NCBI RefSeq assembly: GCF_010729895.1
Contig: NZ_AP022612.1
Span: forward strand, 3,658,001 to 3,722,000
DNA length: 64,000 nucleotides
DNA from: Mycolicibacterium confluentis
GTDB lineage: Bacteria > Actinomycetota > Actinomycetes > Mycobacteriales > Mycobacteriaceae
Reading direction: 5' to 3'
Part shown: piece by piece, positions 1 through 64,000 of the stretch
How the letters are laid out: every line of letters begins with the position of its first letter
How positions within the stretch are numbered: the first letter of the stretch is position 1
Translations under genes and position numbers: made by a program
The notes under the pieces: generated by a model
What the model was told of the DNA's origin: nothing
Database searches by the model: none
The model's input: the letters and a program-made list of their open reading frames with translations, nothing else

Positions 1-438
1 GAGCACCGCGTGCTCTCCCGCGAGCTTGCTGTGCCCGTAGACCGACAGTGGAGACACCGCGTCATCCGGTTCGTAGGGCCGAGGGGCGGCACCGCCGAAG
101 TCGCCACTGAAGACGTAGTCGGTGGAGATGTGCACCACACGCGCACCGACCCGCGCGCACGCCCCCGCGACGTGGCCCGCACCGGCGGCGTTGACCGCGA
201 AGGCCCGGTCCGGGTCACCCTCCGCGGCGTCCACGTTGGTCATGGCCGCACAGTTGATCACCACATCATCGCTGGTCAGTGCGGGCGCGCAGGACGGGTC
301 GGTGATGTCCCACTGGGCCGAGGTCAACGCCAGAACCCGTCGTCCCAGATGCTCTGCGCGCCGCGCGAGGAAGCGGCCGACCTGGCCTCCGGCACCTGTG
401 ATGACAATCCGCTCCGACACAACAGAAGAGTCTGGCAC
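1..438 (-). CDS. rmlD: dTDP-4-dehydrorhamnose reductase RmlD, 3' part outside window
   Basis: This is the last step of dTDP-L-rhamnose synthesis, NADPH-dependent reduction of dTDP-4-keto-L-rhamnose in the cytoplasm. The visible N-terminal 140 or so residues have the Rossmann motif ITGAGGQVGRFLA, the segment DVVINCAAMTNVD, and the signature STDYVFSGDFGGAAPRPYEPDD of mycobacterial RmlD. The gene runs off the left edge, so its C-terminus is missing here. Two in-frame GTG starts are possible, at 438 and 420; neither has a good ribosome binding site. It is divergent from the LCP ligase, as in M. tuberculosis Rv3266c/Rv3267. dTDP-rhamnose is needed for the rhamnose-GlcNAc linker of arabinogalactan. 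Confidence 0.93.
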   Translation of the reverse strand, partial: MPDSSVVSERIVITGAGGQVGRFLARRAEHLGRRVLALTSAQWDITDPSCAPALTSDDVVINCAAMTNVDAAEGDPDRAFAVNAAGAGHVAGACARVGARVVHISTDYVFSGDFGGAAPRPYEPDDAVSPLSVYGHSKLAGEHAVL

Positions 439-476
439 GCCGACACCGGCTACCGCCGTCTGCCAGCATCCGCAAG

Positions 477-482
477 TAGCCT
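477..482 (+). promoter_or_regulatory. -10 box of a leaderless promoter for the LCP gene
   Basis: TAGCCT lies 6 bases before the ATG at 489. TANNNT-N6-9-RTG is the usual arrangement of mycobacterial leaderless transcripts. No ribosome binding site is visible, and an in-frame stop (the TAG of this box) precludes an upstream start. Confidence 0.5.
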
Positions 483-488
483 GAGCGA

Positions 489-1949
489 ATGCCAGTCCGG
501 GTCAGTCGCGTCATCGCGTCCGTGATCGCCGTCGCCATCGTGCTCGGCACCGGCGTGGCCTGGGCCAAGATCCGCTCGTTTGAGGGCGGGATCAACCACA
601 TCAGCACCGCCGCACTCGGCGGCGGCGGTGAGGACGGCGCGATCGACATCCTGCTCGTGGGCGTCGACAGCCGCACCGACGCGCACGGCAACCCGCTGTC
701 GGCCGAGGAACTCGCGGCCCTGCGCGTGGGCAATGACGTCGCGACCAACACCGACACCATCATCCTGGTCCGCATCCCCAACAACGGAAAGTCCGCGACC
801 GCGATCTCCATCCCGCGCGACACCTACGTCGAACTGCCCGACAACCAGGGCAAGATGAAGATCAACGGCGTGTACGGCGACGCCAAGCTGGCCACGATGA
901 AAGAACTCATCGAGAACCAGGGCATGGACCCGGTTGAAGGTGAGAAGCGCGGCACAGAGGCCGGTCGCGAAGCGCTGATCGAGACCGTCGCCCACCTCAC
1001 CGGCGTGACGGTGGACCATTACGCCGAAATCGGCCTGCTCGGATTCGCATTGATCACCGATGCGCTCGGCGGAGTCGACGTCTGCCTCAAAGACACCGTG
1101 TACGAACCTCTTTCGGGTGCCGACTTCCCCGCGGGCTGGCAGAAGCTGGATGGACCGCAGGCGTTGAGCTTTGTCCGCCAGCGCCACGACCTGCCGCGCG
1201 GCGACCTCGACCGCGTGGTGCGTCAGCAGGCGGTGATGGCTTCGCTTGCCCACCAGGTGATCTCGAGCCAGACACTGTCGAGTCCCTCGACGCTGAACAG
1301 GCTGCAGGAGGCCGTGCAGCGCTCGGTGGTGCTGTCCGAGGGCTGGGACATCATGAACTTCGTCGATCAGCTGCAGAAGCTCGCCGCGGGCAGCGTGGTG
1401 TTCGCGACCATCCCGGTGCTCGACGAGGCCGGGTGGAGCGACGACGGCATGCAGAGCGTGGTGCGCATCGATCCCGACAACGTCAAGGAATGGGTGCACA
1501 GCCTGCTGCAGGGCCAGGACGAAGGCAAGACCGAGGAGGTCGCCTACTCCCCCGACAAGACCACCGTCGAGGTGATCAACGACTCCGATGTGGGCGGTCT
1601 GGCCGCCGCGGTGTCGCAGGTGCTGACGAGCCGGGGTTTCACCGGCGGCCACGTCGGCAACAACGAGGGGCCGAAGGTGCCCAACAGCCAGGTTCAGGCC
1701 GCCACCGTCGACGACCTCGGCGCGCAGGCCATCGCCAAGGAGTTGGGCAATCTCCCGATCGTCGCCGATGGTTCGGTGCCCGAGGGTTCGGCGCGGGTGA
1801 TGCTGTCCTACGACTACACCGGCCCTGGGTCAGGGCTGGAGGGCTACTCGCCGGAGACCAGCGACGCAAGTCCGGTCGCGGCCACCTCGGCGCCCCTGCC
1901 GTCGCCGATCCTCACCGCGGGCTCCGACGACCCGCAGTGCGTCAACTGA
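489..1949 (+). CDS. lcp1: LytR-CpsA-Psr family ligase (Lcp1-type)
   Basis: LCP enzymes transfer polyprenyl-phosphate-linked glycans to the cell wall; the mycobacterial orthologue Lcp1 (Rv3267) joins arabinogalactan to peptidoglycan. The 486-residue protein has one N-terminal membrane segment (about residues 7-26), then the LCP catalytic domain with DILLVGVDSR, ISIPRDTYVELP and FVRQRHDLPRGDLDRVVRQQ, which contain the conserved Asp and Arg residues for pyrophosphate and metal binding. A C-terminal LytR_C domain starts near residue 360 (TTVEVINDSDVGGLA) and is followed by a Pro/Ser-rich tail. It is divergent from rmlD and followed after 13 bases by the TIGR03089 gene. It belongs to the core genome but could also serve the adjacent polysaccharide loci. 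Confidence 0.93.
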   Translation: MPVRVSRVIASVIAVAIVLGTGVAWAKIRSFEGGINHISTAALGGGGEDGAIDILLVGVDSRTDAHGNPLSAEELAALRVGNDVATNTDTIILVRIPNNGKSATAISIPRDTYVELPDNQGKMKINGVYGDAKLATMKELIENQGMDPVEGEKRGTEAGREALIETVAHLTGVTVDHYAEIGLLGFALITDALGGVDVCLKDTVYEPLSGADFPAGWQKLDGPQALSFVRQRHDLPRGDLDRVVRQQAVMASLAHQVISSQTLSSPSTLNRLQEAVQRSVVLSEGWDIMNFVDQLQKLAAGSVVFATIPVLDEAGWSDDGMQSVVRIDPDNVKEWVHSLLQGQDEGKTEEVAYSPDKTTVEVINDSDVGGLAAAVSQVLTSRGFTGGHVGNNEGPKVPNSQVQAATVDDLGAQAIAKELGNLPIVADGSVPEGSARVMLSYDYTGPGSGLEGYSPETSDASPVAATSAPLPSPILTAGSDDPQCVN

Positions 1950-1962
1950 GCAGAGGAAGCCA

Positions 1963-2670
1963 GTGCCTACCCTGACGGGCGAGATCCTCGACCCCCTGAT
2001 GCGTGACAACCCCTCGGGACCCCGCATCACCTATTACGACGATGCCACCGGCGAACGCATCGAGTTGTCCACGGTGACGCTGGCCAACTGGGCCGCCAAG
2101 ACCGCCAACCTGCTGCGCGACGAACTCGGCGCTGACCCCTCGACGACGGTCGCCGTGCTGCTGCCCGCGCACTGGCAGACCTCGGCCGTGCTGCTCGGCG
2201 TCTGGTGGATCGGCGCGCAGGTGACGCTGACGGGTCCGGCAGACGTCGCGCTGTGCACCGCCGACCGCCTGCCGGAGGCCGAGGAGGCCGTCGGCATGGG
2301 TGAGATCGCGGTGCTCTCGCTCGACCCGTTCGGCAAGCCCGTCGCGGACCTTCCGGTCGGCATCACCGATTACGCGACCGCCGTGCGCGCCCAGGGCGAC
2401 CAGATCGTGCCCGAACGGGTTCCGGGGCCGGCCCTGGGTGGCCGCGCGGTCGACGAGGTGCTGGCCGAGGCCCGGGCACACGCCGCGACACTCGGCCTCA
2501 GCGGCGCCGACCGGGTGCTGTCGACGCACGGGTGGGCCACGCCCGAAGACCTGGTGCGCAACCTGGTGGCGATCTTCGCCTCAGGTGCATCCCTGGTTCA
2601 GGTGGCCAACGAGGATGCGTCCACCCGGGAACGGCGCGTGCAGACCGAGAAGGTCACCCGAATCCTGTGA
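1963..2670 (+). CDS. TIGR03089 family protein (Rv3268-like)
   Basis: This 235-residue protein belongs to an actinobacterial family that resembles the N-terminal half of AMP-forming acyl-CoA synthetases (YYDDATGERIELS near the N-terminus, then TTVAVLLPAHWQTSAVLLGVWWIGA). It lacks the adenylate-forming core motifs, so enzymatic activity is doubtful and its role is unknown. It follows the LCP gene by 13 bases, probably in one transcript, as in M. tuberculosis. It converges on birA, with only one base between the stop codons. Confidence 0.85.
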   Translation: MPTLTGEILDPLMRDNPSGPRITYYDDATGERIELSTVTLANWAAKTANLLRDELGADPSTTVAVLLPAHWQTSAVLLGVWWIGAQVTLTGPADVALCTADRLPEAEEAVGMGEIAVLSLDPFGKPVADLPVGITDYATAVRAQGDQIVPERVPGPALGGRAVDEVLAEARAHAATLGLSGADRVLSTHGWATPEDLVRNLVAIFASGASLVQVANEDASTRERRVQTEKVTRIL

Positions 2671-2671
2671 T

Positions 2672-3478
2672 TCACTGTGCGGGGCGCAGATGGGTGACAT
2701 CCCCGGCCGCCACGGTGACCTGCTCGCCGTCGGCGTCGATCAGCAGTCGGCCGAAGTCGTCGATGTCGACGGCCTGTCCGACCAGCTGCCGGTCCCCGGG
2801 CAGCAGCACCTTGACCGCCGTGCCCAGCGTGGCGCTGCGCTGCCGGTAGTCGGCCAGCAGGTCGGGGTCTGCGACTCGCCACTGCTGCACACGGCGCGCC
2901 AAGGCGGTGAGATAGCCGGCCAGCAGTGCGGTGCGGTCGACGGGCCCCGCACCCAGCATGGTCAACGAGGTCGCCACCGGATCGGGCAGTTCGTCGGCGG
3001 TCAGGGACACGTTGATTCCGGTGCCGATCACGACGACCGGCGCCGGCGAGGCCACCTCAGCCAGGACGCCCGCCAGTTTGCCGGTCTCGGCCAGCACGTC
3101 GTTGGGCCACTTCAGCTTCGCCTCGAGGCCCGTGACGGCCGCCACCGCGTCGATGACCGAGACCCCGGTGGCCAGCGGAAGCAGCCCCCACGCCGACGAT
3201 GGCACCCCGGAGACGTCGACCCCCACCGACACCGCGACCTGGGAACGTGGCGGCGCCGACCACTGCCTGCCGTTGCGACCGCGGCCTGCGGTCTGATGGT
3301 CGGCGGCCAGCACCGCGCCCGCGATGTCCTCACCGGAGCGGGCGCGCGCCAGCAGATCGGCATTGGTAGATCCGGTCTCGGTCACCACATTGAAGCGGCG
3401 CCACGGACCCGCAGGTTGCAGTGCCGTCCGACGAATCAGCTCGGTGTCGACAGGGGGGCGCAGGGCGTCGTGGTTCAC
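2672..3478 (-). CDS. birA: Biotin--[acetyl-CoA-carboxylase] ligase
   Basis: BirA adenylates biotin and attaches it to the biotin carboxyl carrier domains of acyl-CoA carboxylases. The 268-residue protein has ETGSTNADL, the biotinyl-AMP loop GRGRNG (residues 65-70), KWPND (123-127) and a C-terminal SH3-like domain. There is no N-terminal DNA-binding domain, so it is a group I ligase and not a repressor. The GTG at 3478 fits the family length and lies 7 bases after a TACGCT -10 box; an upstream ATG at 3583 would add an unconserved 35 residues. In M. tuberculosis birA adjoins accD5, but here they are about 58 kb apart. Confidence 0.93.
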   Translation of the reverse strand: MNHDALRPPVDTELIRRTALQPAGPWRRFNVVTETGSTNADLLARARSGEDIAGAVLAADHQTAGRGRNGRQWSAPPRSQVAVSVGVDVSGVPSSAWGLLPLATGVSVIDAVAAVTGLEAKLKWPNDVLAETGKLAGVLAEVASPAPVVVIGTGINVSLTADELPDPVATSLTMLGAGPVDRTALLAGYLTALARRVQQWRVADPDLLADYRQRSATLGTAVKVLLPGDRQLVGQAVDIDDFGRLLIDADGEQVTVAAGDVTHLRPAQ

Positions 3479-3485
3479 GCAGCGC

Positions 3486-3491
3486 AGCGTA
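3486..3491 (-). promoter_or_regulatory. -10 box of a leaderless promoter for birA
   Basis: On the minus strand TACGCT is followed by 7 bases and then the GTG start at 3478. This spacing supports both the start choice and a leaderless mRNA. Confidence 0.45.
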
Positions 3492-3548
3492 CTCAGGACA
3501 CACCCCCGCACGTCAGTACCACGGGGATCGTGCGCCACCGGCGGGGTG

Positions 3549-4328
3549 TCAGAACCGCACCACGGTGGCCTCGGTGTGCTCAATGGATGCCCACAGCCTG
3601 CGCCGCAGCGCGCGGGCCGAGGCGATCAACCTGCTGGTGCGGTGCGGGTCACCGAAGTGCACCAGCAGGGTCGCACGCACCGTATCGGGTGCGCAGGGCA
3701 GGTTCCCGTGCAGCGTCCGGTAGCCCCAGAACAGGTACACACTTCCCGGCTGAAGCTGCACGGTGCAGCGGGTGGGTGCCGAGCGGACCTCACGCAGGAT
3801 ACGGCCGCGCCGCAGTCGGCTCTCAGTCCAGAGCTTCTCCACCAGGTTGAGCAACGCGGACCGGCGGAACGGTCGTCGATTCGGGAACACCACGAGTTCC
3901 CCCGAACGTCCGGCTCCCGCCTCTGGGATGATCAGCGGGACCAACATGGTCACCACCGCGGCATCGAAATGGAAGGCATGTGATGTGGCCATGCGTTGCG
4001 GCCCGGCCAGCACACGCAGGACGCTGAAGATGGTCTCCGACTCCGCCACCCCACGCGGCCACCGAAGTTCGGCCAGCTCCCTGAGCAGTCCGTGGACGGC
4101 GGGGTCGCTGACAAAGCGGTGTGCCGGCGACTGCGAGTCACTGTCGGGACGGATGATGCAGAAGTCCGATACGCCGTACGCGGCCAGGTGCCCGGATACG
4201 CTGGCTCGCGCATCCTCCAACCACTGCGGCGCCACGACCCCGGGCAGGCACACGAAGCCCTCCCCGTCGAGCCTGTCGACGAGTTCGTGCGCGCTCACCC
4301 CGGCATCGAGAACAGACCCCCCGGTCAT
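3549..4328 (-). CDS. Phytanoyl-CoA dioxygenase-like Fe(II)/2-oxoglutarate enzyme
   Basis: This 259-residue protein resembles the PhyH family of non-haem iron hydroxylases. The iron-binding facial triad is visible as H120-x-D122 (in SHAFHFDAA) and H207 (in RTLHGNL), with arginines further on (TVRATLLVHF) that could bind 2-oxoglutarate. No signal peptide or membrane segment is seen, so it should be cytoplasmic. The substrate is unknown; position at the edge of the polysaccharide locus suggests a lipid or sugar intermediate. It is divergent from the DUF218 gene, 30 bases away. The start ATG at 4328 lies 6 bases after a TACCGT box. Confidence 0.75.
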   Translation of the reverse strand: MTGGSVLDAGVSAHELVDRLDGEGFVCLPGVVAPQWLEDARASVSGHLAAYGVSDFCIIRPDSDSQSPAHRFVSDPAVHGLLRELAELRWPRGVAESETIFSVLRVLAGPQRMATSHAFHFDAAVVTMLVPLIIPEAGAGRSGELVVFPNRRPFRRSALLNLVEKLWTESRLRRGRILREVRSAPTRCTVQLQPGSVYLFWGYRTLHGNLPCAPDTVRATLLVHFGDPHRTSRLIASARALRRRLWASIEHTEATVVRF

Positions 4329-4334
4329 GGCGCC

Positions 4335-4340
4335 ACGGTA
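4335..4340 (-). promoter_or_regulatory. -10 box of a leaderless promoter for the PhyH-like gene
   Basis: TACCGT on the minus strand is followed by exactly 6 bases and the ATG at 4328. It lies within the 30-base divergent gap. Confidence 0.4.
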
Positions 4341-4358
4341 GCAGTGCGAGAGCCGAGA

Positions 4359-4925
4359 ATGTCCACAATCCGCGGCAGCCGCCGGAGTCGGACCGCCCTG
4401 CGCCTGGCCATCGGCGTCGTCCTCGTCCTGGCCGGCCTCGGCGGCGCGGGGTTTCCGGTGTACGTCGCACCCACCACGGATGCGCTGCGGCCCGCGGACG
4501 CCGTGCTGATCCTCGGCGGCCCCGGCTACGCCCGCTACCCCTTCGGGCTCGAACTCGCCGCGGAGGGCTGGGCCCCGATGGTGGTGATCTCGAACCCCAA
4601 CGGCGCCCGTGACCCCTGGCTGACGGAGTACTGCGCGGCCCCGCACACCAACCCCGCGGTGCAATGCTTCGCACCAGATCCGCCGACCACCAGGGGCGAG
4701 GGCGCGATGCTGCGCCAGATGGCCGACGAGCACGGCTGGCGTCGGGTCATCGTGGTCACGTTCCGACCACACATCTCGCGGGCCCGATTCATCCTCGAGC
4801 GATGTTTCGCGGGCGAACTGGTGATGGCGGCGAGCCCCACGCACTTGTCGGCGTGGGAGTGGGCGTCGGAATACGCCTACCAGTCCGCCGGCTTCGCGCG
4901 CGCCGTGCTGCAGCCCGGTTGTTGA
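4359..4925 (+). CDS. YdcF/DUF218 family membrane-anchored protein
   Basis: The 188-residue protein has one N-terminal hydrophobic segment (about residues 12-32), then a DUF218 (YdcF/SanA-like) domain with ADAVLILGGPGYARYPFG, PPTTRGEGAMLRQMA and VTFRPHISRARFILERCF. Members of this family in other bacteria are linked to envelope and peptidoglycan barrier functions; the biochemical activity is not settled. The ATG at 4359 was chosen; a GTG at 4344 would add five residues. The serine-acetyltransferase-like gene follows after 35 bases. Confidence 0.8.
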   Translation: MSTIRGSRRSRTALRLAIGVVLVLAGLGGAGFPVYVAPTTDALRPADAVLILGGPGYARYPFGLELAAEGWAPMVVISNPNGARDPWLTEYCAAPHTNPAVQCFAPDPPTTRGEGAMLRQMADEHGWRRVIVVTFRPHISRARFILERCFAGELVMAASPTHLSAWEWASEYAYQSAGFARAVLQPGC

Positions 4926-4948
4926 GCCCAGCCGGCGCCACCGATCCC

Positions 4949-4954
4949 TATCAT
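4949..4954 (+). promoter_or_regulatory. -10 box of a leaderless promoter for the SAT-like gene
   Basis: TATCAT, close to the sigma-A consensus, is followed by 6 bases and the ATG at 4961. No ribosome binding site is present. Confidence 0.5.
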
Positions 4955-4960
4955 CGACGA

Positions 4961-5596
4961 ATGACCCGGCGCACGAACGCCAGCCTGTTTCGGCTCGCCC
5001 GCGCGTGGGCGTACCCGCTGTGGCGGGGTGTGGTGCGCGCGGGGGCCCGCGACACCGTGCAGCAGGACGTGGACTGGTGGGTCCGCTGCATCGGCGACCC
5101 ACGGCTGCTCGACCTCGACGACTACGGCCGGTTCGCCTACCTGAGCGGCGCGTTGGCCGAATTCCGCACCCTGGTGCACTTCCGTCTGCGCTCGGCGGGG
5201 TGGCCGACCCGCCTGCTGCTGCGCATGCTCTATCGCCCAGCGCCCACCCTGACGCTGGAGGCCGACAGCATCGGTCCCGCGCTGTTCATCCAACACGGAG
5301 TGGCCACCATCGTCACCGCGAAATCCATTGGCAGCCAATGCTGGATCAACCAGCAGGTGACCATCGGCTACGACGCTGCCGGCCGGCCGACGCTCGGTGA
5401 CCGGGTCCGGGTGGGGGCCGGGGCCGTGGTGGTGGGCCCCATCACGCTGCACGACGGCGCCACCGTGGGCGCCAACGCCACCGTGGTCGACGACGTGGGC
5501 GCGGGCCAGACCGTGGTGGCTCCCCTGGCCCGCCCGCTCACCCGCCGCACGGCCGCCGACGCACCAACCGAGGCACCCACGCCAGATCCGGAATGA
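4961..5596 (+). CDS. Serine O-acetyltransferase-like hexapeptide-repeat protein
   Basis: The 211-residue protein has an N-terminal helical region (about 1-105) and a C-terminal left-handed beta-helix made of hexapeptide repeats (IGPALFIQHGVATIV, IGSQCWINQQVTIG, LGDRVRVGAGAVVVGPI, VGANATVVDDV). This is the architecture of CysE-like acetyltransferases. Similar proteins in polysaccharide loci O-acetylate sugars or transfer intermediates, so a glycan acceptor is as likely as serine. Its 3' end overlaps the convergent flippase gene by 59 bases. Confidence 0.78.
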   Translation: MTRRTNASLFRLARAWAYPLWRGVVRAGARDTVQQDVDWWVRCIGDPRLLDLDDYGRFAYLSGALAEFRTLVHFRLRSAGWPTRLLLRMLYRPAPTLTLEADSIGPALFIQHGVATIVTAKSIGSQCWINQQVTIGYDAAGRPTLGDRVRVGAGAVVVGPITLHDGATVGANATVVDDVGAGQTVVAPLARPLTRRTAADAPTEAPTPDPE

Positions 5597-6848
5597 CCTG
5601 CGCCACAACGGTTGCCAGCACAGCAGCGGACACCACCGCGAGCGCCCCCCAGGGCGCCACCAGGCAGCCGACGACGACGCTCAGAGCGGCCATCACCAGG
5701 GTCCACCGTGCCTGCCACCGCGCCTCGTCGGGCCGGGTGAGCAGCACATTGGCCGGCAGGTGGACCGCCTGGCCGACCAACAGCGCGCCGAACGCCAGGG
5801 CCAGCCACGAGCTCACCTCGATGCGCCCACCGGAGAGCACGGCCGCCGCCCAGGGGCCCAACGCCCACATGCCCAGGGCCGCGATGAATGCGCAGACGCC
5901 GAACACCTCGGTCAGCGTGCGCCACATCTGAACCGTCTCCTCGGTGGCGGTCCGGCGTTTGACGAAGATGGGCCAGTACGCCAGGCCCGCGGTGGAGACC
6001 ACCGACCAGCAGGCCGCGTACAGCTGGGCGGTCAGCGCATACTGCGACAGCTGCTCGGGTGTGGACAGGTGCGCCAGGATCACCCGGCCCGCCTGCAGGC
6101 CCACCGCCGACCCCGCGCCCACCAGAAACAGCCACATGCTGCCCGCCAGAAGGCGCGCCCGTGCCGGATCCGATGTGACACGACCGAACACCGTCGTGCC
6201 CAGCCCAGAGATGCGCAGCGCCAGGACGGTTCCGAGAAGCTGGCCGAGCACCAGCCCGGCCAGTGCCGACACCGCGTACCAGATCCCGCTCACGTGGCTC
6301 GCGGCCAGCGCCGCGGTCACCGCCAACGCGAAGGCCGGACAGCTCATCAAGACCACGGTGGCCAGCGGATTGCGGTCGATGCCGATCAGGATCCGAACCC
6401 CCAGGCCGGCCGGGATGCTCACGGCCCAGAGGCACGCGGCCACCGTGATGGCCCAGCGGTCCTGGGGGCCCGACGAGAAGCCCACCAACAGCGCCCACCC
6501 GTCGAACGCCATGATGACCAGGGCCCCCGCCACGAGTGCGCCGGCCACCCCCAGCAGCACGTGATAGGCACGGCGAATGACGTTCACCGCGTCGGAATCC
6601 TGAGCCGGCCCAGTGAGTTGCGCGCTGGCGCTGAGCACCGTGGCGCCGATCCCCAGATCGGCGAACGGGAACAGCAGCGCCACAGTGGCGACCAGCGCCA
6701 CCAGACCGAACACCGCTGGCCCGGTCTCGTGCGCGATGATGCTGGTGTTCAGCAGGCCCAAGCCGGCCACCACAGGCGTGCCCAGAATTCGGTACAGCGG
6801 CCCGGCCAGCAGCGCGCGACGCTCCCCTGGCGCCAGCCCCCCGCTCAT
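5538..6848 (-). CDS. Polysaccharide flippase, Wzx/MOP superfamily (first)
   Basis: Wzx proteins flip polyprenyl-pyrophosphate-linked repeat units across the membrane. This 436-residue protein is almost entirely hydrophobic, with 12 or more predicted membrane segments, starting with a typical segment LYRILGTPVVAGLGLLNTSIIAHETGPAVFGLVALV. It overlaps the upstream GT2 gene by 4 bases, and the order wzy-GT2-wzx on the minus strand makes a small assembly operon. It is the first of three Wzx-type proteins in the window. Confidence 0.85.
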   Translation of the reverse strand: MSGGLAPGERRALLAGPLYRILGTPVVAGLGLLNTSIIAHETGPAVFGLVALVATVALLFPFADLGIGATVLSASAQLTGPAQDSDAVNVIRRAYHVLLGVAGALVAGALVIMAFDGWALLVGFSSGPQDRWAITVAACLWAVSIPAGLGVRILIGIDRNPLATVVLMSCPAFALAVTAALAASHVSGIWYAVSALAGLVLGQLLGTVLALRISGLGTTVFGRVTSDPARARLLAGSMWLFLVGAGSAVGLQAGRVILAHLSTPEQLSQYALTAQLYAACWSVVSTAGLAYWPIFVKRRTATEETVQMWRTLTEVFGVCAFIAALGMWALGPWAAAVLSGGRIEVSSWLALAFGALLVGQAVHLPANVLLTRPDEARWQARWTLVMAALSVVVGCLVAPWGALAVVSAAVLATVVAQVIPDLAWVPRLVRRRPCGG

Positions 6849-7750
6849 CGTCGAATCGCCGCCCGCAGGCGAACCGCGCCCACCCGCACCCCGTTCAACA
6901 CGGCGTAGGTCAACGCGGGAAGCCCCGGCCGCCCGTGCCGCAGCGACGCGCGGATGGCCCGGTTGATCCCCGCCAGCGACATCGCGGACACCGCGGCGCT
7001 GACCGGGCTGGTGCACAGGTAGTCGCCGAGGATGCGTGGGGATTCGCCATTCAGGTGGCACAACCCCCAGCGGATGTAGTCGTCGGTCCGGTCCTGGCCG
7101 CTGCGCGACACCGACCGGCCGTCCACGTGGTAGACGCCGAGCACGGCGGGCACATGGATCCACCGCACATCGGGTGAACCTCGCTGGACCGTGATGAGCC
7201 AACTCGGTTCGTCGTGCACCGCATCCACGTGGCCGTCCCAGCGGAACCGCCGCCCCAGTTCGGTGGGAAAGCACAACGTCGACGTCTGCAGCAGCACGTC
7301 GCCCGCACCCACCCGGCCGACGCGGAACAGGTAGTCGGTCACCGATTCGCCGGGTCCGATCAGCCGGCGTGGCCAGGTGCGCCTGCGCGACGCGGGCCCC
7401 AACACGGTGACCCGCGACGACGCGACCCAGTTTCGGTCGCCGGTGTGCTCGACCGTAGCCAACTGACGCGCAAGCTTGTCCGGGTACCACTCGTCGTCGT
7501 CGTCGAGGAGCGCGATGACGTCGCCGCGGGCGACATCGATGCCCCGTTGTCGACTGACCGCCGCGCCCTGCGCAGACCCGGTGCGGATCAGCGTGATCCG
7601 ATCATCGACGGGAATCGACATCGTGCGGTCGTGGTCGACCACCACGATGATCTCGAGGACGGGTCGGGTCTGGCACTGGACCGAGGAGATGGCGCGGGTG
7701 AGTGAGGGTCGCCCTGCGGTGGGGATCACCACACTCACGGTTACCGCCAC
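6845..7750 (-). CDS. Glycosyltransferase family 2
   Basis: The 301-residue protein is a GT-A fold transferase: SVVIPTAGRPSLTRAISSVQ at the N-terminus, then the metal-binding DDDDEWYPDKLA and an acceptor-side segment with HDEPSW. It has no clear membrane segment and should act at the cytoplasmic face. The GTG at 7750 overlaps the end of the upstream Wzy-like gene by 10 bases, and its 3' end overlaps the flippase gene by 4, so the three are probably translated as one unit. Donor and acceptor are unknown. Confidence 0.85.
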   Translation of the reverse strand: MAVTVSVVIPTAGRPSLTRAISSVQCQTRPVLEIIVVVDHDRTMSIPVDDRITLIRTGSAQGAAVSRQRGIDVARGDVIALLDDDDEWYPDKLARQLATVEHTGDRNWVASSRVTVLGPASRRRTWPRRLIGPGESVTDYLFRVGRVGAGDVLLQTSTLCFPTELGRRFRWDGHVDAVHDEPSWLITVQRGSPDVRWIHVPAVLGVYHVDGRSVSRSGQDRTDDYIRWGLCHLNGESPRILGDYLCTSPVSAAVSAMSLAGINRAIRASLRHGRPGLPALTYAVLNGVRVGAVRLRAAIRR

Positions 7751-8979
7751 GAACCCTCCCGACGTCGCCCCAGGGCGGCGAACAACAATGCCAAGCAGGC
7801 GAATTCGGGAATCATGTTGTAGGTCCACGGCGAGTAGAGCAGATCCCAGGCACCCTGCAGGGCGACCGTGAGAACCAAGGGGGCCCAGCGGCCGAACCGC
7901 GCGTTGTGCCACACCACCCCCACGCACATGACCAGCAGCCAGGTCGGCAGCAGGACCGCGAGCACTCCGCCCTCGGCCCACGAACCGAGCAGGATCGAAT
8001 GAATGGCCGAGTAGTCGCTGGCGGGCAGTCGCCAGTACAGCTCGAAGGGGAACGTCGGCGGGAAGCCCATTCGAATGGCCAGGTGTTCGGCCTGCGCGTA
8101 CACATCCGGGGTCAGGTTCATCGCGCTGCCCCACCCCAACAGCGGGCGCTCGCTGATTGCCGTCAACGTCATGGGCGGTTCGGTGCGCCCCGCCAGCAGC
8201 GCCGGCAACTGGGTCGACTGCTGTTCAACGATCTTGCGCTGCAGGTCGGCGCCGAACACGCCGGCCCGGGCCAGCAGGGGCATGACGTACGAGAACAGCA
8301 GCGCGAACAGGGCCACCCCGGCGAACTGCCAGGCCCGGCCGATCCGGGCACCCGCCAACCGGTGGATGACCAGGATGACCGACGCCACCAGGCAGACCAG
8401 GGCGTGTGCGCGGAAGTTCAGCGCCAGAGTGCCGACGCCCACGACCGCGAGCACACCCGCTTGGGCCACCGCGGACACCCGCGCCGTCGTGAGCGCGAAC
8501 AGCAGCACGATGGTCACACCGTGGGCGATGCCGTATTTCCAGAGATCCCCGAAGTCTCCGGTGCGCGTGAGCTCGATGCCCTCGAGGACGAAGAAGCCGA
8601 CGGTGCCGACACCGATTCCGGCCAACATCGCCGCCACCCGGTCGACCGACCGGTCCGTCAGCACCGTGAATCCCATCAGGTAGAGCGAAAACGCCGCCGG
8701 GGCAACAGCATTGGGCCACAGCAGAGATACGTTGTTGAGCAGGCAGGACGCCAGAAAGGACAGCCATCCCAGCGTGGCGAACACCAGCGGCAACAGTTCG
8801 ATGCCCCGGTGGGTCATCAGCAGGAACCCCGGCACGCACAGCAGGCACACCACCGACAGCAGCGTCACGGTGATGTTGCCGATCTGGACTGCCGACGTCG
8901 CACCGACCAGCAGCACCGCGACCTGGCCTGCCAACAGGGTGTCGCCGCGCGGCTCAGCGGCGGCTCCCGTCGCATACAC
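7741..8979 (-). CDS. O-antigen polymerase/ligase-like membrane protein (Wzy-type)
   Basis: The 412-residue protein has about 10-12 membrane segments and one large extracytoplasmic loop near residues 245-330 (EQQSTQLPALLAGRTEPPM and ISERPLLGWGSAMN). The 'hPLhGwG' motif is typical of the Wzy_C/O-antigen-ligase family. Such proteins join repeat units on the outer face of the membrane. The GTG at 8979 is preceded by a GGGGGGAGGG ribosome binding site. It is the first gene of a wzy-GT2-wzx operon and diverges from the acetyltransferase gene at 9118. Confidence 0.82.
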   Translation of the reverse strand: MYATGAAAEPRGDTLLAGQVAVLLVGATSAVQIGNITVTLLSVVCLLCVPGFLLMTHRGIELLPLVFATLGWLSFLASCLLNNVSLLWPNAVAPAAFSLYLMGFTVLTDRSVDRVAAMLAGIGVGTVGFFVLEGIELTRTGDFGDLWKYGIAHGVTIVLLFALTTARVSAVAQAGVLAVVGVGTLALNFRAHALVCLVASVILVIHRLAGARIGRAWQFAGVALFALLFSYVMPLLARAGVFGADLQRKIVEQQSTQLPALLAGRTEPPMTLTAISERPLLGWGSAMNLTPDVYAQAEHLAIRMGFPPTFPFELYWRLPASDYSAIHSILLGSWAEGGVLAVLLPTWLLVMCVGVVWHNARFGRWAPLVLTVALQGAWDLLYSPWTYNMIPEFACLALLFAALGRRREGSWR

Positions 8980-9032
8980 GGTCGTTGTCCCTCCCCCCGA
9001 GACAGTTCCTGCAGACCCCGACGATAACCGTT

Positions 9033-9038
9033 TACACT
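9033..9038 (+). promoter_or_regulatory. Candidate -10 box for the eight-gene plus-strand operon
   Basis: TACACT lies in the 138-base divergent gap, about 80 bases before the GTG at 9118. No convincing -35 hexamer is seen. The assignment is inference from position and the TANNNT pattern. Confidence 0.3.
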
Positions 9039-9117
9039 ACGGGCGTGGGGGGTGGCGTCGCGAGTTTCCTGTTTTCGTTTCGCGTTCAACCTTCCGCAGT
9101 TGGGAGGTGGGTGCGGG

Positions 9118-9666
9118 GTGCCCGATTCGATTGCTGTGCGGTCATTGGCGGCGCGTCGTGGCCGCCCTTATGACAAGGGCCGGGGGGTGCTGGTGCAGGC
9201 GCTCTGGGTCGCGGTGTCCACGCTGGTCTTCACCCAGGTGTGGTGCCCCAGTTCCGCACGCTGCGCGATCCTGCGGTGGTTCGGTGCCGACATCGGCCGC
9301 GGTGTGCTCATCCGGCATCGGGTCCGGATCCAATGGCCATGGCGGCTGGCGATCGGCGACGACTCCTGGGTGGGCACCGACGCCGAACTGTACAACCTCG
9401 AAACCATCTCCATCGGCTCCAATGTGTGTATCTCCCAGCGGGTCTACCTGTGCACGGGCAGCCACGACCGGCTCTCGCCCACTTTCGATTTCGACAACGG
9501 ACCCATCACCATCGGCGACGGTGTCTGGGTGTGCGCCCAAAGCACGGTGCTCCGCGGTGTGACGATCGGCGCCAACTCCGTGATCGCGGCGACGTCCCTG
9601 GTGAGCACCGACGTACCGCCCGACTCGATCGTCCGACCGCCTCTCGCGACGATCACCGCCCAGTGA
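9118..9666 (+). CDS. WcaF-like O-acetyltransferase
   Basis: The 182-residue protein is a left-handed beta-helix acetyltransferase related to colanic-acid WcaF and maltose/galactoside acetyltransferases. It has FGADIGRGVLIRHRVRIQWPW, IGDDSWVGTDAELYN, CISQRVYLCTGSHD with the likely catalytic His, and IGDGVWVCAQSTVLRGVTIG. It probably O-acetylates a sugar of the repeat unit. The GTG at 9118 was chosen because GGGAGG sits about 10 bases before it; an upstream start at 9052 would add 22 unconserved residues. Its stop overlaps the next start (ATGA at 9666). Confidence 0.82.
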   Translation: MPDSIAVRSLAARRGRPYDKGRGVLVQALWVAVSTLVFTQVWCPSSARCAILRWFGADIGRGVLIRHRVRIQWPWRLAIGDDSWVGTDAELYNLETISIGSNVCISQRVYLCTGSHDRLSPTFDFDNGPITIGDGVWVCAQSTVLRGVTIGANSVIAATSLVSTDVPPDSIVRPPLATITAQ

Positions 9667-10781
9667 TGCGCATCCTGCATGTGGTCACGCTGGTCAGCCC
9701 GGACGAGGCCTACGGAGGTCCGGTCAGCGTGGCCCTGAACCAGAGCGCCGAACTGCGCCGCCGCGGGCACGACGTCACCGTAACGGCCGCGACACGCGGC
9801 TATCAGATGGTGCCGGCCGAACGCAACGGCGTCCCTTTGCGCCTGTTCGCAACTCGAAAACCCATACCCGCGTTGAAGTTCGCAGGCATGCGGGCCCCGA
9901 CCATGACCCGGTGGTTTCACGCCGTCGGCGACGAATTCGACATTGTGCACGTCCATTTCACCCGCGATCTGGTGGTCCTGCCGATGGCCCTGGCGGCCCG
10001 TCGCCGCCATATCCCGTATGTGCTGCAGACCCACGGCATGGTGGTCCCGTCGCGCCATCCGCTGGCCGCCCCGGTGGACTGCATGTGCACCCGCAGGGCA
10101 CTGCGTGACGCGGGAGCCGTCTTCTATCTGACGCCCAGGGAGTGCCACGAACTCAACGCCGTCGCGGGCGGCGGACTGCGGCTGACCCCATTGGCGAACG
10201 GCGTACCCGACTACGCTGCGGCCGCGAACCCGACCGGCCCACCGGAAGTTCTGTTCGCCGCGCGCCTGCACGACCGGAAACGCCCACTCGTCTTCGTCGA
10301 GATGGCCAAACGGACACTGGCCGCAGGAATCGACGCCCGCTTCACTCTGATCGGCCCCGACGAGGGTGCGGGCCCCACCGTGCTTGCCGCGATCGGCACC
10401 GAGCCTCGAATATCGTGGCTGGGCCCGCTGCCGCATCCCGAACTGATCGAACGGATGGCCCGCGCCACGGCCTGCGTGCTGCCGTCGATCCGCGACCCGT
10501 ACCCGATGTCGGTGTTGGAGGCCATGGCGGTCGGTGTTCCCGTGGTGATCGCCGACGACTGCGGCCTGGCGCCGGTGGTCAGACGGAACCGATGTGGAAT
10601 CGTTGCCGGCCCCGCCCCGGAGGCCATGGCGGACGCGCTCACCGAACTCCTGACCGCGCCGGACCTGGCGGCGGGCATGGGCCGCCGTGGCCGCGCGGTC
10701 GCCCAGTCGGAGATGGGCATGGGGCCCGTCGGGGACAGACTGGTGGCCACCTACTCCGCGCTCGTCGAAGGTGAGCCGTGA
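9666..10781 (+). CDS. Glycosyltransferase family 4 (GT-B fold)
   Basis: The 371-residue protein has the two GT-B halves of GT4 enzymes. The N-terminal half has LHVVTLVSPDEAYGGPVSVALNQ and FDIVHVHFTRDL. The C-terminal half has VLFAARLHDRKRP, WLGPLPHPELIERMARATACVLPSIRDPYPMSVLEAMAVGVPVV, which holds the E-x7-E donor-binding motif. It should be a cytoplasmic-face retaining transferase using a nucleotide sugar. Start and stop overlap its neighbours, so it is translationally coupled in the 9.1-16.4 kb operon. The sugar is unknown. Confidence 0.87.
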   Translation: MRILHVVTLVSPDEAYGGPVSVALNQSAELRRRGHDVTVTAATRGYQMVPAERNGVPLRLFATRKPIPALKFAGMRAPTMTRWFHAVGDEFDIVHVHFTRDLVVLPMALAARRRHIPYVLQTHGMVVPSRHPLAAPVDCMCTRRALRDAGAVFYLTPRECHELNAVAGGGLRLTPLANGVPDYAAAANPTGPPEVLFAARLHDRKRPLVFVEMAKRTLAAGIDARFTLIGPDEGAGPTVLAAIGTEPRISWLGPLPHPELIERMARATACVLPSIRDPYPMSVLEAMAVGVPVVIADDCGLAPVVRRNRCGIVAGPAPEAMADALTELLTAPDLAAGMGRRGRAVAQSEMGMGPVGDRLVATYSALVEGEP

Positions 10782-11434
10782 TGTCGCCGCGCGGCGTCTG
10801 GGGCGCTCTGCTCGCGGCCGTCCTGGTGAGCCAGACGGTGGGCGCCTCGGTCTTCGTGCTGACCCAACAGGACAGACCGGCACAACCTCGAGAGGTCAGC
10901 GTTGCGGTGATCGGTGACTCGCTGACCGCGGGCGGCCTCAACCGCGTGGTGTGGCCCACGCTCCTGGCTGCCCGCACGGGGTGGTCGGTGGCCAACTTCG
11001 CACTGCCCGACGCCGGATTCGTGGCCGACGGCCGCGGGGGCCACGCGTTCACCTATCAGGTGGACCGTGCGCGGGCGATGCACCCACGGGTGGTCCTTTT
11101 CATGACGGGCGGCGCCGACAACGGACTGCCGGAGATGGATGCCGTGCGGATGGGCGCGCTCGACGCCATCAACAAGGTCATCACCGCTGGCGAGCGCGCC
11201 CTGGTCATCGGACCGACCTGGTACGAGTCCCCAGTCCCGGAACAGGTCCGTCGGGTCTCGGCGGCTGTCGCGAAGGCCTCCGCCGAGGTGGGTGCGCCGT
11301 TCCTGGATGCGCTCGACCCGCCGTGGCTGACACCGCAGTTGATGCACCCCGACGCCAGCGGTCCGACTGACGCCGGCCAGTCGGTCATCGCCGACAAGGT
11401 GGCGGCCTGGCTGCGGACCGAGGTGCCGGCATGA
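10778..11434 (+). CDS. SGNH/GDSL-like exported hydrolase, catalytic Asp apparently missing
   Basis: The 218-residue protein has an N-terminal signal/anchor (about residues 7-28), then the SGNH block I nucleophile motif VIGDSLTAGG and block III MTGGADNG. The C-terminal block that normally reads DxxH is LTPQLMHPDASG, with Gln where the Asp is expected, so activity is uncertain. Family members remove or transfer acyl groups on polysaccharides. The gene starts at GTG 10778 or the adjacent ATG 10781, overlapping the GT4 stop, and overlaps a second SGNH gene. Confidence 0.78.
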   Translation: MMSPRGVWGALLAAVLVSQTVGASVFVLTQQDRPAQPREVSVAVIGDSLTAGGLNRVVWPTLLAARTGWSVANFALPDAGFVADGRGGHAFTYQVDRARAMHPRVVLFMTGGADNGLPEMDAVRMGALDAINKVITAGERALVIGPTWYESPVPEQVRRVSAAVAKASAEVGAPFLDALDPPWLTPQLMHPDASGPTDAGQSVIADKVAAWLRTEVPA

Positions 11435-12228
11435 AGACGCGCTGGATGGACATCCTGGCAACCGTGGTCGCCGTCGCGGTGATCACCGGCCTGGCGCTGG
11501 CGCTGCGGCCACAGCACATCGACTCGGCTCCGCTCGCACCGCCCGTGGCCGCTCTCGCCCGGCCCGCCGTGGCCGCCAACCCCGCTGACGACGCCGGACC
11601 GGCCCCTTCCGCGTCCCGAGAGCGGCCCTCGGTGCTCTTCATCGGAGACTCCTACACCGGCGGACGCGGGGTCCCCGAGATGTCGCCCAGCTGTCTGGCG
11701 GCCGTGCGGATGGGTTGGCAGTGCCAGCTGTCGGCGGTTCCGGGCACCGGATACATCAGCGGCGGGCCCGCCAACCGGTTCACCGTCAACGAGTACATCG
11801 GCCGCTCAACGTCATTCGCCGAGCGCATCCCCGGGCTGGCGGCGAAGTACCTGCCCGACATCGTGGTGCTCGACGGCGGGCGCAACGACCATTTCCCCCC
11901 CACCGAGGACGTCTACCTCGCGATGGCCGCCACCATCGCCGACGTACGTCGCACCTGGCCTTCCGCCACCGTGCTGTTCATCCGCCCGCGGCTGCTCGCC
12001 GACCCAGCCGACGACTTGGGCTTCGATGACCAGTTCATGGCCAGACTGGCGGCGGAGCCGACCAGCCGCGGAGTGGTGGTGTTGGACCCGATCCGCCGAC
12101 TCGGCCGGGACGACACCGCAGACCTGCTGTCGGAGGACGGCGTTCATCCGAACCGCCGCGGCGAACGGGCGTTGACCCAGGCCCTGGCGGAATCCCTGGC
12201 GCAACACCGGACAGCGGGGCCGGCATGA
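11431..12228 (+). CDS. SGNH/GDSL-like exported hydrolase
   Basis: The 265-residue protein has an N-terminal membrane segment (about 8-27), an Ala/Pro-rich linker, and an SGNH domain with VLFIGDSYTGGRG (Ser nucleophile), VVLDGGRNDHF (block III Asn) and EDGVHPNRRG (Asp-His pair). All catalytic blocks are intact, unlike in the preceding paralogue. It probably acts outside the membrane as an acetylesterase or acyltransferase on the glycan. It is coupled by ATGA overlaps to both neighbours (11431 and 12225). Confidence 0.82.
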   Translation: MKTRWMDILATVVAVAVITGLALALRPQHIDSAPLAPPVAALARPAVAANPADDAGPAPSASRERPSVLFIGDSYTGGRGVPEMSPSCLAAVRMGWQCQLSAVPGTGYISGGPANRFTVNEYIGRSTSFAERIPGLAAKYLPDIVVLDGGRNDHFPPTEDVYLAMAATIADVRRTWPSATVLFIRPRLLADPADDLGFDDQFMARLAAEPTSRGVVVLDPIRRLGRDDTADLLSEDGVHPNRRGERALTQALAESLAQHRTAGPA

Positions 12229-12917
12229 GTTCCTCGCTGGCCACTTACCTCGGCATCGTGCGCGCCCGGTGGCGCTGGCTGATGTGGGGCGTGCTGTTGG
12301 CTTTGGCGGCCACCACCGTGGCGCTGCTGGCCGAGCCACCCCAGTATCGAACCACCGCCTCCGTGTTCGTGCGAACGCCGGGCGATGTCACCACCGTCCT
12401 CGACGGCGGCGACTCCTACGCGCAGGGGCGCGCCCGCACCTACGCGGCGCTGGTGGACAACACCAGCCTGTCCGCAACGGTGATCGCCGATCTGGGCCTG
12501 GACCTCGAACCCGAGGACCTCGCACGCCGCATCCACGGCACCAGCCGGCCGGGCACCGTCGTCATCGACATCACGGTCAGCGCCCCCGACCCGCAACAGG
12601 CACAACAGGTGGCCACCGTGCTGTTGGCTGAATACGCCGCGACGGTCCGCGACTTGGAATCCGTTCCAGCGTCTCTGGTTCCGCGCGCTGAACTGGTCGT
12701 CATCGACCCACCGGGGAAGCCCGTCCGAGTGATGGCGTGGGGCGCTCCAGTCGGGGCGGTGCTGGCGGGCGCGGTCCTCGCGGGACTGGTGCTGGGCGTC
12801 CTCGGCGCCGTGCTGCGGTCGGTTCTCGGAGCCGAGCCACATCGACCGGAGGAGCCCGAGTCGGTCACGGCGGCACCGTCGACGGGACCCGGACCGGAGA
12901 CCGGAGACCGAGCGTGA
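12225..12917 (+). CDS. Wzz-like chain-length determinant protein (first)
   Basis: The 230-residue protein has the Wzz/Wzc membrane topology: a first segment at about 17-37 (WRWLMWGVLLALAATTVALL), an extracytoplasmic domain beginning PPQYRTTASVFVRTPGD, and a second segment at about 170-195. A short acidic/proline-rich cytoplasmic tail follows, with no kinase domain. Such proteins set polymer length with Wzy. It overlaps the next gene by GTGA at 12914. Confidence 0.85.
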   Translation: MSSSLATYLGIVRARWRWLMWGVLLALAATTVALLAEPPQYRTTASVFVRTPGDVTTVLDGGDSYAQGRARTYAALVDNTSLSATVIADLGLDLEPEDLARRIHGTSRPGTVVIDITVSAPDPQQAQQVATVLLAEYAATVRDLESVPASLVPRAELVVIDPPGKPVRVMAWGAPVGAVLAGAVLAGLVLGVLGAVLRSVLGAEPHRPEEPESVTAAPSTGPGPETGDRA

Positions 12918-14284
12918 ATCTCCGGACCCTCCTGGACTCGATGCGGCGGTATTGGCGGACCTGCGCTGCCGTCGGTGTGAGTGTCGCGGTGATCGGACTG
13001 GTCGCGGTGCTGCTGATGCCCACGAGATACCAGTCGACTGTCCGGTTGATGGTGACGATATCGGGTGCCACCACCGCCACCGCGTACCAGAACGACGACG
13101 TGGTGGCCAGCCGGGTCAACTCCTACATCGCGCTGCTGACCAGCGAAGTGGTCAGTCAACGGGTCGTCGACAGACTGGGCCTGCAGGCCGACGCCGCCGA
13201 CCTCGCCGGCCGGGTCAGTGCTGCCAGGGTGCCGCCCAACACCTCACTGATCGACGTCGCGGTCACCGCCGACTCGCCCGTCGAAGCGCGCCTGCTGGCG
13301 GACACCGTCGCCCAAGAGTTCATCACCTACACCAGGGCCCTCGAAACCCCCACCGGCCAGGACGATCAGAAGGTTCGGGTCAGCGCCGTAGCGGCAGCCT
13401 CAGAGCCCCGCGGCGATCTCACCGTGCGCACTCTTCTGGCGCTGCTCGTCGTGCTCGCGGCGGTGCTGCTGGCCGCCGTGGCGGCATGGGTACGGGCCGT
13501 CACCGACCCCCTGGTCCGCACCGCGCAACGCGCCGAGGAGTCGGCCGCCGCCCCGGTGCTGGGCGACGTGGTCACGGGCGGGCCTCCGAGCGCGCAGGAC
13601 GTGGACGGATACCGGCGACTCCGGATGCGACTGTGGTCACTGCCCGCCGATGTCCGTCGGGTGATCGCCGTGGTTCCCGCCGGCCCCGGCGTCGACGCCT
13701 CCGATCTGGCCGCGAATCTTCGAGACACTCTGTGCCACAGCGGGATCCGCAGCATCATGGTGAACTCCAGCGGACAGCGCTGTTCGCGCACCGTCGCCAC
13801 GCACGATGACTTCTGCTGCGGCCGGCACGCCAAACCGGACCCCGCCGACGCGGCCGTCGGCGCCCCGGTTGAGGAGTCCGGCGGGACCTCCGACTCGGCC
13901 GCCTCACCCGCCCCCGTCCAGGTCATCACCACGCCTGAGTGGGTCGCCGATCCCGACCTGGTGCTGCGTGAGGCGCCGTCGCTCATCGATCGACTTCGCA
14001 CCGACTACGAGTGTGTGGTGGTGGCCACGCCGGTGGCCACCGGTGTCACCGCATCAGCGCTTGTCGAGTACGCCGACGGCGTCGTGCTCGCCGCCTCGGA
14101 TCGACACACCACCCGGACTCAGCTCCGCACGGCGGCCCACGACCTGCGCGCGACCGGTGCCCCGATCCTCGGGGTGGTGTTGACTCGACCGCACCCGCCC
14201 TGGCCGGACTCTGCCGAAAACACCGCTGAGAAGCCGGAATTGGACCAACCGCCCGAGTCGTCAACCAGTCCAAGCACCGATTAG
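12914..14284 (+). CDS. Wzz/Wzc-like protein with degenerate tyrosine-kinase domain
   Basis: The 456-residue protein starts like its neighbour, with a Wzz domain flanked by membrane segments at about 17-36 and 175-197. It then has a cytoplasmic domain shaped like a BY-kinase (DGYRRLRMRLWSLPADVRRVIAVVPAGPG and LRTDYECVVVATPV). Where Walker A (GEGKS/T) should be it reads PAGPGVDASDLAANL, without Lys or Ser/Thr, and no Walker A' or C-terminal tyrosine cluster is present. It is therefore probably a pseudokinase. The GTG at 12914 overlaps the previous stop. Confidence 0.82.
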   Translation: MNLRTLLDSMRRYWRTCAAVGVSVAVIGLVAVLLMPTRYQSTVRLMVTISGATTATAYQNDDVVASRVNSYIALLTSEVVSQRVVDRLGLQADAADLAGRVSAARVPPNTSLIDVAVTADSPVEARLLADTVAQEFITYTRALETPTGQDDQKVRVSAVAAASEPRGDLTVRTLLALLVVLAAVLLAAVAAWVRAVTDPLVRTAQRAEESAAAPVLGDVVTGGPPSAQDVDGYRRLRMRLWSLPADVRRVIAVVPAGPGVDASDLAANLRDTLCHSGIRSIMVNSSGQRCSRTVATHDDFCCGRHAKPDPADAAVGAPVEESGGTSDSAASPAPVQVITTPEWVADPDLVLREAPSLIDRLRTDYECVVVATPVATGVTASALVEYADGVVLAASDRHTTRTQLRTAAHDLRATGAPILGVVLTRPHPPWPDSAENTAEKPELDQPPESSTSPSTD

Positions 14285-14291
14285 GAAGTCC

Positions 14292-15062
14292 ATGGATCTC
14301 TTCGATGTCGTCCGGGCATGCTTTCGCCGCTGGTACATCCTGCTGCCCATCGTCGCGGTGGCCGCCTTCTACAGTTACAACGTGTACACCGCCGTCAAAC
14401 CGGTGTACTACTCGCAGATGGCGATCGGCATCTCACCGCCGAGCTACCGCATCGACACCGCGGCCACCGGCATGCCCGTGCCGCGCAACGGCCTGCTCGA
14501 CATCGGCGGTGCGCCGTTTGTGGCCAACATGACCGCGCTCGCACTGTCTCAGCCCAGCGCGGTGAACCGCGTGGTGGCCGCCGGGGGCATGCGCGAATAC
14601 AACGCGCGGATGTTCCCGGTCCCGGAGGCCACTCAGCCGATCCCGCTGGTGCTCGTCGACGTCGTGGCACCGAATCCCGAAACCGCCACCAAGACACTCG
14701 AACTCGTCACAGCTGAGTTCTCGGTGGCGCTGGAGAACCTGCAGCACCAGGCGCGTGTTCCCGACGAGATGATGGTGGAGCCGTTCGTCGTCTCGCCACC
14801 GGGTACACCCGTGGCGGCCACGCCGTCGCGGACCCGTTCGACACTGTCCATCCTGTTCGCCGGGGTGGGGCTGGCAGTCGTGGTGGCGGTGGTCGCGGAT
14901 GCACTGCTCAATCGCCGGCGACGACGACGCACCGAGACCACCACCGCGGACGCGACCTCCGGCACTGCGCTGCCACGCAACGGGCAGACCAACGCCGCCG
15001 AGCCCGAGACCCCGGACCCGGCGCCCGAGGACTCCCCGAAGGAAACCACCGAAGCCCGATGA
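14292..15062 (+). CDS. Wzz-like chain-length determinant protein (third)
   Basis: The 256-residue protein has a membrane segment at about 15-33 (YILLPIVAVAAFYSYNVY), an extracytoplasmic region of some 150 residues beginning VKPVYYSQMAIGISPPSYRI, and a second segment at about 187-208. A charged RRRRRR stretch and a Thr/Pro-rich tail follow. There is no kinase domain. It starts 7 bases after the pseudokinase gene and its stop overlaps the Wzy-like start (15059). Confidence 0.78.
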   Translation: MDLFDVVRACFRRWYILLPIVAVAAFYSYNVYTAVKPVYYSQMAIGISPPSYRIDTAATGMPVPRNGLLDIGGAPFVANMTALALSQPSAVNRVVAAGGMREYNARMFPVPEATQPIPLVLVDVVAPNPETATKTLELVTAEFSVALENLQHQARVPDEMMVEPFVVSPPGTPVAATPSRTRSTLSILFAGVGLAVVVAVVADALLNRRRRRRTETTTADATSGTALPRNGQTNAAEPETPDPAPEDSPKETTEAR

Positions 15063-16411
15063 GCCCACAGCCGCCCGTGGCCGGCACCCACGACGACACC
15101 GACGCGGCCCAGCCCCCCGCGACACTCGCCGACTCGGCCCGCTCCACGACCCCGTGGCTGCTCGCGCTGCTGTGCTTCGTGCTCCCCGCGGTGCCCGTCT
15201 ACGTCGTGCTGGCCGGCCCGTTGAAGGGCAACGGCTCCCCCGCCCGGCTGCTGTCGGTGATCATGTTGGGACTGGTCGCTCTCGGGTTCGTCGTCATTCG
15301 TCGTACGGGGCCCACACGGCGGATAAATCCGGGTGTGCTGATTCTGCTGACGTATCTGCTGTTGTGGCTCATCACCTACGGGGTGGGTGTCATGAGCGCC
15401 GACAACTACACCATTTCCACCAACCGCACCAGGGCGTTGATCGCCCTGGTCTGCCACGTCGGCGTCGGGCTCTACGTGCTGGGCCGCGTCCGAACGCCCA
15501 GGGATCACCGAATCGTGTTGGGGAGTCTGCTGGCCGGACTCGCCTTCGCCTGCCTGGTCGGGTTCCTGCAGGGAGTGTCGTCGGTCGATCTGCGCTATCT
15601 CTTCCAACCTCCCGGCTTCGTGTTGAACACCGACGACCTCCAGCTCAGCGAGCGTGCGGGTGCCGCGCGAGTCCGCGGGACCTCCCAGCATCCAATCGAG
15701 TTCTCGGTGCTGGCGGCGATCACCCTTCCCCTTGCGCTTTACATGGCACAGACGGCGCGGACCCGGAACGCCAAAGTGGCGGCCGGTGTGGCTGCCGTCA
15801 TCGCGGTGCTGGCGCTGCCCGCATCGATCTCGCGCACTGGAATCATCGCGGTCGGCGCTGCGATGGCGTTCTACATGCTGGCGTTCAAGGTCCGTCAGAT
15901 CGCCCCGGCCGTGGCGGCGTTGGTCATCGCCATCGCCTGTTACGCCGCGGCCTTCCCCACCATCATGAACGCACTGTGGAGCACAATCTCGGGGTCGTCC
16001 GAGGACGCCAGCATCGAAGGGCGCACCAAGGACTACGCCAGTGTCGCCGAACTTCTTCGGAGCCATCCGCTGTTCGGTGTCGGCCTGGGCGGCTCCGAGC
16101 CCACCGTGTTCGGGTACCTCGACAACGAGTGGATGCAGTCTGTTGTGCAGGGCGGACTGGTGGGATTGACCGCCATGACGTTGTTGATGGTGGGCGCGGT
16201 CTTCGGCATCGCGGCCTCACTGCGCCGGGCCGGTTCGCGGGAGGAACGGGTGCGCAGCTACATGCTGGGCGCGATCGCGATCGGAATCCTGACGTCGAGT
16301 TTCACGTTCGACCTGTTCTCCTTTGAGCAGACCGCGCTGGTCTTCTTCATCGTGTTCGCGCTGCTGTGGGCGCCGTTCACGGTGCCGGCGGATCGTTCCG
16401 AGATCGGTTGA
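15059..16411 (+). CDS. O-antigen ligase/polymerase family protein (Wzy_C)
   Basis: The 450-residue protein has about 12 membrane segments and the main extracytoplasmic loop with RVRGTSQHPIEFSV, a segment typical of O-antigen ligase-family proteins, and LLRSHPLFGVGLGGSEPTVFGYLDNEWMQ. These hold the conserved Arg/His and 'hPLfGvG' signatures. It probably polymerises or attaches the glycan made by this operon. It is the last gene of the 9.1-16.4 kb plus-strand operon and ends 6 bases from a convergent glycosyltransferase gene. Confidence 0.87.
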   Translation: MSPQPPVAGTHDDTDAAQPPATLADSARSTTPWLLALLCFVLPAVPVYVVLAGPLKGNGSPARLLSVIMLGLVALGFVVIRRTGPTRRINPGVLILLTYLLLWLITYGVGVMSADNYTISTNRTRALIALVCHVGVGLYVLGRVRTPRDHRIVLGSLLAGLAFACLVGFLQGVSSVDLRYLFQPPGFVLNTDDLQLSERAGAARVRGTSQHPIEFSVLAAITLPLALYMAQTARTRNAKVAAGVAAVIAVLALPASISRTGIIAVGAAMAFYMLAFKVRQIAPAVAALVIAIACYAAAFPTIMNALWSTISGSSEDASIEGRTKDYASVAELLRSHPLFGVGLGGSEPTVFGYLDNEWMQSVVQGGLVGLTAMTLLMVGAVFGIAASLRRAGSREERVRSYMLGAIAIGILTSSFTFDLFSFEQTALVFFIVFALLWAPFTVPADRSEIG

Positions 16412-16417
16412 GCACGT

Positions 16418-18265
16418 TCATCTCCCGGATCGGCTGCTGTCGTCACGTTCCCAGCCGGCGCGGTGTCGTCCGGCCCTCCATCGCGCCGCCAGCGCCATGC
16501 CGAGATACACCGCACCATCGACCGCGGTCCGCGGGCCGCGCACGGTTCGCAGGATCGCGCGCGCGGTGGTGGCGCCGGTGCGGGGCGTGCGTTCGGAATC
16601 CAACGCCACCAGTTCGGCGTTGCCGCGGTGGTGCCGGCCCAGCACCGTCAGCAGCCCACGGGCGTCCGTCGGCGTCCGCCACACCGACGGGACGGTGTCG
16701 ACCACCGTCTTCTCCTCCGCGGCGAATTGGGTGTCGACGAACATGTCGTCACCGGTCACGTCGGGGAAACGACCGAACCGGCGGTGCCCGGCGGCATTCA
16801 ATCCGTACACGCCGGCCCACCACAGCGCCCCCTGATGGGCTGCCATCCGGGTCCGAGCCCGGTAGTAACTGCGGACCAGCGGACCGGCGCCGTCCGTGCC
16901 GTACCGGAATCTCGGACGGGCCGCCAGCACATCCCCACGTGCCAACCGATCCAGAACCGCGAGCACGGTCGTTGCCGTGATCTCGATGTCGGCATCCAGG
17001 TACAGTCGCGGCCATAGGGTTGCGACTTCATCACCGGTGTTGAGCGCCAACGTCTTTGATCCGATCTCCAACTCGCACACCATGACGCCGGGAATCCGGC
17101 GGGCCCGTTCCGCGGTGTCGTCGGTGCAGCCGTTGCACACCACGACCAACTCGATGAACCCGTCGACCGCGGCCCGGCTCAGCGGCGCCAGGGTGCGCTC
17201 GATGACCGCAGCCTCGTTGTAGGCCGGGACGATCACAGCGCCGCGGTCCAGTTCACCCGAGAACGACTCTGTCACTTCGGGTTTGGTGGCCGCCGGTAGC
17301 CGGCGCCAGCGTGCGCGGCTGGCGAGGACGGCCAGCGTCCTGCGGTGGGCCGGATCATACGATCGCAGCACCTCGGTGAGCGCCACGCAGGCACGGAAGA
17401 GCTCGGTGTAGAGCCGGCCATGGTGCAGCTGCACGTAACGCACCCGGTTGACCGCCAACAGCGCCGCCAGCGCCGGTGAACTTCCGGACCCACCAAGGCG
17501 ATGCCGCACCACGGCATCGGGGGCAAATCGGACCGTTCTGCCGCTGTCTCGGATCCGCCGAAAGTACTCGGTCTCCTCCGAATACAGAAAGAACTGCTCA
17601 TTCCACTCTCCGAGTTCGCGCGCCACCTCGGCGCGAATCAGCACCGCGGCACCCGTGGCCCAGTCCACATCGTGGGCGTAACGGTAACTCGCCTCCCGAT
17701 AGTCGAACTCGGACAGCACACCGGGCCGCCCGCGCCAGAGAGTTCGCCCACACACCGCGTCACCGAGCATCCGGCTCAACGACGGTTCGAACCGCAGCGA
17801 CGGATAAGTCCGCCCGTCGGAGTCCAGGATTCTGGGCACCACGGCGCCGACGCCGGGTTCACCGTCGAGGACGGCGAGCATGCGGGTCACGGCGTCCGAC
17901 TCGACCCGCAGGTCGGGATTGAGAATCAGCACCGCGTCACACGGATCAGTCAGCGGCAGAGCCACGTTGATGCCCCCGGCGTAGCCGAGATTGCCACCGG
18001 ATTCCACGAGTATGACGTCCTCATGGGCGCGCACCCGGTCGACGGTGTCGTCGCCGGACTCGTTGTCGACGACGATCATCCGGATCGCGATCCCGATGGC
18101 CGCGCGACGGAGATCGCCGATCAGCGAATCGATATCCGACGAACTGTTGTAGGTCACCACCACGACGGCAACCCGCACCGCCACGTCCGCGGGTGCAAGG
18201 GCACCACTCAGGTCGTCGTTCTGAGGCGCCGTCTCGGATTCACAACCCCCATATCCGGCTGACAT
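16418..18265 (-). CDS. Two-domain glycosyltransferase (GT2-GT2 fusion)
   Basis: The 615-residue protein carries two GT2 domains in one frame. Domain 1 (about 28-330) resembles WbbL-type rhamnosyltransferases: VAVVVVTYNSSSDID, GGNLGYAGGINVAL, LNPDLRVESDAV and FFLYSEETEYFRR. Domain 2 (about 345-600) has AVIVPAYNEAAVIERTLAPL, CNGCTDDTAE, YLDADIEIT and TGDDMFVDTQF. One protein could thus add two successive sugars. The start ATG at 18265 overlaps the stop of the WecG-like gene by one base. Confidence 0.85.
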   Translation of the reverse strand: MSAGYGGCESETAPQNDDLSGALAPADVAVRVAVVVVTYNSSSDIDSLIGDLRRAAIGIAIRMIVVDNESGDDTVDRVRAHEDVILVESGGNLGYAGGINVALPLTDPCDAVLILNPDLRVESDAVTRMLAVLDGEPGVGAVVPRILDSDGRTYPSLRFEPSLSRMLGDAVCGRTLWRGRPGVLSEFDYREASYRYAHDVDWATGAAVLIRAEVARELGEWNEQFFLYSEETEYFRRIRDSGRTVRFAPDAVVRHRLGGSGSSPALAALLAVNRVRYVQLHHGRLYTELFRACVALTEVLRSYDPAHRRTLAVLASRARWRRLPAATKPEVTESFSGELDRGAVIVPAYNEAAVIERTLAPLSRAAVDGFIELVVVCNGCTDDTAERARRIPGVMVCELEIGSKTLALNTGDEVATLWPRLYLDADIEITATTVLAVLDRLARGDVLAARPRFRYGTDGAGPLVRSYYRARTRMAAHQGALWWAGVYGLNAAGHRRFGRFPDVTGDDMFVDTQFAAEEKTVVDTVPSVWRTPTDARGLLTVLGRHHRGNAELVALDSERTPRTGATTARAILRTVRGPRTAVDGAVYLGMALAARWRAGRHRAGWERDDSSRSGR

Positions 18266-19083
18266 CACAGCGCACCATCGACAACGACCGCGTTCCGTCT
18301 GAGCTCGAGCAGCGCCCGCGGGCCCTGCACCAGATAGCGTCTGCTCAGCCGTCGGGGCTCGAGCATCAGCCGCCATGCCCACTCGACGCCCAGCTCGGCG
18401 ACGACATCGGGCGCGCGGCGGATCCGGCCGGCCAGGAAGTCGACCACGGCGCCGAAGGCCAGCAGCACATCAGCCCCCGACTGGGGGCCGTAAGCCGATA
18501 TCCAATTCTCCTGCAACGGCTTTCCCAATCCGACCACCAGGATGTCGACACCCGCGGCGCGGATCTCGGCCGCGATTCCCTGCGAGCTCTGCGGATCCGT
18601 CAGCTCCGCACGAGACGGCGCCCAGGTGCCCGCGACATGCACGCGGGCGTGGTGGACGGCCAACTCCTCCCGCAGCTGGCGATGCGTCTCCGGCATGCCA
18701 CCGAGGAATCCCACCTGCGCACCCACCAGTCCCGCCCGCTCCAGGATGAGTGCGATCAGGTCGCTGCCCGCCAGCCGGGGCCATTGCCGCCCGGAGAGCG
18801 AATTCGCTTTCCGCACAAGCGGCATACCGTCGAGCAGTGTCAGCCATTGCAGTGACTCCCCCGGTGCCGCCGGGCCTGAACTGGTGAATCCAAGGCCCTG
18901 ACCGGAGAAGTGGTAGATGTGGTCCAGGTTGGCCGAGGCCACAGCCAGTGGGCGCGGGCTGGACACCGCCCCCATGATCAGGGACAACGCCATATCGGTG
19001 TCCATCAGGTCCACCGCGACCCGGCCCACCACGAGTCGGGGCCACACGGCAGTGCTCGGATGCTGCGGAACATCGACTCCCAT
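18265..19083 (-). CDS. WecG/TagA/CpsF family glycosyltransferase
   Basis: This family (GT26) adds the second sugar, typically ManNAc or ManNAcA, to polyprenyl-PP-linked GlcNAc. The 272-residue protein has the family signatures SANLDHIY, LLDGMPLVRKAN, RLAGSDLI, GFLGGMPETH and VGLGKPLQENWI. The insert HFSGQGLGFTSSGPAAPGES near residues 58-77 is unusual. It is peripheral and cytoplasmic. A GGTGGGGG sequence precedes the ATG. It is divergent from the GT39-like gene. Confidence 0.88.
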   Translation of the reverse strand: MGVDVPQHPSTAVWPRLVVGRVAVDLMDTDMALSLIMGAVSSPRPLAVASANLDHIYHFSGQGLGFTSSGPAAPGESLQWLTLLDGMPLVRKANSLSGRQWPRLAGSDLIALILERAGLVGAQVGFLGGMPETHRQLREELAVHHARVHVAGTWAPSRAELTDPQSSQGIAAEIRAAGVDILVVGLGKPLQENWISAYGPQSGADVLLAFGAVVDFLAGRIRRAPDVVAELGVEWAWRLMLEPRRLSRRYLVQGPRALLELRRNAVVVDGAL

Positions 19084-19152
19084 TGCACGGCCCCCACCGA
19101 GTCAAAATGTTGGTCAGATGGCCAGATGAAATTCTGGGCCGGAAGACTCGCC

Positions 19153-19167
19153 AATTGTGACACAATT
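19153..19167. promoter_or_regulatory. Perfect 7-1-7 inverted repeat, possible operator
   Basis: AATTGTG-A-CACAATT is a perfect palindrome with a one-base centre in the 73-base divergent gap between the wecG-like and GT39-like genes. It overlaps the GTG at 19157. The flanks (GCCAAACGATTCGCCATTTGCC) are also repetitive. No known regulator is assigned. Confidence 0.35.
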
Positions 19168-20482
19168 CGGGCATTTGCCAAACGATTCGCCATTTGCCAG
19201 TTCTCGGTCGGGCGACCAGGCACGCGCGGTGCGGCACCGCCTGACCGTGGGCCCCGCCAACCACTCGCGGATTCTGGCGGCGATCAGCGCCATCATCGCG
19301 GTTATGGCGTTCGCCGTCCTGGCATACGCTGTGAAGGCCGGCACCCCGCTGCGTTACGACGATGAGCAGCAGTACGTTGAAATCGCACAGAACATAGTCG
19401 ACGGCAAAGGTTTTCGCCTCGACGGCGAGCTCTCTGCGTATCGTCCTCCAGCGTGGCCCCTGGTGATCGCGGCGTTCCTGTGGCTTGGGCTGCCGACGTC
19501 ACTGTTGGCACTGATCCCAGCGGTCGCCTTGATCTCGGCCGCCGTCGTGGCGGCGATGCTCGGCGTCAGACTGGCCCGCACTCCGTGGGGTGCGCTCGCC
19601 GGCGTTGCGATGCTCAGCTATCCGCTCAATATTTACACCGCGGTCACCATGTACCCACAGGCCCTGGCCACCCTCCTGCTCATGACGCTGTGGTGGCTCG
19701 CACTGTCGCTGTCCCAGGAACCCGCCGACGGAGCGCGCCGATCGCGGGTGCAGTACATGGCGCTCGGTCTGGCGGCGGCGCTGCTGGCGCTGTCCGTCCC
19801 GACGCTGGCCTTCACCGGTGTGGCCGTCCTCGCCTGGACGCTCTGCGTTGTGCGTGGCGACCGCATCCGGGCGGTTGCGTTCGCCGGATCGGCACTGGCG
19901 GTCCCGGTCGCGGCGTGGACCATCCGAAATCTGGTGACCCTCGGGGCACCGATCCCATTGAGCAGCAGTTCCGGACTGAACCTGCTGATCGGCAACAACG
20001 CCACCGCAACCGGAAGTTCAGGCACCTCGGTGAACATCGACGAGCCACTGCGGGCTGCCGCGGCGATGTCGGAGGTCGACGCCGATCGCCACTTCCAGGA
20101 CACCGCGCTGGCGTGGATCACGCAACACCCACTCGATGCGCTGACGCTCTACGCCGCAAAGGTGGCCAACTATTTCTCCCCATACAACGAACCGGTCACG
20201 GCCACAGCGAACTCCGGCGCGCAACGCATCGTCGCCTACCTCAGCTGCGCGGTGCTGCTCGTCCTGCTCGCGTCCCGACTGCTGCTGCGGCGACGGCTGC
20301 CGCTCGATGCCACCGAGCGCCTCATGCTGTGGTTGTTCCTGCTCAACGCATTGGTGATGGCGGTCTTCTTCACACGAACCAGGTTCCGGCAACCACTGGA
20401 CAGCATTCTGCTGGTGGAGGCCGTGCTGGGACTGATCCTTCTGGTGGCCGCGATCCGCACCGCACGACGAGGATCGACCTGA
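19157..20482 (+). CDS. GT39/ArnT-like integral membrane glycosyltransferase
   Basis: GT-C enzymes of this kind use polyprenyl-phosphate sugars on the outer face of the membrane. The 441-residue protein has about 11 membrane segments. The first is followed by RYDDEQQYVEIAQNIVDGKGF, the expected place of the catalytic acidic pair, and SAYRPPAWPL follows as in PMT/ArnT proteins. A periplasmic-type loop starts near residue 265. The GTG at 19157 is the longest start but overlaps a palindrome; GTG at 19229 is an alternative and gives a start closer to the first membrane segment. Confidence 0.78.
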   Translation: MTQFGHLPNDSPFASSRSGDQARAVRHRLTVGPANHSRILAAISAIIAVMAFAVLAYAVKAGTPLRYDDEQQYVEIAQNIVDGKGFRLDGELSAYRPPAWPLVIAAFLWLGLPTSLLALIPAVALISAAVVAAMLGVRLARTPWGALAGVAMLSYPLNIYTAVTMYPQALATLLLMTLWWLALSLSQEPADGARRSRVQYMALGLAAALLALSVPTLAFTGVAVLAWTLCVVRGDRIRAVAFAGSALAVPVAAWTIRNLVTLGAPIPLSSSSGLNLLIGNNATATGSSGTSVNIDEPLRAAAAMSEVDADRHFQDTALAWITQHPLDALTLYAAKVANYFSPYNEPVTATANSGAQRIVAYLSCAVLLVLLASRLLLRRRLPLDATERLMLWLFLLNALVMAVFFTRTRFRQPLDSILLVEAVLGLILLVAAIRTARRGST

Positions 20483-20584
20483 GGGCCGGGCCCGCCTCCA
20501 GGTTGGGCCGCGTCCTTCGAGTGCTGCGTGCACCCACCGCTGCGGTGATGCCACACTAGGGGAATGGCGTTGGGGGAGGCGACC

Positions 20585-21550
20585 ATGGACACCCGCATAT
20601 TCATCACCGGCCACCGCGGGTTGGTGGGTTCGGCGCTGTGGCGGCACTTCAGCGCGCAGGGACACCGCCAGCTCATCGGGCAGAGTTCGTCCGAACTGGA
20701 CCTGCGCGACGCCGTGGCCACCGCCGAGTTCTTCCACCGAACCCGCCCGCAGATCGTCATCTGCGCCGCGGCCCGAGTCGGCGGCATCGCCGCCAATGCC
20801 GAGTCTCCCGCAGACTTCATCTCGGACAACCTCCGGATCCAGGTCAATGTGCTCGACAGCGCGGTGTCCACGGGTGTCGACAAAGTGCTGTTCCTCGGCT
20901 CGAGTTGCATCTATCCCAAGTTCGCGCCACAACCCCTCCGAGAGGACTCGCTGATGACCGGCGCGCTGGAACCGACCAACTGCGCCTACGCGGTGGCCAA
21001 GATCGCGGGCCTGACCCAGGTCACCGCGATTCGCCACCAGTATCGGCTGCCCTACATCTCAGCGATGCCGAGCAACGTCTATGGGCCGAACGACAATTTC
21101 GATCCACACACCAGCCACGTCGTGCCTGCGATGATCCGTCGATTCCATGATGCGGTGGTGCGGGGGGCCGACACGGTCACCTGTTGGGGTACCGGGCAGG
21201 CCCGTCGGGAGTTCCTGTTCGCCGACGACTTGGCCGATGCGTGCGCATTCCTGGTCGCGAACTACGACGACGACTCCCCCATCAACGTGGGGACCGGCAC
21301 CGACGTCACGGTGGCCGAGCTGGCCTGCACTGTCGCCAGCGTGGTCGGCTTCCGGGGCGACATCAGATGGGATTGCGGCCGGCCCGACGGCACACCGGTC
21401 AAGCGGCTGGACGTCAGTCGGCTGCAGGCCTTGGGCTGGACAACGAGAACCGATCTCGCCCAGGGGATCAAAGACACCTACGAATGGTTCGTGGCGCACC
21501 AGGACAGCTACCGGGGCAGATCTGTTCACGCCGAAGGCCCATCGTCATGA
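20585..21550 (+). CDS. fcl: GDP-L-fucose synthase
   Basis: Fcl (WcaG) performs the 3,5-epimerisation and 4-reduction that turn GDP-4-keto-6-deoxy-D-mannose into GDP-L-fucose. The 321-residue SDR-type protein has ITGHRGLVGSAL, AARVGGIAAN, GSSCIYPKFAPQP, the catalytic tyrosine region NCAYAVAKIAG and NVYGPNDNFDP, all close to family consensus. The ATG at 20585 is preceded by GGGGGAGG, which decides the start over an ATG 21 bases upstream. Its substrate would come from the Gmd homologue at 24.5-25.5 kb. The stop overlaps the next start by ATGA. Confidence 0.93.
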   Translation: MDTRIFITGHRGLVGSALWRHFSAQGHRQLIGQSSSELDLRDAVATAEFFHRTRPQIVICAAARVGGIAANAESPADFISDNLRIQVNVLDSAVSTGVDKVLFLGSSCIYPKFAPQPLREDSLMTGALEPTNCAYAVAKIAGLTQVTAIRHQYRLPYISAMPSNVYGPNDNFDPHTSHVVPAMIRRFHDAVVRGADTVTCWGTGQARREFLFADDLADACAFLVANYDDDSPINVGTGTDVTVAELACTVASVVGFRGDIRWDCGRPDGTPVKRLDVSRLQALGWTTRTDLAQGIKDTYEWFVAHQDSYRGRSVHAEGPSS

Positions 21551-23037
21551 CTGAGCCGGGGCTCTCATCCGGTATGCGGTGGAGCGGGATCTCGGTGCTG
21601 GGCCGTGAGGCCACCCGAACGCTGTTCACGATCGCGCTGGCCCGCATCATCGGGCCGGAGGATTTCGGCATCGTGGCTCAGGCCCTGGTGTACATCGGGA
21701 TCATCAGCCTGCTGGTGGACCAGGGCTTCTCGAGTGCACTGATCCAGCGCAGGGAAGTCGGCCCGACCATGCCGGGTGCCGTGGTCACGGTGAACCTTGC
21801 GGTGGGCGTCGCGCTCGCGGCCGTGACGGTGCTCTGCGCACCGCTGTGGGCGAGTTTCATGCACACTCCGGAGTTGGTGCTCGTACTGATCGCCTTCGCC
21901 CCCAGCCTGCTGTTCCGGGCCGCGACCGTGACACCGCGGGCAATGCTGATCCGTACCATGGACTTTCGAAAGATCGCCGTGGCCGACATAGCATCGGCGC
22001 TGTGTGGTGGTGTGCTGGGGCTGATCGCCGCGCTCACCGGCGCCGGCTACTGGGCACTGGTGGCCCAGATCCTGACCACCGACATCGTGCTGGTGGTCGT
22101 GTTCGTCGCGCTGGGCACCGCGTGGCGGCCCAACCTCAAGTTGCGCCAGCTGAGGGAGATCGCCGGATTCGCGGGGCGGACGTTCGCCGCGGGGATACTG
22201 CTCAATTCGGTGTCCCGCAACATCGACAACCTGTTGGTCGGTCGCTTCCAGGGCGCCGAGGCGTTGGCGTTCTATGGGTTGGCCTACCGCCTGCTGCTGA
22301 TCCCGGTGCAACTGGGCCTGACCACCGTCGCCACGGTTCTCTTCTCGGCCTTCTCACGGCTCACCGACGATCTCTCGGCGCTGCGCACAGAGGTGACCCG
22401 CGCGACGCGTGCGATTGCCATCCTGGCGCTGCCGGCGATGGCGCTGATCGCCGCATCCGCACCACAGTTGGTTGCGGTGGTCTTCGGATCACAGTGGAAG
22501 CCAGCGGTTCCCATCGTCTCGGTGCTGGCCATGGCGGGCGCGCTGCAGGCCATCTACCAGTCCACGACCAACCCGGCGATGCTGAGCCTGGGACGCGACA
22601 AACTCAGCCTTCGATACGCGTGGCTGACCACGCTGGTCACCACCGTGGGCATCGTGGCCGGCCTGCCGCACGGACCGTTCGGCGTGGCGGTGGGTTACAC
22701 CGCGGCGACGGTGGTGCTGGTGCCCGTCGAGTGGGCCATCCGAGCACAGCTCGTGGGTCTCACGGTCCGGACCGAGATCGCGACCATTGGGCCCGCAGTC
22801 CACGTGGCGGCCTGGGTGGCCGGCAGTTACCTGGCCGTGGCCGCCCTGATCCCCCACCACGACCTGGCCGCGCTGGGGTGCGGTGTCGCAGTGGCGGTTC
22901 TGGCCGGGATCGGCGTGTTGCGCATCGCCCATCGTCGGTTCCTGGGCGAGCTCACCGATATGGCACGCCGGCTGGCCGGACGCGGCGCCGGGACAACCGA
23001 ACCCGACACCCAACAGCCCGACGAGAAACCGCGCTGA
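21547..23037 (+). CDS. Polysaccharide flippase, Wzx/MOP superfamily (second)
   Basis: The 496-residue protein has about 14 membrane segments and the N-terminal pattern of MOP-type exporters related to WzxC (ALARIIGPEDFGIVAQALVYIGIISLLVDQGFSSALIQR). NIDNLLVGRFQGAEALAFYGLAYRLLLIP is a further family signature. It probably exports lipid-linked repeat units of locus 1. It is coupled to fcl by a 4-base overlap and converges on the glycoside hydrolase gene with 5 bases between. Confidence 0.88.
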   Translation: MTEPGLSSGMRWSGISVLGREATRTLFTIALARIIGPEDFGIVAQALVYIGIISLLVDQGFSSALIQRREVGPTMPGAVVTVNLAVGVALAAVTVLCAPLWASFMHTPELVLVLIAFAPSLLFRAATVTPRAMLIRTMDFRKIAVADIASALCGGVLGLIAALTGAGYWALVAQILTTDIVLVVVFVALGTAWRPNLKLRQLREIAGFAGRTFAAGILLNSVSRNIDNLLVGRFQGAEALAFYGLAYRLLLIPVQLGLTTVATVLFSAFSRLTDDLSALRTEVTRATRAIAILALPAMALIAASAPQLVAVVFGSQWKPAVPIVSVLAMAGALQAIYQSTTNPAMLSLGRDKLSLRYAWLTTLVTTVGIVAGLPHGPFGVAVGYTAATVVLVPVEWAIRAQLVGLTVRTEIATIGPAVHVAAWVAGSYLAVAALIPHHDLAALGCGVAVAVLAGIGVLRIAHRRFLGELTDMARRLAGRGAGTTEPDTQQPDEKPR

Positions 23038-23042
23038 GAAGC

Positions 23043-24434
23043 CTAACTGGGCATATCCGTCGACGCCGGAAAGAGGTAAATCGGCTCCTCCGACAGTTGA
23101 CCCTGGTACGAATCCGCATGCACCGTGGCGATCGTGTTCCCGAACATATCCGTGACCCGAGTCTCCGTCTCGGCGTCAAGCGGTATCGCGAACTCACCGC
23201 GGTTCTGGCACCATGCGACCAGCACACCGCCGCGCGGCGTCCCGAACCGGTAGGTGTACGGACTCTCGGCCGCCCCGCCGAGGCCGTCCAGAACGACCTC
23301 GAAATCCGTTGCGTCATGCAGCAGCCGAATCAGCTGCCGCATGGCATCGGCCACCGGACGTGGGTCGTGGGCGGGCCCACCCCCGAACCAACCGCCGTTG
23401 TAGTCGTCGGAGTCGACGGCGAACATGTGATACACCCTGGGGATGCTGTACCGGGCCGCCGCCATGTTCATCCTGATGGTGTAGGCCGCCTGCTGGGTCA
23501 GCGTCACCGTCCCATGGTTGCCCAGCACGTCGACCGGGGTCGGGAACCTGCCACCGTCGGCATGCGATATCTGGTATCCCACTTCGGTGATCCATAGCGG
23601 CTTGTCCAGACCGGCCTCCAACATGAGTTGCTTGACGGTGTTGATCGACTCACTGGCCACCCAGCTGCCCCACGGCTCCACGATGGTCTGTTCGGGCGCG
23701 GAAGTGGCGCTGTACGGGTGCAGCGACATGACATCGAAACAGTCCAGCTGCCCGGCGGCGGTCAACGCCGGCAGCATCGCCTCGATGAAGGCCGGGGCCG
23801 CGTCCGAGGCGCCACCGGTCGCGAACCCGACCACCGTCACGGTGGGCCACCTGTCCTTGATGTGGTTGTAGCTCGCGATCAGCACCTCGGCGTACTGAGC
23901 GATCTTCTCCTGCAGTGTGCCGCTGAACCCGTATCCGAAGTTCGGTTCGTTGCCGATCTCGATCTGTGTCAGCGCGGTCTGCGGCAGCCCCGGGTTCTGC
24001 GCCCAGAATGATCCCCCGGGCCCGTACCGGTCGAGCACGGTGTCGAGTCTGGCCAGATACGCGGCGACGAACTCGCCATCACTGGCCACTTCGGCGCGTT
24101 CCGTTTCCGGGGTGACGGTCACCAGCACATCGAGCCGGTTGTCGACGCAGAACCTCATGAGCGGATCCGACACGTCGCCGCCGAGCCTGACATAGCCCAG
24201 CCCGAGCCAGTCGATCTGGTTGTGCAGGAACATCAATTCGTCCCACGAGTACAGTCCCACTGCAAGAACCGGTTCGCCACTGACCCGGCCCGACCCGGAA
24301 ACCTTCGGTGCCTCCGCCTGTTCGCTTCGGCATCCCGCGGCCAGCAGACCAGCGCCCCCGACTCCCGCCAGTCCCGCCAAGGTGAGAAACTCCCGCCGCC
24401 TCAGCGGCGTCTGCCATGGGAATGGTCCGTACAC
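23043..24434 (-). CDS. Tat-exported lipoprotein glycoside hydrolase, clan GH-A
   Basis: The 463-residue protein has a twin-arginine signal (RRREFLTLAGLAG, residues 12-24) ending in a lipobox LAAGC with Cys35, so it should be a membrane-anchored lipoprotein outside the cell. The TIM-barrel domain has N162-E163-P164 (acid/base, in EIGNEPNF) and T283-E284 (nucleophile, in ITEVGY), the clan GH-A pattern as in GH39/GH5 enzymes. It may trim or release the polymer as PslG does for Psl. The GTG at 24434 was chosen because it places the Tat signal near the N-terminus. Confidence 0.82.
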   Translation of the reverse strand: MYGPFPWQTPLRRREFLTLAGLAGVGGAGLLAAGCRSEQAEAPKVSGSGRVSGEPVLAVGLYSWDELMFLHNQIDWLGLGYVRLGGDVSDPLMRFCVDNRLDVLVTVTPETERAEVASDGEFVAAYLARLDTVLDRYGPGGSFWAQNPGLPQTALTQIEIGNEPNFGYGFSGTLQEKIAQYAEVLIASYNHIKDRWPTVTVVGFATGGASDAAPAFIEAMLPALTAAGQLDCFDVMSLHPYSATSAPEQTIVEPWGSWVASESINTVKQLMLEAGLDKPLWITEVGYQISHADGGRFPTPVDVLGNHGTVTLTQQAAYTIRMNMAAARYSIPRVYHMFAVDSDDYNGGWFGGGPAHDPRPVADAMRQLIRLLHDATDFEVVLDGLGGAAESPYTYRFGTPRGGVLVAWCQNRGEFAIPLDAETETRVTDMFGNTIATVHADSYQGQLSEEPIYLFPASTDMPS

Positions 24435-24468
24435 ACCCGCACCGCTCAATCCCCCACCCCGTCCCGTC

Positions 24469-25548
24469 TCACCCGGTTGCCGGATACCAACCCGGCAGAG
24501 CCGGCCGGTCGATCGATGCGGAAGCACCCTCAGCAAGGGCGCGAATGTCGGCGTCAACCATGATACGAACCAGTTCCGGGGTGTGCACCTTGGGCGCCCA
24601 ACCGATTTCGCGACTGGCCTTGGTCGAATCGCCGATCACCACGTCGACCTCGGTGGGCCGCAGATAGCTCTCGTCGAATCTCACGTAGTTCTGCCAATCC
24701 AGACCGACGTGGTCGAAGGCCAACGTCAGGAACTCGCGAACCGAATACCCGGCGCCGGTGGCCAGCACATAATCGGCCGGCTCATCACACTGCAGAATCC
24801 TCCACATACCCTCGACGTATTCCGGCGCGTAACCCCAGTCTCGGATCGCGTCGATATTGCCCATCCACAGCTCGTCATCCAGCCCGGCTCGAATTCTCGC
24901 GACGGCCCGCGTGATCTTTCGCGTCACGAAAGTCTCTCCCCTCCTGGGGGATTCGTGGTTGAACAGAATACCGTTGGCGGTGTACATGCCATAGGCTTCC
25001 CGGTAGTTGCGCGCCGTCCAGTGTGCGAACAGCTTGGAGATCCCATACGGAGACCGCGGCGCAAACACCGTCAGCTCGTTCTGTGGCGGCGGAGCCGAAC
25101 CGAACATCTCCGAACTCGACGCCTGGTAGAACCTGCACCCAAGTCCCGTCTGCCGGATCCCCTCCAGCAACCGCAGGGTACCCAAACCAGTGATTTCCGA
25201 GGTGTATTCGGGTTCGTCGAAGCTCACCCGCACATGTGACTGCGAGGCGAGATGATAGATCTCATCCGGCAGGATCTGCGCCAGCAGGCTGGTCAGCCGC
25301 GTGCCGTCAGCGGTGTCTCCGTAGTGCATGAAGAACCTGACGTCCCGCTCGTGCCGATCGACGTAGAGATGATCGATTCGGCGCGTGTTGAACGTCGACG
25401 CACGGCGAATGACGCCGTGCACCTCATACCCCTTGCTCAGCAACAGTTCGGCCAGGTACGACCCGTCCTGGCCGGTGATGCCGGTTATCAGCGCTCGTGT
25501 GACGATCGATCCCCCCGTCGACGCAGCTTCGCCAGGTCCATTATCCAC
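24469..25548 (-). CDS. gmd: GDP-mannose 4,6-dehydratase
   Basis: Gmd converts GDP-D-mannose to GDP-4-keto-6-deoxy-D-mannose, the precursor of GDP-L-fucose. The 359-residue protein has the nucleotide motif GITGQDG (residues 23-29), [17 protein letters not shown], the TDGTRL-like segment TADGTRL, SSSEMFG, YGISK with catalytic Tyr and Lys, and [18 protein letters not shown]. These are canonical for the family. The only usable start is GTG at 25548, so the gene overlaps the upstream glycosyltransferase by 61 bases. It pairs functionally with fcl although they are on opposite strands. Confidence 0.93.
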
Positions 25549-26759
25549 GCCTCGTAGCGGTCCATGGCCGTATCCTCGGACAACATCGCATCGCAGTACC
25601 GCTGTCCCGCCGCTGCGAGCTGGTCCGCCAACTCTCGGTGCTCACCCAACCGCAGGGCCGCACGCACCAGTTCCTCGGGCCGATCGGCCGGCACCACGAT
25701 CCCGGCCCCCGACGCGGCCAGTTCCGCGGCGGTCAACCCCGCAGCATCGGTCGCCGCCACAATCGGCTTACCGGACCGGAAGTACGACGTCAGCTTGCTC
25801 GGCACCGCCATCAACGCGACGCCGGGACGCTCGTTGACCAGGAGCACGTCCGCCGCACCCAGCGCTGCTGGGAACTCGCCCTCACCCACCGGCGCCAGGA
25901 ACTCGAGAGTGGGCAGCCCGGCACCGGCCTGCTCCAGGTGTAAGCGCTGACTGCCGTCGCCCAGCAGCACGAACCGGACCCGTTGGCCGTTGCGGGCGGC
26001 GAAGCCCGCCGCCGCCACGACGTTCTCCAATCCCTGCTTGTGCCCCATATTCCCGGCGTGCAGCACCACGATCTCGTCAGGCTGCCAGTGGTGCGCACGG
26101 CGAAACTGTGCACTCGCCAGAGGGTCCGGCGACAACACATGGGTCCAATTCCGGATCTCGCGAATCCTGGACCGTGGTACGCCCGAGGTCTCCAGCAGAT
26201 CGGCGAATCCCGCGTGGATGACCGCCACCCCGTCGGCCATCCGCAGTGTGGCCGACTCGACGGACCCGATGACCCGACTGGGCATCCCCGGCAGGACGCC
26301 CATTTCGATGACGCCGCGGCCGTACAGGTCGTGGATCAGCATGCCGAGCGCCGGACGCCCGACGCACAACCGCACCCGCAGTGCCGCGAGCCCGGCCGAG
26401 ATCAGCGGCGGTGTGACACAGACGATGACGTCGGGATCACCCCACCGGCTCGTGAGCAGCTGCAGACCGTAGGTCAGCTCCATCACCGCACGGCCGACCC
26501 ACGAACCGCCCCGCGGCACATAATGCTTCAACCGGCGCACCGGAATCCCGTCGATGTTCTCGTCGCGACGCAACAGGGTGCCTGGTTCTGAGCGGACCCA
26601 ATGCGGGTAGTGCGGGTATCCGGTCAGGACCCGCACAGCGTGACCACGAGCCGTCAGTCCAGCGGCCAGCCGGGAAGTGTACGGACCGATTCCCGAGCAT
26701 TCCGGTGCGTAGTTGATGCCGAGAATGGCGACCCTCAGCGCACGCCCGGTGGTACTCAT
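25488..26759 (-). CDS. WcaI-like glycosyltransferase family 4
   Basis: The 423-residue GT-B protein resembles colanic-acid Wca[63 protein letters not shown], and [23 protein letters not shown]. The last contains the donor-binding loop. In colanic acid the WcaI enzyme is a fucosyltransferase, which suits a locus with Gmd and Fcl; that specificity is inference. The ATG at 26759 was chosen over upstream codons that add unconserved residues. Confidence 0.85.
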
Positions 26760-26850
26760 CACTTGCACCGGGCCAGCGCGCGGGTCCACAACCTGCGCGG
26801 GCGGTACATGTGTGATCTCCCTTCCTCAGGCGCGTTGCCGGCCTGATCTG

Positions 26851-27870
26851 CTACAGCCGTGCCGATTCATTGAACTCCGGCAGGATCTCTTGAACCCGCT
26901 CGGCAAGTTGTGGTGGCACATGCAGATATTCGGTGGTTTTCCGTTTCTGGTCGATGTCACGGAAGACCCGCTGCACCTGCTCGTCGGTCAGCCCGGTGGC
27001 CAGCGCGATGTCCGCAATCGGCACCCCGTTGTTACGGCCGAACAGGCACAGGTCCATGCGCTGATACGGCAGCGAAAAGTAGAACTCCTCCTGGGACTGC
27101 GGCATGGAATAGGTGTCGGTGGTCGACGGCCTGACCCGAATCTCTTCGGGGACACCGAGATACTCTGCCAGTGCATACACCTGTGACTTGTACAGATGCG
27201 CGATGGGTTTCACGTCCGCCGAACCGTCGCCGAGCTTCACGAAGAAACCCTGGTCGTATTCCAGCCGGTTGGGCGTGCCGGTCACCGCGTAATTGAGCCG
27301 GTCAGCATGGTGGTATTCCAGCATCTTTCGCACCCGCTGCTTGAAGTTCGTGGCCGCCACGATCCCCAGGTACGCATCCGTGGTCAGCCGGTAGGTCGAC
27401 TGACCGCCGTCCGGGTCCAGCACCACGACCGAGTACAACCGAAAGCTGTCCGAGTCGACCACGCTGGGCAGCACGATCTTCGACTTGTGGCCGGGTCCGT
27501 AGTCGGGACACACCATCCGAATTGCGTCGTCACGCCGTTGATAGCATCCCGCAGCCTCCAGGATCCCGCTGATATCCTCCAGCTTCGACGAGATGCCCAG
27601 CGAGTCGGCCAGCAGCTGGCTGAAACCGACGGTCTCCGATGATGATTCCCGCTCAGGAAGGTGCAGTCCGAAGACGCGGTCAGGACCCAGCGCACGCACA
27701 CACAGCGCGGCCACCACGCTGGAGTCGATACCACCGGACAGTGCCACCACAACGCCGCGCCGTTTGACCCGCGCCAGATACGTCGCCAGCCACTCGGCGA
27801 TCCGCGCAGTCTCGTACTCGAGGTCGATGTCCAGGCTTTCCGGGCCGAAATATCCGGTCCATTCGGTCAT
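26851..27870 (-). CDS. Stand-alone NAD-synthetase-like amidase ligase (NadE family)
   Basis: The 339-residue protein has the PP-loop ATP-pyrophosphatase motif SGGIDSS (45-51), TGTPNRLEYDQGFFVKLGDGSADVKPIAHLYKSQVYALAEYLGVP and PSTTDTYSMPQSQEEFYF, matching ammonia-dependent NadE. It lacks a glutaminase domain, and a region near 110-180 is longer than in E. coli NadE. Mycobacteria already have a large glutamine-dependent NadE, so this copy beside an AsnB-type protein may amidate another adenylated carboxylate. Its start overlaps the end of the asnB-like gene by 4 bases (ATGA), so the two are coupled. Confidence 0.83.
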   Translation of the reverse strand: MTEWTGYFGPESLDIDLEYETARIAEWLATYLARVKRRGVVVALSGGIDSSVVAALCVRALGPDRVFGLHLPERESSSETVGFSQLLADSLGISSKLEDISGILEAAGCYQRRDDAIRMVCPDYGPGHKSKIVLPSVVDSDSFRLYSVVVLDPDGGQSTYRLTTDAYLGIVAATNFKQRVRKMLEYHHADRLNYAVTGTPNRLEYDQGFFVKLGDGSADVKPIAHLYKSQVYALAEYLGVPEEIRVRPSTTDTYSMPQSQEEFYFSLPYQRMDLCLFGRNNGVPIADIALATGLTDEQVQRVFRDIDQKRKTTEYLHVPPQLAERVQEILPEFNESARL

Positions 27871-29864
27871 CTCATGTCCCCTTCATCGGTTGCCAGATCC
27901 ACGGCGACCGTGGTCCTCGGCGGTTTCCCAGGCACCGGACCTCGTCGGCCGGGCGCCACAAACGTCTCGTGGAGCAGTTGTGTGGACAACACCGCGAGGA
28001 CGCGCATGTTGTCGGTGTTGCTCATCCGCTGTCCCCCAGTCCTGGCACATTTGTCGAACAGACCGGCGACACGCGCGGGCTCGAACACTCCGGCGTCCTC
28101 GATCGCCCCCCTGCTCGTCACGTGGTCCAACCAGTCCGGCCGGTGGCCCGCGAAGAAGCTGGCGGCGTCCGGTGCCCGATACGGTTGTTTGGGCCGGCGC
28201 AGGATGTCCTGGGGGACGAGGTCTGCGAATGCCCGCTTCAAAAGGTGCTTCTCCTCCAGCCCGAACAGTTTGTGGTGCGCGGGCAGGGTGTTCGCGAACT
28301 CGATGACATCGCGGTCGAGGAAGGGGAATCGGCCCTCCACCGAGTTGGCCATGAGCATCCGGTCCCCCTGCGAGGACAGGATGTACCCCGGCAGCAGCGT
28401 GGTCATCTCCAACCACTGCGCGCGGCTCAACGGATCCCAGTCGACACTCTCGGGCGGCATCGCGGCCACCACGTCGTCGGTGCCGGCCGCCGCAATGGCG
28501 TCCGCGGTGTCCGCGCCGAGCAGCATCGTGATCGCAGACGTGGCATCCCAGCGCGGCCGATGAGATATCGCCGGATCGTCGAGCTCGAGATTTCGTCCGA
28601 AGAAGCTCCGGGCGAAAGCCGGTGCCTTGGCCGGCGACCGCTCCATCCACGGATAGAGCAGCTCCAACGCGCGCGGACGCTTTGTCGACTCGGGGTCGCG
28701 GGCCCAGAACATGCGCACCCGTGATTCGCGAAAGATGTCGTAGCCGGCCAGCACCTCGTCGGCGCCCTCACCGGTCACCACCACCTTGTATCCGTTTTCG
28801 GAGACCAGCTTTGACAGCAGGAACATCGGGGCGGGCCCAGCCCGCACCAGTGGGGTCTCGGCATGGGCGATCACCTGTGGGAACACGTCGACGATATCGG
28901 CGGGCCGCACCACGATCTCTCGGTGCTGGGTGCCAAGCATCGCCGACATCCGACGTTGATAGTCGCCCTCGTCGAACTCGGCGTCCTCGAACCGCAGCGA
29001 GAAGGTGTGCAGTGGCGCGTCGGTGTACTGCGCCACCACGGCAGCGGTGATCGACGAGTCGAGTCCGCCCGACAGATACGCGCCGACCGGCACGTCGCTG
29101 CGCAGGAAACGCAGACGCGCCGCCTCGACGATCCGCTCGCGGAGTTCACCGGCGTTCTCGGTGACGTCCTGCCGCGGCTCGGTGCCCCGCGCCGGGAACT
29201 CGATCCGCCAGTACGGAGCGTGGCGGATGCCGTTCTGGTCCACCACCGCGTAATGACCCGGCTGCAGTTGTTCGACACCGCGGAACACAGTCCGGGGGGC
29301 CACCGTGGACCAGTAGCTGAAGGTCTGCCCCAGACCCACGGGATCGAACGAGCGGTCCACCTCGGGGTCCACCAGCAGTGCCTTGACCTCCGACGCGAAC
29401 AGCAGCCTGCCGGGAAGCCGTGCGAAATACAGTGGCCGGACGCCGAGCCGGTCCCTGGACAACACCAGTTGCCGCCTGCGGCTGTCCCACAGCGCAATCG
29501 CCCACTGTCCGTTGAACTTGGCGAAGCAGTCGGACCCCCACTCCTCCCAGGCGTGCACGATCACCTCGGTGTCGCTGGCCGTCCGGAACCGGTGGCCGCG
29601 GCGCCGCAACTCACGCCCCAGCTCGACGTAGTTGAAGATCTCGCCGTTGAACGTCACCCACAGGGTCTCGTCCTCATTCGTCAGCGGCTGAGCCCCGCCT
29701 TCGGTGTCGATGATCGCCAGCCTTGTGTGCCCCAGCGCAGCCTGCCGATCCCGGTAATACCCCGACCCGTCGGGCCCGCGATGTCCCAGCTGGCACATCA
29801 TGGCCGACAGCAGGTCCAGATCCGGTGGACCGTGCTCAGTCACCACGCCGCAGATCCCACACAT
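27867..29864 (-). CDS. asnB: Asparagine-synthetase-type amidotransferase (glutamine-hydrolysing)
   Basis: The 665-residue protein has an N-terminal class II glutaminase domain starting MCGICG (Cys2 nucleophile), RLAIID and FNGEIFNY, then a synthetase domain with YLSGGLDSS and VVTGEGADEVLAGYD. The C-terminus has a tail beyond the usual E. coli AsnB length. In polysaccharide loci such proteins often amidate uronic acids or peptide-like substituents rather than aspartate. It lies between an ACP-like gene (overlap 1 base) and a NadE-like gene (overlap 4), implying coordinated function. The metabolic asparagine synthetase is expected elsewhere in the genome. Confidence 0.88.
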   Translation of the reverse strand: MCGICGVVTEHGPPDLDLLSAMMCQLGHRGPDGSGYYRDRQAALGHTRLAIIDTEGGAQPLTNEDETLWVTFNGEIFNYVELGRELRRRGHRFRTASDTEVIVHAWEEWGSDCFAKFNGQWAIALWDSRRRQLVLSRDRLGVRPLYFARLPGRLLFASEVKALLVDPEVDRSFDPVGLGQTFSYWSTVAPRTVFRGVEQLQPGHYAVVDQNGIRHAPYWRIEFPARGTEPRQDVTENAGELRERIVEAARLRFLRSDVPVGAYLSGGLDSSITAAVVAQYTDAPLHTFSLRFEDAEFDEGDYQRRMSAMLGTQHREIVVRPADIVDVFPQVIAHAETPLVRAGPAPMFLLSKLVSENGYKVVVTGEGADEVLAGYDIFRESRVRMFWARDPESTKRPRALELLYPWMERSPAKAPAFARSFFGRNLELDDPAISHRPRWDATSAITMLLGADTADAIAAAGTDDVVAAMPPESVDWDPLSRAQWLEMTTLLPGYILSSQGDRMLMANSVEGRFPFLDRDVIEFANTLPAHHKLFGLEEKHLLKRAFADLVPQDILRRPKQPYRAPDAASFFAGHRPDWLDHVTSRGAIEDAGVFEPARVAGLFDKCARTGGQRMSNTDNMRVLAVLSTQLLHETFVAPGRRGPVPGKPPRTTVAVDLATDEGDMR

Positions 29865-30082
29865 CAGAGCCGCCCAGGCAACCGGTCGAAGATGCGGTGC
29901 AGGCCCTCTGGCGCTGATCCCAGATCCGGGGTGATGTCGCTGTCGGACAGCAGCACACCGAACACGTCCTCAATCAACAGCGCCATGCTCACCGCGGCCA
30001 GCTCGGGGTCCCGATGCGGAACACCCAGAGCCTCAAGTTCCGCGACAACCTGTCGCATCCGTTCGGAGAGATCATGATTCAT
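29864..30082 (-). CDS. Small ACP-like protein without the phosphopantetheine serine
   Basis: The 72-residue protein aligns by eye with acyl carrier proteins: a helix I region, then DPELAAVSMALLIEDVFGVLLSDSDITPDL, matching the ACP pattern DSL-x2-VEL-x3-LEE-x-FG. At the place of the modified Ser is E27 (in D25-P26-E27-L28), so it cannot carry a phosphopantetheine there. It overlaps the AcpS gene by 11 bases and the asnB gene by one. It may be a structural or docking partner. Assignment to the ACP fold is inference from the pattern only. Confidence 0.6.
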   Translation of the reverse strand: MNHDLSERMRQVVAELEALGVPHRDPELAAVSMALLIEDVFGVLLSDSDITPDLGSAPEGLHRIFDRLPGRL

Positions 30083-30476
30083 CGTCAGCAACCCTCGCGG
30101 CATAGCTGGCCATCGCCACGGCGGTCGCGTATTCGTCACAATGCGACAGCGACACACGAATGGTGTCGATGCCGGCGTCTGTGGCGACCGCCAACGAAGA
30201 GCCCGACAACCGCACCGTGGGGGCACCATGGATGTCGTTGGTGATTTCGATGGACCGCCACGGCAGCGGCCCATCCCAGCCCGAGGGCAGCACCTTCGTG
30301 ACGGCCTCCTTGGCCGCCAGCCGTGCCGCGAAGTGACGGCTGGGCACGGCCTTTCGGGTGCAGTAGGCCACCTCGGCCGCGGTGAACCAGCGGCTCAGGA
30401 ACTTCTCCCCACCATCGCGGATGAGCTTCTCCACTCGGGACACCGACACGATGTCGATACCCGGCAATCCACACAT
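30072..30476 (-). CDS. acpS: Holo-[acyl-carrier-protein] synthase, AcpS type
   Basis: AcpS transfers 4'-phosphopantetheine from CoA to an ACP serine. The 134-residue protein is of family length and keeps the Mg-binding Asp8 (GIDIVSVSRVEKL) and Glu57 (RLAAKEAVTKVL), with an AcpS-like C-terminal TIRVSLSHCDEYATAVAMA. Mycobacteria have another acpS for fatty-acid synthase, so this one is probably dedicated to the ACP at 35.1 kb. It starts 6 bases after the SGNH gene and overlaps the ACP-like gene. Confidence 0.87.
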   Translation of the reverse strand: MCGLPGIDIVSVSRVEKLIRDGGEKFLSRWFTAAEVAYCTRKAVPSRHFAARLAAKEAVTKVLPSGWDGPLPWRSIEITNDIHGAPTVRLSGSSLAVATDAGIDTIRVSLSHCDEYATAVAMASYAARVADDES

Positions 30477-30482
30477 CGGGGG

Positions 30483-31361
30483 CTATCTCGGCGACGCCGA
30501 AGCGATGGCTTCGAGGAAGGCCGTGGCCAGCACCTCCGAACCCTCCGCGTTCAGATGTCCGAGGTCGGATGCGTAGCCCTGGTAGAGCGCGTAATACTCC
30601 CGCCCGTCGTACTGATGTGCAGACCGATTGCCGGTCGGGCTGGTCGATTCGACCGCAGCGATGTCGAAGAGGTGGTCGGCGCCATATGTGTTGCGCACCA
30701 GGGTGTTATAGCGCTCACGTGCGACATTCTCGGTCTGGCCGTACCCATCCGGACTGCCTCCGAGCATCATCTTGACCTTCTGCTTGAACGTAGCGTCCGT
30801 GGTCAGCGGCACCGTGACATGCACGAACCTCAGATGCGGGAAATCACGCTGCAGTCCTGCGATGGTGTCGCGGTACTTCGCAAACACCGCATCCACGTCG
30901 GTGCCGGCGGTGATGTCGAGGAAGCACAGCTTCATCAACGCGACATCGACCCGGTCCGCCACCCCGCCGCGCAGTTCCTTGTCGAAGTTCTCAATCTTGA
31001 GCAGGGGCTTGCCGTTCTCCGGCAGGAATGCGTGCTCGATGAATCCGCCGGCTGGCCCGGGCCGGACACCGTCGTAACCGATGGGCGGCGCTGCGGACTC
31101 CTCGGCGGCATAGATCACCGGCACCCCGTCGAGGATGTTCTCGCCCACCGATTGATGCCCGAAGAAGACCGCCGTGCGGTCGACAGTGTCGAGTTCCGCG
31201 AGGCTGATGGCGGGTTCGGGTGCGCCTTGAACCGGCATCGAAGTGTCCTTCCAGAGGTCATCGAAGAGAACCGCGGTGGCGAAGACCAGGACCACAACGA
31301 CGCTGAGCGCGCCGACCACAATGACAGACCGACGCGAACGCCAGCCAACTTTTTCGGTCAT
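30483..31361 (-). CDS. Membrane-anchored SGNH-like protein
   Basis: The 292-residue protein has a membrane segment at about 12-32 after a basic N-terminus, then a domain beginning VFFGHQSVGENILDGVP and ending DLGHLNAEGSEVLA. The layout resembles SGNH hydrolases, with GHQSVG in place of GDSxxxG and a C-terminal DxxHLN-type block, so a hydrolase or acyltransferase outside the membrane is likely but unproven. The ATG at 31361 has a GGGGGAG ribosome binding site; a start at 31403 would hide the anchor behind an odd extension. It sits between the AMP-ligase and AcpS genes. Confidence 0.68.
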   Translation of the reverse strand: MTEKVGWRSRRSVIVVGALSVVVVLVFATAVLFDDLWKDTSMPVQGAPEPAISLAELDTVDRTAVFFGHQSVGENILDGVPVIYAAEESAAPPIGYDGVRPGPAGGFIEHAFLPENGKPLLKIENFDKELRGGVADRVDVALMKLCFLDITAGTDVDAVFAKYRDTIAGLQRDFPHLRFVHVTVPLTTDATFKQKVKMMLGGSPDGYGQTENVARERYNTLVRNTYGADHLFDIAAVESTSPTGNRSAHQYDGREYYALYQGYASDLGHLNAEGSEVLATAFLEAIASASPR

Positions 31362-31406
31362 GCTGACCACTCCCCCAAATGAACAGATCAGACCCAGACG
31401 CAACGG

Positions 31407-32891
31407 TCATACCGAGAGTACCTTGCTCCCATCATGTTTGCGCAGGCTTGTCTTGGCAATCTTCCCGTTGGCGTTCAACGGCATGGCATCGATGATGTGC
31501 ACCGACCGCGGCACCATGTGCTTGGCGAGCTCGCGTCGGCAGTGCGCCAGGATGTCCTCGGTCGCGACGTCACTGCCGGGACGGGTTGTGACGAACAGTG
31601 TCACAGCCTCACCCGCCTCGTCGTCTGGAACCCCCACCACCGCGGCCGAAACCAACTGCTCCATTCGAAGCACGGCCGCTTCCACCTCCTGACTGGACAC
31701 CCGGTAGCCCCACGATTTGATGAAGTCGTCGCGGCGGTCGACGATGAATATGTAGCCGTCCTGATCGACTTCGGCCAGATCACCTGTGCGCAGCCCGTGG
31801 GAGGTGAACTTGGCCGCCGACCCTTCGGGATCGCGGAAGTAGCCCGGCGAGATGTTGTCCCCGACGGCGTAGATCTCCCCTCGTAGTCCGGGGGGGACGG
31901 CACGCATCTCCTCGTCCAGGACTGCGAGTTCGACGCCGGGGATCCCACGGCCGACGGATCCCCGTTTCTCGCGCAGTAAATGTGGTGGCAGATAGGACAA
32001 CCGTGCCGTGGCCTCAGTCTGCCCATACATCACGAACACCTCGGCAGACGGTTGTGCCGCGATGAGTTCGTCGATCATCACCGGCGGGAGCTTGCCGCCC
32101 GCCTGCTGGATGATGCGGAGCGACGGCAGCGGACGGGAGGTGAATGTGGTGGCCCGCAGCAGCAGTTGGAACGACGAGGGCACACCCGCGAACACCGTGC
32201 ACTGCTCGGTGTCCAGCAGGTCGATGGCCGTCTCGGGGTAGACGAACGAATTACACAGCACCACATGCGCGCCCAGGCGCAGATGGGTGTGCAGCAGTGA
32301 CGCGCCATAGCAGTAATAGAACGGAAGAATCACCAGCACCCGGTCGCTGGGCCGCAGGCCCAGGTAGGTGATGATCGACTCGGTGTTGGCCCGGATGTTG
32401 GCGTGGGTGATCCGAACAGCCTTGGGAACGTTGGTGGTTCCCGAAGTGAACATCAGCACCGCGTCGGCGTTCACATCGGTTGACGCTGCGGGCCAGTGCG
32501 GTTCGCGCGCCGAACCAAGCGCATCGTCGGTGAGCACCGCCAGCCCGTCCAGAGCACCGGCGAACCGGCGACTGAGCCGACGATCGATCAGGACGGCCGA
32601 ACACTCAACCAACCGGACGTTACGCTGCACGTCCTCTGGCGTGGACTTGTCCGTGATCGGCACGGCGACCAAATTGAGCTTCATGACAGCCAGGTAGCCG
32701 GCCACCCAGAACAGTGAATTGGCCCCGACTACGGCCACCCGCGCACCCGGCGGCAAGCCGAGCGCCGCCAGCTCGGCGGCCAGCACTCCCGCGGCGTGCC
32801 GCAGCTGCGCATAGGAGTGAGTGTGTCCGGCATCAGTCAACGCCGGGGCGGTCGGATCCCCCGCACCCAGCAGAAAGTCACTGATGTTCAC
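31407..32891 (-). CDS. AMP-forming acyl/aminoacyl-activating ligase
   Basis: The 494-residue adenylate-forming enzyme has the P-loop MFTSGTTNVPKA, the YGQTEAT motif, TGDLAEVDQDGYIFIVDRRDDFIKSWGYRVSS hinge and the C-terminal catalytic lysine region LNANGKIAKTSL. It would activate a carboxylic acid as the adenylate and load it on CoA or on the ACP coded at 35.1 kb. Ligases with ACP partners occur in dlt-like and exosortase-associated polysaccharide loci. The GTG at 32891 is preceded by GGAGGGGG, a strong ribosome binding site. Substrate unknown. Confidence 0.85.
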   Translation of the reverse strand: MNISDFLLGAGDPTAPALTDAGHTHSYAQLRHAAGVLAAELAALGLPPGARVAVVGANSLFWVAGYLAVMKLNLVAVPITDKSTPEDVQRNVRLVECSAVLIDRRLSRRFAGALDGLAVLTDDALGSAREPHWPAASTDVNADAVLMFTSGTTNVPKAVRITHANIRANTESIITYLGLRPSDRVLVILPFYYCYGASLLHTHLRLGAHVVLCNSFVYPETAIDLLDTEQCTVFAGVPSSFQLLLRATTFTSRPLPSLRIIQQAGGKLPPVMIDELIAAQPSAEVFVMYGQTEATARLSYLPPHLLREKRGSVGRGIPGVELAVLDEEMRAVPPGLRGEIYAVGDNISPGYFRDPEGSAAKFTSHGLRTGDLAEVDQDGYIFIVDRRDDFIKSWGYRVSSQEVEAAVLRMEQLVSAAVVGVPDDEAGEAVTLFVTTRPGSDVATEDILAHCRRELAKHMVPRSVHIIDAMPLNANGKIAKTSLRKHDGSKVLSV

Positions 32892-32963
32892 GCGATGTCC
32901 CCCTCCACGTCTCGACACGTCCGCCGACGGCGGTCGCCGCGTCCTCGCAGATGACTGTGCGGC

Positions 32964-33782
32964 TCATGAGGTCCCCCCAGGCGGTTCTGCCGCCAGTTCC
33001 CATGGTGTGTAGTAGCTGTCCGGGTTCACGGCGTAGAGCACCGTGACGGCGGGTACGTGGCTCAGCCGACTGCGGCGACTGGTCCGCCACACATACTCCC
33101 AATCCTCCTTCGGAAGCGTGTTCCTGTTCCTCGGCACCACGCTGAAATCGATGTTCGCCGAACGTCGCACGACAATGCTGTTGGCATCGATATACGGGTG
33201 CCACCGCAACAGCTTCCGGTCGAACGGCAACCCGAGGACATCCAGTTCGGAGCCGTCCGGCTTGAGCCTGCGAAGTGTCGTGTAGACGCCGCCCAGACCG
33301 GGATCCGCCTCGAGCGCGCAGAGGGCGGCATTCAGGTGGTCGGGCGTCCACACGTTGTCGTCGTCCAGGAACGCGATGTACTCAGACTCGGCCAGGTGGA
33401 TGGCGACGTTACGCACCAGGCCCAGCGTTGCGGTGTTGCGGCGCAGCGACACTGCGTGCAGGCGCGGATCCACGGGCAGGTCCCCGGGCAGTCCGCCGCC
33501 GTCGTCGACCACGATCACCGCAAGATCGTCACGTGTCTGCGCCAACGCGCTCGCGACAGCCCTCTTGACACCCTCGGGACGCCGATAGGTGGGTATCACC
33601 ACCAGAATCTCGGCCACCACCCTGCGCCCACCCAGTTCCTGGCGGAGGCGGCGCACCTCACTGTCCTGGAAGACCCGGTTCCGTTGCGTAGCAGCGCGTC
33701 CCACGATCCGATTGCGCGTCTCGTACACCGGGCACCGCCACGAGCGGATGTACTGGCGCATCCGCGCCCCCGGGTTCACCAC
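32964..33782 (-). CDS. Glycosyltransferase family 2
   Basis: The 272-residue protein has a 56-residue basic N-terminal extension before the GT2 domain: AEILVVIPTYRRPEGVKRAVASAL, VIVVDDGGG, the metal-binding FLDDDNVWTPDHL, and KEDWEYVW near the acceptor side. No membrane segment is visible. The start is GTG 33782 (or the next GTG, 33779). It begins 27 bases after the acetyltransferase gene on the same strand and probably belongs to the 34.3-23.0 kb operon. Confidence 0.82.
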   Translation of the reverse strand: MVNPGARMRQYIRSWRCPVYETRNRIVGRAATQRNRVFQDSEVRRLRQELGGRRVVAEILVVIPTYRRPEGVKRAVASALAQTRDDLAVIVVDDGGGLPGDLPVDPRLHAVSLRRNTATLGLVRNVAIHLAESEYIAFLDDDNVWTPDHLNAALCALEADPGLGGVYTTLRRLKPDGSELDVLGLPFDRKLLRWHPYIDANSIVVRRSANIDFSVVPRNRNTLPKEDWEYVWRTSRRSRLSHVPAVTVLYAVNPDSYYTPWELAAEPPGGTS

Positions 33783-33809
33783 GCCCCCGGATCAGGCGTG
33801 GTCGGCCCC

Positions 33810-34322
33810 TCAGTGCGGGGAGCCGCCGATCTCGCCCGCTTCACAGCCCCGCCCCTGCCCGTCGGGTGACGCCATCTCCCGGGGTGTTCGGGCGCGGACG
33901 GTCGCCGGCTGGCCAACCGCCACCGCGTAGGCCGGAACGTCCTTGGTCACCACCGCATTCGCCCCCACGATGCAGCCACGACCGAGAGTCAGGCCGGTGC
34001 CCTCCTTGGGGATGACGCACGCACCGGCACCGATGCTCACCCCGTCCTCGATTGTCACACCGAGACCCGAACCCGCATGCGGCGCCCCCGCCGCAATCGT
34101 CACGCCCTGCGCAATCTCCACGCCCGAGCCGATTCGAGTGTCCGGATGGATGACCACCGACAGTCCGTGGTGCCACAGGCGGACGTCTGCGGCCACCTCG
34201 GCCTCGGGCGGCAGCGCCGTGCTGAACACCAGTGCGTTGACGGCCTTCAGGATCCGCGCCAACCGGTATCGACGCGCCCGGTGCATCCGGATGCTTGCGA
34301 GCCAGATCTGTTCGGGCGTCAT
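33810..34322 (-). CDS. Serine-acetyltransferase-like hexapeptide protein
   Basis: The 170-residue protein has a short helical N-terminus (MTPEQIWLASIRMHRARRYRLARILKAVN) and a left-handed beta-helix: IHPDTRIGSGVEIAQGVTIAAGA, IEDGVSIGAGACVIPKEG, LGRGCIVGANAVVTKDVPAYAVAVGQPA. This is the layout of short EpsC/WbbJ-type acetyltransferases in polysaccharide loci. The ATG at 34322 fits the family start. It seems to be the first gene of the long minus-strand operon and is divergent from another acetyltransferase gene at 34468. Confidence 0.8.
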   Translation of the reverse strand: MTPEQIWLASIRMHRARRYRLARILKAVNALVFSTALPPEAEVAADVRLWHHGLSVVIHPDTRIGSGVEIAQGVTIAAGAPHAGSGLGVTIEDGVSIGAGACVIPKEGTGLTLGRGCIVGANAVVTKDVPAYAVAVGQPATVRARTPREMASPDGQGRGCEAGEIGGSPH

Positions 34323-34467
34323 GATGAAAGCGTATCGAGCGACCCCGCTCCGCGAAACCATTGATTTGGTCCTTGTGACTGTCGCTGAACACGTTTGAGC
34401 CGGGTATGGTTTTAAGCTCCACATCCGGCGGGGGGCCGAGTGAGTTCGGTCCGGTAGGGAGAGCGCG

Positions 34468-35082
34468 ATGCTCAGGCGTTTCATCGTCAAGCTGTACTCG
34501 GTTCGACGCGCACGCCCCGTGGCATTGTGGATGCTGCGCCGACTGGAGGGCGACGCCTACACATCCGAGACCATCCGCGTGATCTTCAAGAATTACTGGG
34601 ATGTGGAGATCGGCATGTACACGCACGGTGGCTGCTTCACCCCCTGGGCGGTGGACCCCAACACGAAAATCGGTCGGTACTGCTCCATCGCCGAGGGCGT
34701 TCGAATCGTCAACGGAAATCACCCGATTGGTCTGAAATCCACGCACGCTGTTTTCCATAATCCGATGTTCGGGCTCTGTGACGATTGGATCGGCGGCCCG
34801 CTGAACGCGACGGTGATCGAGAACGATGTGTGGATCGGATCGAACGCGGTGATTCTGCCGGAGGTCAATCGGGTAGGCAATGGCGCCGTGATCGGAGCGG
34901 GTGCGGTGGTCAATAAGGATGTGCCTGATTACGCCGTGGTCCTGGGAAACCCCGCACGCGTGGTGAAGTACCGGTTCTCCGAGGAGACCATATCTCAACT
35001 GCTGGAAGAGAAATGGTGGGAGAACGATGTCGAGGAGCTTCGGCCCCGACTTGCGGAATATCAGACTTTCCATCTCAAGTGA
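34468..35082 (+). CDS. CatB-related O-acetyltransferase
   Basis: The 204-residue protein belongs to the xenobiotic-acetyltransferase (CatB/VatD) branch of hexapeptide proteins. Signatures are [24 protein letters not shown] with the likely catalytic His, [47 protein letters not shown] and a C-terminal WWENDVEEL segment. In this setting it is likely to acetylate a sugar hydroxyl or amino group. A GGGAGAG sequence precedes the ATG. It converges on the ACP gene, with 27 bases between. Confidence 0.83.
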
Positions 35083-35109
35083 CCCCCCGGTCCATCAGCC
35101 ACGTGGGCG

Positions 35110-35379
35110 TCAGGCACTGAGTTCTTCGACCGTCTTCTTGGCGGTGACGAACTGTGTGAGATTGGCGATGGTGTCGAGGTTCTGCGGCACTGTCTCCGAC
35201 TCAGACACTTCGATGCCGAAATGCGACTCCAGGAACTCGATGAGCTCCAGGATCCCAGTCGAGTCGATCACGCCTCCCTCCATGAGGGAATCACCGTCCG
35301 CCGGCACCCTGCCGGTATCGCCGAAAAGATAGTTCGAAATTATGAACTGAACCACGTCGTCACGAACTTTTGTGTCCAC
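35110..35379 (-). CDS. Acyl carrier protein
   Basis: The 89-residue protein has an ACP fold pattern with the phosphopantetheine attachment Ser40 in VIDSTGILELIEFLESHFGIEVSESE. The GTG at 35379 is preceded by a strong TCGGAGGATAC ribosome binding site. It is separate from the fatty-acid ACP and near an AMP-ligase and an AcpS on the same strand, so it probably shuttles an activated acyl or aminoacyl group to the glycan. This resembles DltC or the ACPs of exosortase-associated loci. It may instead serve a short biosynthetic step for a precursor. Confidence 0.88.
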   Translation of the reverse strand: MDTKVRDDVVQFIISNYLFGDTGRVPADGDSLMEGGVIDSTGILELIEFLESHFGIEVSESETVPQNLDTIANLTQFVTAKKTVEELSA

Positions 35380-35519
35380 GTATCCTCCGATATTTTCTGA
35401 ACTGAATTATCGGGATGGTTCCCGATCGCGCCCTCCTGCCAGGCGTCAATCACGCCGGCATTTCAACTTCCCCCCGTAATTTCCCGATATAAACCACCCA
35501 CCAGCGCGGGCGGCGACTC

Positions 35520-37130
35520 CTAATAAGCGCCGCTTCGCGCGAGGACTGCCTTGAGCGTCTTCACGACGATCAGGAGATCACCGACCATCGACCAGTTGTC
35601 GACGTAGGACAGGTCCAACCGAACCGCATCAGTCCAAGACAGGTCGGATCTACCGCTGACCTGCCAGAGTCCAGTTATTCCCGGCTTGACCAACAGGCGT
35701 CTCAGCACCTCGCAGTCATACGCCTCGACCTCGCGGCGCAACGGCGGACGAGGCCCGACGACGCTCATGTCGCGACGCAGTACGTTGATGAACTGCGGCA
35801 GTTCGTCGAGGCTGAATCGCCGAAGGAACCGCCCGACTTGGGTGATTCTGGGATCGTTCTTCATCTTGAACAGAACCCCACCATCACTCTCGTTTTGAGC
35901 GATCAGGAGGTCCAACTGCTTGTCGGCATCCCGCACCATTGTGCGGAATTTCAGCATCGCGAAAGGCTGGCCGTCGATTCCGATCCGTTCAGCCGAATAG
36001 AACACCGGACCCCGACTTGTGAGCTTGACCGCGAGTGCGATCGCCAGCATCACTGGGGCTGCAACCGTCAGGACCGTGAGCGCAAAGAGCGCGTCGAAGG
36101 CGCGCTTCTCAAACCTTTTCGCCCCTCGATACTGCGGCTTTTCGATCTGCAACAGTGGAAGGCCGGCGATAGGCCGCATCGCCAACCTGGACAACGCCAC
36201 GTCCAAGACCCCGGTGCTGACCACCAGGTCAACGCCCATTGGCTCGAGATCCCATATGAGCCTTCGGATTCCGCGAACTCCGAAGCATTCGGTGCCCGCG
36301 ATTGCAACGGTGTCCGCATCGCACGTGCGGATGGCACCCAGCATGTCGGCCTCGTCCCCGATGATCGGGATCCGCTGACCATTGATCTCGAGATGCTCAC
36401 CGCGCGGCGGTCCATAGCCGGGCACTCCGATTCCGACCACGCGAAACCCGTCTGCGGGGTGACGTGTCATCTCCACCAGCAGGTCCGTGACGGCCTCGCG
36501 CTCACCGAATGCCAGGACCGCGGTCTGACACTCACCCGAGGACCGATGCCTTTCGATCCCCACGTGCCAAGCCCACCGAGACAAGAGCAGACCAACCGTG
36601 CCAACCGGCAGCGCAACCGCCAGATATCCGCGAGCGATATCCACGTTGACCAGCAGTGTCACCATGGCGATTGCCCCGAACGTGTAGAACGACGCCGTGA
36701 CCACCCGCCGGTACTCCTCGACACCTGTGCCGATCACACGCTGCGACCTGGTGTGAAAAGCCGACAGGGCAATCAACCAGGCCAGCGCGAAAAGCACCGA
36801 GAATGTGGGTACGTAGTAGCGCAGATACCCTGGCGGATCGAGTGTTTCGCCGAAGCGCAGCAGCTGCGCGAGGGTCACCGCAGTGCCGACGACGAAGAAG
36901 TCACTCACTGCGAGCTTGGCCCCGTAACGCCGCTGCCAGGTCCAGCGCCGGAACACCCCACTGGGCGTGTCCACCGCGTACTGCCGCGGCGCACCCGCAG
37001 TGGGCGACGACACCGCCGTGGTTACCCCAGGTGACAGCTGCACGGCAGACTTCCCCGCCATCACATCCGGCGATGGTTCCATTTCATCACCGAGTTCTTC
37101 CGTCGCCGTGGGGGTTCCACGGTCGTCCAT
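35520..37130 (-). CDS. Polyprenyl-phosphate hexose-1-phosphate transferase (WcaJ/WbaP type)
   Basis: This enzyme starts repeat-unit synthesis by moving a sugar-1-phosphate to polyprenyl phosphate. The 536-residue protein has about four N-terminal membrane segments, a CoA-binding-like middle domain, and a bacterial sugar transferase domain: KRAFDALFALTVLTVAAPVML, FYSAERIGIDGQPFAMLKFRTMVRDAD, RFLRRFSLDELPQFINVLRRDMSVVGPRPPLRREVE, KPGITGLWQVSGRSDLSW. The start is uncertain: ATG 37130 was chosen, but ATG 37085 and an upstream start at 37175 are possible. It is divergent from rmlA over a 727-base gap. Confidence 0.9.
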   Translation of the reverse strand: MDDRGTPTATEELGDEMEPSPDVMAGKSAVQLSPGVTTAVSSPTAGAPRQYAVDTPSGVFRRWTWQRRYGAKLAVSDFFVVGTAVTLAQLLRFGETLDPPGYLRYYVPTFSVLFALAWLIALSAFHTRSQRVIGTGVEEYRRVVTASFYTFGAIAMVTLLVNVDIARGYLAVALPVGTVGLLLSRWAWHVGIERHRSSGECQTAVLAFGEREAVTDLLVEMTRHPADGFRVVGIGVPGYGPPRGEHLEINGQRIPIIGDEADMLGAIRTCDADTVAIAGTECFGVRGIRRLIWDLEPMGVDLVVSTGVLDVALSRLAMRPIAGLPLLQIEKPQYRGAKRFEKRAFDALFALTVLTVAAPVMLAIALAVKLTSRGPVFYSAERIGIDGQPFAMLKFRTMVRDADKQLDLLIAQNESDGGVLFKMKNDPRITQVGRFLRRFSLDELPQFINVLRRDMSVVGPRPPLRREVEAYDCEVLRRLLVKPGITGLWQVSGRSDLSWTDAVRLDLSYVDNWSMVGDLLIVVKTLKAVLARSGAY

Positions 37131-37857
37131 CACATCGCACCGAGTTGCGCTGGCCGCGAGGAGCTGGCCTCGCACGCGCGATGGCCGACAGCGCCGTGTA
37201 CAACCACGTCTACATAAACGTTCAGCAGCATTTTCCGTCCCCCAACGGTATGACCCATACGTTCGCGCCTGTCCCCATTGAATGGCGCGCCGCCCCGGCT
37301 GGACATCTGGCTCGAATGCTCTGACATCCCCCGAGAGGGCTCGAACGTATCATCCAGGACTGACGCAATCAAGCAAATCTTTTCCGCGAGTTGCAAACGA
37401 CTCCACGTCGACCGTCGGCCATCGGGGTCGAAATTTGAGGCATTGTCGATACCTGCCTGGTAGAACGACTGCCTGGGATTCCAGGATAGCGGTCCCGACC
37501 GTTAATTGACATCCGGGCAACCTCCGCATTGTGCAAATGTTGGCAAGTTCAGCAAAGTTCATTTTTTTGTTCTTTTTGTTGGCAACGATGCGGAGCATTC
37601 GACGCGGTTCCCCACCACGCGGGCCGGCATTGCCCACTCAAGCAGGTGTGCCCCGCCTGCCGTGAGACGGTTGGGCTAACACGTTCGGCGCGGCGCGGCG
37701 CCGCCATCCATCCGCCTGAGGTGATCAGCGTGCGCTGTCGGCGATAGTGCAAAGTTGTTGCGCGCGCAATCATTTCGGTGGCCACCGACGCGCACGCCAC
37801 CGACCCCCCGGCGCTTCGCCGTTTGCCCCGACAACAGATCGCTGAGAGGATCAGCGA
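37131..37857. promoter_or_regulatory. Long AT-rich divergent intergenic region
   Basis: No convincing gene was found between the initiating transferase and rmlA. About 37,370-37,600 is markedly richer in A+T than the surroundings and holds a T-rich stretch (37,561-37,580) and two copies of TGTTGGCAA (near 37,539 and 37,577). A TTGACA at 37506-37511 lacks a good -10 box 17 bases on. A 12-base perfect palindrome TTGCGCGCGCAA lies at 37758-37769. The region probably holds promoters for both neighbours and may bind a xenogeneic silencer such as Lsr2. Confidence 0.5.
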
Positions 37858-38748
37858 ATGCGCGGGATCATCTTGGCCGGGGGGACCGGTTCTCGGCTGC
37901 ATCCGACCACCATGGGCGCCAGCAAGCAGCTTCTGCCGGTCTACGACAAACCGATGATCTACTACCCGCTTTCCACCCTGATGTTGGCGGGCATCCGCGA
38001 CATCCTGGTCATCACGACGCCGGCCGATGCGCCGTCATTCACCAGGCTGCTCGGTGACGGCTCGCAGTTCGGCATCTCAATCACCTACGAGGTTCAGCCC
38101 AGCCCCGATGGCATCGCGCAGGCCTTCCTCATCGGACGCTCGCATGTCGGCTCCGATTCGGTGTCTCTTGCACTGGGCGACAACATCTTTCATGGCCCAC
38201 AGCTGGGGTCCCAGTTGAACCGCTTCAACAATGTCAGCGGCGGCGGCGTGCTCGTGTACTGGGTCTCGGACCCGTCGGCCTACGGCGTGGTCGAGTTCGA
38301 CGAGTCGGGCCGGGCCATCTCGCTGGAGGAGAAGCCTGAGAGTCCGCGCTCGCACTACGCCGTCACGGGCCTGTACTTCTATGACAACGACGTGGTCGAC
38401 ATAGCGGCCGGGCTGCGCCCCTCCGACCGCGGCGAACTGGAGATCACCGACGTCAACAGCGCATACTTGGAACGCGGGGATCTCACGGTGGAAGTGCTGC
38501 CCCGCGGTACCGCGTGGCTGGACACCGGCACCTTCGATTCCATGCTGGATGCAAGCAATTACGTTCGGACCGTCGAGCAGCGTCAGGGACTCAAGATCGG
38601 GGCGCCCGAGGAGGTCGCCTGGCGGCTCGGCTACATCACCGATGACCAGCTGCGCGACCGTGCCGAACGGCTGATCAAGTCCGGCTATGGCGGATACCTC
38701 CTGGGGTTGTTGACGGGACCGGATCAGCCTTCGCTGTCGCGATCCTGA
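37858..38748 (+). CDS. rmlA: Glucose-1-phosphate thymidylyltransferase
   Basis: RmlA makes dTDP-glucose from glucose-1-phosphate and dTTP, the first step to dTDP-rhamnose. The 296-residue protein is close to family consensus: [72 protein letters not shown] and [20 protein letters not shown] precedes the ATG. It could be the genome's only rmlA or a second copy for locus 1. Immediately downstream on the other strand is a broken rmlB. Confidence 0.95.
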
Positions 38749-38751
38749 CGT

Positions 38752-39020
38752 CGAGTCGACGGTGGCCCGCAACGCATCGTCGACGTCGGCGTGTTCTGGT
38801 CTCCACCCCAGTTGGTCCCGCAGTGCACCGGGATCGATTGGCTACCGCAGGTCGTGACCCGGCCGGTCCGCGACATGGTCAGGAACGCACCCACGCACTA
38901 TCAAGTTCCAGGTCCCCGTACACCTCGTCCGTGGAGATATGGGAACGTGTCGGCCAGTGCAAAGTCGAGGTGGCTCTCGTCCGCGAAGTGCACGACGGCG
39001 TCCGTCACCGGCAGCCGCAT
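38752..39020 (-). pseudogene. rmlB: rmlB remnant (dTDP-glucose 4,6-dehydratase), multiply deleted
   Basis: Pieces of RmlB can be read in order on the minus strand: MRLPVT joined directly to DAVVHFADESHLDFALADT, then in another frame HISTDEVYGDLELD, then DHVADRPGHDLR, an in-frame TAG where a Tyr codon is expected, and PIDPGALRDQLGWRPEHADVDDALRATVD. Intact RmlB is about 330 residues; only about 90 are represented here. At least three internal deletions, a frameshift and a stop make it non-functional. A working rmlB must lie elsewhere if dTDP-rhamnose is made. Confidence 0.82.
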
Positions 39021-39094
39021 TTCGCGGGCCTCCCGAGCGCACATGGTTTCCTGCCGCCGGAAAGCGGGGAACCTCTGACAAGACCTCACATTAC

Positions 39095-39110
39095 TGTGAC
39101 ATAATTCACA
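39095..39110. promoter_or_regulatory. CRP-type operator TGTGA-N6-TCACA
   Basis: TGTGACATAATTCACA matches perfectly the TGTGA-N6-TCACA consensus of CRP proteins, including mycobacterial Crp (Rv3676). It lies 37 bases before the ATG of the small membrane protein at 39148 and 75 bases before the remains of rmlB on the other strand. A regulatory role for the small membrane protein is inferred. Confidence 0.6.
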
Positions 39111-39147
39111 ACGCCGATGCGAGGAGCGTCCAAGGCCAGGGGGAACC

Positions 39148-39492
39148 ATGTCCACCGTCGTGTGCGCGCTCGCCGTCGCCGTCCTGGCGGGATGGCATCT
39201 CCGGACCCGCCGCCACCCGGGTTGGCGCCTGTCGCGCGACGGCCGGTTCTACATCGTCCTGGGCTACCCGATGCTGATGATTGGCCTTTACTGGCTGATC
39301 ATGGCGCCCACCATGACCGGGTGGCAGTCAGTGTTGGGCGACGCTTGGGCATTCGCGGCCATGGTCACGTTTGTGTACGGGTTCGCACACTTGCAGACCA
39401 CCGTGGAACGGCGTAACGCCGCGGGGCAGAGTCTGGAATCAATCGCCACAGAACCACAGCACGCCGCGCCTCAGCGTCCCGACGTCCGCTGA
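39148..39492 (+). CDS. Small membrane protein of unknown function
   Basis: The 114-residue protein has three hydrophobic stretches: about 2-16 (STVVCALAVAVLAGW), 34-52 (FYIVLGYPMLMIGLYWLIM) and 65-80 (AWAFAAMVTFVYGFAH). A hydrophilic C-terminus follows. I do not recognise a family. It stands alone between the rmlB remnant and fadE25 and converges on fadE25 with 11 bases between. A perfect CRP-type site upstream suggests control by carbon or energy status. Confidence 0.65.
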   Translation: MSTVVCALAVAVLAGWHLRTRRHPGWRLSRDGRFYIVLGYPMLMIGLYWLIMAPTMTGWQSVLGDAWAFAAMVTFVYGFAHLQTTVERRNAAGQSLESIATEPQHAAPQRPDVR

Positions 39493-39503
39493 GCACGCAC
39501 CAG

Positions 39504-40673
39504 TCAGCGTAGGAGGGCGCGGCTCATGACCACGCGCTGAATCTGGTTGGTGCCCTCGTAGATCTGGGTGATCTTGGCATCGCGCATCATCCGCTCGACC
39601 GGGAAGTCGACGGTGTAGCCCGCGCCGCCGAACAGCTGCACCGCGTCGGTCGTGACCTCCATCGCGACGTCGGAGGCCAGGCATTTGCTCGCGGCGGAGA
39701 TGAATCCCAGATTGTGCTCGCCACGCTCGGCGCGGGCCGCTGCGTGGTAGACCATCAGGCGCGCCGACTCGACCTTCATCGCCATGTCGGCGAGCATGAA
39801 CTGCACCGCCTGGAAGCTGCTGATGCTGTTGCCGAACTGCTTGCGGTCCTTGGTGTATGCGATCGCCGCATCCAGCGCTCCCTGCGCGATGCCGACGGCC
39901 TGCGCGCCGATCGTCGGGCGGGTGTGGTCGAGCGTCGCCAGCGCGGTCTTGAAGCCCGTGCCCGGGTCACCGATGATGCGATTGCCCGGAATGCGGCAGT
40001 TCTCGAAGTACAACTCGGTGGTCGGTGACCCCTTGATACCCAGCTTGCGCTCCTTGGGCCCGACGGTGAAGCCCTCGTCATCCTTGTGGACCATGAACGC
40101 GGAGATCCCGTTGGCGCCCTTGTCCGGATCGGTGACCGCCATGACCGTGTACCAGCTGGACTTGCCGCCGTTGGTGATCCAGCACTTGGCGCCGTTGAGG
40201 ATCCAGCCGTCACCGTCGGCCTTGGCGCGCGTGCGCATGCCGGCCGCGTCACTGCCGGCCTCGCGCTCGGACAGCGCGTAGGAGGCCATCGCCTCACCGG
40301 AGGCCAGCTGCGGCAGCACCTGCTTCTTCAGTTCGTCGGAGCCGCGCAGGATCAGGCCCATGGTGCCGAGCTTGTTGACCGCGGGGATCAGGGACGCCGA
40401 CGTGTCAACCCGCGCGACCTCCTCGATGACGATGCACGCCGCGACCGAGTCCGCGCCCTGACCGCCGTACTCCTCGGGGACATGGACGGCGTTGAAACCC
40501 GAGGCGTTCAGCGCCTGCAGGGCCTCCTCAGGAAACCGGGCGTTCTCGTCGACATCGGCTGCGTGCGGAGCGATCTCCTTCTCCGCGAGTGCGCGGATCG
40601 CGGCGCGCAACTCCTGGTGTTCCTCGGGAAGTTGAAACAGATCGAATGACGGATTTCCGCCCCATGCAGCCAT
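39504..40673 (-). CDS. fadE25: Acyl-CoA dehydrogenase FadE25-type
   Basis: This FAD enzyme introduces a trans-2 double bond in acyl-CoA. The 389-residue protein is of family length and has the signatures YALSEREAGSDAAGM, CWITNGGKSSWYTVMA, FENCRIPGNRIIGDPG and the C-terminal QLFGGAGYTVDFPVERMMRDAKITQIYEGTNQIQRVVM with the catalytic Glu. An AAGGAG ribosome binding site lies 6 bases before the ATG. It corresponds to Rv3274c, upstream of purE and purK in M. tuberculosis, and the same order is kept here. Confidence 0.93.
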   Translation of the reverse strand: MAAWGGNPSFDLFQLPEEHQELRAAIRALAEKEIAPHAADVDENARFPEEALQALNASGFNAVHVPEEYGGQGADSVAACIVIEEVARVDTSASLIPAVNKLGTMGLILRGSDELKKQVLPQLASGEAMASYALSEREAGSDAAGMRTRAKADGDGWILNGAKCWITNGGKSSWYTVMAVTDPDKGANGISAFMVHKDDEGFTVGPKERKLGIKGSPTTELYFENCRIPGNRIIGDPGTGFKTALATLDHTRPTIGAQAVGIAQGALDAAIAYTKDRKQFGNSISSFQAVQFMLADMAMKVESARLMVYHAAARAERGEHNLGFISAASKCLASDVAMEVTTDAVQLFGGAGYTVDFPVERMMRDAKITQIYEGTNQIQRVVMSRALLR

Positions 40674-41019
40674 GATGAACTCCTTAATACCAGCGGGTAA
40701 CTTTACTCGCCCGCCTCTTGGAAGACCATTTCCGCTGCTCAGCGAAGACTCTCAGAGCCCCGCCAGCGTTGGTGTGGTCGGCAGCGGAGATTGTGGAGTA
40801 GTTTGCTGCAAATGCAGGCTTTCGTTTTGTCGACCGCATTCCGGCACCGGGCCGTCTGCGACTGCGGGTGGAGCGGAAAGCGTCGTTGGCTCCGCGGAAG
40901 CGCAGTGCTTGACGCGAGCCTGCACGGAGGAGAGACCGGGCACCCGCCGACAAGCACTCCGCTGCCGCAGAATTGCCACACCGACGCCGAGACGTCGCAG
41001 TCGCCATCCTGATCCGGGT
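40674..41019. other. Intergenic region between purE and fadE25
   Basis: These 346 bases hold the fadE25 ribosome binding site next to its start and probably its promoter. I see no RNA gene, repeat or terminator hairpin. The overlapping reading frames have no recognisable content. Confidence 0.5.
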
Positions 41020-41541
41020 CTAGTCACCACCGAGGAGACGCGCCCGCAACGCCGCGTCCTTGTCCAGCACCATGGCCTCGAGATCGGCCTGAAACTTCGT
41101 CATCTTCGCGCGCAACGTCGTGTCGCTGGCACCGAGAATCCGCACCGCGAGCAGACCCGCGTTCCGCGCGCCGCCGATGGACACGGTGGCGACCGGAACC
41201 CCGGCAGGCATCTGCACGATGGACAGCAGTGAGTCCAGTCCGTCGAGGCGTGCCAGCGGCACGGGGACTCCGATCACCGGGAGCGGCGTCGCCGACGCCA
41301 CCATTCCCGGCAGATGCGCGGCCCCGCCCGCACCGGCGATGATCACCTCGATGCCACGATCGGCCGCGGTGTTGGCGTAGTCCAGCATCCGGCCCGGCGT
41401 ACGGTGCGCGGAGACCACTCCGACCTCGAACGGCACCTCGAACTCCGCGAGCGCCTCGGCCGCATCGGCCATGACAGACCAGTCGCTGTCGCTGCCCATG
41501 ATGAGCCCGACTCGGGGGTTAGTCGCCATTGGTGTTCCCAT
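41020..41541 (-). CDS. purE: N5-carboxyaminoimidazole ribonucleotide mutase
   Basis: PurE rearranges N5-CAIR to CAIR in purine synthesis. The 173-residue protein has the class I PurE signatures [37 protein letters not shown] and [26 protein letters not shown]. Two in-frame ATG codons (41541 and 41529) are possible; neither has a strong ribosome binding site. It overlaps the 3' end of purK, its upstream partner that makes N5-CAIR, so the pair is coupled. Homologue of Rv3275c. Confidence 0.94.
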
Positions 41542-42757
41542 GTTCGTTCCAGTTGTCGGTCCATTGCGCATGCGAGAGCCAGTGCGATGCCCGGTTCGCG
41601 CGTTCGCGCACCGAGGCGACGTCCTCGCCCGGCTTGCCGACAAGATTGACATGGCCCAACTTGCGGCCCGGACGCTCCCCCTTGCCGTACATGTGGACCT
41701 TCGCGTCGGGCATGCGCGCGAACAGGTGATGGATTCGTTCGTCGACGCTCATCGTCGGCGTCTCCGGGGCGCCGAGGACGTTCGACATCACCGTCAGCGC
41801 GGCGCGCGCCGACGTCTCCCCCAACGGGTAATCGAGCACGGCGCGCAGGTGCTGCTCGAACTGGCTGGTCACGGCGCCGTCCATGGTCCAGTGCCCGGAG
41901 TTGTGCGGGCGCATCGCCAGTTCGTTGATCAGGATGTCGCCGTCGGCCGTCTCGAACAGTTCGACGGCCATGACGCCGACAACACCGAGTTGGTCGGCCA
42001 GGCGCAGGCCGAGCTGCTGGGCCGCGGCGGCCACCTTGTCGGACAGGTCCTGCGCAGGCGCGATGACCTCGACGCAGATCCCGTCGCGCTGCACGGTCTG
42101 CACGATCGGCCACGCCGAGCCCTGCCCGAACGCCGAGCGCGCCACCAGTGCGGACAGCTCACGGCGCATGCTCACCCGTTCCTCGATCAGGATCGGCACA
42201 CCGTCGGCGAGGTAACGCGCGGCCACGTCACGGGCCTGGTCAGGTGTGTCGAGAAGCACCACCCCGCGGCCGTCATAGCCACCGCGAATGGTCTTGATGA
42301 CCGCGGCACCGCCGACCTCGCTGCTGAACGCGGCCGCCTCATCGGCGTTGCTGACCTCGGCGAAGCGCGGAACCGGAGCCCCCAGGTCGGAGAGTCGGCG
42401 GCGCATCACGAGCTTGTCCTGCGCGTGCACGAGCGCCTCGGGCGGCGGGGAAACGGTCGCGCCCTCGGCGACCAGCTTGTCCAGGTGCTCAGTGGGGACG
42501 TGTTCATGGTCGAAGGTGATGACGGTGGCACCCTGGGCCACCTTGCGAAGGGCGTCGTAGTCGGTGTGCGAACCCAGCACCACGTCGGGACTGACCTGTG
42601 CGGCGGGATCGGCGGGGTCGACGGCGAGGACCCGCAGGGTCTGGCCGAGCGCGATCGCAGCCTGGTGGGTCATCCGGGCCAACTGGCCGCCGCCGATCAT
42701 GGCGACGACCGGAGTGGACGAAGAATGGGTTTCAGAAGCTCGTGGCACGTCAACCAT
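41519..42757 (-). CDS. purK: N5-carboxyaminoimidazole ribonucleotide synthase
   Basis: PurK is an ATP-grasp enzyme that carboxylates AIR to N5-CAIR with bicarbonate and ATP. The 412-residue protein has [90 protein letters not shown] and [17 protein letters not shown]. The ATG at 42757 fits the family N-terminus after a short polar extension. It is divergent from the GtrA gene and overlaps purE. Homologue of Rv3276c. Confidence 0.94.
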
Positions 42758-42810
42758 GGTGGCATGACCTGCGCCGTAACCACGATTCCGCACCAGCCTG
42801 CGTGCTTCCG

Positions 42811-42816
42811 TACACT
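42811..42816 (+). promoter_or_regulatory. -10 box of a leaderless promoter for the GtrA-like gene
   Basis: TACACT is followed by 8 bases and the GTG at 42825. No ribosome binding site is visible in the 67-base divergent gap with purK. Confidence 0.45.
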
Positions 42817-42824
42817 GGCTTATC

Positions 42825-43496
42825 GTGTCCTTTGCTGATGCCACGATCGCCCGCCTGCCGAGGCTGATCCGGCCGTTCGCCGAACGGCATCACGAGCTGA
42901 TCAAGTTCGCGATCGTCGGTGCGACCACTTTCGTGATCGACTCGGCGATCTTCTACACGCTCAAGCTGACCATCCTGGAGCCCAAGCCGGTCACGGCCAA
43001 GATCATTGCGGGCGTGGTCGCGGTGATCGCGTCCTACATCCTGAACCGGGAATGGAGCTTCCGGGACCGCGGCGGCCGGGAACGACATCACGAGGCGCTG
43101 CTGTTCTTCGGAGTCAGCGGTGTCGGCGTGTTGTTGGCCATGGCGCCGCTGTACTTCTCCAGCTACGTGCTGGGGTTGCGGGTGCCCGAGGTGTCGCTGG
43201 CCACCGAGAACATTGCTGACTTCATCTCGGCCTACATCATCGGCAACCTGCTGCAGATGGCCTTCCGGTTCTGGGCGTTCCGTCGTTTTGTCTTCCCCGA
43301 CGAATTCGCGCGCGACCCGGAGAAGGCACTCGAGTCGACGCTGACCGGTGGTGGCCTCGCCGAAGCTCTCGAAGACGAGTACGAGACCCGGCACGGCGAC
43401 TCCGACGGCGTCGTGACGCCGCTGCGCCGAAGCCGGCGCAGACGCGCTCGTCAGCTGGGCGACTCTTCGGATCCGAGGGTGTCGAAGACTTCGTGA
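42825..43496 (+). CDS. GtrA family membrane protein
   Basis: GtrA-family proteins are four-helix membrane proteins that are thought to move polyprenyl-linked sugars across the membrane. The 223-residue protein has segments at about 26-47 (LIKFAIVGATTFVIDSAIFYTL), 58-75, 88-110 and 128-150, with NREWSFRDRGG between the second and third, followed by a charged C-terminal tail. It is the Rv3277 homologue. The 3' end overlaps the convergent PH-domain gene by 46 bases. Confidence 0.88.
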   Translation: MSFADATIARLPRLIRPFAERHHELIKFAIVGATTFVIDSAIFYTLKLTILEPKPVTAKIIAGVVAVIASYILNREWSFRDRGGRERHHEALLFFGVSGVGVLLAMAPLYFSSYVLGLRVPEVSLATENIADFISAYIIGNLLQMAFRFWAFRRFVFPDEFARDPEKALESTLTGGGLAEALEDEYETRHGDSDGVVTPLRRSRRRRARQLGDSSDPRVSKTS

Positions 43497-43969
43497 TAGA
43501 GCAGGGCGTGCACCTGCTCCACTCGGGGGATGTCGTAGAACTCCAGCGGATCCTGGCTGGCTGACTCGATGATCAGCGTGCCGGTGCGCAGCATGCGATC
43601 GAGCAGCCCGTGTCGGAACTCCACGCTGTTGACCCGAGCCAGCGGGATATCGATTCCGCTGCGCGTCAGCAGGCCGTGCCGAAACATCACGCGACGGTCG
43701 GTGATCACAAAGTGAGTGGTCCGCCACGTGAGGAACGGCCACACGGACAGCCATCCGACAATCACGAGCCAGATCGCCAGGATCACCAGCGAGACCACCA
43801 GCTTGGCCGTGGGATCCCACTCCAGTGAATTGACGTAGGCCGCCCCGAACGACGCCAGAGCGGTCATCACCAGCAGCACCAGAACCGGACCGATCAGCCG
43901 CTTCCAATGCGGATGCCGGTGCAGCACCACCTGCTCATCCGCGGCGAGGACGTTGTCCGGATATCCCAC
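43451..43969 (-). CDS. PH-domain membrane protein (Rv3278c-like)
   Basis: The 172-residue protein has two adjacent membrane segments (about 25-47 and 56-78) and then a bacterial PH (YdbT/DUF304) domain: WRTTHFVITDRRVMFRHGLLTRSGIDIPLARVNSVEFRHGLLDRMLRTGTLIIESASQDPLEFYDIP. The function is unknown. The GTG at 43969 follows a TAGACT box by 6 bases. It corresponds to Rv3278c, which in M. tuberculosis is followed by birA and accD5; here locus 2 follows. Confidence 0.88.
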   Translation of the reverse strand: MGYPDNVLAADEQVVLHRHPHWKRLIGPVLVLLVMTALASFGAAYVNSLEWDPTAKLVVSLVILAIWLVIVGWLSVWPFLTWRTTHFVITDRRVMFRHGLLTRSGIDIPLARVNSVEFRHGLLDRMLRTGTLIIESASQDPLEFYDIPRVEQVHALLYHEVFDTLGSEESPS

Positions 43970-43975
43970 GTGGGG

Positions 43976-43981
43976 AGTCTA
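43976..43981 (-). promoter_or_regulatory. -10 box of a leaderless promoter for the PH-domain gene
   Basis: On the minus strand TAGACT is followed by 6 bases and the GTG at 43969. No ribosome binding site is present. Confidence 0.4.
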
Positions 43982-43995
43982 GCCAGAGTGCGGCC

Positions 43996-44364
43996 TCACC
44001 AGCAGTCAATGTTGTAACGGGTGACGCCGACGCCCACCCAGGAATCCGGGGTGACCATCTCGCCCGCTTCCGGCGCCTGCCAGCAGACCTTCCAGAACTC
44101 GTACACCACCTGATCCTGATGCACGCCGTTGATGTTCTCGGTGTTCAATTCGAACTCGGCACCGGCGGCCGCCTCCTTCAAGGCGTCGTCGGCGTCCTGG
44201 AGGTTCATCTCCTTGATGTCCGGCATCTCCCAGCCGGCATCCTCTGAGACAACGTCTTCTGAGACAACGTCGTCTGACTCAGCGTCCTCAGGCTGCGCAT
44301 GCGCAACCGCCGACACCATGAGTGCGGCGACTGCCGCACCCGCACAAGCTTTGACAATCCTCAT
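43996..44364 (-). CDS. Small secreted protein with a PASTA-like C-terminal region
   Basis: The 122-residue precursor has a signal peptide (MRIVKACAGAAVAALMVSAVAHA, cleavage after about residue 23), an acidic repeat (DDVVSEDVVSED), and a domain beginning WEMPDIKEMNLQDADDALKEA, like PASTA domains (MPdv.gm.l.dA...l), and ending with VGVGVTRYNIDCW. Two cysteines in the mature protein may pair. It could be a wall-associated protein. The ATG at 44364 gives a proper signal peptide. It lies between the PH-domain gene and locus 2. Confidence 0.7.
   Translation of the reverse strand: MRIVKACAGAAVAALMVSAVAHAQPEDAESDDVVSEDVVSEDAGWEMPDIKEMNLQDADDALKEAAAGAEFELNTENINGVHQDQVVYEFWKVCWQAPEAGEMVTPDSWVGVGVTRYNIDCW
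44243..44287. repeat. Three 15-base tandem units inside the PASTA-like gene
   Basis: Units at 44243-44257 and 44258-44272 differ only at the last base (TCTGAGACAACGTCt/g), and 44273-44287 is a diverged third copy. They encode the acidic SEDVV repeat after the signal peptide, a place where slippage could change linker length. Confidence 0.7.
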
Positions 44365-44603
44365 CGCACGCGCCCCCCCACAGTCACAACGGCGCCGGCG
44401 GCCCCAACGCCGGCAAGTGCACCGATCGTATCCGGTGTCCCGGCCCGGGACCACCGGATACGAACACCTTCAGGGGGCGCGGGAGCGGAGTGGGGACAGG
44501 TCGACATCAAACCCCGGAGATCAATAGGACCCGCCAGTTGCGAAAGACGTTGTCCACCAACCTGACAACGTCCACGGCGCGGATCCCTGCGACCAAGAAA
44601 AGC

Positions 44604-45140
44604 TCAAGAGTTCGCGATGTCTTCACAGAACTTCAGAACCGGCTGCAACAATTCTGCGATCTGTGCACCCACAGTCTCGAAGAAGTCCGCGTCCCTGCCA
44701 ATCGGATCCGGGACGTCGGGCACCCGCCCGGCGGCGAGCCGGGGCCGCATGGCCGCCATCTCCGACACGCTCGTCAATCGGTGATCCGATGCCAGGAGAG
44801 CCGCCTCCCCAAGACTGAAAGTCATACGAAGCCGCTGCGGTGCAAGCGCAAGCACCGCGTCCCTTTGCGTTCGCGTCATGGTCAGGATCAAGTCGGCGGC
44901 AGAGGCGATCTGCGGGCTGAGGCGGCGTGCAGCAAAGTTTGAGGCATTGCCGCCCAGGCTTTCTATAACCGGCACAGCGTGTCGATGAACAGGGTGTCCG
45001 ACCAGCGCCTGGACCCCCGCGCTCGACGCCGTGAAGTCCCGGATCCGGGCCTGCGCCGCACCAGCGGACGCCAGTCTTTCCGCGATGGGCGACCTGCATA
45101 TGTTTCCGGTGCAAACAAACAGTGTGTGCAGTGCGATCAT
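44604..45140 (-). CDS. Low-molecular-weight protein tyrosine phosphatase (Wzb type)
   Basis: The 178-residue protein has the phosphatase P-loop CTGNICRSP (Cys10, Arg16) at the N-terminus and the general-acid loop DVPDPIGRD near residue 148. This is the Wzb/PtpA family that dephosphorylates Wzc-type kinases and allows polymerisation to proceed. Its likely partner is the active kinase at 57.2-58.6 kb. It is divergent from the initiating transferase across 341 bases. M. tuberculosis PtpA is a relative, but the location argues for a role in locus 2. Confidence 0.88.
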   Translation of the reverse strand: MIALHTLFVCTGNICRSPIAERLASAGAAQARIRDFTASSAGVQALVGHPVHRHAVPVIESLGGNASNFAARRLSPQIASAADLILTMTRTQRDAVLALAPQRLRMTFSLGEAALLASDHRLTSVSEMAAMRPRLAAGRVPDVPDPIGRDADFFETVGAQIAELLQPVLKFCEDIANS

Positions 45141-45481
45141 CCTTTCAAAAGTGCTCTCACACGGGCTTATACCCGTTCAATCGTCCCACCGGGCCGATCG
45201 CGACGCCAGCTCCGCCGAAGTCGCTGGACCACCCAGCAAGCGCATGCGGGCAAAGAAACCCGAAATGAACGAGCGATTCTGAGCCGTGCCTGCAGCCAAC
45301 GCCCAACCTAGCCAAGAGCATTCACCGAGCGCTGCGGTGAGCCGCGCGCTCAAGCAGGTTCTGCTACGTTGCTCTGCAAACAGATTGCGGCGGCGCTAAT
45401 ATCCAGTCACCGGAGCTTCATCCGGAGCCGGACATATCGCCTCACTGGCGAAAGTGCCACGGCGGCTGCAGAGGAGGAACG
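45141..45481. promoter_or_regulatory. Divergent intergenic region at the start of locus 2
   Basis: This gap separates the phosphatase from the initiating transferase and probably holds both promoters. I see a TAATAT at 45399-45404 as a possible plus-strand -10 box but no well-spaced -35. No RNA gene or coding remnant is evident. Confidence 0.4.
45471..45477 (+). promoter_or_regulatory. Ribosome binding site deciding a TTG start
   Basis: GAGGAGG lies 4 bases before the TTG at 45482, almost a perfect match to the 16S tail. It makes TTG the probable start, since there is no ATG or GTG nearby in this frame that fits the protein. Confidence 0.7.
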
Positions 45482-46936
45482 TTGACCGAAGTCATCGGCG
45501 CACCAGTATCGACCGGCGACCACGGGCGCCTCGAAGCGGCCAACCCGAGCACCAACGGCAACACCACCGTCGAAGGTTCACTCCCGGATCACGGGCCCGC
45601 GCCTACGGGATTCCTCAGCCACATACGGGCCTGGATGGTTGTCCCCGTAGTCGATTTCGCCCTCATGGTGGCCCCGCTGCTCTGGCGCCCACCGCAGGTC
45701 AATTCGGTTCTGACGATGGCTGTGCTCGGTGTTCTCCTCCTCACTGGAGGCAGGCGTTACACCGCACGACTGCACCCCAGCCTTCTCGATGAACTGCCCT
45801 CCATCATCGGCAGACTGCTGGTCTCTGTGGCTGCGGTTGCGGCGATCATCCTCCAGCTTCACCAGAAGACCGCGGTGCTCATCTTTCTCGAGACCGCCTG
45901 CCAATCCGTGGCGCTGGTGATCCTCGGCCGCATCGTCACCACTCGTCTGATCGCGGTGGCCCGGAAGCGCGGTATCGCCCAGCATGGGACAGTGCTCATC
46001 GGCAGCGGGCCGGTGGCAGCCGAGCTCGCGCGAATTCTGTCGGAGCACCGAGAGTACGGACTCCGATTGATCGGCTTCGTCGATGACAACAATCCCCATG
46101 CTCTCCAAGGGATCCCGCGGTTGGGACGCCTCTCCGACCTCGACGTCGCCGTGCTGGCGACGGGTGCAGACCACGTGCTGATCGCCGACGGAAATTTCAA
46201 CGAGCAGTCCCTCATGGACGCGGTACGGACACCGACCTGCCACAACGTTGAGTTGCTCATCGTCCCGCGCCTTCACCACTTCCACATGCTCACCGGAATC
46301 GCCGACCACATCGGATCCATCCCGATCATGAGAATTCGCAATCCCAAGCTCCACGGCCCGACACGAGCGATCAAACGCGCCTTCGACATCTTGGTGGCGG
46401 TGACTGCGCTTGTCCTTCTCTCGCCGGTCCTCGCCGTCACCGCGCTCGCGGTTCGGATTGAGGGCGGCCCGGGTGTCATCTTCCGCCAGGTGCGAGTCGG
46501 TCGCGGCGGCAGGCATTTCGACGTGTTGAAGTTCCGTTCCATGCGTCCCGCCAACGAAAACGAGTCACAGACGCAGTGGAGCGTGGCAGGAGACAATCGG
46601 GTCGGTCCTGTCGGGCGCTTCCTCCGTGCCACCTCCATCGACGAACTGCCCCAGCTCTGGAACATCCTTCGAGGCGATATGACGCTGGTCGGTCCCAGGC
46701 CTGAACGCCCACACTTCGTGGAGCAGTTCTCGAACCAATATGACGGGTACGCCCACCGCCACCGCGTCCATGTCGGGCTGACCGGCCTGGCCCAAGTCAG
46801 CGGACTCCGCGGAGACACGTCCATCGCCGACCGGGCTCGATACGACAATTTCTACATCGAGAACTGGTCACTGTGGCTCGACATCAAGATCATTCTTCGG
46901 ACATTCCGCGAGGTGCTCTTTTATAAGGGGCGCTGA
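45482..46936 (+). CDS. Polyprenyl-phosphate sugar-1-phosphate transferase (initiating enzyme of locus 2)
   Basis: The 484-residue protein has four or five N-terminal membrane segments, a middle nucleotide-binding-like domain (GTVLIGSGPVAAELARIL and GFVDDNNPHALQG), one more membrane helix (KRAFDILVAVTALVLLSPVLAV), and the catalytic domain FRQVRVGRGGRHFDVLKFRSMR, TSIDELPQLWNILRGDMTLVGPRPERPHFVEQF, VGLTGLAQVSGLRGDTS. It should load the first sugar phosphate on the polyprenyl carrier for locus 2. The TTG start is set by the GAGGAGG site. Confidence 0.9.
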   Translation: MTEVIGAPVSTGDHGRLEAANPSTNGNTTVEGSLPDHGPAPTGFLSHIRAWMVVPVVDFALMVAPLLWRPPQVNSVLTMAVLGVLLLTGGRRYTARLHPSLLDELPSIIGRLLVSVAAVAAIILQLHQKTAVLIFLETACQSVALVILGRIVTTRLIAVARKRGIAQHGTVLIGSGPVAAELARILSEHREYGLRLIGFVDDNNPHALQGIPRLGRLSDLDVAVLATGADHVLIADGNFNEQSLMDAVRTPTCHNVELLIVPRLHHFHMLTGIADHIGSIPIMRIRNPKLHGPTRAIKRAFDILVAVTALVLLSPVLAVTALAVRIEGGPGVIFRQVRVGRGGRHFDVLKFRSMRPANENESQTQWSVAGDNRVGPVGRFLRATSIDELPQLWNILRGDMTLVGPRPERPHFVEQFSNQYDGYAHRHRVHVGLTGLAQVSGLRGDTSIADRARYDNFYIENWSLWLDIKIILRTFREVLFYKGR

Positions 46937-47066
46937 GCATCTCGGCGGGCGGGCCCGCCACGCAGCCCCCGTTGGCCACCTCAACCAGATGTGCGTTGAG
47001 CTCTGCGCCCCACCCCGGTCCCAGCCAGGACCGCATTCAGACCCAGCTCGCCGACGGGATCCCCTT

Positions 47067-48881
47067 GTGTCCTTGAACACCACGCTACGCGCCGCCGCAC
47101 GCCTCACCCCTCGAATGGCCGCCCATCAGACCAAGCGTCTGACGAGGAACAGAGCCGTGCGGAAGTTCCCCGACCACTACGACGGGATCGTCCGTCGCAC
47201 CGCCGGCCGCCTACCGCTGCCCTCCTCGTCGGATCGGATGCCGGCGGATCTCGCGTCCTTCATCGGATGCTTCTACCAGCACACCGATCAGGAAGTGCGT
47301 GACGCGGGGCACGGACGGTTCACCCTCTTGGGCCGAACGGTGGACTTCGAGTCGATCGCCGCGATCGACTGGACCTACGAGCTGCCCGAAGAGAATGACC
47401 ACCATCTGTGGCGAATGAAACTGTGCCAGTTGGAAGTCCTGCATTCGCTGCTGGCGGACGCGGAGCCCGCCGGCCATCGGACGGCACTCGCCCTGCTGAA
47501 CAGCTTCTCGGATGCACGGTCTTTCGCAGCACCCGATGTCTTCTCGGTGGGATGGTCCCCATATGGCGCCTCCCACCGGTTGCTCGCCATGCTCAGCGGT
47601 CTGTCGGTCGGCCTGGCCGCGGGCAGCCTGGATCCCGGGACACGGTCAGAAGTTGAGGAGTCCGCGCGACTCGACGCCGGATTCCTCTGGCACAACATCG
47701 AACACGATCTTCGGAACAACCACACTGAGCGGAACCTGGCCGCGCTGTGCCTCTACCATCTGGCCGCGGGTTCGATATCCGACTCCCGCGCCGCGCGGCT
47801 TGACCGTGACGTGCACCGCATCATCGAAGCCACCGTCCTCCCCGACGGCATGCAGATTGAACGATCCGCGATGTACCAGGGATTGACCGTGATGTCCCTG
47901 GAGATCTTCGCGGCCTGCCCGTTCCTGTCCCCAGCCACGAGGACTTTGGCGCAGGAACGTGCCACCGCCGCTGCGGGCGCTTGGCTCTTTCTGACTCATC
48001 GCGACGGCGACATCGCGCTCTTCAACGACAGTTGGATCGGCGAGGTTCCGCCGCCCGCAACAATTCTGCGCACTGACCGCGTGTCAGTTCCGGACTCCCT
48101 GCCGGACGCCGGCTACTTCCGACTGAGTTCTGGACCGATCGATGCGCTCATGGATGCCGGTGAGATCGGACCGCGATGGAACCCCGGCCACGGACACGCT
48201 GATTTCCTCGCGGTCGAGGTCGATGTGGACGGTCACCGATTCATCGTCGACCCGGGAACTTCCCAGTACTCCACTGGACCCCAACGTATGTACGAACGCT
48301 CTGCGGCCGGTCACAACGGCCCTCGATATCTCGACGTTGAACCTGTGGAGTACTCCGGCTGTTTCAAGGTCGGCAAGCTCGCCTCCGCTGCGCCGATTGC
48401 GGCGACGGTGCTGGAAGATCTACCGACTGAGAGCATCGGCGGAACGATCACGACACCCGCCGGACTCTGCATACGCGTGATCTGCGCCCTCAACGGTGGC
48501 CTGCTCATCGTGGACAGGTGGAACTCATCGGACACACCCGGTGCGACAACACTTCTCATCCCGAACGACTGGCGCCTCGACACCGACCGGAGGCGGACTG
48601 TGCGCGCCGCGCAGGAAGGTGCGCAGACCGCGATCACCGTCTACGAAGGTGCAATCGACGGCATCGAGGAGAGAACGTGGAGTCGTCGATACCTGCAGCC
48701 CGAGCAGGCCACCGCAGTGACACTGGCGCCGACCCGCGTCCCCAGCGGGGGCCAGATGCTGGTGTTCAGTGTCGGCGTCGGCGTCTTCGATGACGTGCCT
48801 GCGATCCGCGCACGCGTGGAAGCACTTCTCCGTGCACACGGGGGCCACGAAGCCTCCGTGAGGGTGGATCCACCATGCTGA
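47067..48881 (+). CDS. Heparinase II/III family protein
   Basis: The 604-residue protein has an N-terminal alpha-toroid-like region and a C-terminal heparinase II/III domain with GHGHADFLAVEVDVDGHRFIVDPGTSQYSTG and RSAAGHNGPRYLDVEPVEYSG, the conserved region of this family. Members cleave uronic-acid polymers by beta-elimination (heparin, alginate). No signal peptide is evident, so it may act in the cytoplasm or be exported by another route. The start is uncertain: GTG 47067 was chosen; ATG 46989 would add 26 residues. It shares a transcript with its neighbours. Confidence 0.82.
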   Translation: MSLNTTLRAAARLTPRMAAHQTKRLTRNRAVRKFPDHYDGIVRRTAGRLPLPSSSDRMPADLASFIGCFYQHTDQEVRDAGHGRFTLLGRTVDFESIAAIDWTYELPEENDHHLWRMKLCQLEVLHSLLADAEPAGHRTALALLNSFSDARSFAAPDVFSVGWSPYGASHRLLAMLSGLSVGLAAGSLDPGTRSEVEESARLDAGFLWHNIEHDLRNNHTERNLAALCLYHLAAGSISDSRAARLDRDVHRIIEATVLPDGMQIERSAMYQGLTVMSLEIFAACPFLSPATRTLAQERATAAAGAWLFLTHRDGDIALFNDSWIGEVPPPATILRTDRVSVPDSLPDAGYFRLSSGPIDALMDAGEIGPRWNPGHGHADFLAVEVDVDGHRFIVDPGTSQYSTGPQRMYERSAAGHNGPRYLDVEPVEYSGCFKVGKLASAAPIAATVLEDLPTESIGGTITTPAGLCIRVICALNGGLLIVDRWNSSDTPGATTLLIPNDWRLDTDRRRTVRAAQEGAQTAITVYEGAIDGIEERTWSRRYLQPEQATAVTLAPTRVPSGGQMLVFSVGVGVFDDVPAIRARVEALLRAHGGHEASVRVDPPC

Positions 48882-49903
48882 AGAACCAGAAGGATGCGTC
48901 CATCGAGACGCTGCGTGGGCTGGCCTGCATATTGCTTGTGGCATTTCATGTCATCGGCGAGAACCGGCATGGTGGCCTGCACGTCCCGGATGACTCGACC
49001 TTTCGATGGTATGCAGACTCGTTTGCCTACCTGCGAATGCCCCTGTTCACCTTCATATCCGGTTACGTCTACGCCTTACGTCCGCTGACCGTGCTCGGAA
49101 ACTGGCCCCGGTTCCTCCGTGGAAAGGCCCGCCGACTGCTTCTGCCGATGTTTGTCATCGGCACGCTCCTCGCCGTCCTACAGACCTATGCCCCGGGGGT
49201 GAATGAGCCCTTCAGGACGCCCTGGTACCTGTGGCACATTGTCCCGGTATCGCCGTTCTGGTTCATCTGGGCCATCTTCTGGGTGTTCTTCCTGGTCACA
49301 CTCATCGACACCGTCGCCGATCCGCGCAGGCGGACGATGCTGCTCGTGGGAGCAGCTCTCACAATGGCATTGGCGAACGTGCTGGTTCCCGCGACGCAGT
49401 GGGACATCATGGGGTTGCGGTCGGCTCTGTATCTCGGCCCCTTCTTCATCGCCGGCCTGCTGGCCTCACGGTTCGCCTGGCGGGAGGCTCCCCTCGCGTT
49501 ACGGGCTTCCGTCGTCGTCGCCCTGGTGCCGCTTCTCGCGATCACCCAACTCGGAGTTCTTGGCGTCATCCCCTTTCTTCCGCCCCGTGCATCGTTGATT
49601 GCCACCCTCACGGGAATCGTCGGTTGCCTGGCGCTTCTGCTGTTGCGATGGAGTTGGAAGCCATTGGCGTTCATAGGCGCCTACTCCTTCACCATCTATC
49701 TTTTCCACGTCCCGTCCGCAGTCGGAACGCGGGTTCTCCTGAAGCACGCGGGGATCGACGATCTTCGGCTTCTGTTCATCGCCGGAACGCTCGTCGGCAT
49801 CGCCGTGCCCATCGTCATCGAGATCCAGGCCAAGAGGAACCGCTGGACAAGTCTCTTTCTGCTCGGCCAACGCAAGCGCTCTCCCGCAGTACAGAAGCAG
49901 TGA
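48875..49903 (+). CDS. Acyltransferase family 3 membrane protein
   Basis: The 342-residue protein has about ten membrane segments and the family signatures SIETLRGLACILLVAFHV (with the catalytic-region His) and RMPLFTFISGYVYAL near residue 60, with a basic loop RFLRGKARRLLLP. Such proteins move acyl groups, usually acetyl, onto extracytoplasmic sugars. It overlaps the heparinase-like gene by 7 bases and ends the plus-strand operon. Together with the SGNH lipoprotein at 51 kb it may form an acetylation pair. Confidence 0.87.
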   Translation: MLKNQKDASIETLRGLACILLVAFHVIGENRHGGLHVPDDSTFRWYADSFAYLRMPLFTFISGYVYALRPLTVLGNWPRFLRGKARRLLLPMFVIGTLLAVLQTYAPGVNEPFRTPWYLWHIVPVSPFWFIWAIFWVFFLVTLIDTVADPRRRTMLLVGAALTMALANVLVPATQWDIMGLRSALYLGPFFIAGLLASRFAWREAPLALRASVVVALVPLLAITQLGVLGVIPFLPPRASLIATLTGIVGCLALLLLRWSWKPLAFIGAYSFTIYLFHVPSAVGTRVLLKHAGIDDLRLLFIAGTLVGIAVPIVIEIQAKRNRWTSLFLLGQRKRSPAVQKQ

Positions 49904-49937
49904 CCCACGGTCCGACTCAGAAGCCGGCGGGCCTGCT

Positions 49938-50999
49938 TCACGTCACATCGGGCACCGAGCGCGGAGCCTCGATGCGCGCCCGCAGACTGTCGGTCCCCCA
50001 TTCCGGGTTGGCGATGTACACGACGTCGGTGTCCGGCCGGTTCGTCGTGTACAGGCCCCAATGGGGGTATCCGAGAACAGTGCGACCCGATCCGTCCGCG
50101 AGGTCGTCGTAATATCCGATCGGAGTGTCGATTTCGACGACATGTTCGCCATTGATCCAGGCGTTCAGGTGACCGTCCTCACCGAAGGTCGCCTGCAGCG
50201 TGACATAGGTCTTCTCGCCTTCCGCAGGAACATCACCGGAAAAATGCGTGACCGACCTGCCGTTCTCCGATGATTGTGATTCTCGAGCCTTCTGGCCGTA
50301 CAGGCGCGAAGACGAACACGTCCGGATCGTCAAACGAGAATGCGAGACATCCATGAAGAGCACCGGTGTCCGGCCGATGTCACGATCGACACTGTGCCAC
50401 TGGTGAACGATTCCGCGGCCGGCATCTGCCAGACCCGGTGTGTCTCCCAGCACCAGACAGAACGAGCTCCACACCGTCTCCTCGCCGATGCCGTCCCGCT
50501 GACGCGCGACGATCTCGCTGCGCCGGCTTCCACTTTCAGAGTCGTACGGACCAGCGAAATCATCGGCCCGCACCTCGAAGCGGAAGACGTCCGAGTTCGG
50601 CAACGTCAGTGATGCCGGTCGGCCCGCCTGCCGCATCACCTTGCCGTCAACCCCGAGAAGGAATGCCCCATCGGCCCTGACGTAGTCATCGCGCGCGACA
50701 GCCTCCAACTTCCAGGTCGTGAGGACGTCGGAAACTACTGCGTATGCGGGGTCTCTCAACACCGCAACCGGCAGTGCGTACCTGCCGTCGTTCAGCAGAG
50801 CGGGAGTCGGGCACACACCCGCGGAGGAGCCGCAGACCAGGGAACGGACATTCACAGCCTCGTCTTGGGGGCCCACGAGCATGGTGACGCCAGAGGGCTC
50901 TGCGTGTGACACGCCGTTCTTCGGCAGCAGGACGGAACCACCGGCAAGGGCTGCCGCACCGACAGCGGCGTGCCTGAGGAACCGCCTGCGGTCGGTCAT
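49938..50999 (-). CDS. Heparin-lyase-I-like polysaccharide lyase, Tat-exported
   Basis: The 353-residue protein has a Tat signal (RRRFLRHAAVGAAALAGGS, about residues 4-22) and a beta-jelly-roll-type domain like the heparin lyase I family: FRFEVRADDF, SGSRRSEIV, VWSSFCLVLGDTPG, HQWHSVDRD, VTLQATFGEDGHLNAWINGEHVVEIDTPIGYYDD and YPHWGLYTTN. The family normally cuts uronic-acid glycosaminoglycans. The ATG at 50999 has an AGGGAGC ribosome binding site. It is the last gene of the long minus-strand operon of locus 2. Confidence 0.75.
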   Translation of the reverse strand: MTDRRRFLRHAAVGAAALAGGSVLLPKNGVSHAEPSGVTMLVGPQDEAVNVRSLVCGSSAGVCPTPALLNDGRYALPVAVLRDPAYAVVSDVLTTWKLEAVARDDYVRADGAFLLGVDGKVMRQAGRPASLTLPNSDVFRFEVRADDFAGPYDSESGSRRSEIVARQRDGIGEETVWSSFCLVLGDTPGLADAGRGIVHQWHSVDRDIGRTPVLFMDVSHSRLTIRTCSSSRLYGQKARESQSSENGRSVTHFSGDVPAEGEKTYVTLQATFGEDGHLNAWINGEHVVEIDTPIGYYDDLADGSGRTVLGYPHWGLYTTNRPDTDVVYIANPEWGTDSLRARIEAPRSVPDVT

Positions 51000-51074
51000 G
51001 AGCTGCTCCCTGCGCGAACTGCCTCGGCGTTCCGTTCCCATCGGCGATAACGGGCTTCCACAACCCTTTTCACA

Positions 51075-51854
51075 CTACGACGCACGAGGCGCGGTGAGCA
51101 TCTCCTGGATCACCGGAGCAATCCTCTGAGCCATGTACGCGTGGCCCTCATCGGTGGGATGCACTCCATCGGCCCCGATGAGATCCTGCCGGTCGAGAAA
51201 CCAGTTGTCCGTCAGCGGGTCGAGGAATCGTGCATTGAGGTCCTCTGCCCGATCTCGAATGATGTCGCGCGCACGGACGAGGGAGTGAGGTGTCTCTGGA
51301 AACTCCCCCATCGGACCGATCACGAGTAACTGTGCTCCTGGAGCGGCGACCTCAGCTTCTCTCAGCGCATCACAGGTGGCATGAGCCAACTCGCCCTCGA
51401 GCGCACCGGAGTCGTTGCGAGAGCCGAAGAACACCACAAGCCGATCATCCGGCTTCACCGTCGACTCGATCTTGTCCGCGAAGACACCGCCACGGTTGCC
51501 CTGGCTCACATACCCGCTGCCGCCCTCGGCACCGAAGTTGATCACGACATCCACACCGCGCGCACGCAACTCCCGCTCGACGACCGCCGTCCAACGATGG
51601 GTTCCCGTCCCGCCCTCCGGGCTCCCATTCGTCAAAGAGTCGCCGATGACGGAGACGCGCTGTGACGAACTCGAGGCCTCAATTGACGGCAGGATTGGCC
51701 GGCTTGGTGGAATGCACGTGTAGGGCTGGTATCTGGCGGCCACGTCGGCTTCGGGGTGCGCTGTCGCGCACCCGCTGAGAACGCCGATGCACGCTGCCAT
51801 CACCGCGCACCACCGCATGGCCGCGCCCGAGCGACCTCTAGTCCTGCGCACCAC
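51075..51854 (-). CDS. SGNH/GDSL hydrolase lipoprotein
   Basis: The 259-residue precursor has a basic n-region (RRTRGRSGAAMR), a hydrophobic stretch and a lipobox (VLSGC), so it should be a lipoprotein outside the membrane. The SGNH domain has VSVIGDSLTNGSP, FFGSRNDSG and GADGVHPTDEGHAYMA, all catalytic blocks intact. It probably removes or transfers acyl groups on the polymer. The GTG at 51854 has GAAGGTGGGG just before it; an upstream ATG (51956) would put the signal peptide far inside the protein. It overlaps the end of the Wzy-like gene by 17 bases. Confidence 0.82.
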   Translation of the reverse strand: MVRRTRGRSGAAMRWCAVMAACIGVLSGCATAHPEADVAARYQPYTCIPPSRPILPSIEASSSSQRVSVIGDSLTNGSPEGGTGTHRWTAVVERELRARGVDVVINFGAEGGSGYVSQGNRGGVFADKIESTVKPDDRLVVFFGSRNDSGALEGELAHATCDALREAEVAAPGAQLLVIGPMGEFPETPHSLVRARDIIRDRAEDLNARFLDPLTDNWFLDRQDLIGADGVHPTDEGHAYMAQRIAPVIQEMLTAPRAS

Positions 51855-53226
51855 GGACCCCACCTTCTTGGTGGCGCAACCCACGCGCGATCGGGACGAG
51901 TCGAGCCGATACGGGTTGTGCAGCGTCGACGGATTCATCGCCGACAGGTCGTCCACTGATGAAATGGGGACTCATCATAATTCCAATCATCAACCAGAAT
52001 GGTGGCCAGCCGGCCGGAAAGCTGTTGAACCACGCAACGAACAGCATCGCAACGGCGATTGGCTTCCACGGAATTCGCGACCGGAGGGCGAAGACTGCCA
52101 GCGCCACAAGGTAGATCACCCCGATGATCCCGAAGTCGAGCATGAAGACCGCGAACTGGGAGACCGGTGAATTGCTGAGGCCGGCCGGCACCTCATAGGC
52201 GTAGTAACCCTGCAGGCCCAACAGATTGCCCACCGAATGCCGGTGGTACACCGCGGTCGCCTCGTTGACAAACGCTCCAGCACCGTAGCCCGCCAGGTTG
52301 GAGTCGAGAAGCCCGAAGAGCCCGACCAGGCTGTGCGCGACACGGTACGACACCGTGGTGTCCATCAACTCGCTCGGAGACTGGATTGCCGTGCTGAGGA
52401 GGTCGATTCCTCGTACTCCGCTGGAAGTCAACGAGTCGAGCACGAGGATCACAGGTCCTGCGATCACCGCTGTGGTGAAGATCCGGCCGAGCACACCGAA
52501 CCTGGCCGACGGTTTGAACACGAGATAGAGAACACCCACGAGCGCGAGGGCGAGATAGCCAGATCCGGACTGCGACAACAGCGTCGCGGCGACCGCGACA
52601 AGAAGTGGCCACCTCTCGACCCGTTCCCCCTCCTCACGAAGACGGCGCCGCGCGATCATGCACAACACGAGCATGAACACCATGGTGAAACCGAAGTCGG
52701 TCGCTTCCGGGGCCAGGCTCGACGATCCGCGCGCGGCAGAGCGCACCACGGTCGGCACCAAGGGCGCCACGACGGAGAAGTACGCGTCCTCGCTGACGTA
52801 ACGCATCACGGCGAATGCCAGCCAGAGCGGCAGCGTCAGCTTGAGTGCGCGCCACAACCCGGACGGTGTCAGATACTGGCAGGCCAGAAAGATCCCGGCG
52901 CTCAACAGAAATGCGGCTGACCGCCGGAAGTAGGTCTGCAGATCGAAACCCTCGCCGCCGTACACGTCGAGCATGAACCAGACGGCGAAGACAAGGAGCA
53001 GCCACTGCATTCCGGTGATGCGCAGCCCGGTGGTCAAGGCCTTGAACGCGACCCACAACCACGCCAGCAGCGCCGCCCACGGTTGCACTTGCGACGGAGC
53101 CGACAGCGGGCCGAAATTGAGGTACGGCAACAGGCACAGCGCCACCACGATGACCAGCGACGTGCCGGACGACAGCGTGGTGTGCGGCTGCTTCGTCACC
53201 CTCGGACGACCTGTAGTTGATGTCAC
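51838..53226 (-). CDS. O-antigen polymerase/ligase-like protein (Wzy of locus 2)
   Basis: The 462-residue protein has about 11 membrane segments and an extracytoplasmic loop near residues 270-345 (LTSSGVRGIDLLSTAIQSPSELMDT and YRVAHSLVGLFGLLDSNLAGYGAGAFVNEA). The repeat of Gly and Arg residues in this loop is typical of Wzy proteins. It should polymerise the repeat units exported by the adjacent flippase, which starts 10 bases upstream on the same strand. Length control is expected from the Wzc-type protein in the same operon. Confidence 0.83.
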   Translation of the reverse strand: MTSTTGRPRVTKQPHTTLSSGTSLVIVVALCLLPYLNFGPLSAPSQVQPWAALLAWLWVAFKALTTGLRITGMQWLLLVFAVWFMLDVYGGEGFDLQTYFRRSAAFLLSAGIFLACQYLTPSGLWRALKLTLPLWLAFAVMRYVSEDAYFSVVAPLVPTVVRSAARGSSSLAPEATDFGFTMVFMLVLCMIARRRLREEGERVERWPLLVAVAATLLSQSGSGYLALALVGVLYLVFKPSARFGVLGRIFTTAVIAGPVILVLDSLTSSGVRGIDLLSTAIQSPSELMDTTVSYRVAHSLVGLFGLLDSNLAGYGAGAFVNEATAVYHRHSVGNLLGLQGYYAYEVPAGLSNSPVSQFAVFMLDFGIIGVIYLVALAVFALRSRIPWKPIAVAMLFVAWFNSFPAGWPPFWLMIGIMMSPHFISGRPVGDESVDAAQPVSARLVPIARGLRHQEGGVRGAQD

Positions 53227-53236
53227 TCGTCTGTCC

Positions 53237-54514
53237 TCAGCCGGCCTGCTCAGCGAGGGCGCGGCGCGTCAGCAGGCCCGAGACGGTCGGGTGCAGCCAG
53301 ATTCCCCACTTCCATCGGACTACGGCGATCATGGCGCCGAAGACCGCCAGTGTGTAGCCGACCTGCACCCAGGCCATCACGATCACACCGTGCCGTGCCG
53401 CCACCAACAGCGCGACGAGCATCACCGGCAGCATGGTGCAGAAGATCGTCAGCACCCAGTTCTCGTGACCGGTCATCTTCAGCACCTCGTCGACAGGACC
53501 GGCGAATGCTTCGATCGCGACGGCTACCAGCAGAATCGTCAACAGCGTTGCGGCGGCGGCGAAGTCGTGGCCGAAGGTCACTTCGATGAGCTGTCGACCG
53601 AACAGGGCGCTGGCCACCAGCGCCGCTCCGGCAATACCCAACGTGATCGTGGCCAGGCGCCCGCAGATGGACTTGATCGCCCCGCGATCCCCCTGCTCCG
53701 CAGCCCGCACAATCGTTGGCCGAATGGCGAAACGGACCGCGGCCGTGACCGCACCGACAGCGACAGCCAGCCTCCCCGCCGTTCCCAGGTAACCGGCCTG
53801 GGCTGGCGCCACCACGACGCCGGCGATGAAGGTGGGCAACCAGAGGCCGAGTCCGTACAGGGCGCGGGCGGTCGACAGGCGGATTCCCACCCGAATCATC
53901 CGGCGAATCGTGTCGAACGTGGGCCATCTGGGCCGGGCTCGACGCAGCACCATCGCGAGCGGAAGTGCCGCGACAAGAAGTGATGCCACGGATGTCGCGA
54001 CAGCCACACCGCCGAAGGTGGGGTGGCTGACGAAGATCACGTACGGAATTGCGCTGAGCGCCAGACTGACGTTGACGGCCGGATAGAAGAAGAAGGCGCC
54101 CATGCCCTGGAACCCGCACCCAAGCAGAAGCTGGGCACCGTTGAACATCAGGCCGTTGGCGATGAAGAACGCCACCATGAATGCGACCACGGTGACCGTG
54201 ACACCGCTCGGCATCAACCACACCAACAATCCGCCCAGCACTGCGATGACCACGGCATTTCCCACCGCCACCGAGACCGTGGCCCCGACCAGCGGAGCGG
54301 CCGGGCGGAGGTCCCCCCGGTGCACCACCTTCGGCGCATCGCGGACGAATGTCTCCGAAACCCCCAGTCCCAACAGGGAGTAGGTGGGCAGGACAGCACT
54401 GAGGACCAACATGTACCGGCCGTAGTCGTCCGTGTCCAGGTGCCGTGCGAGCACCAGCAGGATGACGAACTGCAGCGCGATCCCGCTGTACCGCAGGACC
54501 ACCGTCACCAACAT
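53237..54514 (-). CDS. Polysaccharide flippase, Wzx/MOP superfamily (locus 2)
   Basis: The 425-residue protein has about 12-14 membrane segments and the N-terminal signature RYSGIALQFVILLVLARHLDTDDYGRYMLVLSAVLP of MOP-type exporters. GRLAVAVGAVTAAVRFAIRPTIVRAA follows in the middle. It should flip the lipid-linked repeat unit of locus 2. It is between the GT4 and Wzy genes on the same strand (spacings 18 and 10 bases). Confidence 0.87.
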   Translation of the reverse strand: MLVTVVLRYSGIALQFVILLVLARHLDTDDYGRYMLVLSAVLPTYSLLGLGVSETFVRDAPKVVHRGDLRPAAPLVGATVSVAVGNAVVIAVLGGLLVWLMPSGVTVTVVAFMVAFFIANGLMFNGAQLLLGCGFQGMGAFFFYPAVNVSLALSAIPYVIFVSHPTFGGVAVATSVASLLVAALPLAMVLRRARPRWPTFDTIRRMIRVGIRLSTARALYGLGLWLPTFIAGVVVAPAQAGYLGTAGRLAVAVGAVTAAVRFAIRPTIVRAAEQGDRGAIKSICGRLATITLGIAGAALVASALFGRQLIEVTFGHDFAAAATLLTILLVAVAIEAFAGPVDEVLKMTGHENWVLTIFCTMLPVMLVALLVAARHGVIVMAWVQVGYTLAVFGAMIAVVRWKWGIWLHPTVSGLLTRRALAEQAG

Positions 54515-54532
54515 CGTGGACTCACCGTCGGC

Positions 54533-55846
54533 TCAGTCGGCATGGTTGCTGACGCCAAGCGGGCGCTTCTTCGCACTCAGCGCACCATGGAACTCGTCCT
54601 CGAGGTCCAGGAAGTGTTTCTCCCAGGTCCAGTTCGCCAGCACGTAATCGCGGGCGGAGGTGCCAAGGTCTGTGGCGGTTGCGGGTTCCTCGAGGAGGCG
54701 GATCACCGCGGTGGCGAATGCCTCTGGCTCATCCTCGACGATCAACGCTTCGCGCGGTGCACGAATGCCCTCGTTCGCGATGGAGGAGGCGACGACGGCC
54801 TTGCCCGAGGCCATGTACTCAATCAGCTTGTTCTGCATACCCCCTGCTGCAAGCATCGGATTGACACACACTTGCGCGGAGCGGATGAGCACTCCCACAT
54901 CGGGAACGGTTCCTGTCACCCAGATGCCGTCGCGTCCGTCGAGTTCGAGTATCGACGCCGCGGGGTCACGGCCCTGGATGACGAAGGCGGCGTCAGGATG
55001 CGCTGCCCGCACTGCGGGCCACACGTTCTCCACGAACCACAGCACCGCCTGCACGTTGGGCGGGTACAGCATGGACCCCGAGAAGATGACTCTGCCCGGC
55101 ACGACGTCCTTCTGCTCAGCCTGAACGAACTTGTCCGTGTCGGTCCCATGGGCGCCATAAATCCAGTTGTCGATCTCCGGCTGACCATGCACCCGGCACT
55201 GTTCCCTGACCGCCTCGACATCGGCCGGCCCGATCAACACGGTCTTGTCGAAGTCCTTCCAGACACGTGATTCGTAACGGCTCATCAGCACCGTCTCAAG
55301 CCGGTACACCATCCTTTTGAGTCCGCTGCGCTCATTGCGCGCCATCCGCTTCGTATTCAGCGTCTGCGAAAGCTGCAACGCCAGAAACGAAACCGTGCTC
55401 GGCGTCGACCGGATCGAACGGGGGACGGCCGGCGCGGTGCGCGGGTAGTAGCAGTAGACGACGTCGTACTCCCCCGCCGCAACGGAGGCTGCCAACTCAC
55501 GACGAAGCTTCGTATTGCGGAAGATGCTCACCTGAAGCGGCAGCAGCGACAGGATTCCGAGTACGAGACCCAGCAGCTTTGCCGCCCAGGACTGCTCATA
55601 GATCCGCACTGTTCGACAGTTGCGTTGCAGCCAACTGCTCTGTTCGCCAGTCAGGTCGCCGTCGACCGCGAGCGTGTACAGATCGACAGAATGGCCACGG
55701 GCAGCAAGGAAGCTGAGCAGGTGCGCGACTGTCATCTGGTCCCCGCGCATCATCGGGAACGGCAGTCGGCTGTACACCACGGCGATCCGAAGAGGTTCGG
55801 GCGACGCCGCGCACTTCATCAACCGCGGTAGCTGCACCTCATCCAC
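54533..55846 (-). CDS. Glycosyltransferase family 4 (locus 2)
   Basis: The 437-residue GT-B protein has RIAVVYSRLPFPMMRGDQMTVAHLLSFLAARGH, VVYCYYPRTAP, the donor-domain start VIFSGSMLYPPN and NPMLAAGGMQNKLIEYMASGKAVVASSIANEGI, like the C-terminal domain of 'GT4_1/GT_1_4' enzymes. It is the only clear nucleotide-sugar glycosyltransferase of locus 2 besides the initiating enzyme. The GTG at 55846 is preceded by AGAGGAG about 8 bases away, which decides the start over ATG 55909. Confidence 0.85.
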   Translation of the reverse strand: MDEVQLPRLMKCAASPEPLRIAVVYSRLPFPMMRGDQMTVAHLLSFLAARGHSVDLYTLAVDGDLTGEQSSWLQRNCRTVRIYEQSWAAKLLGLVLGILSLLPLQVSIFRNTKLRRELAASVAAGEYDVVYCYYPRTAPAVPRSIRSTPSTVSFLALQLSQTLNTKRMARNERSGLKRMVYRLETVLMSRYESRVWKDFDKTVLIGPADVEAVREQCRVHGQPEIDNWIYGAHGTDTDKFVQAEQKDVVPGRVIFSGSMLYPPNVQAVLWFVENVWPAVRAAHPDAAFVIQGRDPAASILELDGRDGIWVTGTVPDVGVLIRSAQVCVNPMLAAGGMQNKLIEYMASGKAVVASSIANEGIRAPREALIVEDEPEAFATAVIRLLEEPATATDLGTSARDYVLANWTWEKHFLDLEDEFHGALSAKKRPLGVSNHAD

Positions 55847-55880
55847 GCCGTCTTCTCCTCTCGGATTTCCGGACACGGCT

Positions 55881-57140
55881 TCAGGCCAGCCGGTTGATGT
55901 CGACGACACGAACCGCGGTGATCGTGTATCTGCCAGCGCAACTGCGGGTATCGATCACCAGGTCCCACGCAGTGTTCTCGACGACCTCCTGGCCGATCAG
56001 CAACTGCCGGATGAAGGGTGAGTTCGACAGCACGCCCAGGTTCTGCCCCATCAGATTCTGGGGCTCGATGTGCGGATCGAAGATCGAAAGCTGGTACCCG
56101 GCCGTGATCAGCATGCGGGCCAGATCCACGTTCGGGCTCTCCCGCAGATCATCGCTGTCGTTCTTGAAAGCGATGCCCAACAGAAGAACCCGGGCACCGT
56201 GTGCGAGTCCGGAAGTCACATGTTCATACAGGAAGTTCTTGTGTGACTCATTGGAGGCAAGCAACGAATCGATGAGGTGCGTGAACCCACCGCTGGTGCG
56301 GGAGATGTGCTGGAGCGCGCGCACATCCTTGGGCAGACACGATCCACCGAACGCACCGCCGGGCCGCAGATAGGTCGGGGAGACGTTCAGCTTCGTGTCC
56401 GACACGAAGATCTTGTGCACTTCCGTGGCGCTGATCCCCAACTTGGCGCACACTCGACCGACTTCGTTGGCGAAAACCGTCTTCACCGCGTGGAAGGTGT
56501 TGTCGACGAACTTGGTGATCTCGCTTTCGCGGTAACGCACGTAGAACACCGGGGCATTCAGGTCAGCGTTGATCTTGTCCAGGGTCGGACAGGCGTCGCC
56601 ATCATGAGTGCCCACCACAATCTTCGGCGGCGAAAAGTAGTCTTCGACTGCGGTGGACTCCCTGAGGAACTCGGGGTAATACACCAACTCGACACGTTCG
56701 ACCTCGTCTCCAAGCACCCCGTCGAAGATCGGCTTGATCAGCTCGTCCATGGTGCCTGGACGCACCGTCGACCGATACGCGACCGTGGGGGCACAGTGCG
56801 GAACTGTCTTGATCACCTCAGCGAGCTGCCGCGAGACCTCCGCGATGAAGGTCATGTTGTGCGAGCCGTCCACCGCACTCGGCGTACCGACGCACACGAT
56901 GATCAGATCGGAGTCGACGACGTCGGAGGTCACCGACGCGGTGGCCGTGATCAGTTCCATGCGGCGAGCTTCGGCGATCATGTCACCGATGCCGGGCTCG
57001 GTGATCGGTGAGCGGCCCGAAAGGACTGCGTCGACTTTCGTCATATTCGGGTCCACACCGATGACCTCATGACCTTGGCTGGCCAGACACGCCATCGCGG
57101 TGATACCGACATACCCGAGGCCTAGAACGGCGATCTTCAT
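55881..57140 (-). CDS. Nucleotide-sugar 6-dehydrogenase, AlgD-like (GDP-mannose or UDP-glucose)
   Basis: These NAD enzymes oxidise the C6 of a nucleotide sugar to a uronic acid. The 419-residue protein has the Rossmann start MKIAVLGLGYVG, VCVGTPS, RSTVRPGT, PEFLRESTAVEDY, and the active-site GGSCLPKDVRAL with the catalytic Cys. GGSCLPKDVRAL and the overall pattern are closer to GDP-mannose dehydrogenase AlgD than to UDP-glucose dehydrogenases, which usually have GGSCFPKD. GDP-mannuronate is therefore the likely product, but UDP-glucuronate cannot be excluded. TAGGAG precedes the ATG by 6 bases. Confidence 0.85.
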   Translation of the reverse strand: MKIAVLGLGYVGITAMACLASQGHEVIGVDPNMTKVDAVLSGRSPITEPGIGDMIAEARRMELITATASVTSDVVDSDLIIVCVGTPSAVDGSHNMTFIAEVSRQLAEVIKTVPHCAPTVAYRSTVRPGTMDELIKPIFDGVLGDEVERVELVYYPEFLRESTAVEDYFSPPKIVVGTHDGDACPTLDKINADLNAPVFYVRYRESEITKFVDNTFHAVKTVFANEVGRVCAKLGISATEVHKIFVSDTKLNVSPTYLRPGGAFGGSCLPKDVRALQHISRTSGGFTHLIDSLLASNESHKNFLYEHVTSGLAHGARVLLLGIAFKNDSDDLRESPNVDLARMLITAGYQLSIFDPHIEPQNLMGQNLGVLSNSPFIRQLLIGQEVVENTAWDLVIDTRSCAGRYTITAVRVVDINRLA

Positions 57141-57243
57141 GTGTACTCCTAACAGTCGCGGTTTGGCGGATGTATGGGCTCGGCCTCACGCCGTTGTTCG
57201 GCTCGACGTCGATGCGGCTTGTGATCTCGGACTCCCCACTCAC

Positions 57244-58635
57244 TCAGGCGGTGTCAGGCTCGCGCTCCAGTTCGGGCGCACTGTCGGCCCCGTAGTAGCT
57301 GTAGTTGTATCCATAGGGGCCGGCCGCCTTGGCTGGGACGAGCGTGAACACCACGCCCATCGGCTCGCGGCCGACGTCGGCCAGGGTCTGCACTGAGTGC
57401 GCCAACTGGTCACGCTTTGTGGATCCGAACCGCACGACCATGAACGCGCCGTCCGCGGCCGCCGACAGGATCGCGGCGTCGGTCACGGCGAGCAGCGGCG
57501 CGGAGTCGACGATGACGAAATCGAAGTCGGTCCGCAGTTCGTCGAGCAGCGCTTGTGCAGCCCGCGATCCGAGCAGCTCGCTGGGGTTCGGGGGGCGGAC
57601 GCCCGCCGCGAGGACGGTCAGGCCGTCGAAGCTCGTCGGCTGCAGCGCATCTGCCAGCGACGTTCCACCGCTGAGGACCGTGCTGAATCCCACAGTCCCG
57701 ACCAGCTCCAGGTACTTGTGGATTGCGGGACGTCTCAGGTCACCGTCCACGAGCGCGACTCGGTTTCCAGCCTCGGCCAGCGCCAGCGCGAGGTTGATCG
57801 CCGTGGTGGACTTCCCCTCGCCGGGAACAGAACTCGTGATGACGATCACGCGCGGTGGGTTATCGACCGACAGGAACTGCAGGTTGGTGCGAAGCGCGCG
57901 GAAGGACTCCGCGATCGGTGAGTGATCGCGACCGAACGAAATCGCCGGTTCGGTCCGCCTCTTCTTGTCCAGTGGAATACTGCCGACCACGCCGACGCCG
58001 GCGCTGTCTTCGACGTTCTCGCGTGTCTTGATGGTGTTGTCGAGGACTTCACGCAGAACCGCCGCAGCGATGCCCAGCAGTACGCCGAGGCCCAACCCGA
58101 ACGCGAGAACCTGCTTGGTTCTGGGCACCACCGGACGTTCGGGCACCGCGGCCCTCTGCTCCACGATCACGCGGGCGTTCGGCGGCCCCCCGTTCGTGGG
58201 GGACTCCAATTCGGAGACCATGGCCACGAATTCATTCGACAAGGCGTTGGCGATGTCACGGGCCCGCACGGGTGACTGGTCGCGGACCTGGACGTTGATC
58301 AACACGGTGCCGGACTTCGCCTTGGCCTTGACGTTCTCGCGCAGTGCCGCCGCGTCCATGTCGAGACCGAGTTTGTCGATAGTGCGCTGGGCCAGCGTCT
58401 GCCCCATGATCAGTTCGGTGTACGACATCACGCGGTCCTGCGAAAGCCGGTTGCCCTGGTAGAGATCAGAGTTCGACAATCCCGTGGACGTCGACACGAA
58501 CAATCTGGTCGTTGCCTGGTAGATGGGTGTAGTCGTCAGAATGATGATGACAGCCGTCAGAACGCCGATGAGAGCCACCGAACACACTGTGATCCACCGC
58601 ATTCGGACCACTTTGAGAAAATATTCAAGAGTCAT
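57244..58635 (-). CDS. Polysaccharide co-polymerase and tyrosine autokinase (Wzc type)
   Basis: The 463-residue protein joins a Wzz domain (membrane segments at about 15-36 and 177-196) to an active-looking BY-kinase domain. Walker A is SSVPGEGKSTT (268-278) and Walker A' is VALVDGDLRRP (293-303); VIVDSAPLL follows. The C-terminus has a tyrosine cluster (YGYNYSYYG) for autophosphorylation. Cycles of phosphorylation and dephosphorylation by the Wzb-type phosphatase at 44.6 kb would control polymer length. It contrasts with the degenerate kinase in locus 1. Confidence 0.93.
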   Translation of the reverse strand: MTLEYFLKVVRMRWITVCSVALIGVLTAVIIILTTTPIYQATTRLFVSTSTGLSNSDLYQGNRLSQDRVMSYTELIMGQTLAQRTIDKLGLDMDAAALRENVKAKAKSGTVLINVQVRDQSPVRARDIANALSNEFVAMVSELESPTNGGPPNARVIVEQRAAVPERPVVPRTKQVLAFGLGLGVLLGIAAAVLREVLDNTIKTRENVEDSAGVGVVGSIPLDKKRRTEPAISFGRDHSPIAESFRALRTNLQFLSVDNPPRVIVITSSVPGEGKSTTAINLALALAEAGNRVALVDGDLRRPAIHKYLELVGTVGFSTVLSGGTSLADALQPTSFDGLTVLAAGVRPPNPSELLGSRAAQALLDELRTDFDFVIVDSAPLLAVTDAAILSAAADGAFMVVRFGSTKRDQLAHSVQTLADVGREPMGVVFTLVPAKAAGPYGYNYSYYGADSAPELEREPDTA

Positions 58636-58767
58636 CGGTCAACGACCTCTCCACTTAATCTGTTGGGCATCACTTCTCAGGCTGACCGGTGCCGCATAAT
58701 TGACGGCAACGCCCGAATCGCCTGCCACCCAACACCACAACTACGTTTCCGACCGTCGGGATCCGAG

Positions 58768-60633
58768 TTATCGCGAACATTCTGGAACGGAAATTCTTGG
58801 GGAGACTTCATCAACCAGTGGTTGAACCGGTACTCGCGGCGATCCCGCTGCTGTCGGCTCGGACAGTCGGAACTGGAGTTCGCCTGACTGGTTCGGCGGA
58901 ATCGCGACCTGGACTTCAAATCCGGGATGCCCACGCTCCGAGCTCGTGAGAACCGGCGTCCTGTCTCCGTTTGCCGTGGCGCCCACGAGTTCGGCACCCT
59001 GAGTCGCAAGCAGGCGCACAGAGGTCAGCATGGTCCCATTTGGGAGTGTGACAGGAATGTCCTGCCGAAGCCCCATGGATCCGGCGACGTACTCCGGAAG
59101 AGAGGGGTTCTCGCCCAGGGTATTCGTGAGACGCACGGTGACGGTGGACATCCTGGTGTCGCCCACACACTGATCGGCGACGTATTCGATATCGCGCGTC
59201 AGGTGGTAATCGAGCTTGTTGCCGGCCAGGTTGTTGACAATCACCTCGGCATACGGCGCGGCATCGTCCGGGACGATGTGGGCCAGCGGAGTCTTCTCCA
59301 GCAGCGTCTGATCCTCCGCGTCAGCACTCCAGACGGCGATACGACCCTCGCTGACTGCCCGCCCCAGCGCGTCAAGCAACTTCCGCGGAGACTCCACCGG
59401 CTTGGACATCTTCTTCACCACTTCGTTGGCGATGTCCTGCAGATAGCGCTTGCGTGCGGTCTGATCGTCGGGGAATCGCTGGTAGGCAGTCGATTCCGTC
59501 AGTTCCACGACATTGTCCTTGGTGATCTTCTCCCCGTCCGGCATGGTGATGGAGCCGACGGCGCCCAAGATGTAGCTCAGGGCAACGGGGTCGATCGCGA
59601 CGACGCCGTCCACGGTCATACCGGTCTGCTGCTTCCACATCGACCGCCAGATCTGGGCGGCGTAGGGGAAGTGAGAACTCTGGTTGCTGTTGCGGAAGTC
59701 CGTCGTCGGGTTGGTGAACCCGTACTGCTCGTTGTATTCGGGACCGAGGTCGATGGGAGTGAACGGTTTGTCGAGTTCCGTGTTGGCGCCCAGGTCATCG
59801 ACGGTGAACCTGCCGTCATTGAATCGCAGGACACCGAATCCACCGAGCAGTCCGCCTGTCCCGCGGGCCTCGGCATTGGTCTGAAATCCCATGAAGTAGG
59901 TGCGCGGCCCGTCGGCCCCCATCATCGAGGGCGCCAGTTGGGCGGCCAGAGCGGTGTTTTCGAGCATCTCAGCCACGTCTGACGTCTGGTCCTGCAGCGC
60001 CGCGCGTGCATCACCGACCGGCCCCAGGTACGCGGGCTCAGATATTGCTGCGGCGTCCATATCCAGTCGGGCCGCACTGTCGGCGATCGCACTCAGTGCG
60101 GGTTGCTTGGCGCGAAGGACTCCCACGTCCAGGCGTCCGTCTTGGAACAGGCTGTTCGGTGACATCACCGTTCCCACCTGCGCGGCGGGTTTCAGCACGT
60201 CAGCAGCCAAGTTCAGCACGACGTCAGAGATCTCCTGAGTCGTCTTGAGCGGACTGCCGAGCCATGGCACGGACGCGGCAACGTTCCACGGCAACGAGTG
60301 CGCAGCACTGCGCGCGGCCGAGGCTTGCGCATAGGTGCGCTCGGCGGCCTCCACAGCGGCGTCGGTGTCACCCTGCATCAGCGCTTCTTTCACCTGCTGT
60401 GCACCGCTGCGGGCGTGCTCGAGCGCGGATTTGGCCTCGACAGCGCGGATTCCCAGCCAGCAGACAAAACCGGTGGAGACCAGCACCGTCGCCAACGCGG
60501 CGATTCTCACCTCGCGGCGCTGCCACAATCCTGCGCCCTCGTCCGTGTCACGGACGGCGTCATCTGCTCCGTCCGCATCATGCCCGGACGGGCGTCGTGA
60601 AAAGATATGCACGAGAAGGCTTTCCAATTGCAT
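58768..60633 (-). CDS. DUF4012 domain protein, membrane-anchored
   Basis: The 621-residue protein has a short cytoplasmic N-terminus, one membrane segment at about 45-63 (IAALATVLVSTGFVCWLGI), a helical region, and a large extracytoplasmic DUF4012 domain with NAEARGTGGLLGGFGVLRFNDGRFTVDDLG and GVVAIDPVALSYILGAVGSI. DUF4012 proteins are often in actinobacterial exopolysaccharide loci; their activity is not known. It heads the 60.6-49.9 kb minus-strand operon just before the Wzc-like gene. A role in polymer attachment or length control is inference. Confidence 0.85.
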   Translation of the reverse strand: MQLESLLVHIFSRRPSGHDADGADDAVRDTDEGAGLWQRREVRIAALATVLVSTGFVCWLGIRAVEAKSALEHARSGAQQVKEALMQGDTDAAVEAAERTYAQASAARSAAHSLPWNVAASVPWLGSPLKTTQEISDVVLNLAADVLKPAAQVGTVMSPNSLFQDGRLDVGVLRAKQPALSAIADSAARLDMDAAAISEPAYLGPVGDARAALQDQTSDVAEMLENTALAAQLAPSMMGADGPRTYFMGFQTNAEARGTGGLLGGFGVLRFNDGRFTVDDLGANTELDKPFTPIDLGPEYNEQYGFTNPTTDFRNSNQSSHFPYAAQIWRSMWKQQTGMTVDGVVAIDPVALSYILGAVGSITMPDGEKITKDNVVELTESTAYQRFPDDQTARKRYLQDIANEVVKKMSKPVESPRKLLDALGRAVSEGRIAVWSADAEDQTLLEKTPLAHIVPDDAAPYAEVIVNNLAGNKLDYHLTRDIEYVADQCVGDTRMSTVTVRLTNTLGENPSLPEYVAGSMGLRQDIPVTLPNGTMLTSVRLLATQGAELVGATANGDRTPVLTSSERGHPGFEVQVAIPPNQSGELQFRLSEPTAAGSPRVPVQPLVDEVSPRISVPECSR

Positions 60634-60721
60634 CGGCTGCGCATGCCCCCAAGGAGCGCAGCGTTGGGCACGGTAGGGGCCCGCGTGAGCCCCTACCGTC
60701 GAGTTCCGCGAGGGATCGCCG

Positions 60722-61117
60722 CTAGCAGCCCCTGCCCACCGAGACTGTCACCGTCCCGTACGGGCCGACCTTCACGCCGGCGCCCAGGAAGCAGACCTGG
60801 AAGTTCCAGTTCGCGGTCCACTGCTTCCACGCGTCCTCAAGGAACCCGGGAATCAGTGCCAGCGGACGAAACTCCAGCAGCACAATGTGTTTCGGCGGAG
60901 TGGGATTCGCCTGGCCAACCCACCACCAGTTGAAATCCTGCGCGAAGCCCGCATCCAGAACCTGGGTCACGGGGGCCAGGGGGGCCGGCACCGCGACATC
61001 GGCTTGCGCGGCGACCGCTGGCGTGAACATCGCGGCTGCGGCAACCGCCGCCGCCCCTGCTCCCACCTGAAACTTCGTTGTCACAGAGGGCAGTTTTCCA
61101 GCAACTGCAGAAGACAT
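60722..61117 (-). CDS. Small secreted protein of unknown function
   Basis: The 131-residue precursor has a long Ala-rich signal region (FQVGAGAAAVAAAAMFTPAVAAQA, cleavage after about residue 40), and a mature part rich in aromatic residues (FNWWWVGQANPTPP) and ending in a Cys (SVGRGC) that could pair with the Cys in FQVCFLG. I do not recognise the family with certainty, but similar small secreted proteins occur in mycobacteria. AAAGGGGTG precedes the ATG at 61117, which decides the start over 61150. It lies 88 bases from the DUF4012 gene, same strand. Confidence 0.65.
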   Translation of the reverse strand: MSSAVAGKLPSVTTKFQVGAGAAAVAAAAMFTPAVAAQADVAVPAPLAPVTQVLDAGFAQDFNWWWVGQANPTPPKHIVLLEFRPLALIPGFLEDAWKQWTANWNFQVCFLGAGVKVGPYGTVTVSVGRGC

Positions 61118-63427
<2,310 letters not shown>

Positions 63428-63473
63428 TGCGGAATGCTGCACCCTGACCGCTTGCGAGGCAAGGACTTTCACC

Positions 63474-63752
63474 ATGGACCATGACGCCGACATCACCGAG
63501 GTCAGCGACGCCCGCGATCTGACGATCGACGATCCGACACCTCCGGTGCCCGAGCTCAGGATCCTCAAGGGCAACCCGACCGACGAGGAGGTGGCCGCAC
63601 TGGCCACCGTGCTGGCGGCGGCCTCCGGCGGTCAGCACGAGCTCGGACCGCAGGAACTCAACCTCTGGGGCCACCCGGTGGACAAGCTGCGGTACGGGTT
63701 CACCAGTTGGCAGCGGCTCACGCTGATGGAACGGACGCACATGCGCCGATGA
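63474..63752 (+). CDS. accE5: Acyl-CoA carboxylase epsilon subunit AccE5
   Basis: AccE5 is a small subunit that stabilises the AccA3-AccD5 complex. The 92-residue protein has an acidic N-terminal region and the conserved [23 protein letters not shown] segment, ending [14 protein letters not shown]. It is shorter than Rv3281, which has a longer N-terminal extension. It follows accD5 and overlaps maf by ATGA, so the three form an operon. Confidence 0.88.
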
Positions 63753-64000
63753 CCCGGGTCGTCCTGGGTTCGGCCTCCAGCGGGCGACTGTCGGTGTTGC
63801 GCAACGCCGGCGTCGACCCGCTGGTCATCGTGTCCGGCGTCGACGAGGACGCCGTCATCGCGGCGCTCCCCGACGCCACTCCGGCCGCCGTGGTGGGCGC
63901 GCTCGCCGACGCCAAGGCCGACGAGGTGGTCACGCGACTGCCCGAGGAGGTCGCGGCGGACTGTGTCGTGATCGGCTGCGATTCGATGCTCCTGCTCGAC
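63749..64000 (+). CDS. maf: Maf-like nucleotide pyrophosphatase, 3' part outside window
   Basis: Maf proteins hydrolyse (d)TTP, UTP or modified nucleotides to monophosphates. Only the first 84 residues are here: [31 protein letters not shown] with the S-x-R catalytic motif at the N-terminus, and [12 protein letters not shown] with the conserved CD. The Rv3282 homologue is next to accE5 in M. tuberculosis, and the order is the same here. The gene runs off the right edge. Confidence 0.92.

Follow-up and report, generated by a model that had tools for sequence, protein, structure and literature searches.

Mycobacterial capsules are described as consisting of alpha-glucan, arabinomannan and mannan. 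What polymer, then, would an environmental mycobacterium build with a compact capsule-type gene cluster that combines an alginate-type sugar dehydrogenase with two polysaccharide lyase families? The cluster is carried by Mycolicibacterium confluentis, within the 64,000-nucleotide stretch of DNA analysed here (the window). Pfam and NCBIfam profiles, together with sequence motifs, identify positions 44604-60633 as a Wzx/Wzy-type polysaccharide locus, with the following features, including one small ORF at its end:

44604..45140, minus strand: Wzb-type low-molecular-weight protein-tyrosine phosphatase (PF01451, 86 bits; CX5R, as CTGNICRS, and DPIG motifs)
45482..46936, plus strand: initiating polyprenyl-phosphate hexose-1-phosphate transferase, PHPT (PF02397, Bac_transf, 225 bits; TIGR03025 above and TIGR03023 below cut-off)
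46989..48881, plus strand: heparinase II/III-like protein (PF07940, 74 bits, cut-off 24); the conserved start is probably the GTG at 47067
48875..49903, plus strand: membrane O-acyltransferase, Acyl_transf_3 (PF01757, 123 bits; seven hydrophobic segments)
49938..51041, minus strand: PF14099 polysaccharide lyase with a twin-arginine signal (PF14099, 41 bits, cut-off 30; TAT_signal_seq; RRSE, QWH and YPHWGLY motifs)
51075..51956, minus strand: SGNH/GDSL esterase-like lipoprotein (PF13472, 67 bits; GDSL motif); it probably starts near 51818, with the lipobox LSGC
51838..53226, minus strand: Wzy-like polymerase (PF04932, 19.7 bits, below the cut-off of 31.7; 52% identity to the Sphingobium protein at the same position)
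53237..54514, minus strand: Wzx-like flippase (about 11 hydrophobic segments; position; 46% identity to the Sphingobium protein at the same position)
54533..55909, minus strand: GT4 glycosyltransferase (PF13692, 92 bits; 58% identity to the Sphingobium protein)
55881..57140, minus strand: AlgD-like NDP-sugar dehydrogenase, GDP-mannose 6-dehydrogenase type (all three UDPG_MGDP_dh domains)
57244..58635, minus strand: Wzc-type co-polymerase/BY-kinase (Wzz and AAA_31; TIGR01007 above cut-off; Walker A; Tyr-rich tail)
58768..60633, minus strand: DUF4012 protein (PF13196, 162 bits)
60722..61150, minus strand: conserved small ORF at the end of the locus (several relatives have stretches with 33-70% identity close to DUF4012; Pfam scan without a match)

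Profiles or motifs thus confirmed the initiating transferase, the single GT4, the Wzc/Wzb pair, the AlgD-like dehydrogenase and the heparinase II/III-like protein named in a preliminary description of this locus. The flippase and polymerase named there stand on their homologues at the same place in Sphingobium, but Wzx had no match to any Pfam or NCBIfam family and Wzy stayed below the PF04932 cut-off. Three genes, encoding the O-acyltransferase, the SGNH lipoprotein and the DUF4012 protein, were absent from the earlier list. DUF4012 was seen in at least 10 of 16 tabulated mycobacterial relatives, for some of which the locus region is incomplete. Besides the PHPT, the GT4 was the only glycosyltransferase found in the locus. 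Chance does not account for the gene set, since these genes are again found together in other genomes.

The nature of the uronate depends on the dehydrogenase, for which a comparison with the AlgD and UDP-glucose dehydrogenase (UGD) families had been proposed. Its best PDB match is AlgD of Pseudomonas aeruginosa, with 289 bits versus 188 for the best UGD. It is 40% identical to that enzyme and 39% identical to the AlgD-like enzyme from Martelella, which adjoins a GT2 protein that is presumably Alg8-like; identity to the rows that we labelled as UGD was 27-34%. The loop KLNxSxxYLRPG..FGGSCLPKDVRAL is common to the locus dehydrogenase and AlgD. In the tree, from which two duplicate rows had been removed, the locus dehydrogenases formed one clade, separate from the UGD side, with support 98/100. 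This clade did not fall within the three AlgD rows, of which one is a solved enzyme and two bear our own label, and the tree did not resolve the fork that would join it to them. On PDB scores, loop and tree, UDP-glucose dehydrogenase was discarded as the best match. With AlgD as the closest solved enzyme and the AlgD loop present, mannuronic acid is favoured over a glucuronate of the glycosaminoglycan type, and GDP-mannose would be the substrate. Of the "alginate- or glycosaminoglycan-like" polymer first put forward, a mannuronate-containing product is therefore favoured and the glycosaminoglycan-like option is less likely; an alginate synthase of the Alg8/Alg44 type was not found in the locus, where a profile scan of the locus proteins gave neither GT2 nor PilZ matches.

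The uronate might instead be glucuronate or another acid, made by a divergent UDP-sugar dehydrogenase and built into a glucuronan- or glycosaminoglycan-like polymer. The dehydrogenase family has many substrates, the locus enzyme shares only about 40% identity with AlgD and sits in its own clade, and many proteins in the fold list of the heparinase II/III-like protein act on glycans containing GlcA or IdoA; a GlcA-bearing acidic exopolysaccharide is also reported for Rhodococcus in the excerpted text of PMC12786566. We regard this as possible but unlikely, given the AlgD loop, the AlgD best match and the presence in the same genome of a second dehydrogenase of the family (L084) that groups with the UGDs.

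The distribution of the dehydrogenase and the two lyases was surveyed in 396 genomes of the genus. The AlgD-type dehydrogenase (E 1e-120 or better) occurs in 16 of them. Heparinase II/III matches at E 1e-3 were found in 34 genomes, of which 11 (E 1e-40 or better, including the split gene of G009) were counted; the remaining 23 had short matches, and each of the 19 loci fetched from these contained a member of a different family, roughly 730 aa long. PF14099 matched 11 genomes, reduced to 10 after removal of a fragment with a stop (G129). The AlgD type is present in 10 of the 11 heparinase genomes (Fisher 4e-15) and in 8 of the 10 PF14099 genomes (Fisher 4e-11), in tests that ignore shared ancestry and linkage and with thresholds that were fixed after the lists had been viewed. 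Among the 139 genomes with a Wzc match (E 1e-60 or better; paralogues may be counted), the AlgD type accompanies the heparinase in 10/11 and the PF14099 lyase in 6/7. The PF14099 gene adjoins algD in G105 and G325, in neither of which a heparinase match was found. Four of the 16 AlgD genomes (G164, G222, G229 and G374) have neither lyase, and no other lyase family was detected in seven proteins scanned from their loci. In the wider Mycobacteriales, the AlgD type (E 1e-100 or better) was present in 2 of 298 genomes from 76 genera, namely the window's own genome and one congener. Both lyase families thus track the AlgD-like dehydrogenase in the genus, and this co-occurrence and the AlgD-like character of the dehydrogenase uphold the original proposal of a uronic-acid polymer, which we consider likely. 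Two lyase families linked to one dehydrogenase also amount to a direct prediction of substrate.

The heparinase II/III-like protein combines the PF07940 domain with an (alpha/alpha)-toroid plus beta-sheet fold. Its AF2 model is good (pLDDT 90), and a fold search matched it to PL12/PL17 lyases and dermatan sulfate epimerase 1. Residues N217-H218, Y269 and H374 are invariant in 23/23 rows of an alignment that excludes kin from a separate genome search as well as L048, L059 and L069, whose genes are split. The Asn-His pair and the Tyr coincide with those of HepC, and the His coincides in a weak second alignment segment; we take the Asn-His, Tyr and His of HepC to be catalytic. The catalytic residues in question are therefore retained. 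For the PF14099 lyase, the conserved R/E, QxH and Tyr motifs are present, which we assume to be catalytic by analogy with related lyases; its model was unusable (pLDDT 36, from a three-row alignment). A solved homologue among heparin lyase I (PL13) or glucuronan lyase (PL20) enzymes was also sought, and PDB sequence searches returned no meaningful match, only a chance one to a ribosome factor (E 0.53). The label "heparin-lyase-I-like" given to this protein proved too narrow and was dropped in favour of the family that Pfam assigns, PF14099.

Just one of the two lyase-family proteins has an export signal: the PF14099 lyase, with a Tat signal detected by the TAT_signal_seq profile. A hydropathy screen from starts that we chose found none in the heparinase II/III-like protein. 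Counted from the conserved start, its best 17-residue hydropathy mean is 0.09; within the first 90 residues of the reading frame it is 0.36. In 22 homologues from two phyla, the mean reached up to 1.11 from the chosen starts and 1.48 upstream in one; over whole reading frames it was low in 20 of the 22, and L058 and L066 had an upstream hydrophobic stretch. The homologue L067 contains a Tat-like string, but no hydrophobic run accompanies it. Capsule remodelling, initially ascribed to both lyases, therefore fits the PF14099 lyase alone. Judging from its sequence, the heparinase II/III-like protein probably works in the cytoplasm on a lipid-linked repeat rather than on the finished capsule, and by analogy its activity is probably that of an editing lyase or of a C5-epimerase, as in dermatan sulfate epimerase.

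It could also leave the cell by a signal-less route and, as a lyase, degrade the exported polymer in turnover or chain release. Intact catalytic residues would suit such an enzyme, as would HepP of P. aeruginosa, a member of the same superfamily that is reported to cleave heparin in the portion of PMC5732420 available. We nevertheless think it improbable, since the window protein lacks a hydrophobic N-terminus, hydropathy counted from the conserved start is low in the 22 homologues, and a lyase with a Tat signal, the PF14099 protein, is already encoded nearby. Moreover, the heparinase II/III-like gene of Vibrio vulnificus was required for capsule production, as stated in the excerpted PMC6037467, which fits a synthetic role of the window protein.

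Part of the locus is shared beyond the phylum. The order AlgD-GT4-Wzx-Wzy, with 46-58% identity, is common to the window locus and Sphingobium sp. CECT 9361, where PHPT-AlgD-GT4-Wzx-Wzy-acyltransferase-OPX-Wzc-...-heparinase run in one direction. This common order in a distant relative suggests that part of the locus has been transferred between phyla. In 12 of 17 proteobacterial heparinase loci a GFO/IDH oxidoreductase takes the place of AlgD, which is mostly absent nearby, and among eight proteobacterial genomes tested a close AlgD was present only in Sphingobium.

Our preferred reading, with a probability of roughly 0.6 for the full scheme, is a Wzx/Wzy-dependent module for a capsule or exopolysaccharide, mobile by horizontal transfer, whose acidic product has a very short repeat. 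A hexose-phosphate would be placed onto the lipid carrier by the PHPT, and the single GT4 would add mannuronic acid (ManA) from the GDP-mannuronic acid supplied by the AlgD-like enzyme, so the simplest repeat would be an O-acylated hexose-ManA disaccharide; a Wzx/Wzy route with one GT4 predicts a short heteropolymer repeat. While still lipid-linked in the cytoplasm, the uronate of this repeat would be modified by the heparinase II/III-like protein, as editing lyase or C5-epimerase. The repeat would then be flipped by Wzx and polymerized by Wzy, with Wzc/Wzb and DUF4012 setting chain length and export. Outside the cell, the Tat-exported PF14099 lyase would cut or trim the finished polymer, which we infer to be a capsule, and the SGNH lipoprotein would probably adjust its acyl groups.

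A decayed or silent locus that makes no polymer appears very improbable. In relative G009 both the heparinase gene and the dehydrogenase are in two pieces, and the acyltransferase is broken in relative G120, but every window gene is open with its motifs kept, and the heparinase gene is free of internal stops in 5 of the 6 close relatives examined.

More speculatively, and with rather low confidence, the heparinase II/III-like subfamily may consist of cytoplasmic uronyl C5-epimerases that act on lipid-linked repeats and so correspond, in bacteria, to dermatan sulfate epimerase. If so, the mycobacterial and Sphingobium loci would build an alginate-like polymer bearing mannuronate and guluronate through Wzx/Wzy and without an alginate synthase, and the recurrent pairing of heparinase with a dehydrogenase, which is AlgD-like here and of the GFO/IDH type in other Proteobacteria, would represent joint tailoring of a sugar before export.

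Among the matches listed, the open-access literature yielded no mycobacterial Wzx/Wzy capsule locus. The idea of such a capsule has a precedent, as a heparosan/alginate-like capsule has already been proposed in V. vulnificus YJ016 from its heparinase II/III-like capsule gene, according to the excerpt of PMC6037467. A locus of this type, whose interior varies like a serotype locus, would give mycobacteria a further class of surface polymer, and it offers a way to learn what heparinase II/III-like proteins do in the capsule loci of bacteria.

Like other Wzx/Wzy-dependent capsule loci, the window locus has a PHPT, a glycosyltransferase, Wzx-like and Wzy-like proteins and Wzc/Wzb; it differs in its mycobacterial host, DUF4012, two uronate-lyase families and a single glycosyltransferase besides the PHPT. 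Alginate biosynthesis involves the AlgD dehydrogenase, the AlgL lyase and the AlgG epimerase. The window locus shares with it the AlgD-like dehydrogenase, O-acylation and, alongside the genes for synthesis, a lyase and a possible epimerase. It differs in its Wzx/Wzy route and its lyase families, and no Alg8/Alg44 synthase was found among its proteins. The VV0357/VV0358 genes of V. vulnificus YJ016 likewise include a heparinase II/III-like protein that belongs to a capsule pathway, though in another phylum and with a putative membrane dehydrogenase as partner; the Vibrio gene was shown to be required for capsule (PMC6037467, in excerpt). The zbdP-hepP pair of P. aeruginosa PA14 also joins a heparinase II/III-like protein to a dehydrogenase, which there is zinc-binding, and heparin cleavage is reported (PMC5732420, in part). 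Archaeal Agl32, a C5-epimerase acting on a lipid-linked glycan, is reported in the excerpted PMC13308652 to differ in structure and active site, and therefore serves only as a precedent for the epimerization step. Human dermatan sulfate epimerase 1, which is 13% identical to the window protein, is a Golgi enzyme that acts on GlcA (PMC8006597, in excerpt; 6hzn).

The window spans 3658001-3722000 on the single contig of a 5.88 Mb genome, and locus 2 is flanked in it by a PH-domain gene and by a gene that we take, from the gene order usual in mycobacteria, to be AccD5. Homologues of the latter show 90-93% identity, and an ORF overlapping its end matches ACC_epsilon.

16418-38748, second polysaccharide locus
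43451-43969, PH-domain gene
44604-60633, locus 2
46989-48881, plus strand, heparinase-like protein (PF07940)
49938-51041, minus strand, PF14099 lyase
55881-57140, minus strand, AlgD-like dehydrogenase
60722-61150, small ORF adjoining DUF4012
61802-63427, presumed AccD5

The gene set attributed to locus 2 in the preliminary description was recovered. Pfam/NCBIfam support Wzb, the initiating transferase (PHPT), the PF07940 protein, a membrane acyltransferase, an SGNH protein, the PF14099 lyase with a TAT signal, one GT4, an NDP-sugar dehydrogenase, Wzc and DUF4012, and the kinase and phosphatase motifs of Wzc/Wzb are present. Wzx had no match in this family search and Wzy matched below the cut-off only; both are named because of their hydrophobic segments, gene position and kin. 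The small ORF at the locus end, without a Pfam match, has kin in three fetched loci (L040, L071 and L078), and some relatives carry two copies near DUF4012. In four relatives (L039, L077, L080 and L082), DUF4012-Wzc adjoins the AccD5 homologue, with differing content inside, resembling a serotype locus. The second polysaccharide locus has its own PHPT, WecG-type, GT2 and GT4 transferases, as well as GDP-mannose dehydratase, asparagine-synthase-like and NAD-synthase-like genes.

Among solved structures, the locus dehydrogenase matched Pseudomonas aeruginosa AlgD best (289 bits), followed by UDP-glucose dehydrogenase (UGD; 188 bits), with identities of 40% to AlgD and 27-34% to rows labelled UGD. 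It is 39% identical to an AlgD-like enzyme of Martelella, whose gene precedes that of a GT2 protein, presumably Alg8. The loop N-terminal of the catalytic Cys, KLNxSxxYLRPG..FGGSCLPKDVRAL, is common to the locus dehydrogenase and AlgD, while UGD rows in which a motif search found the loop carry RIGxxFLxxGxGYGGSCFPKD or a close variant. A tree of 34 rows grouped the locus dehydrogenases with two from Sphingobium in one clade (98/100), with the UGDs across a branch; this clade may join the AlgD rows, of which there were three, one from a solved structure and two assigned by loop and neighbours. The one further family match over the cut-off in the same genome groups with the UGDs. We read the locus enzyme as AlgD-like, with GDP-mannose as its most likely predicted substrate.

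Across the genus, both lyase families go with the AlgD-like dehydrogenase. Only 16 of 396 genomes have this rare AlgD type, and it is present in 10 of the 11 genomes with heparinase II/III proteins (E 1e-40 or better) and in 8 of the 10 with the PF14099 lyase. Fisher tests gave 4e-15 and 4e-11, respectively; these tests take no account of phylogeny or of physical linkage, and the thresholds were chosen after the lists were seen. Within the 139 of 396 genomes with Wzc (E 1e-60 or better), the figures were 10/11 and 6/7. In two genomes (G105 and G325), the PF14099 gene immediately adjoins AlgD, and a search for heparinase in them gave no match; four of the 16 AlgD genomes have neither lyase. The exception among heparinase II/III genomes is Mycobacterium aurum (G341, LT549889.1), where, at another site in the genome, a more distant dehydrogenase (46%) adjoins another heparinase II/III protein.

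A second heparinase II/III-like family of ~730 aa was found at L111:9233-16067 and in all 19 genus loci examined for it (L005, L015-L032), out of 23 genomes with such matches. With 1.5 kb flanks examined, it directly adjoins an AlgD-like dehydrogenase (64-81% to that of M. aurum) in 11 of the 19. The M. aurum protein also matches PF16889 and lies near a zinc-binding/GFO-IDH two-domain oxidoreductase.

A genome-contig scan for relatives yielded 25 loci: seven from mycobacteria, one from Agromyces and 17 from Proteobacteria, two of these from a single Novosphingobium strain. In Sphingobium sp. CECT 9361, PHPT, AlgD-like (55% identity), GT4 (58%), Wzx (46%), Wzy (52%), acyltransferase, OPX export protein and Wzc genes run in one direction, with a heparinase-like gene (52%) downstream. 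The identical AlgD-GT4-Wzx-Wzy order, a window Wzx closer to that of Sphingobium (46%) than to those of the four mycobacterial loci with the roughly 30% heparinase type (28-31%), and an AlgD type seen in 2 of 298 genomes of the order (the window's own and one more from the genus) speak for a putative transfer of the module between phyla. A separate contig of the same strain (L109) carries a second close AlgD-like gene (57%) with export-protein-like and Wzc-like genes, and no heparinase-like match within 20 kb.

The heparinase-like protein is not tied to mannuronate exclusively, given its proteobacterial neighbourhoods. A GFO/IDH oxidoreductase (63-84% to that of L050) lies near its gene in 12 of the 17 loci (L050-L058 and L062-L064), and an aldo/keto reductase in nine, some loci being short. 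Recognizably window-like Wzx and Wzy occur in just three of the 17, including Sphingobium, and no dehydrogenase above 39% was found in seven other proteobacterial genomes.

The uronic-acid polymer proposed earlier gains support from the dehydrogenase and the lyase co-occurrence, and its chemistry is more likely to be based on mannuronate than to be of glycosaminoglycan type. A single GT4 and a single PHPT would most simply build a hexose-ManA repeat, which may be acylated by the locus acyltransferase, flipped by Wzx and polymerized by Wzy, with length or export possibly controlled by Wzc/Wzb and DUF4012. Of the two remodelling lyases envisaged, one is predicted to be exported: the PF14099 protein, with its Tat signal and conserved motifs RRSE, QWH and YPHWGLY, is a candidate cutter of the polymer after its export. 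The other, the heparinase-like protein, is probably intracellular, a candidate editor or C5-epimerase of lipid-linked uronate. Authors of a DS-epimerase structure proposed that minute active-site changes may convert a lyase to an epimerase (PMC8006597). Capsule production in Vibrio vulnificus reportedly requires a heparinase II/III-like gene (PMC6037467), which is not as predicted for a purely degradative enzyme. Among the papers listed by open-access literature searches, none described a mycobacterial locus of this type. The exopolysaccharide of an acetate-grown Rhodococcus strain was reported to contain guluronic and mannuronic acids (cited in PMC12786566), and such a polymer therefore has precedent among related actinomycetes.
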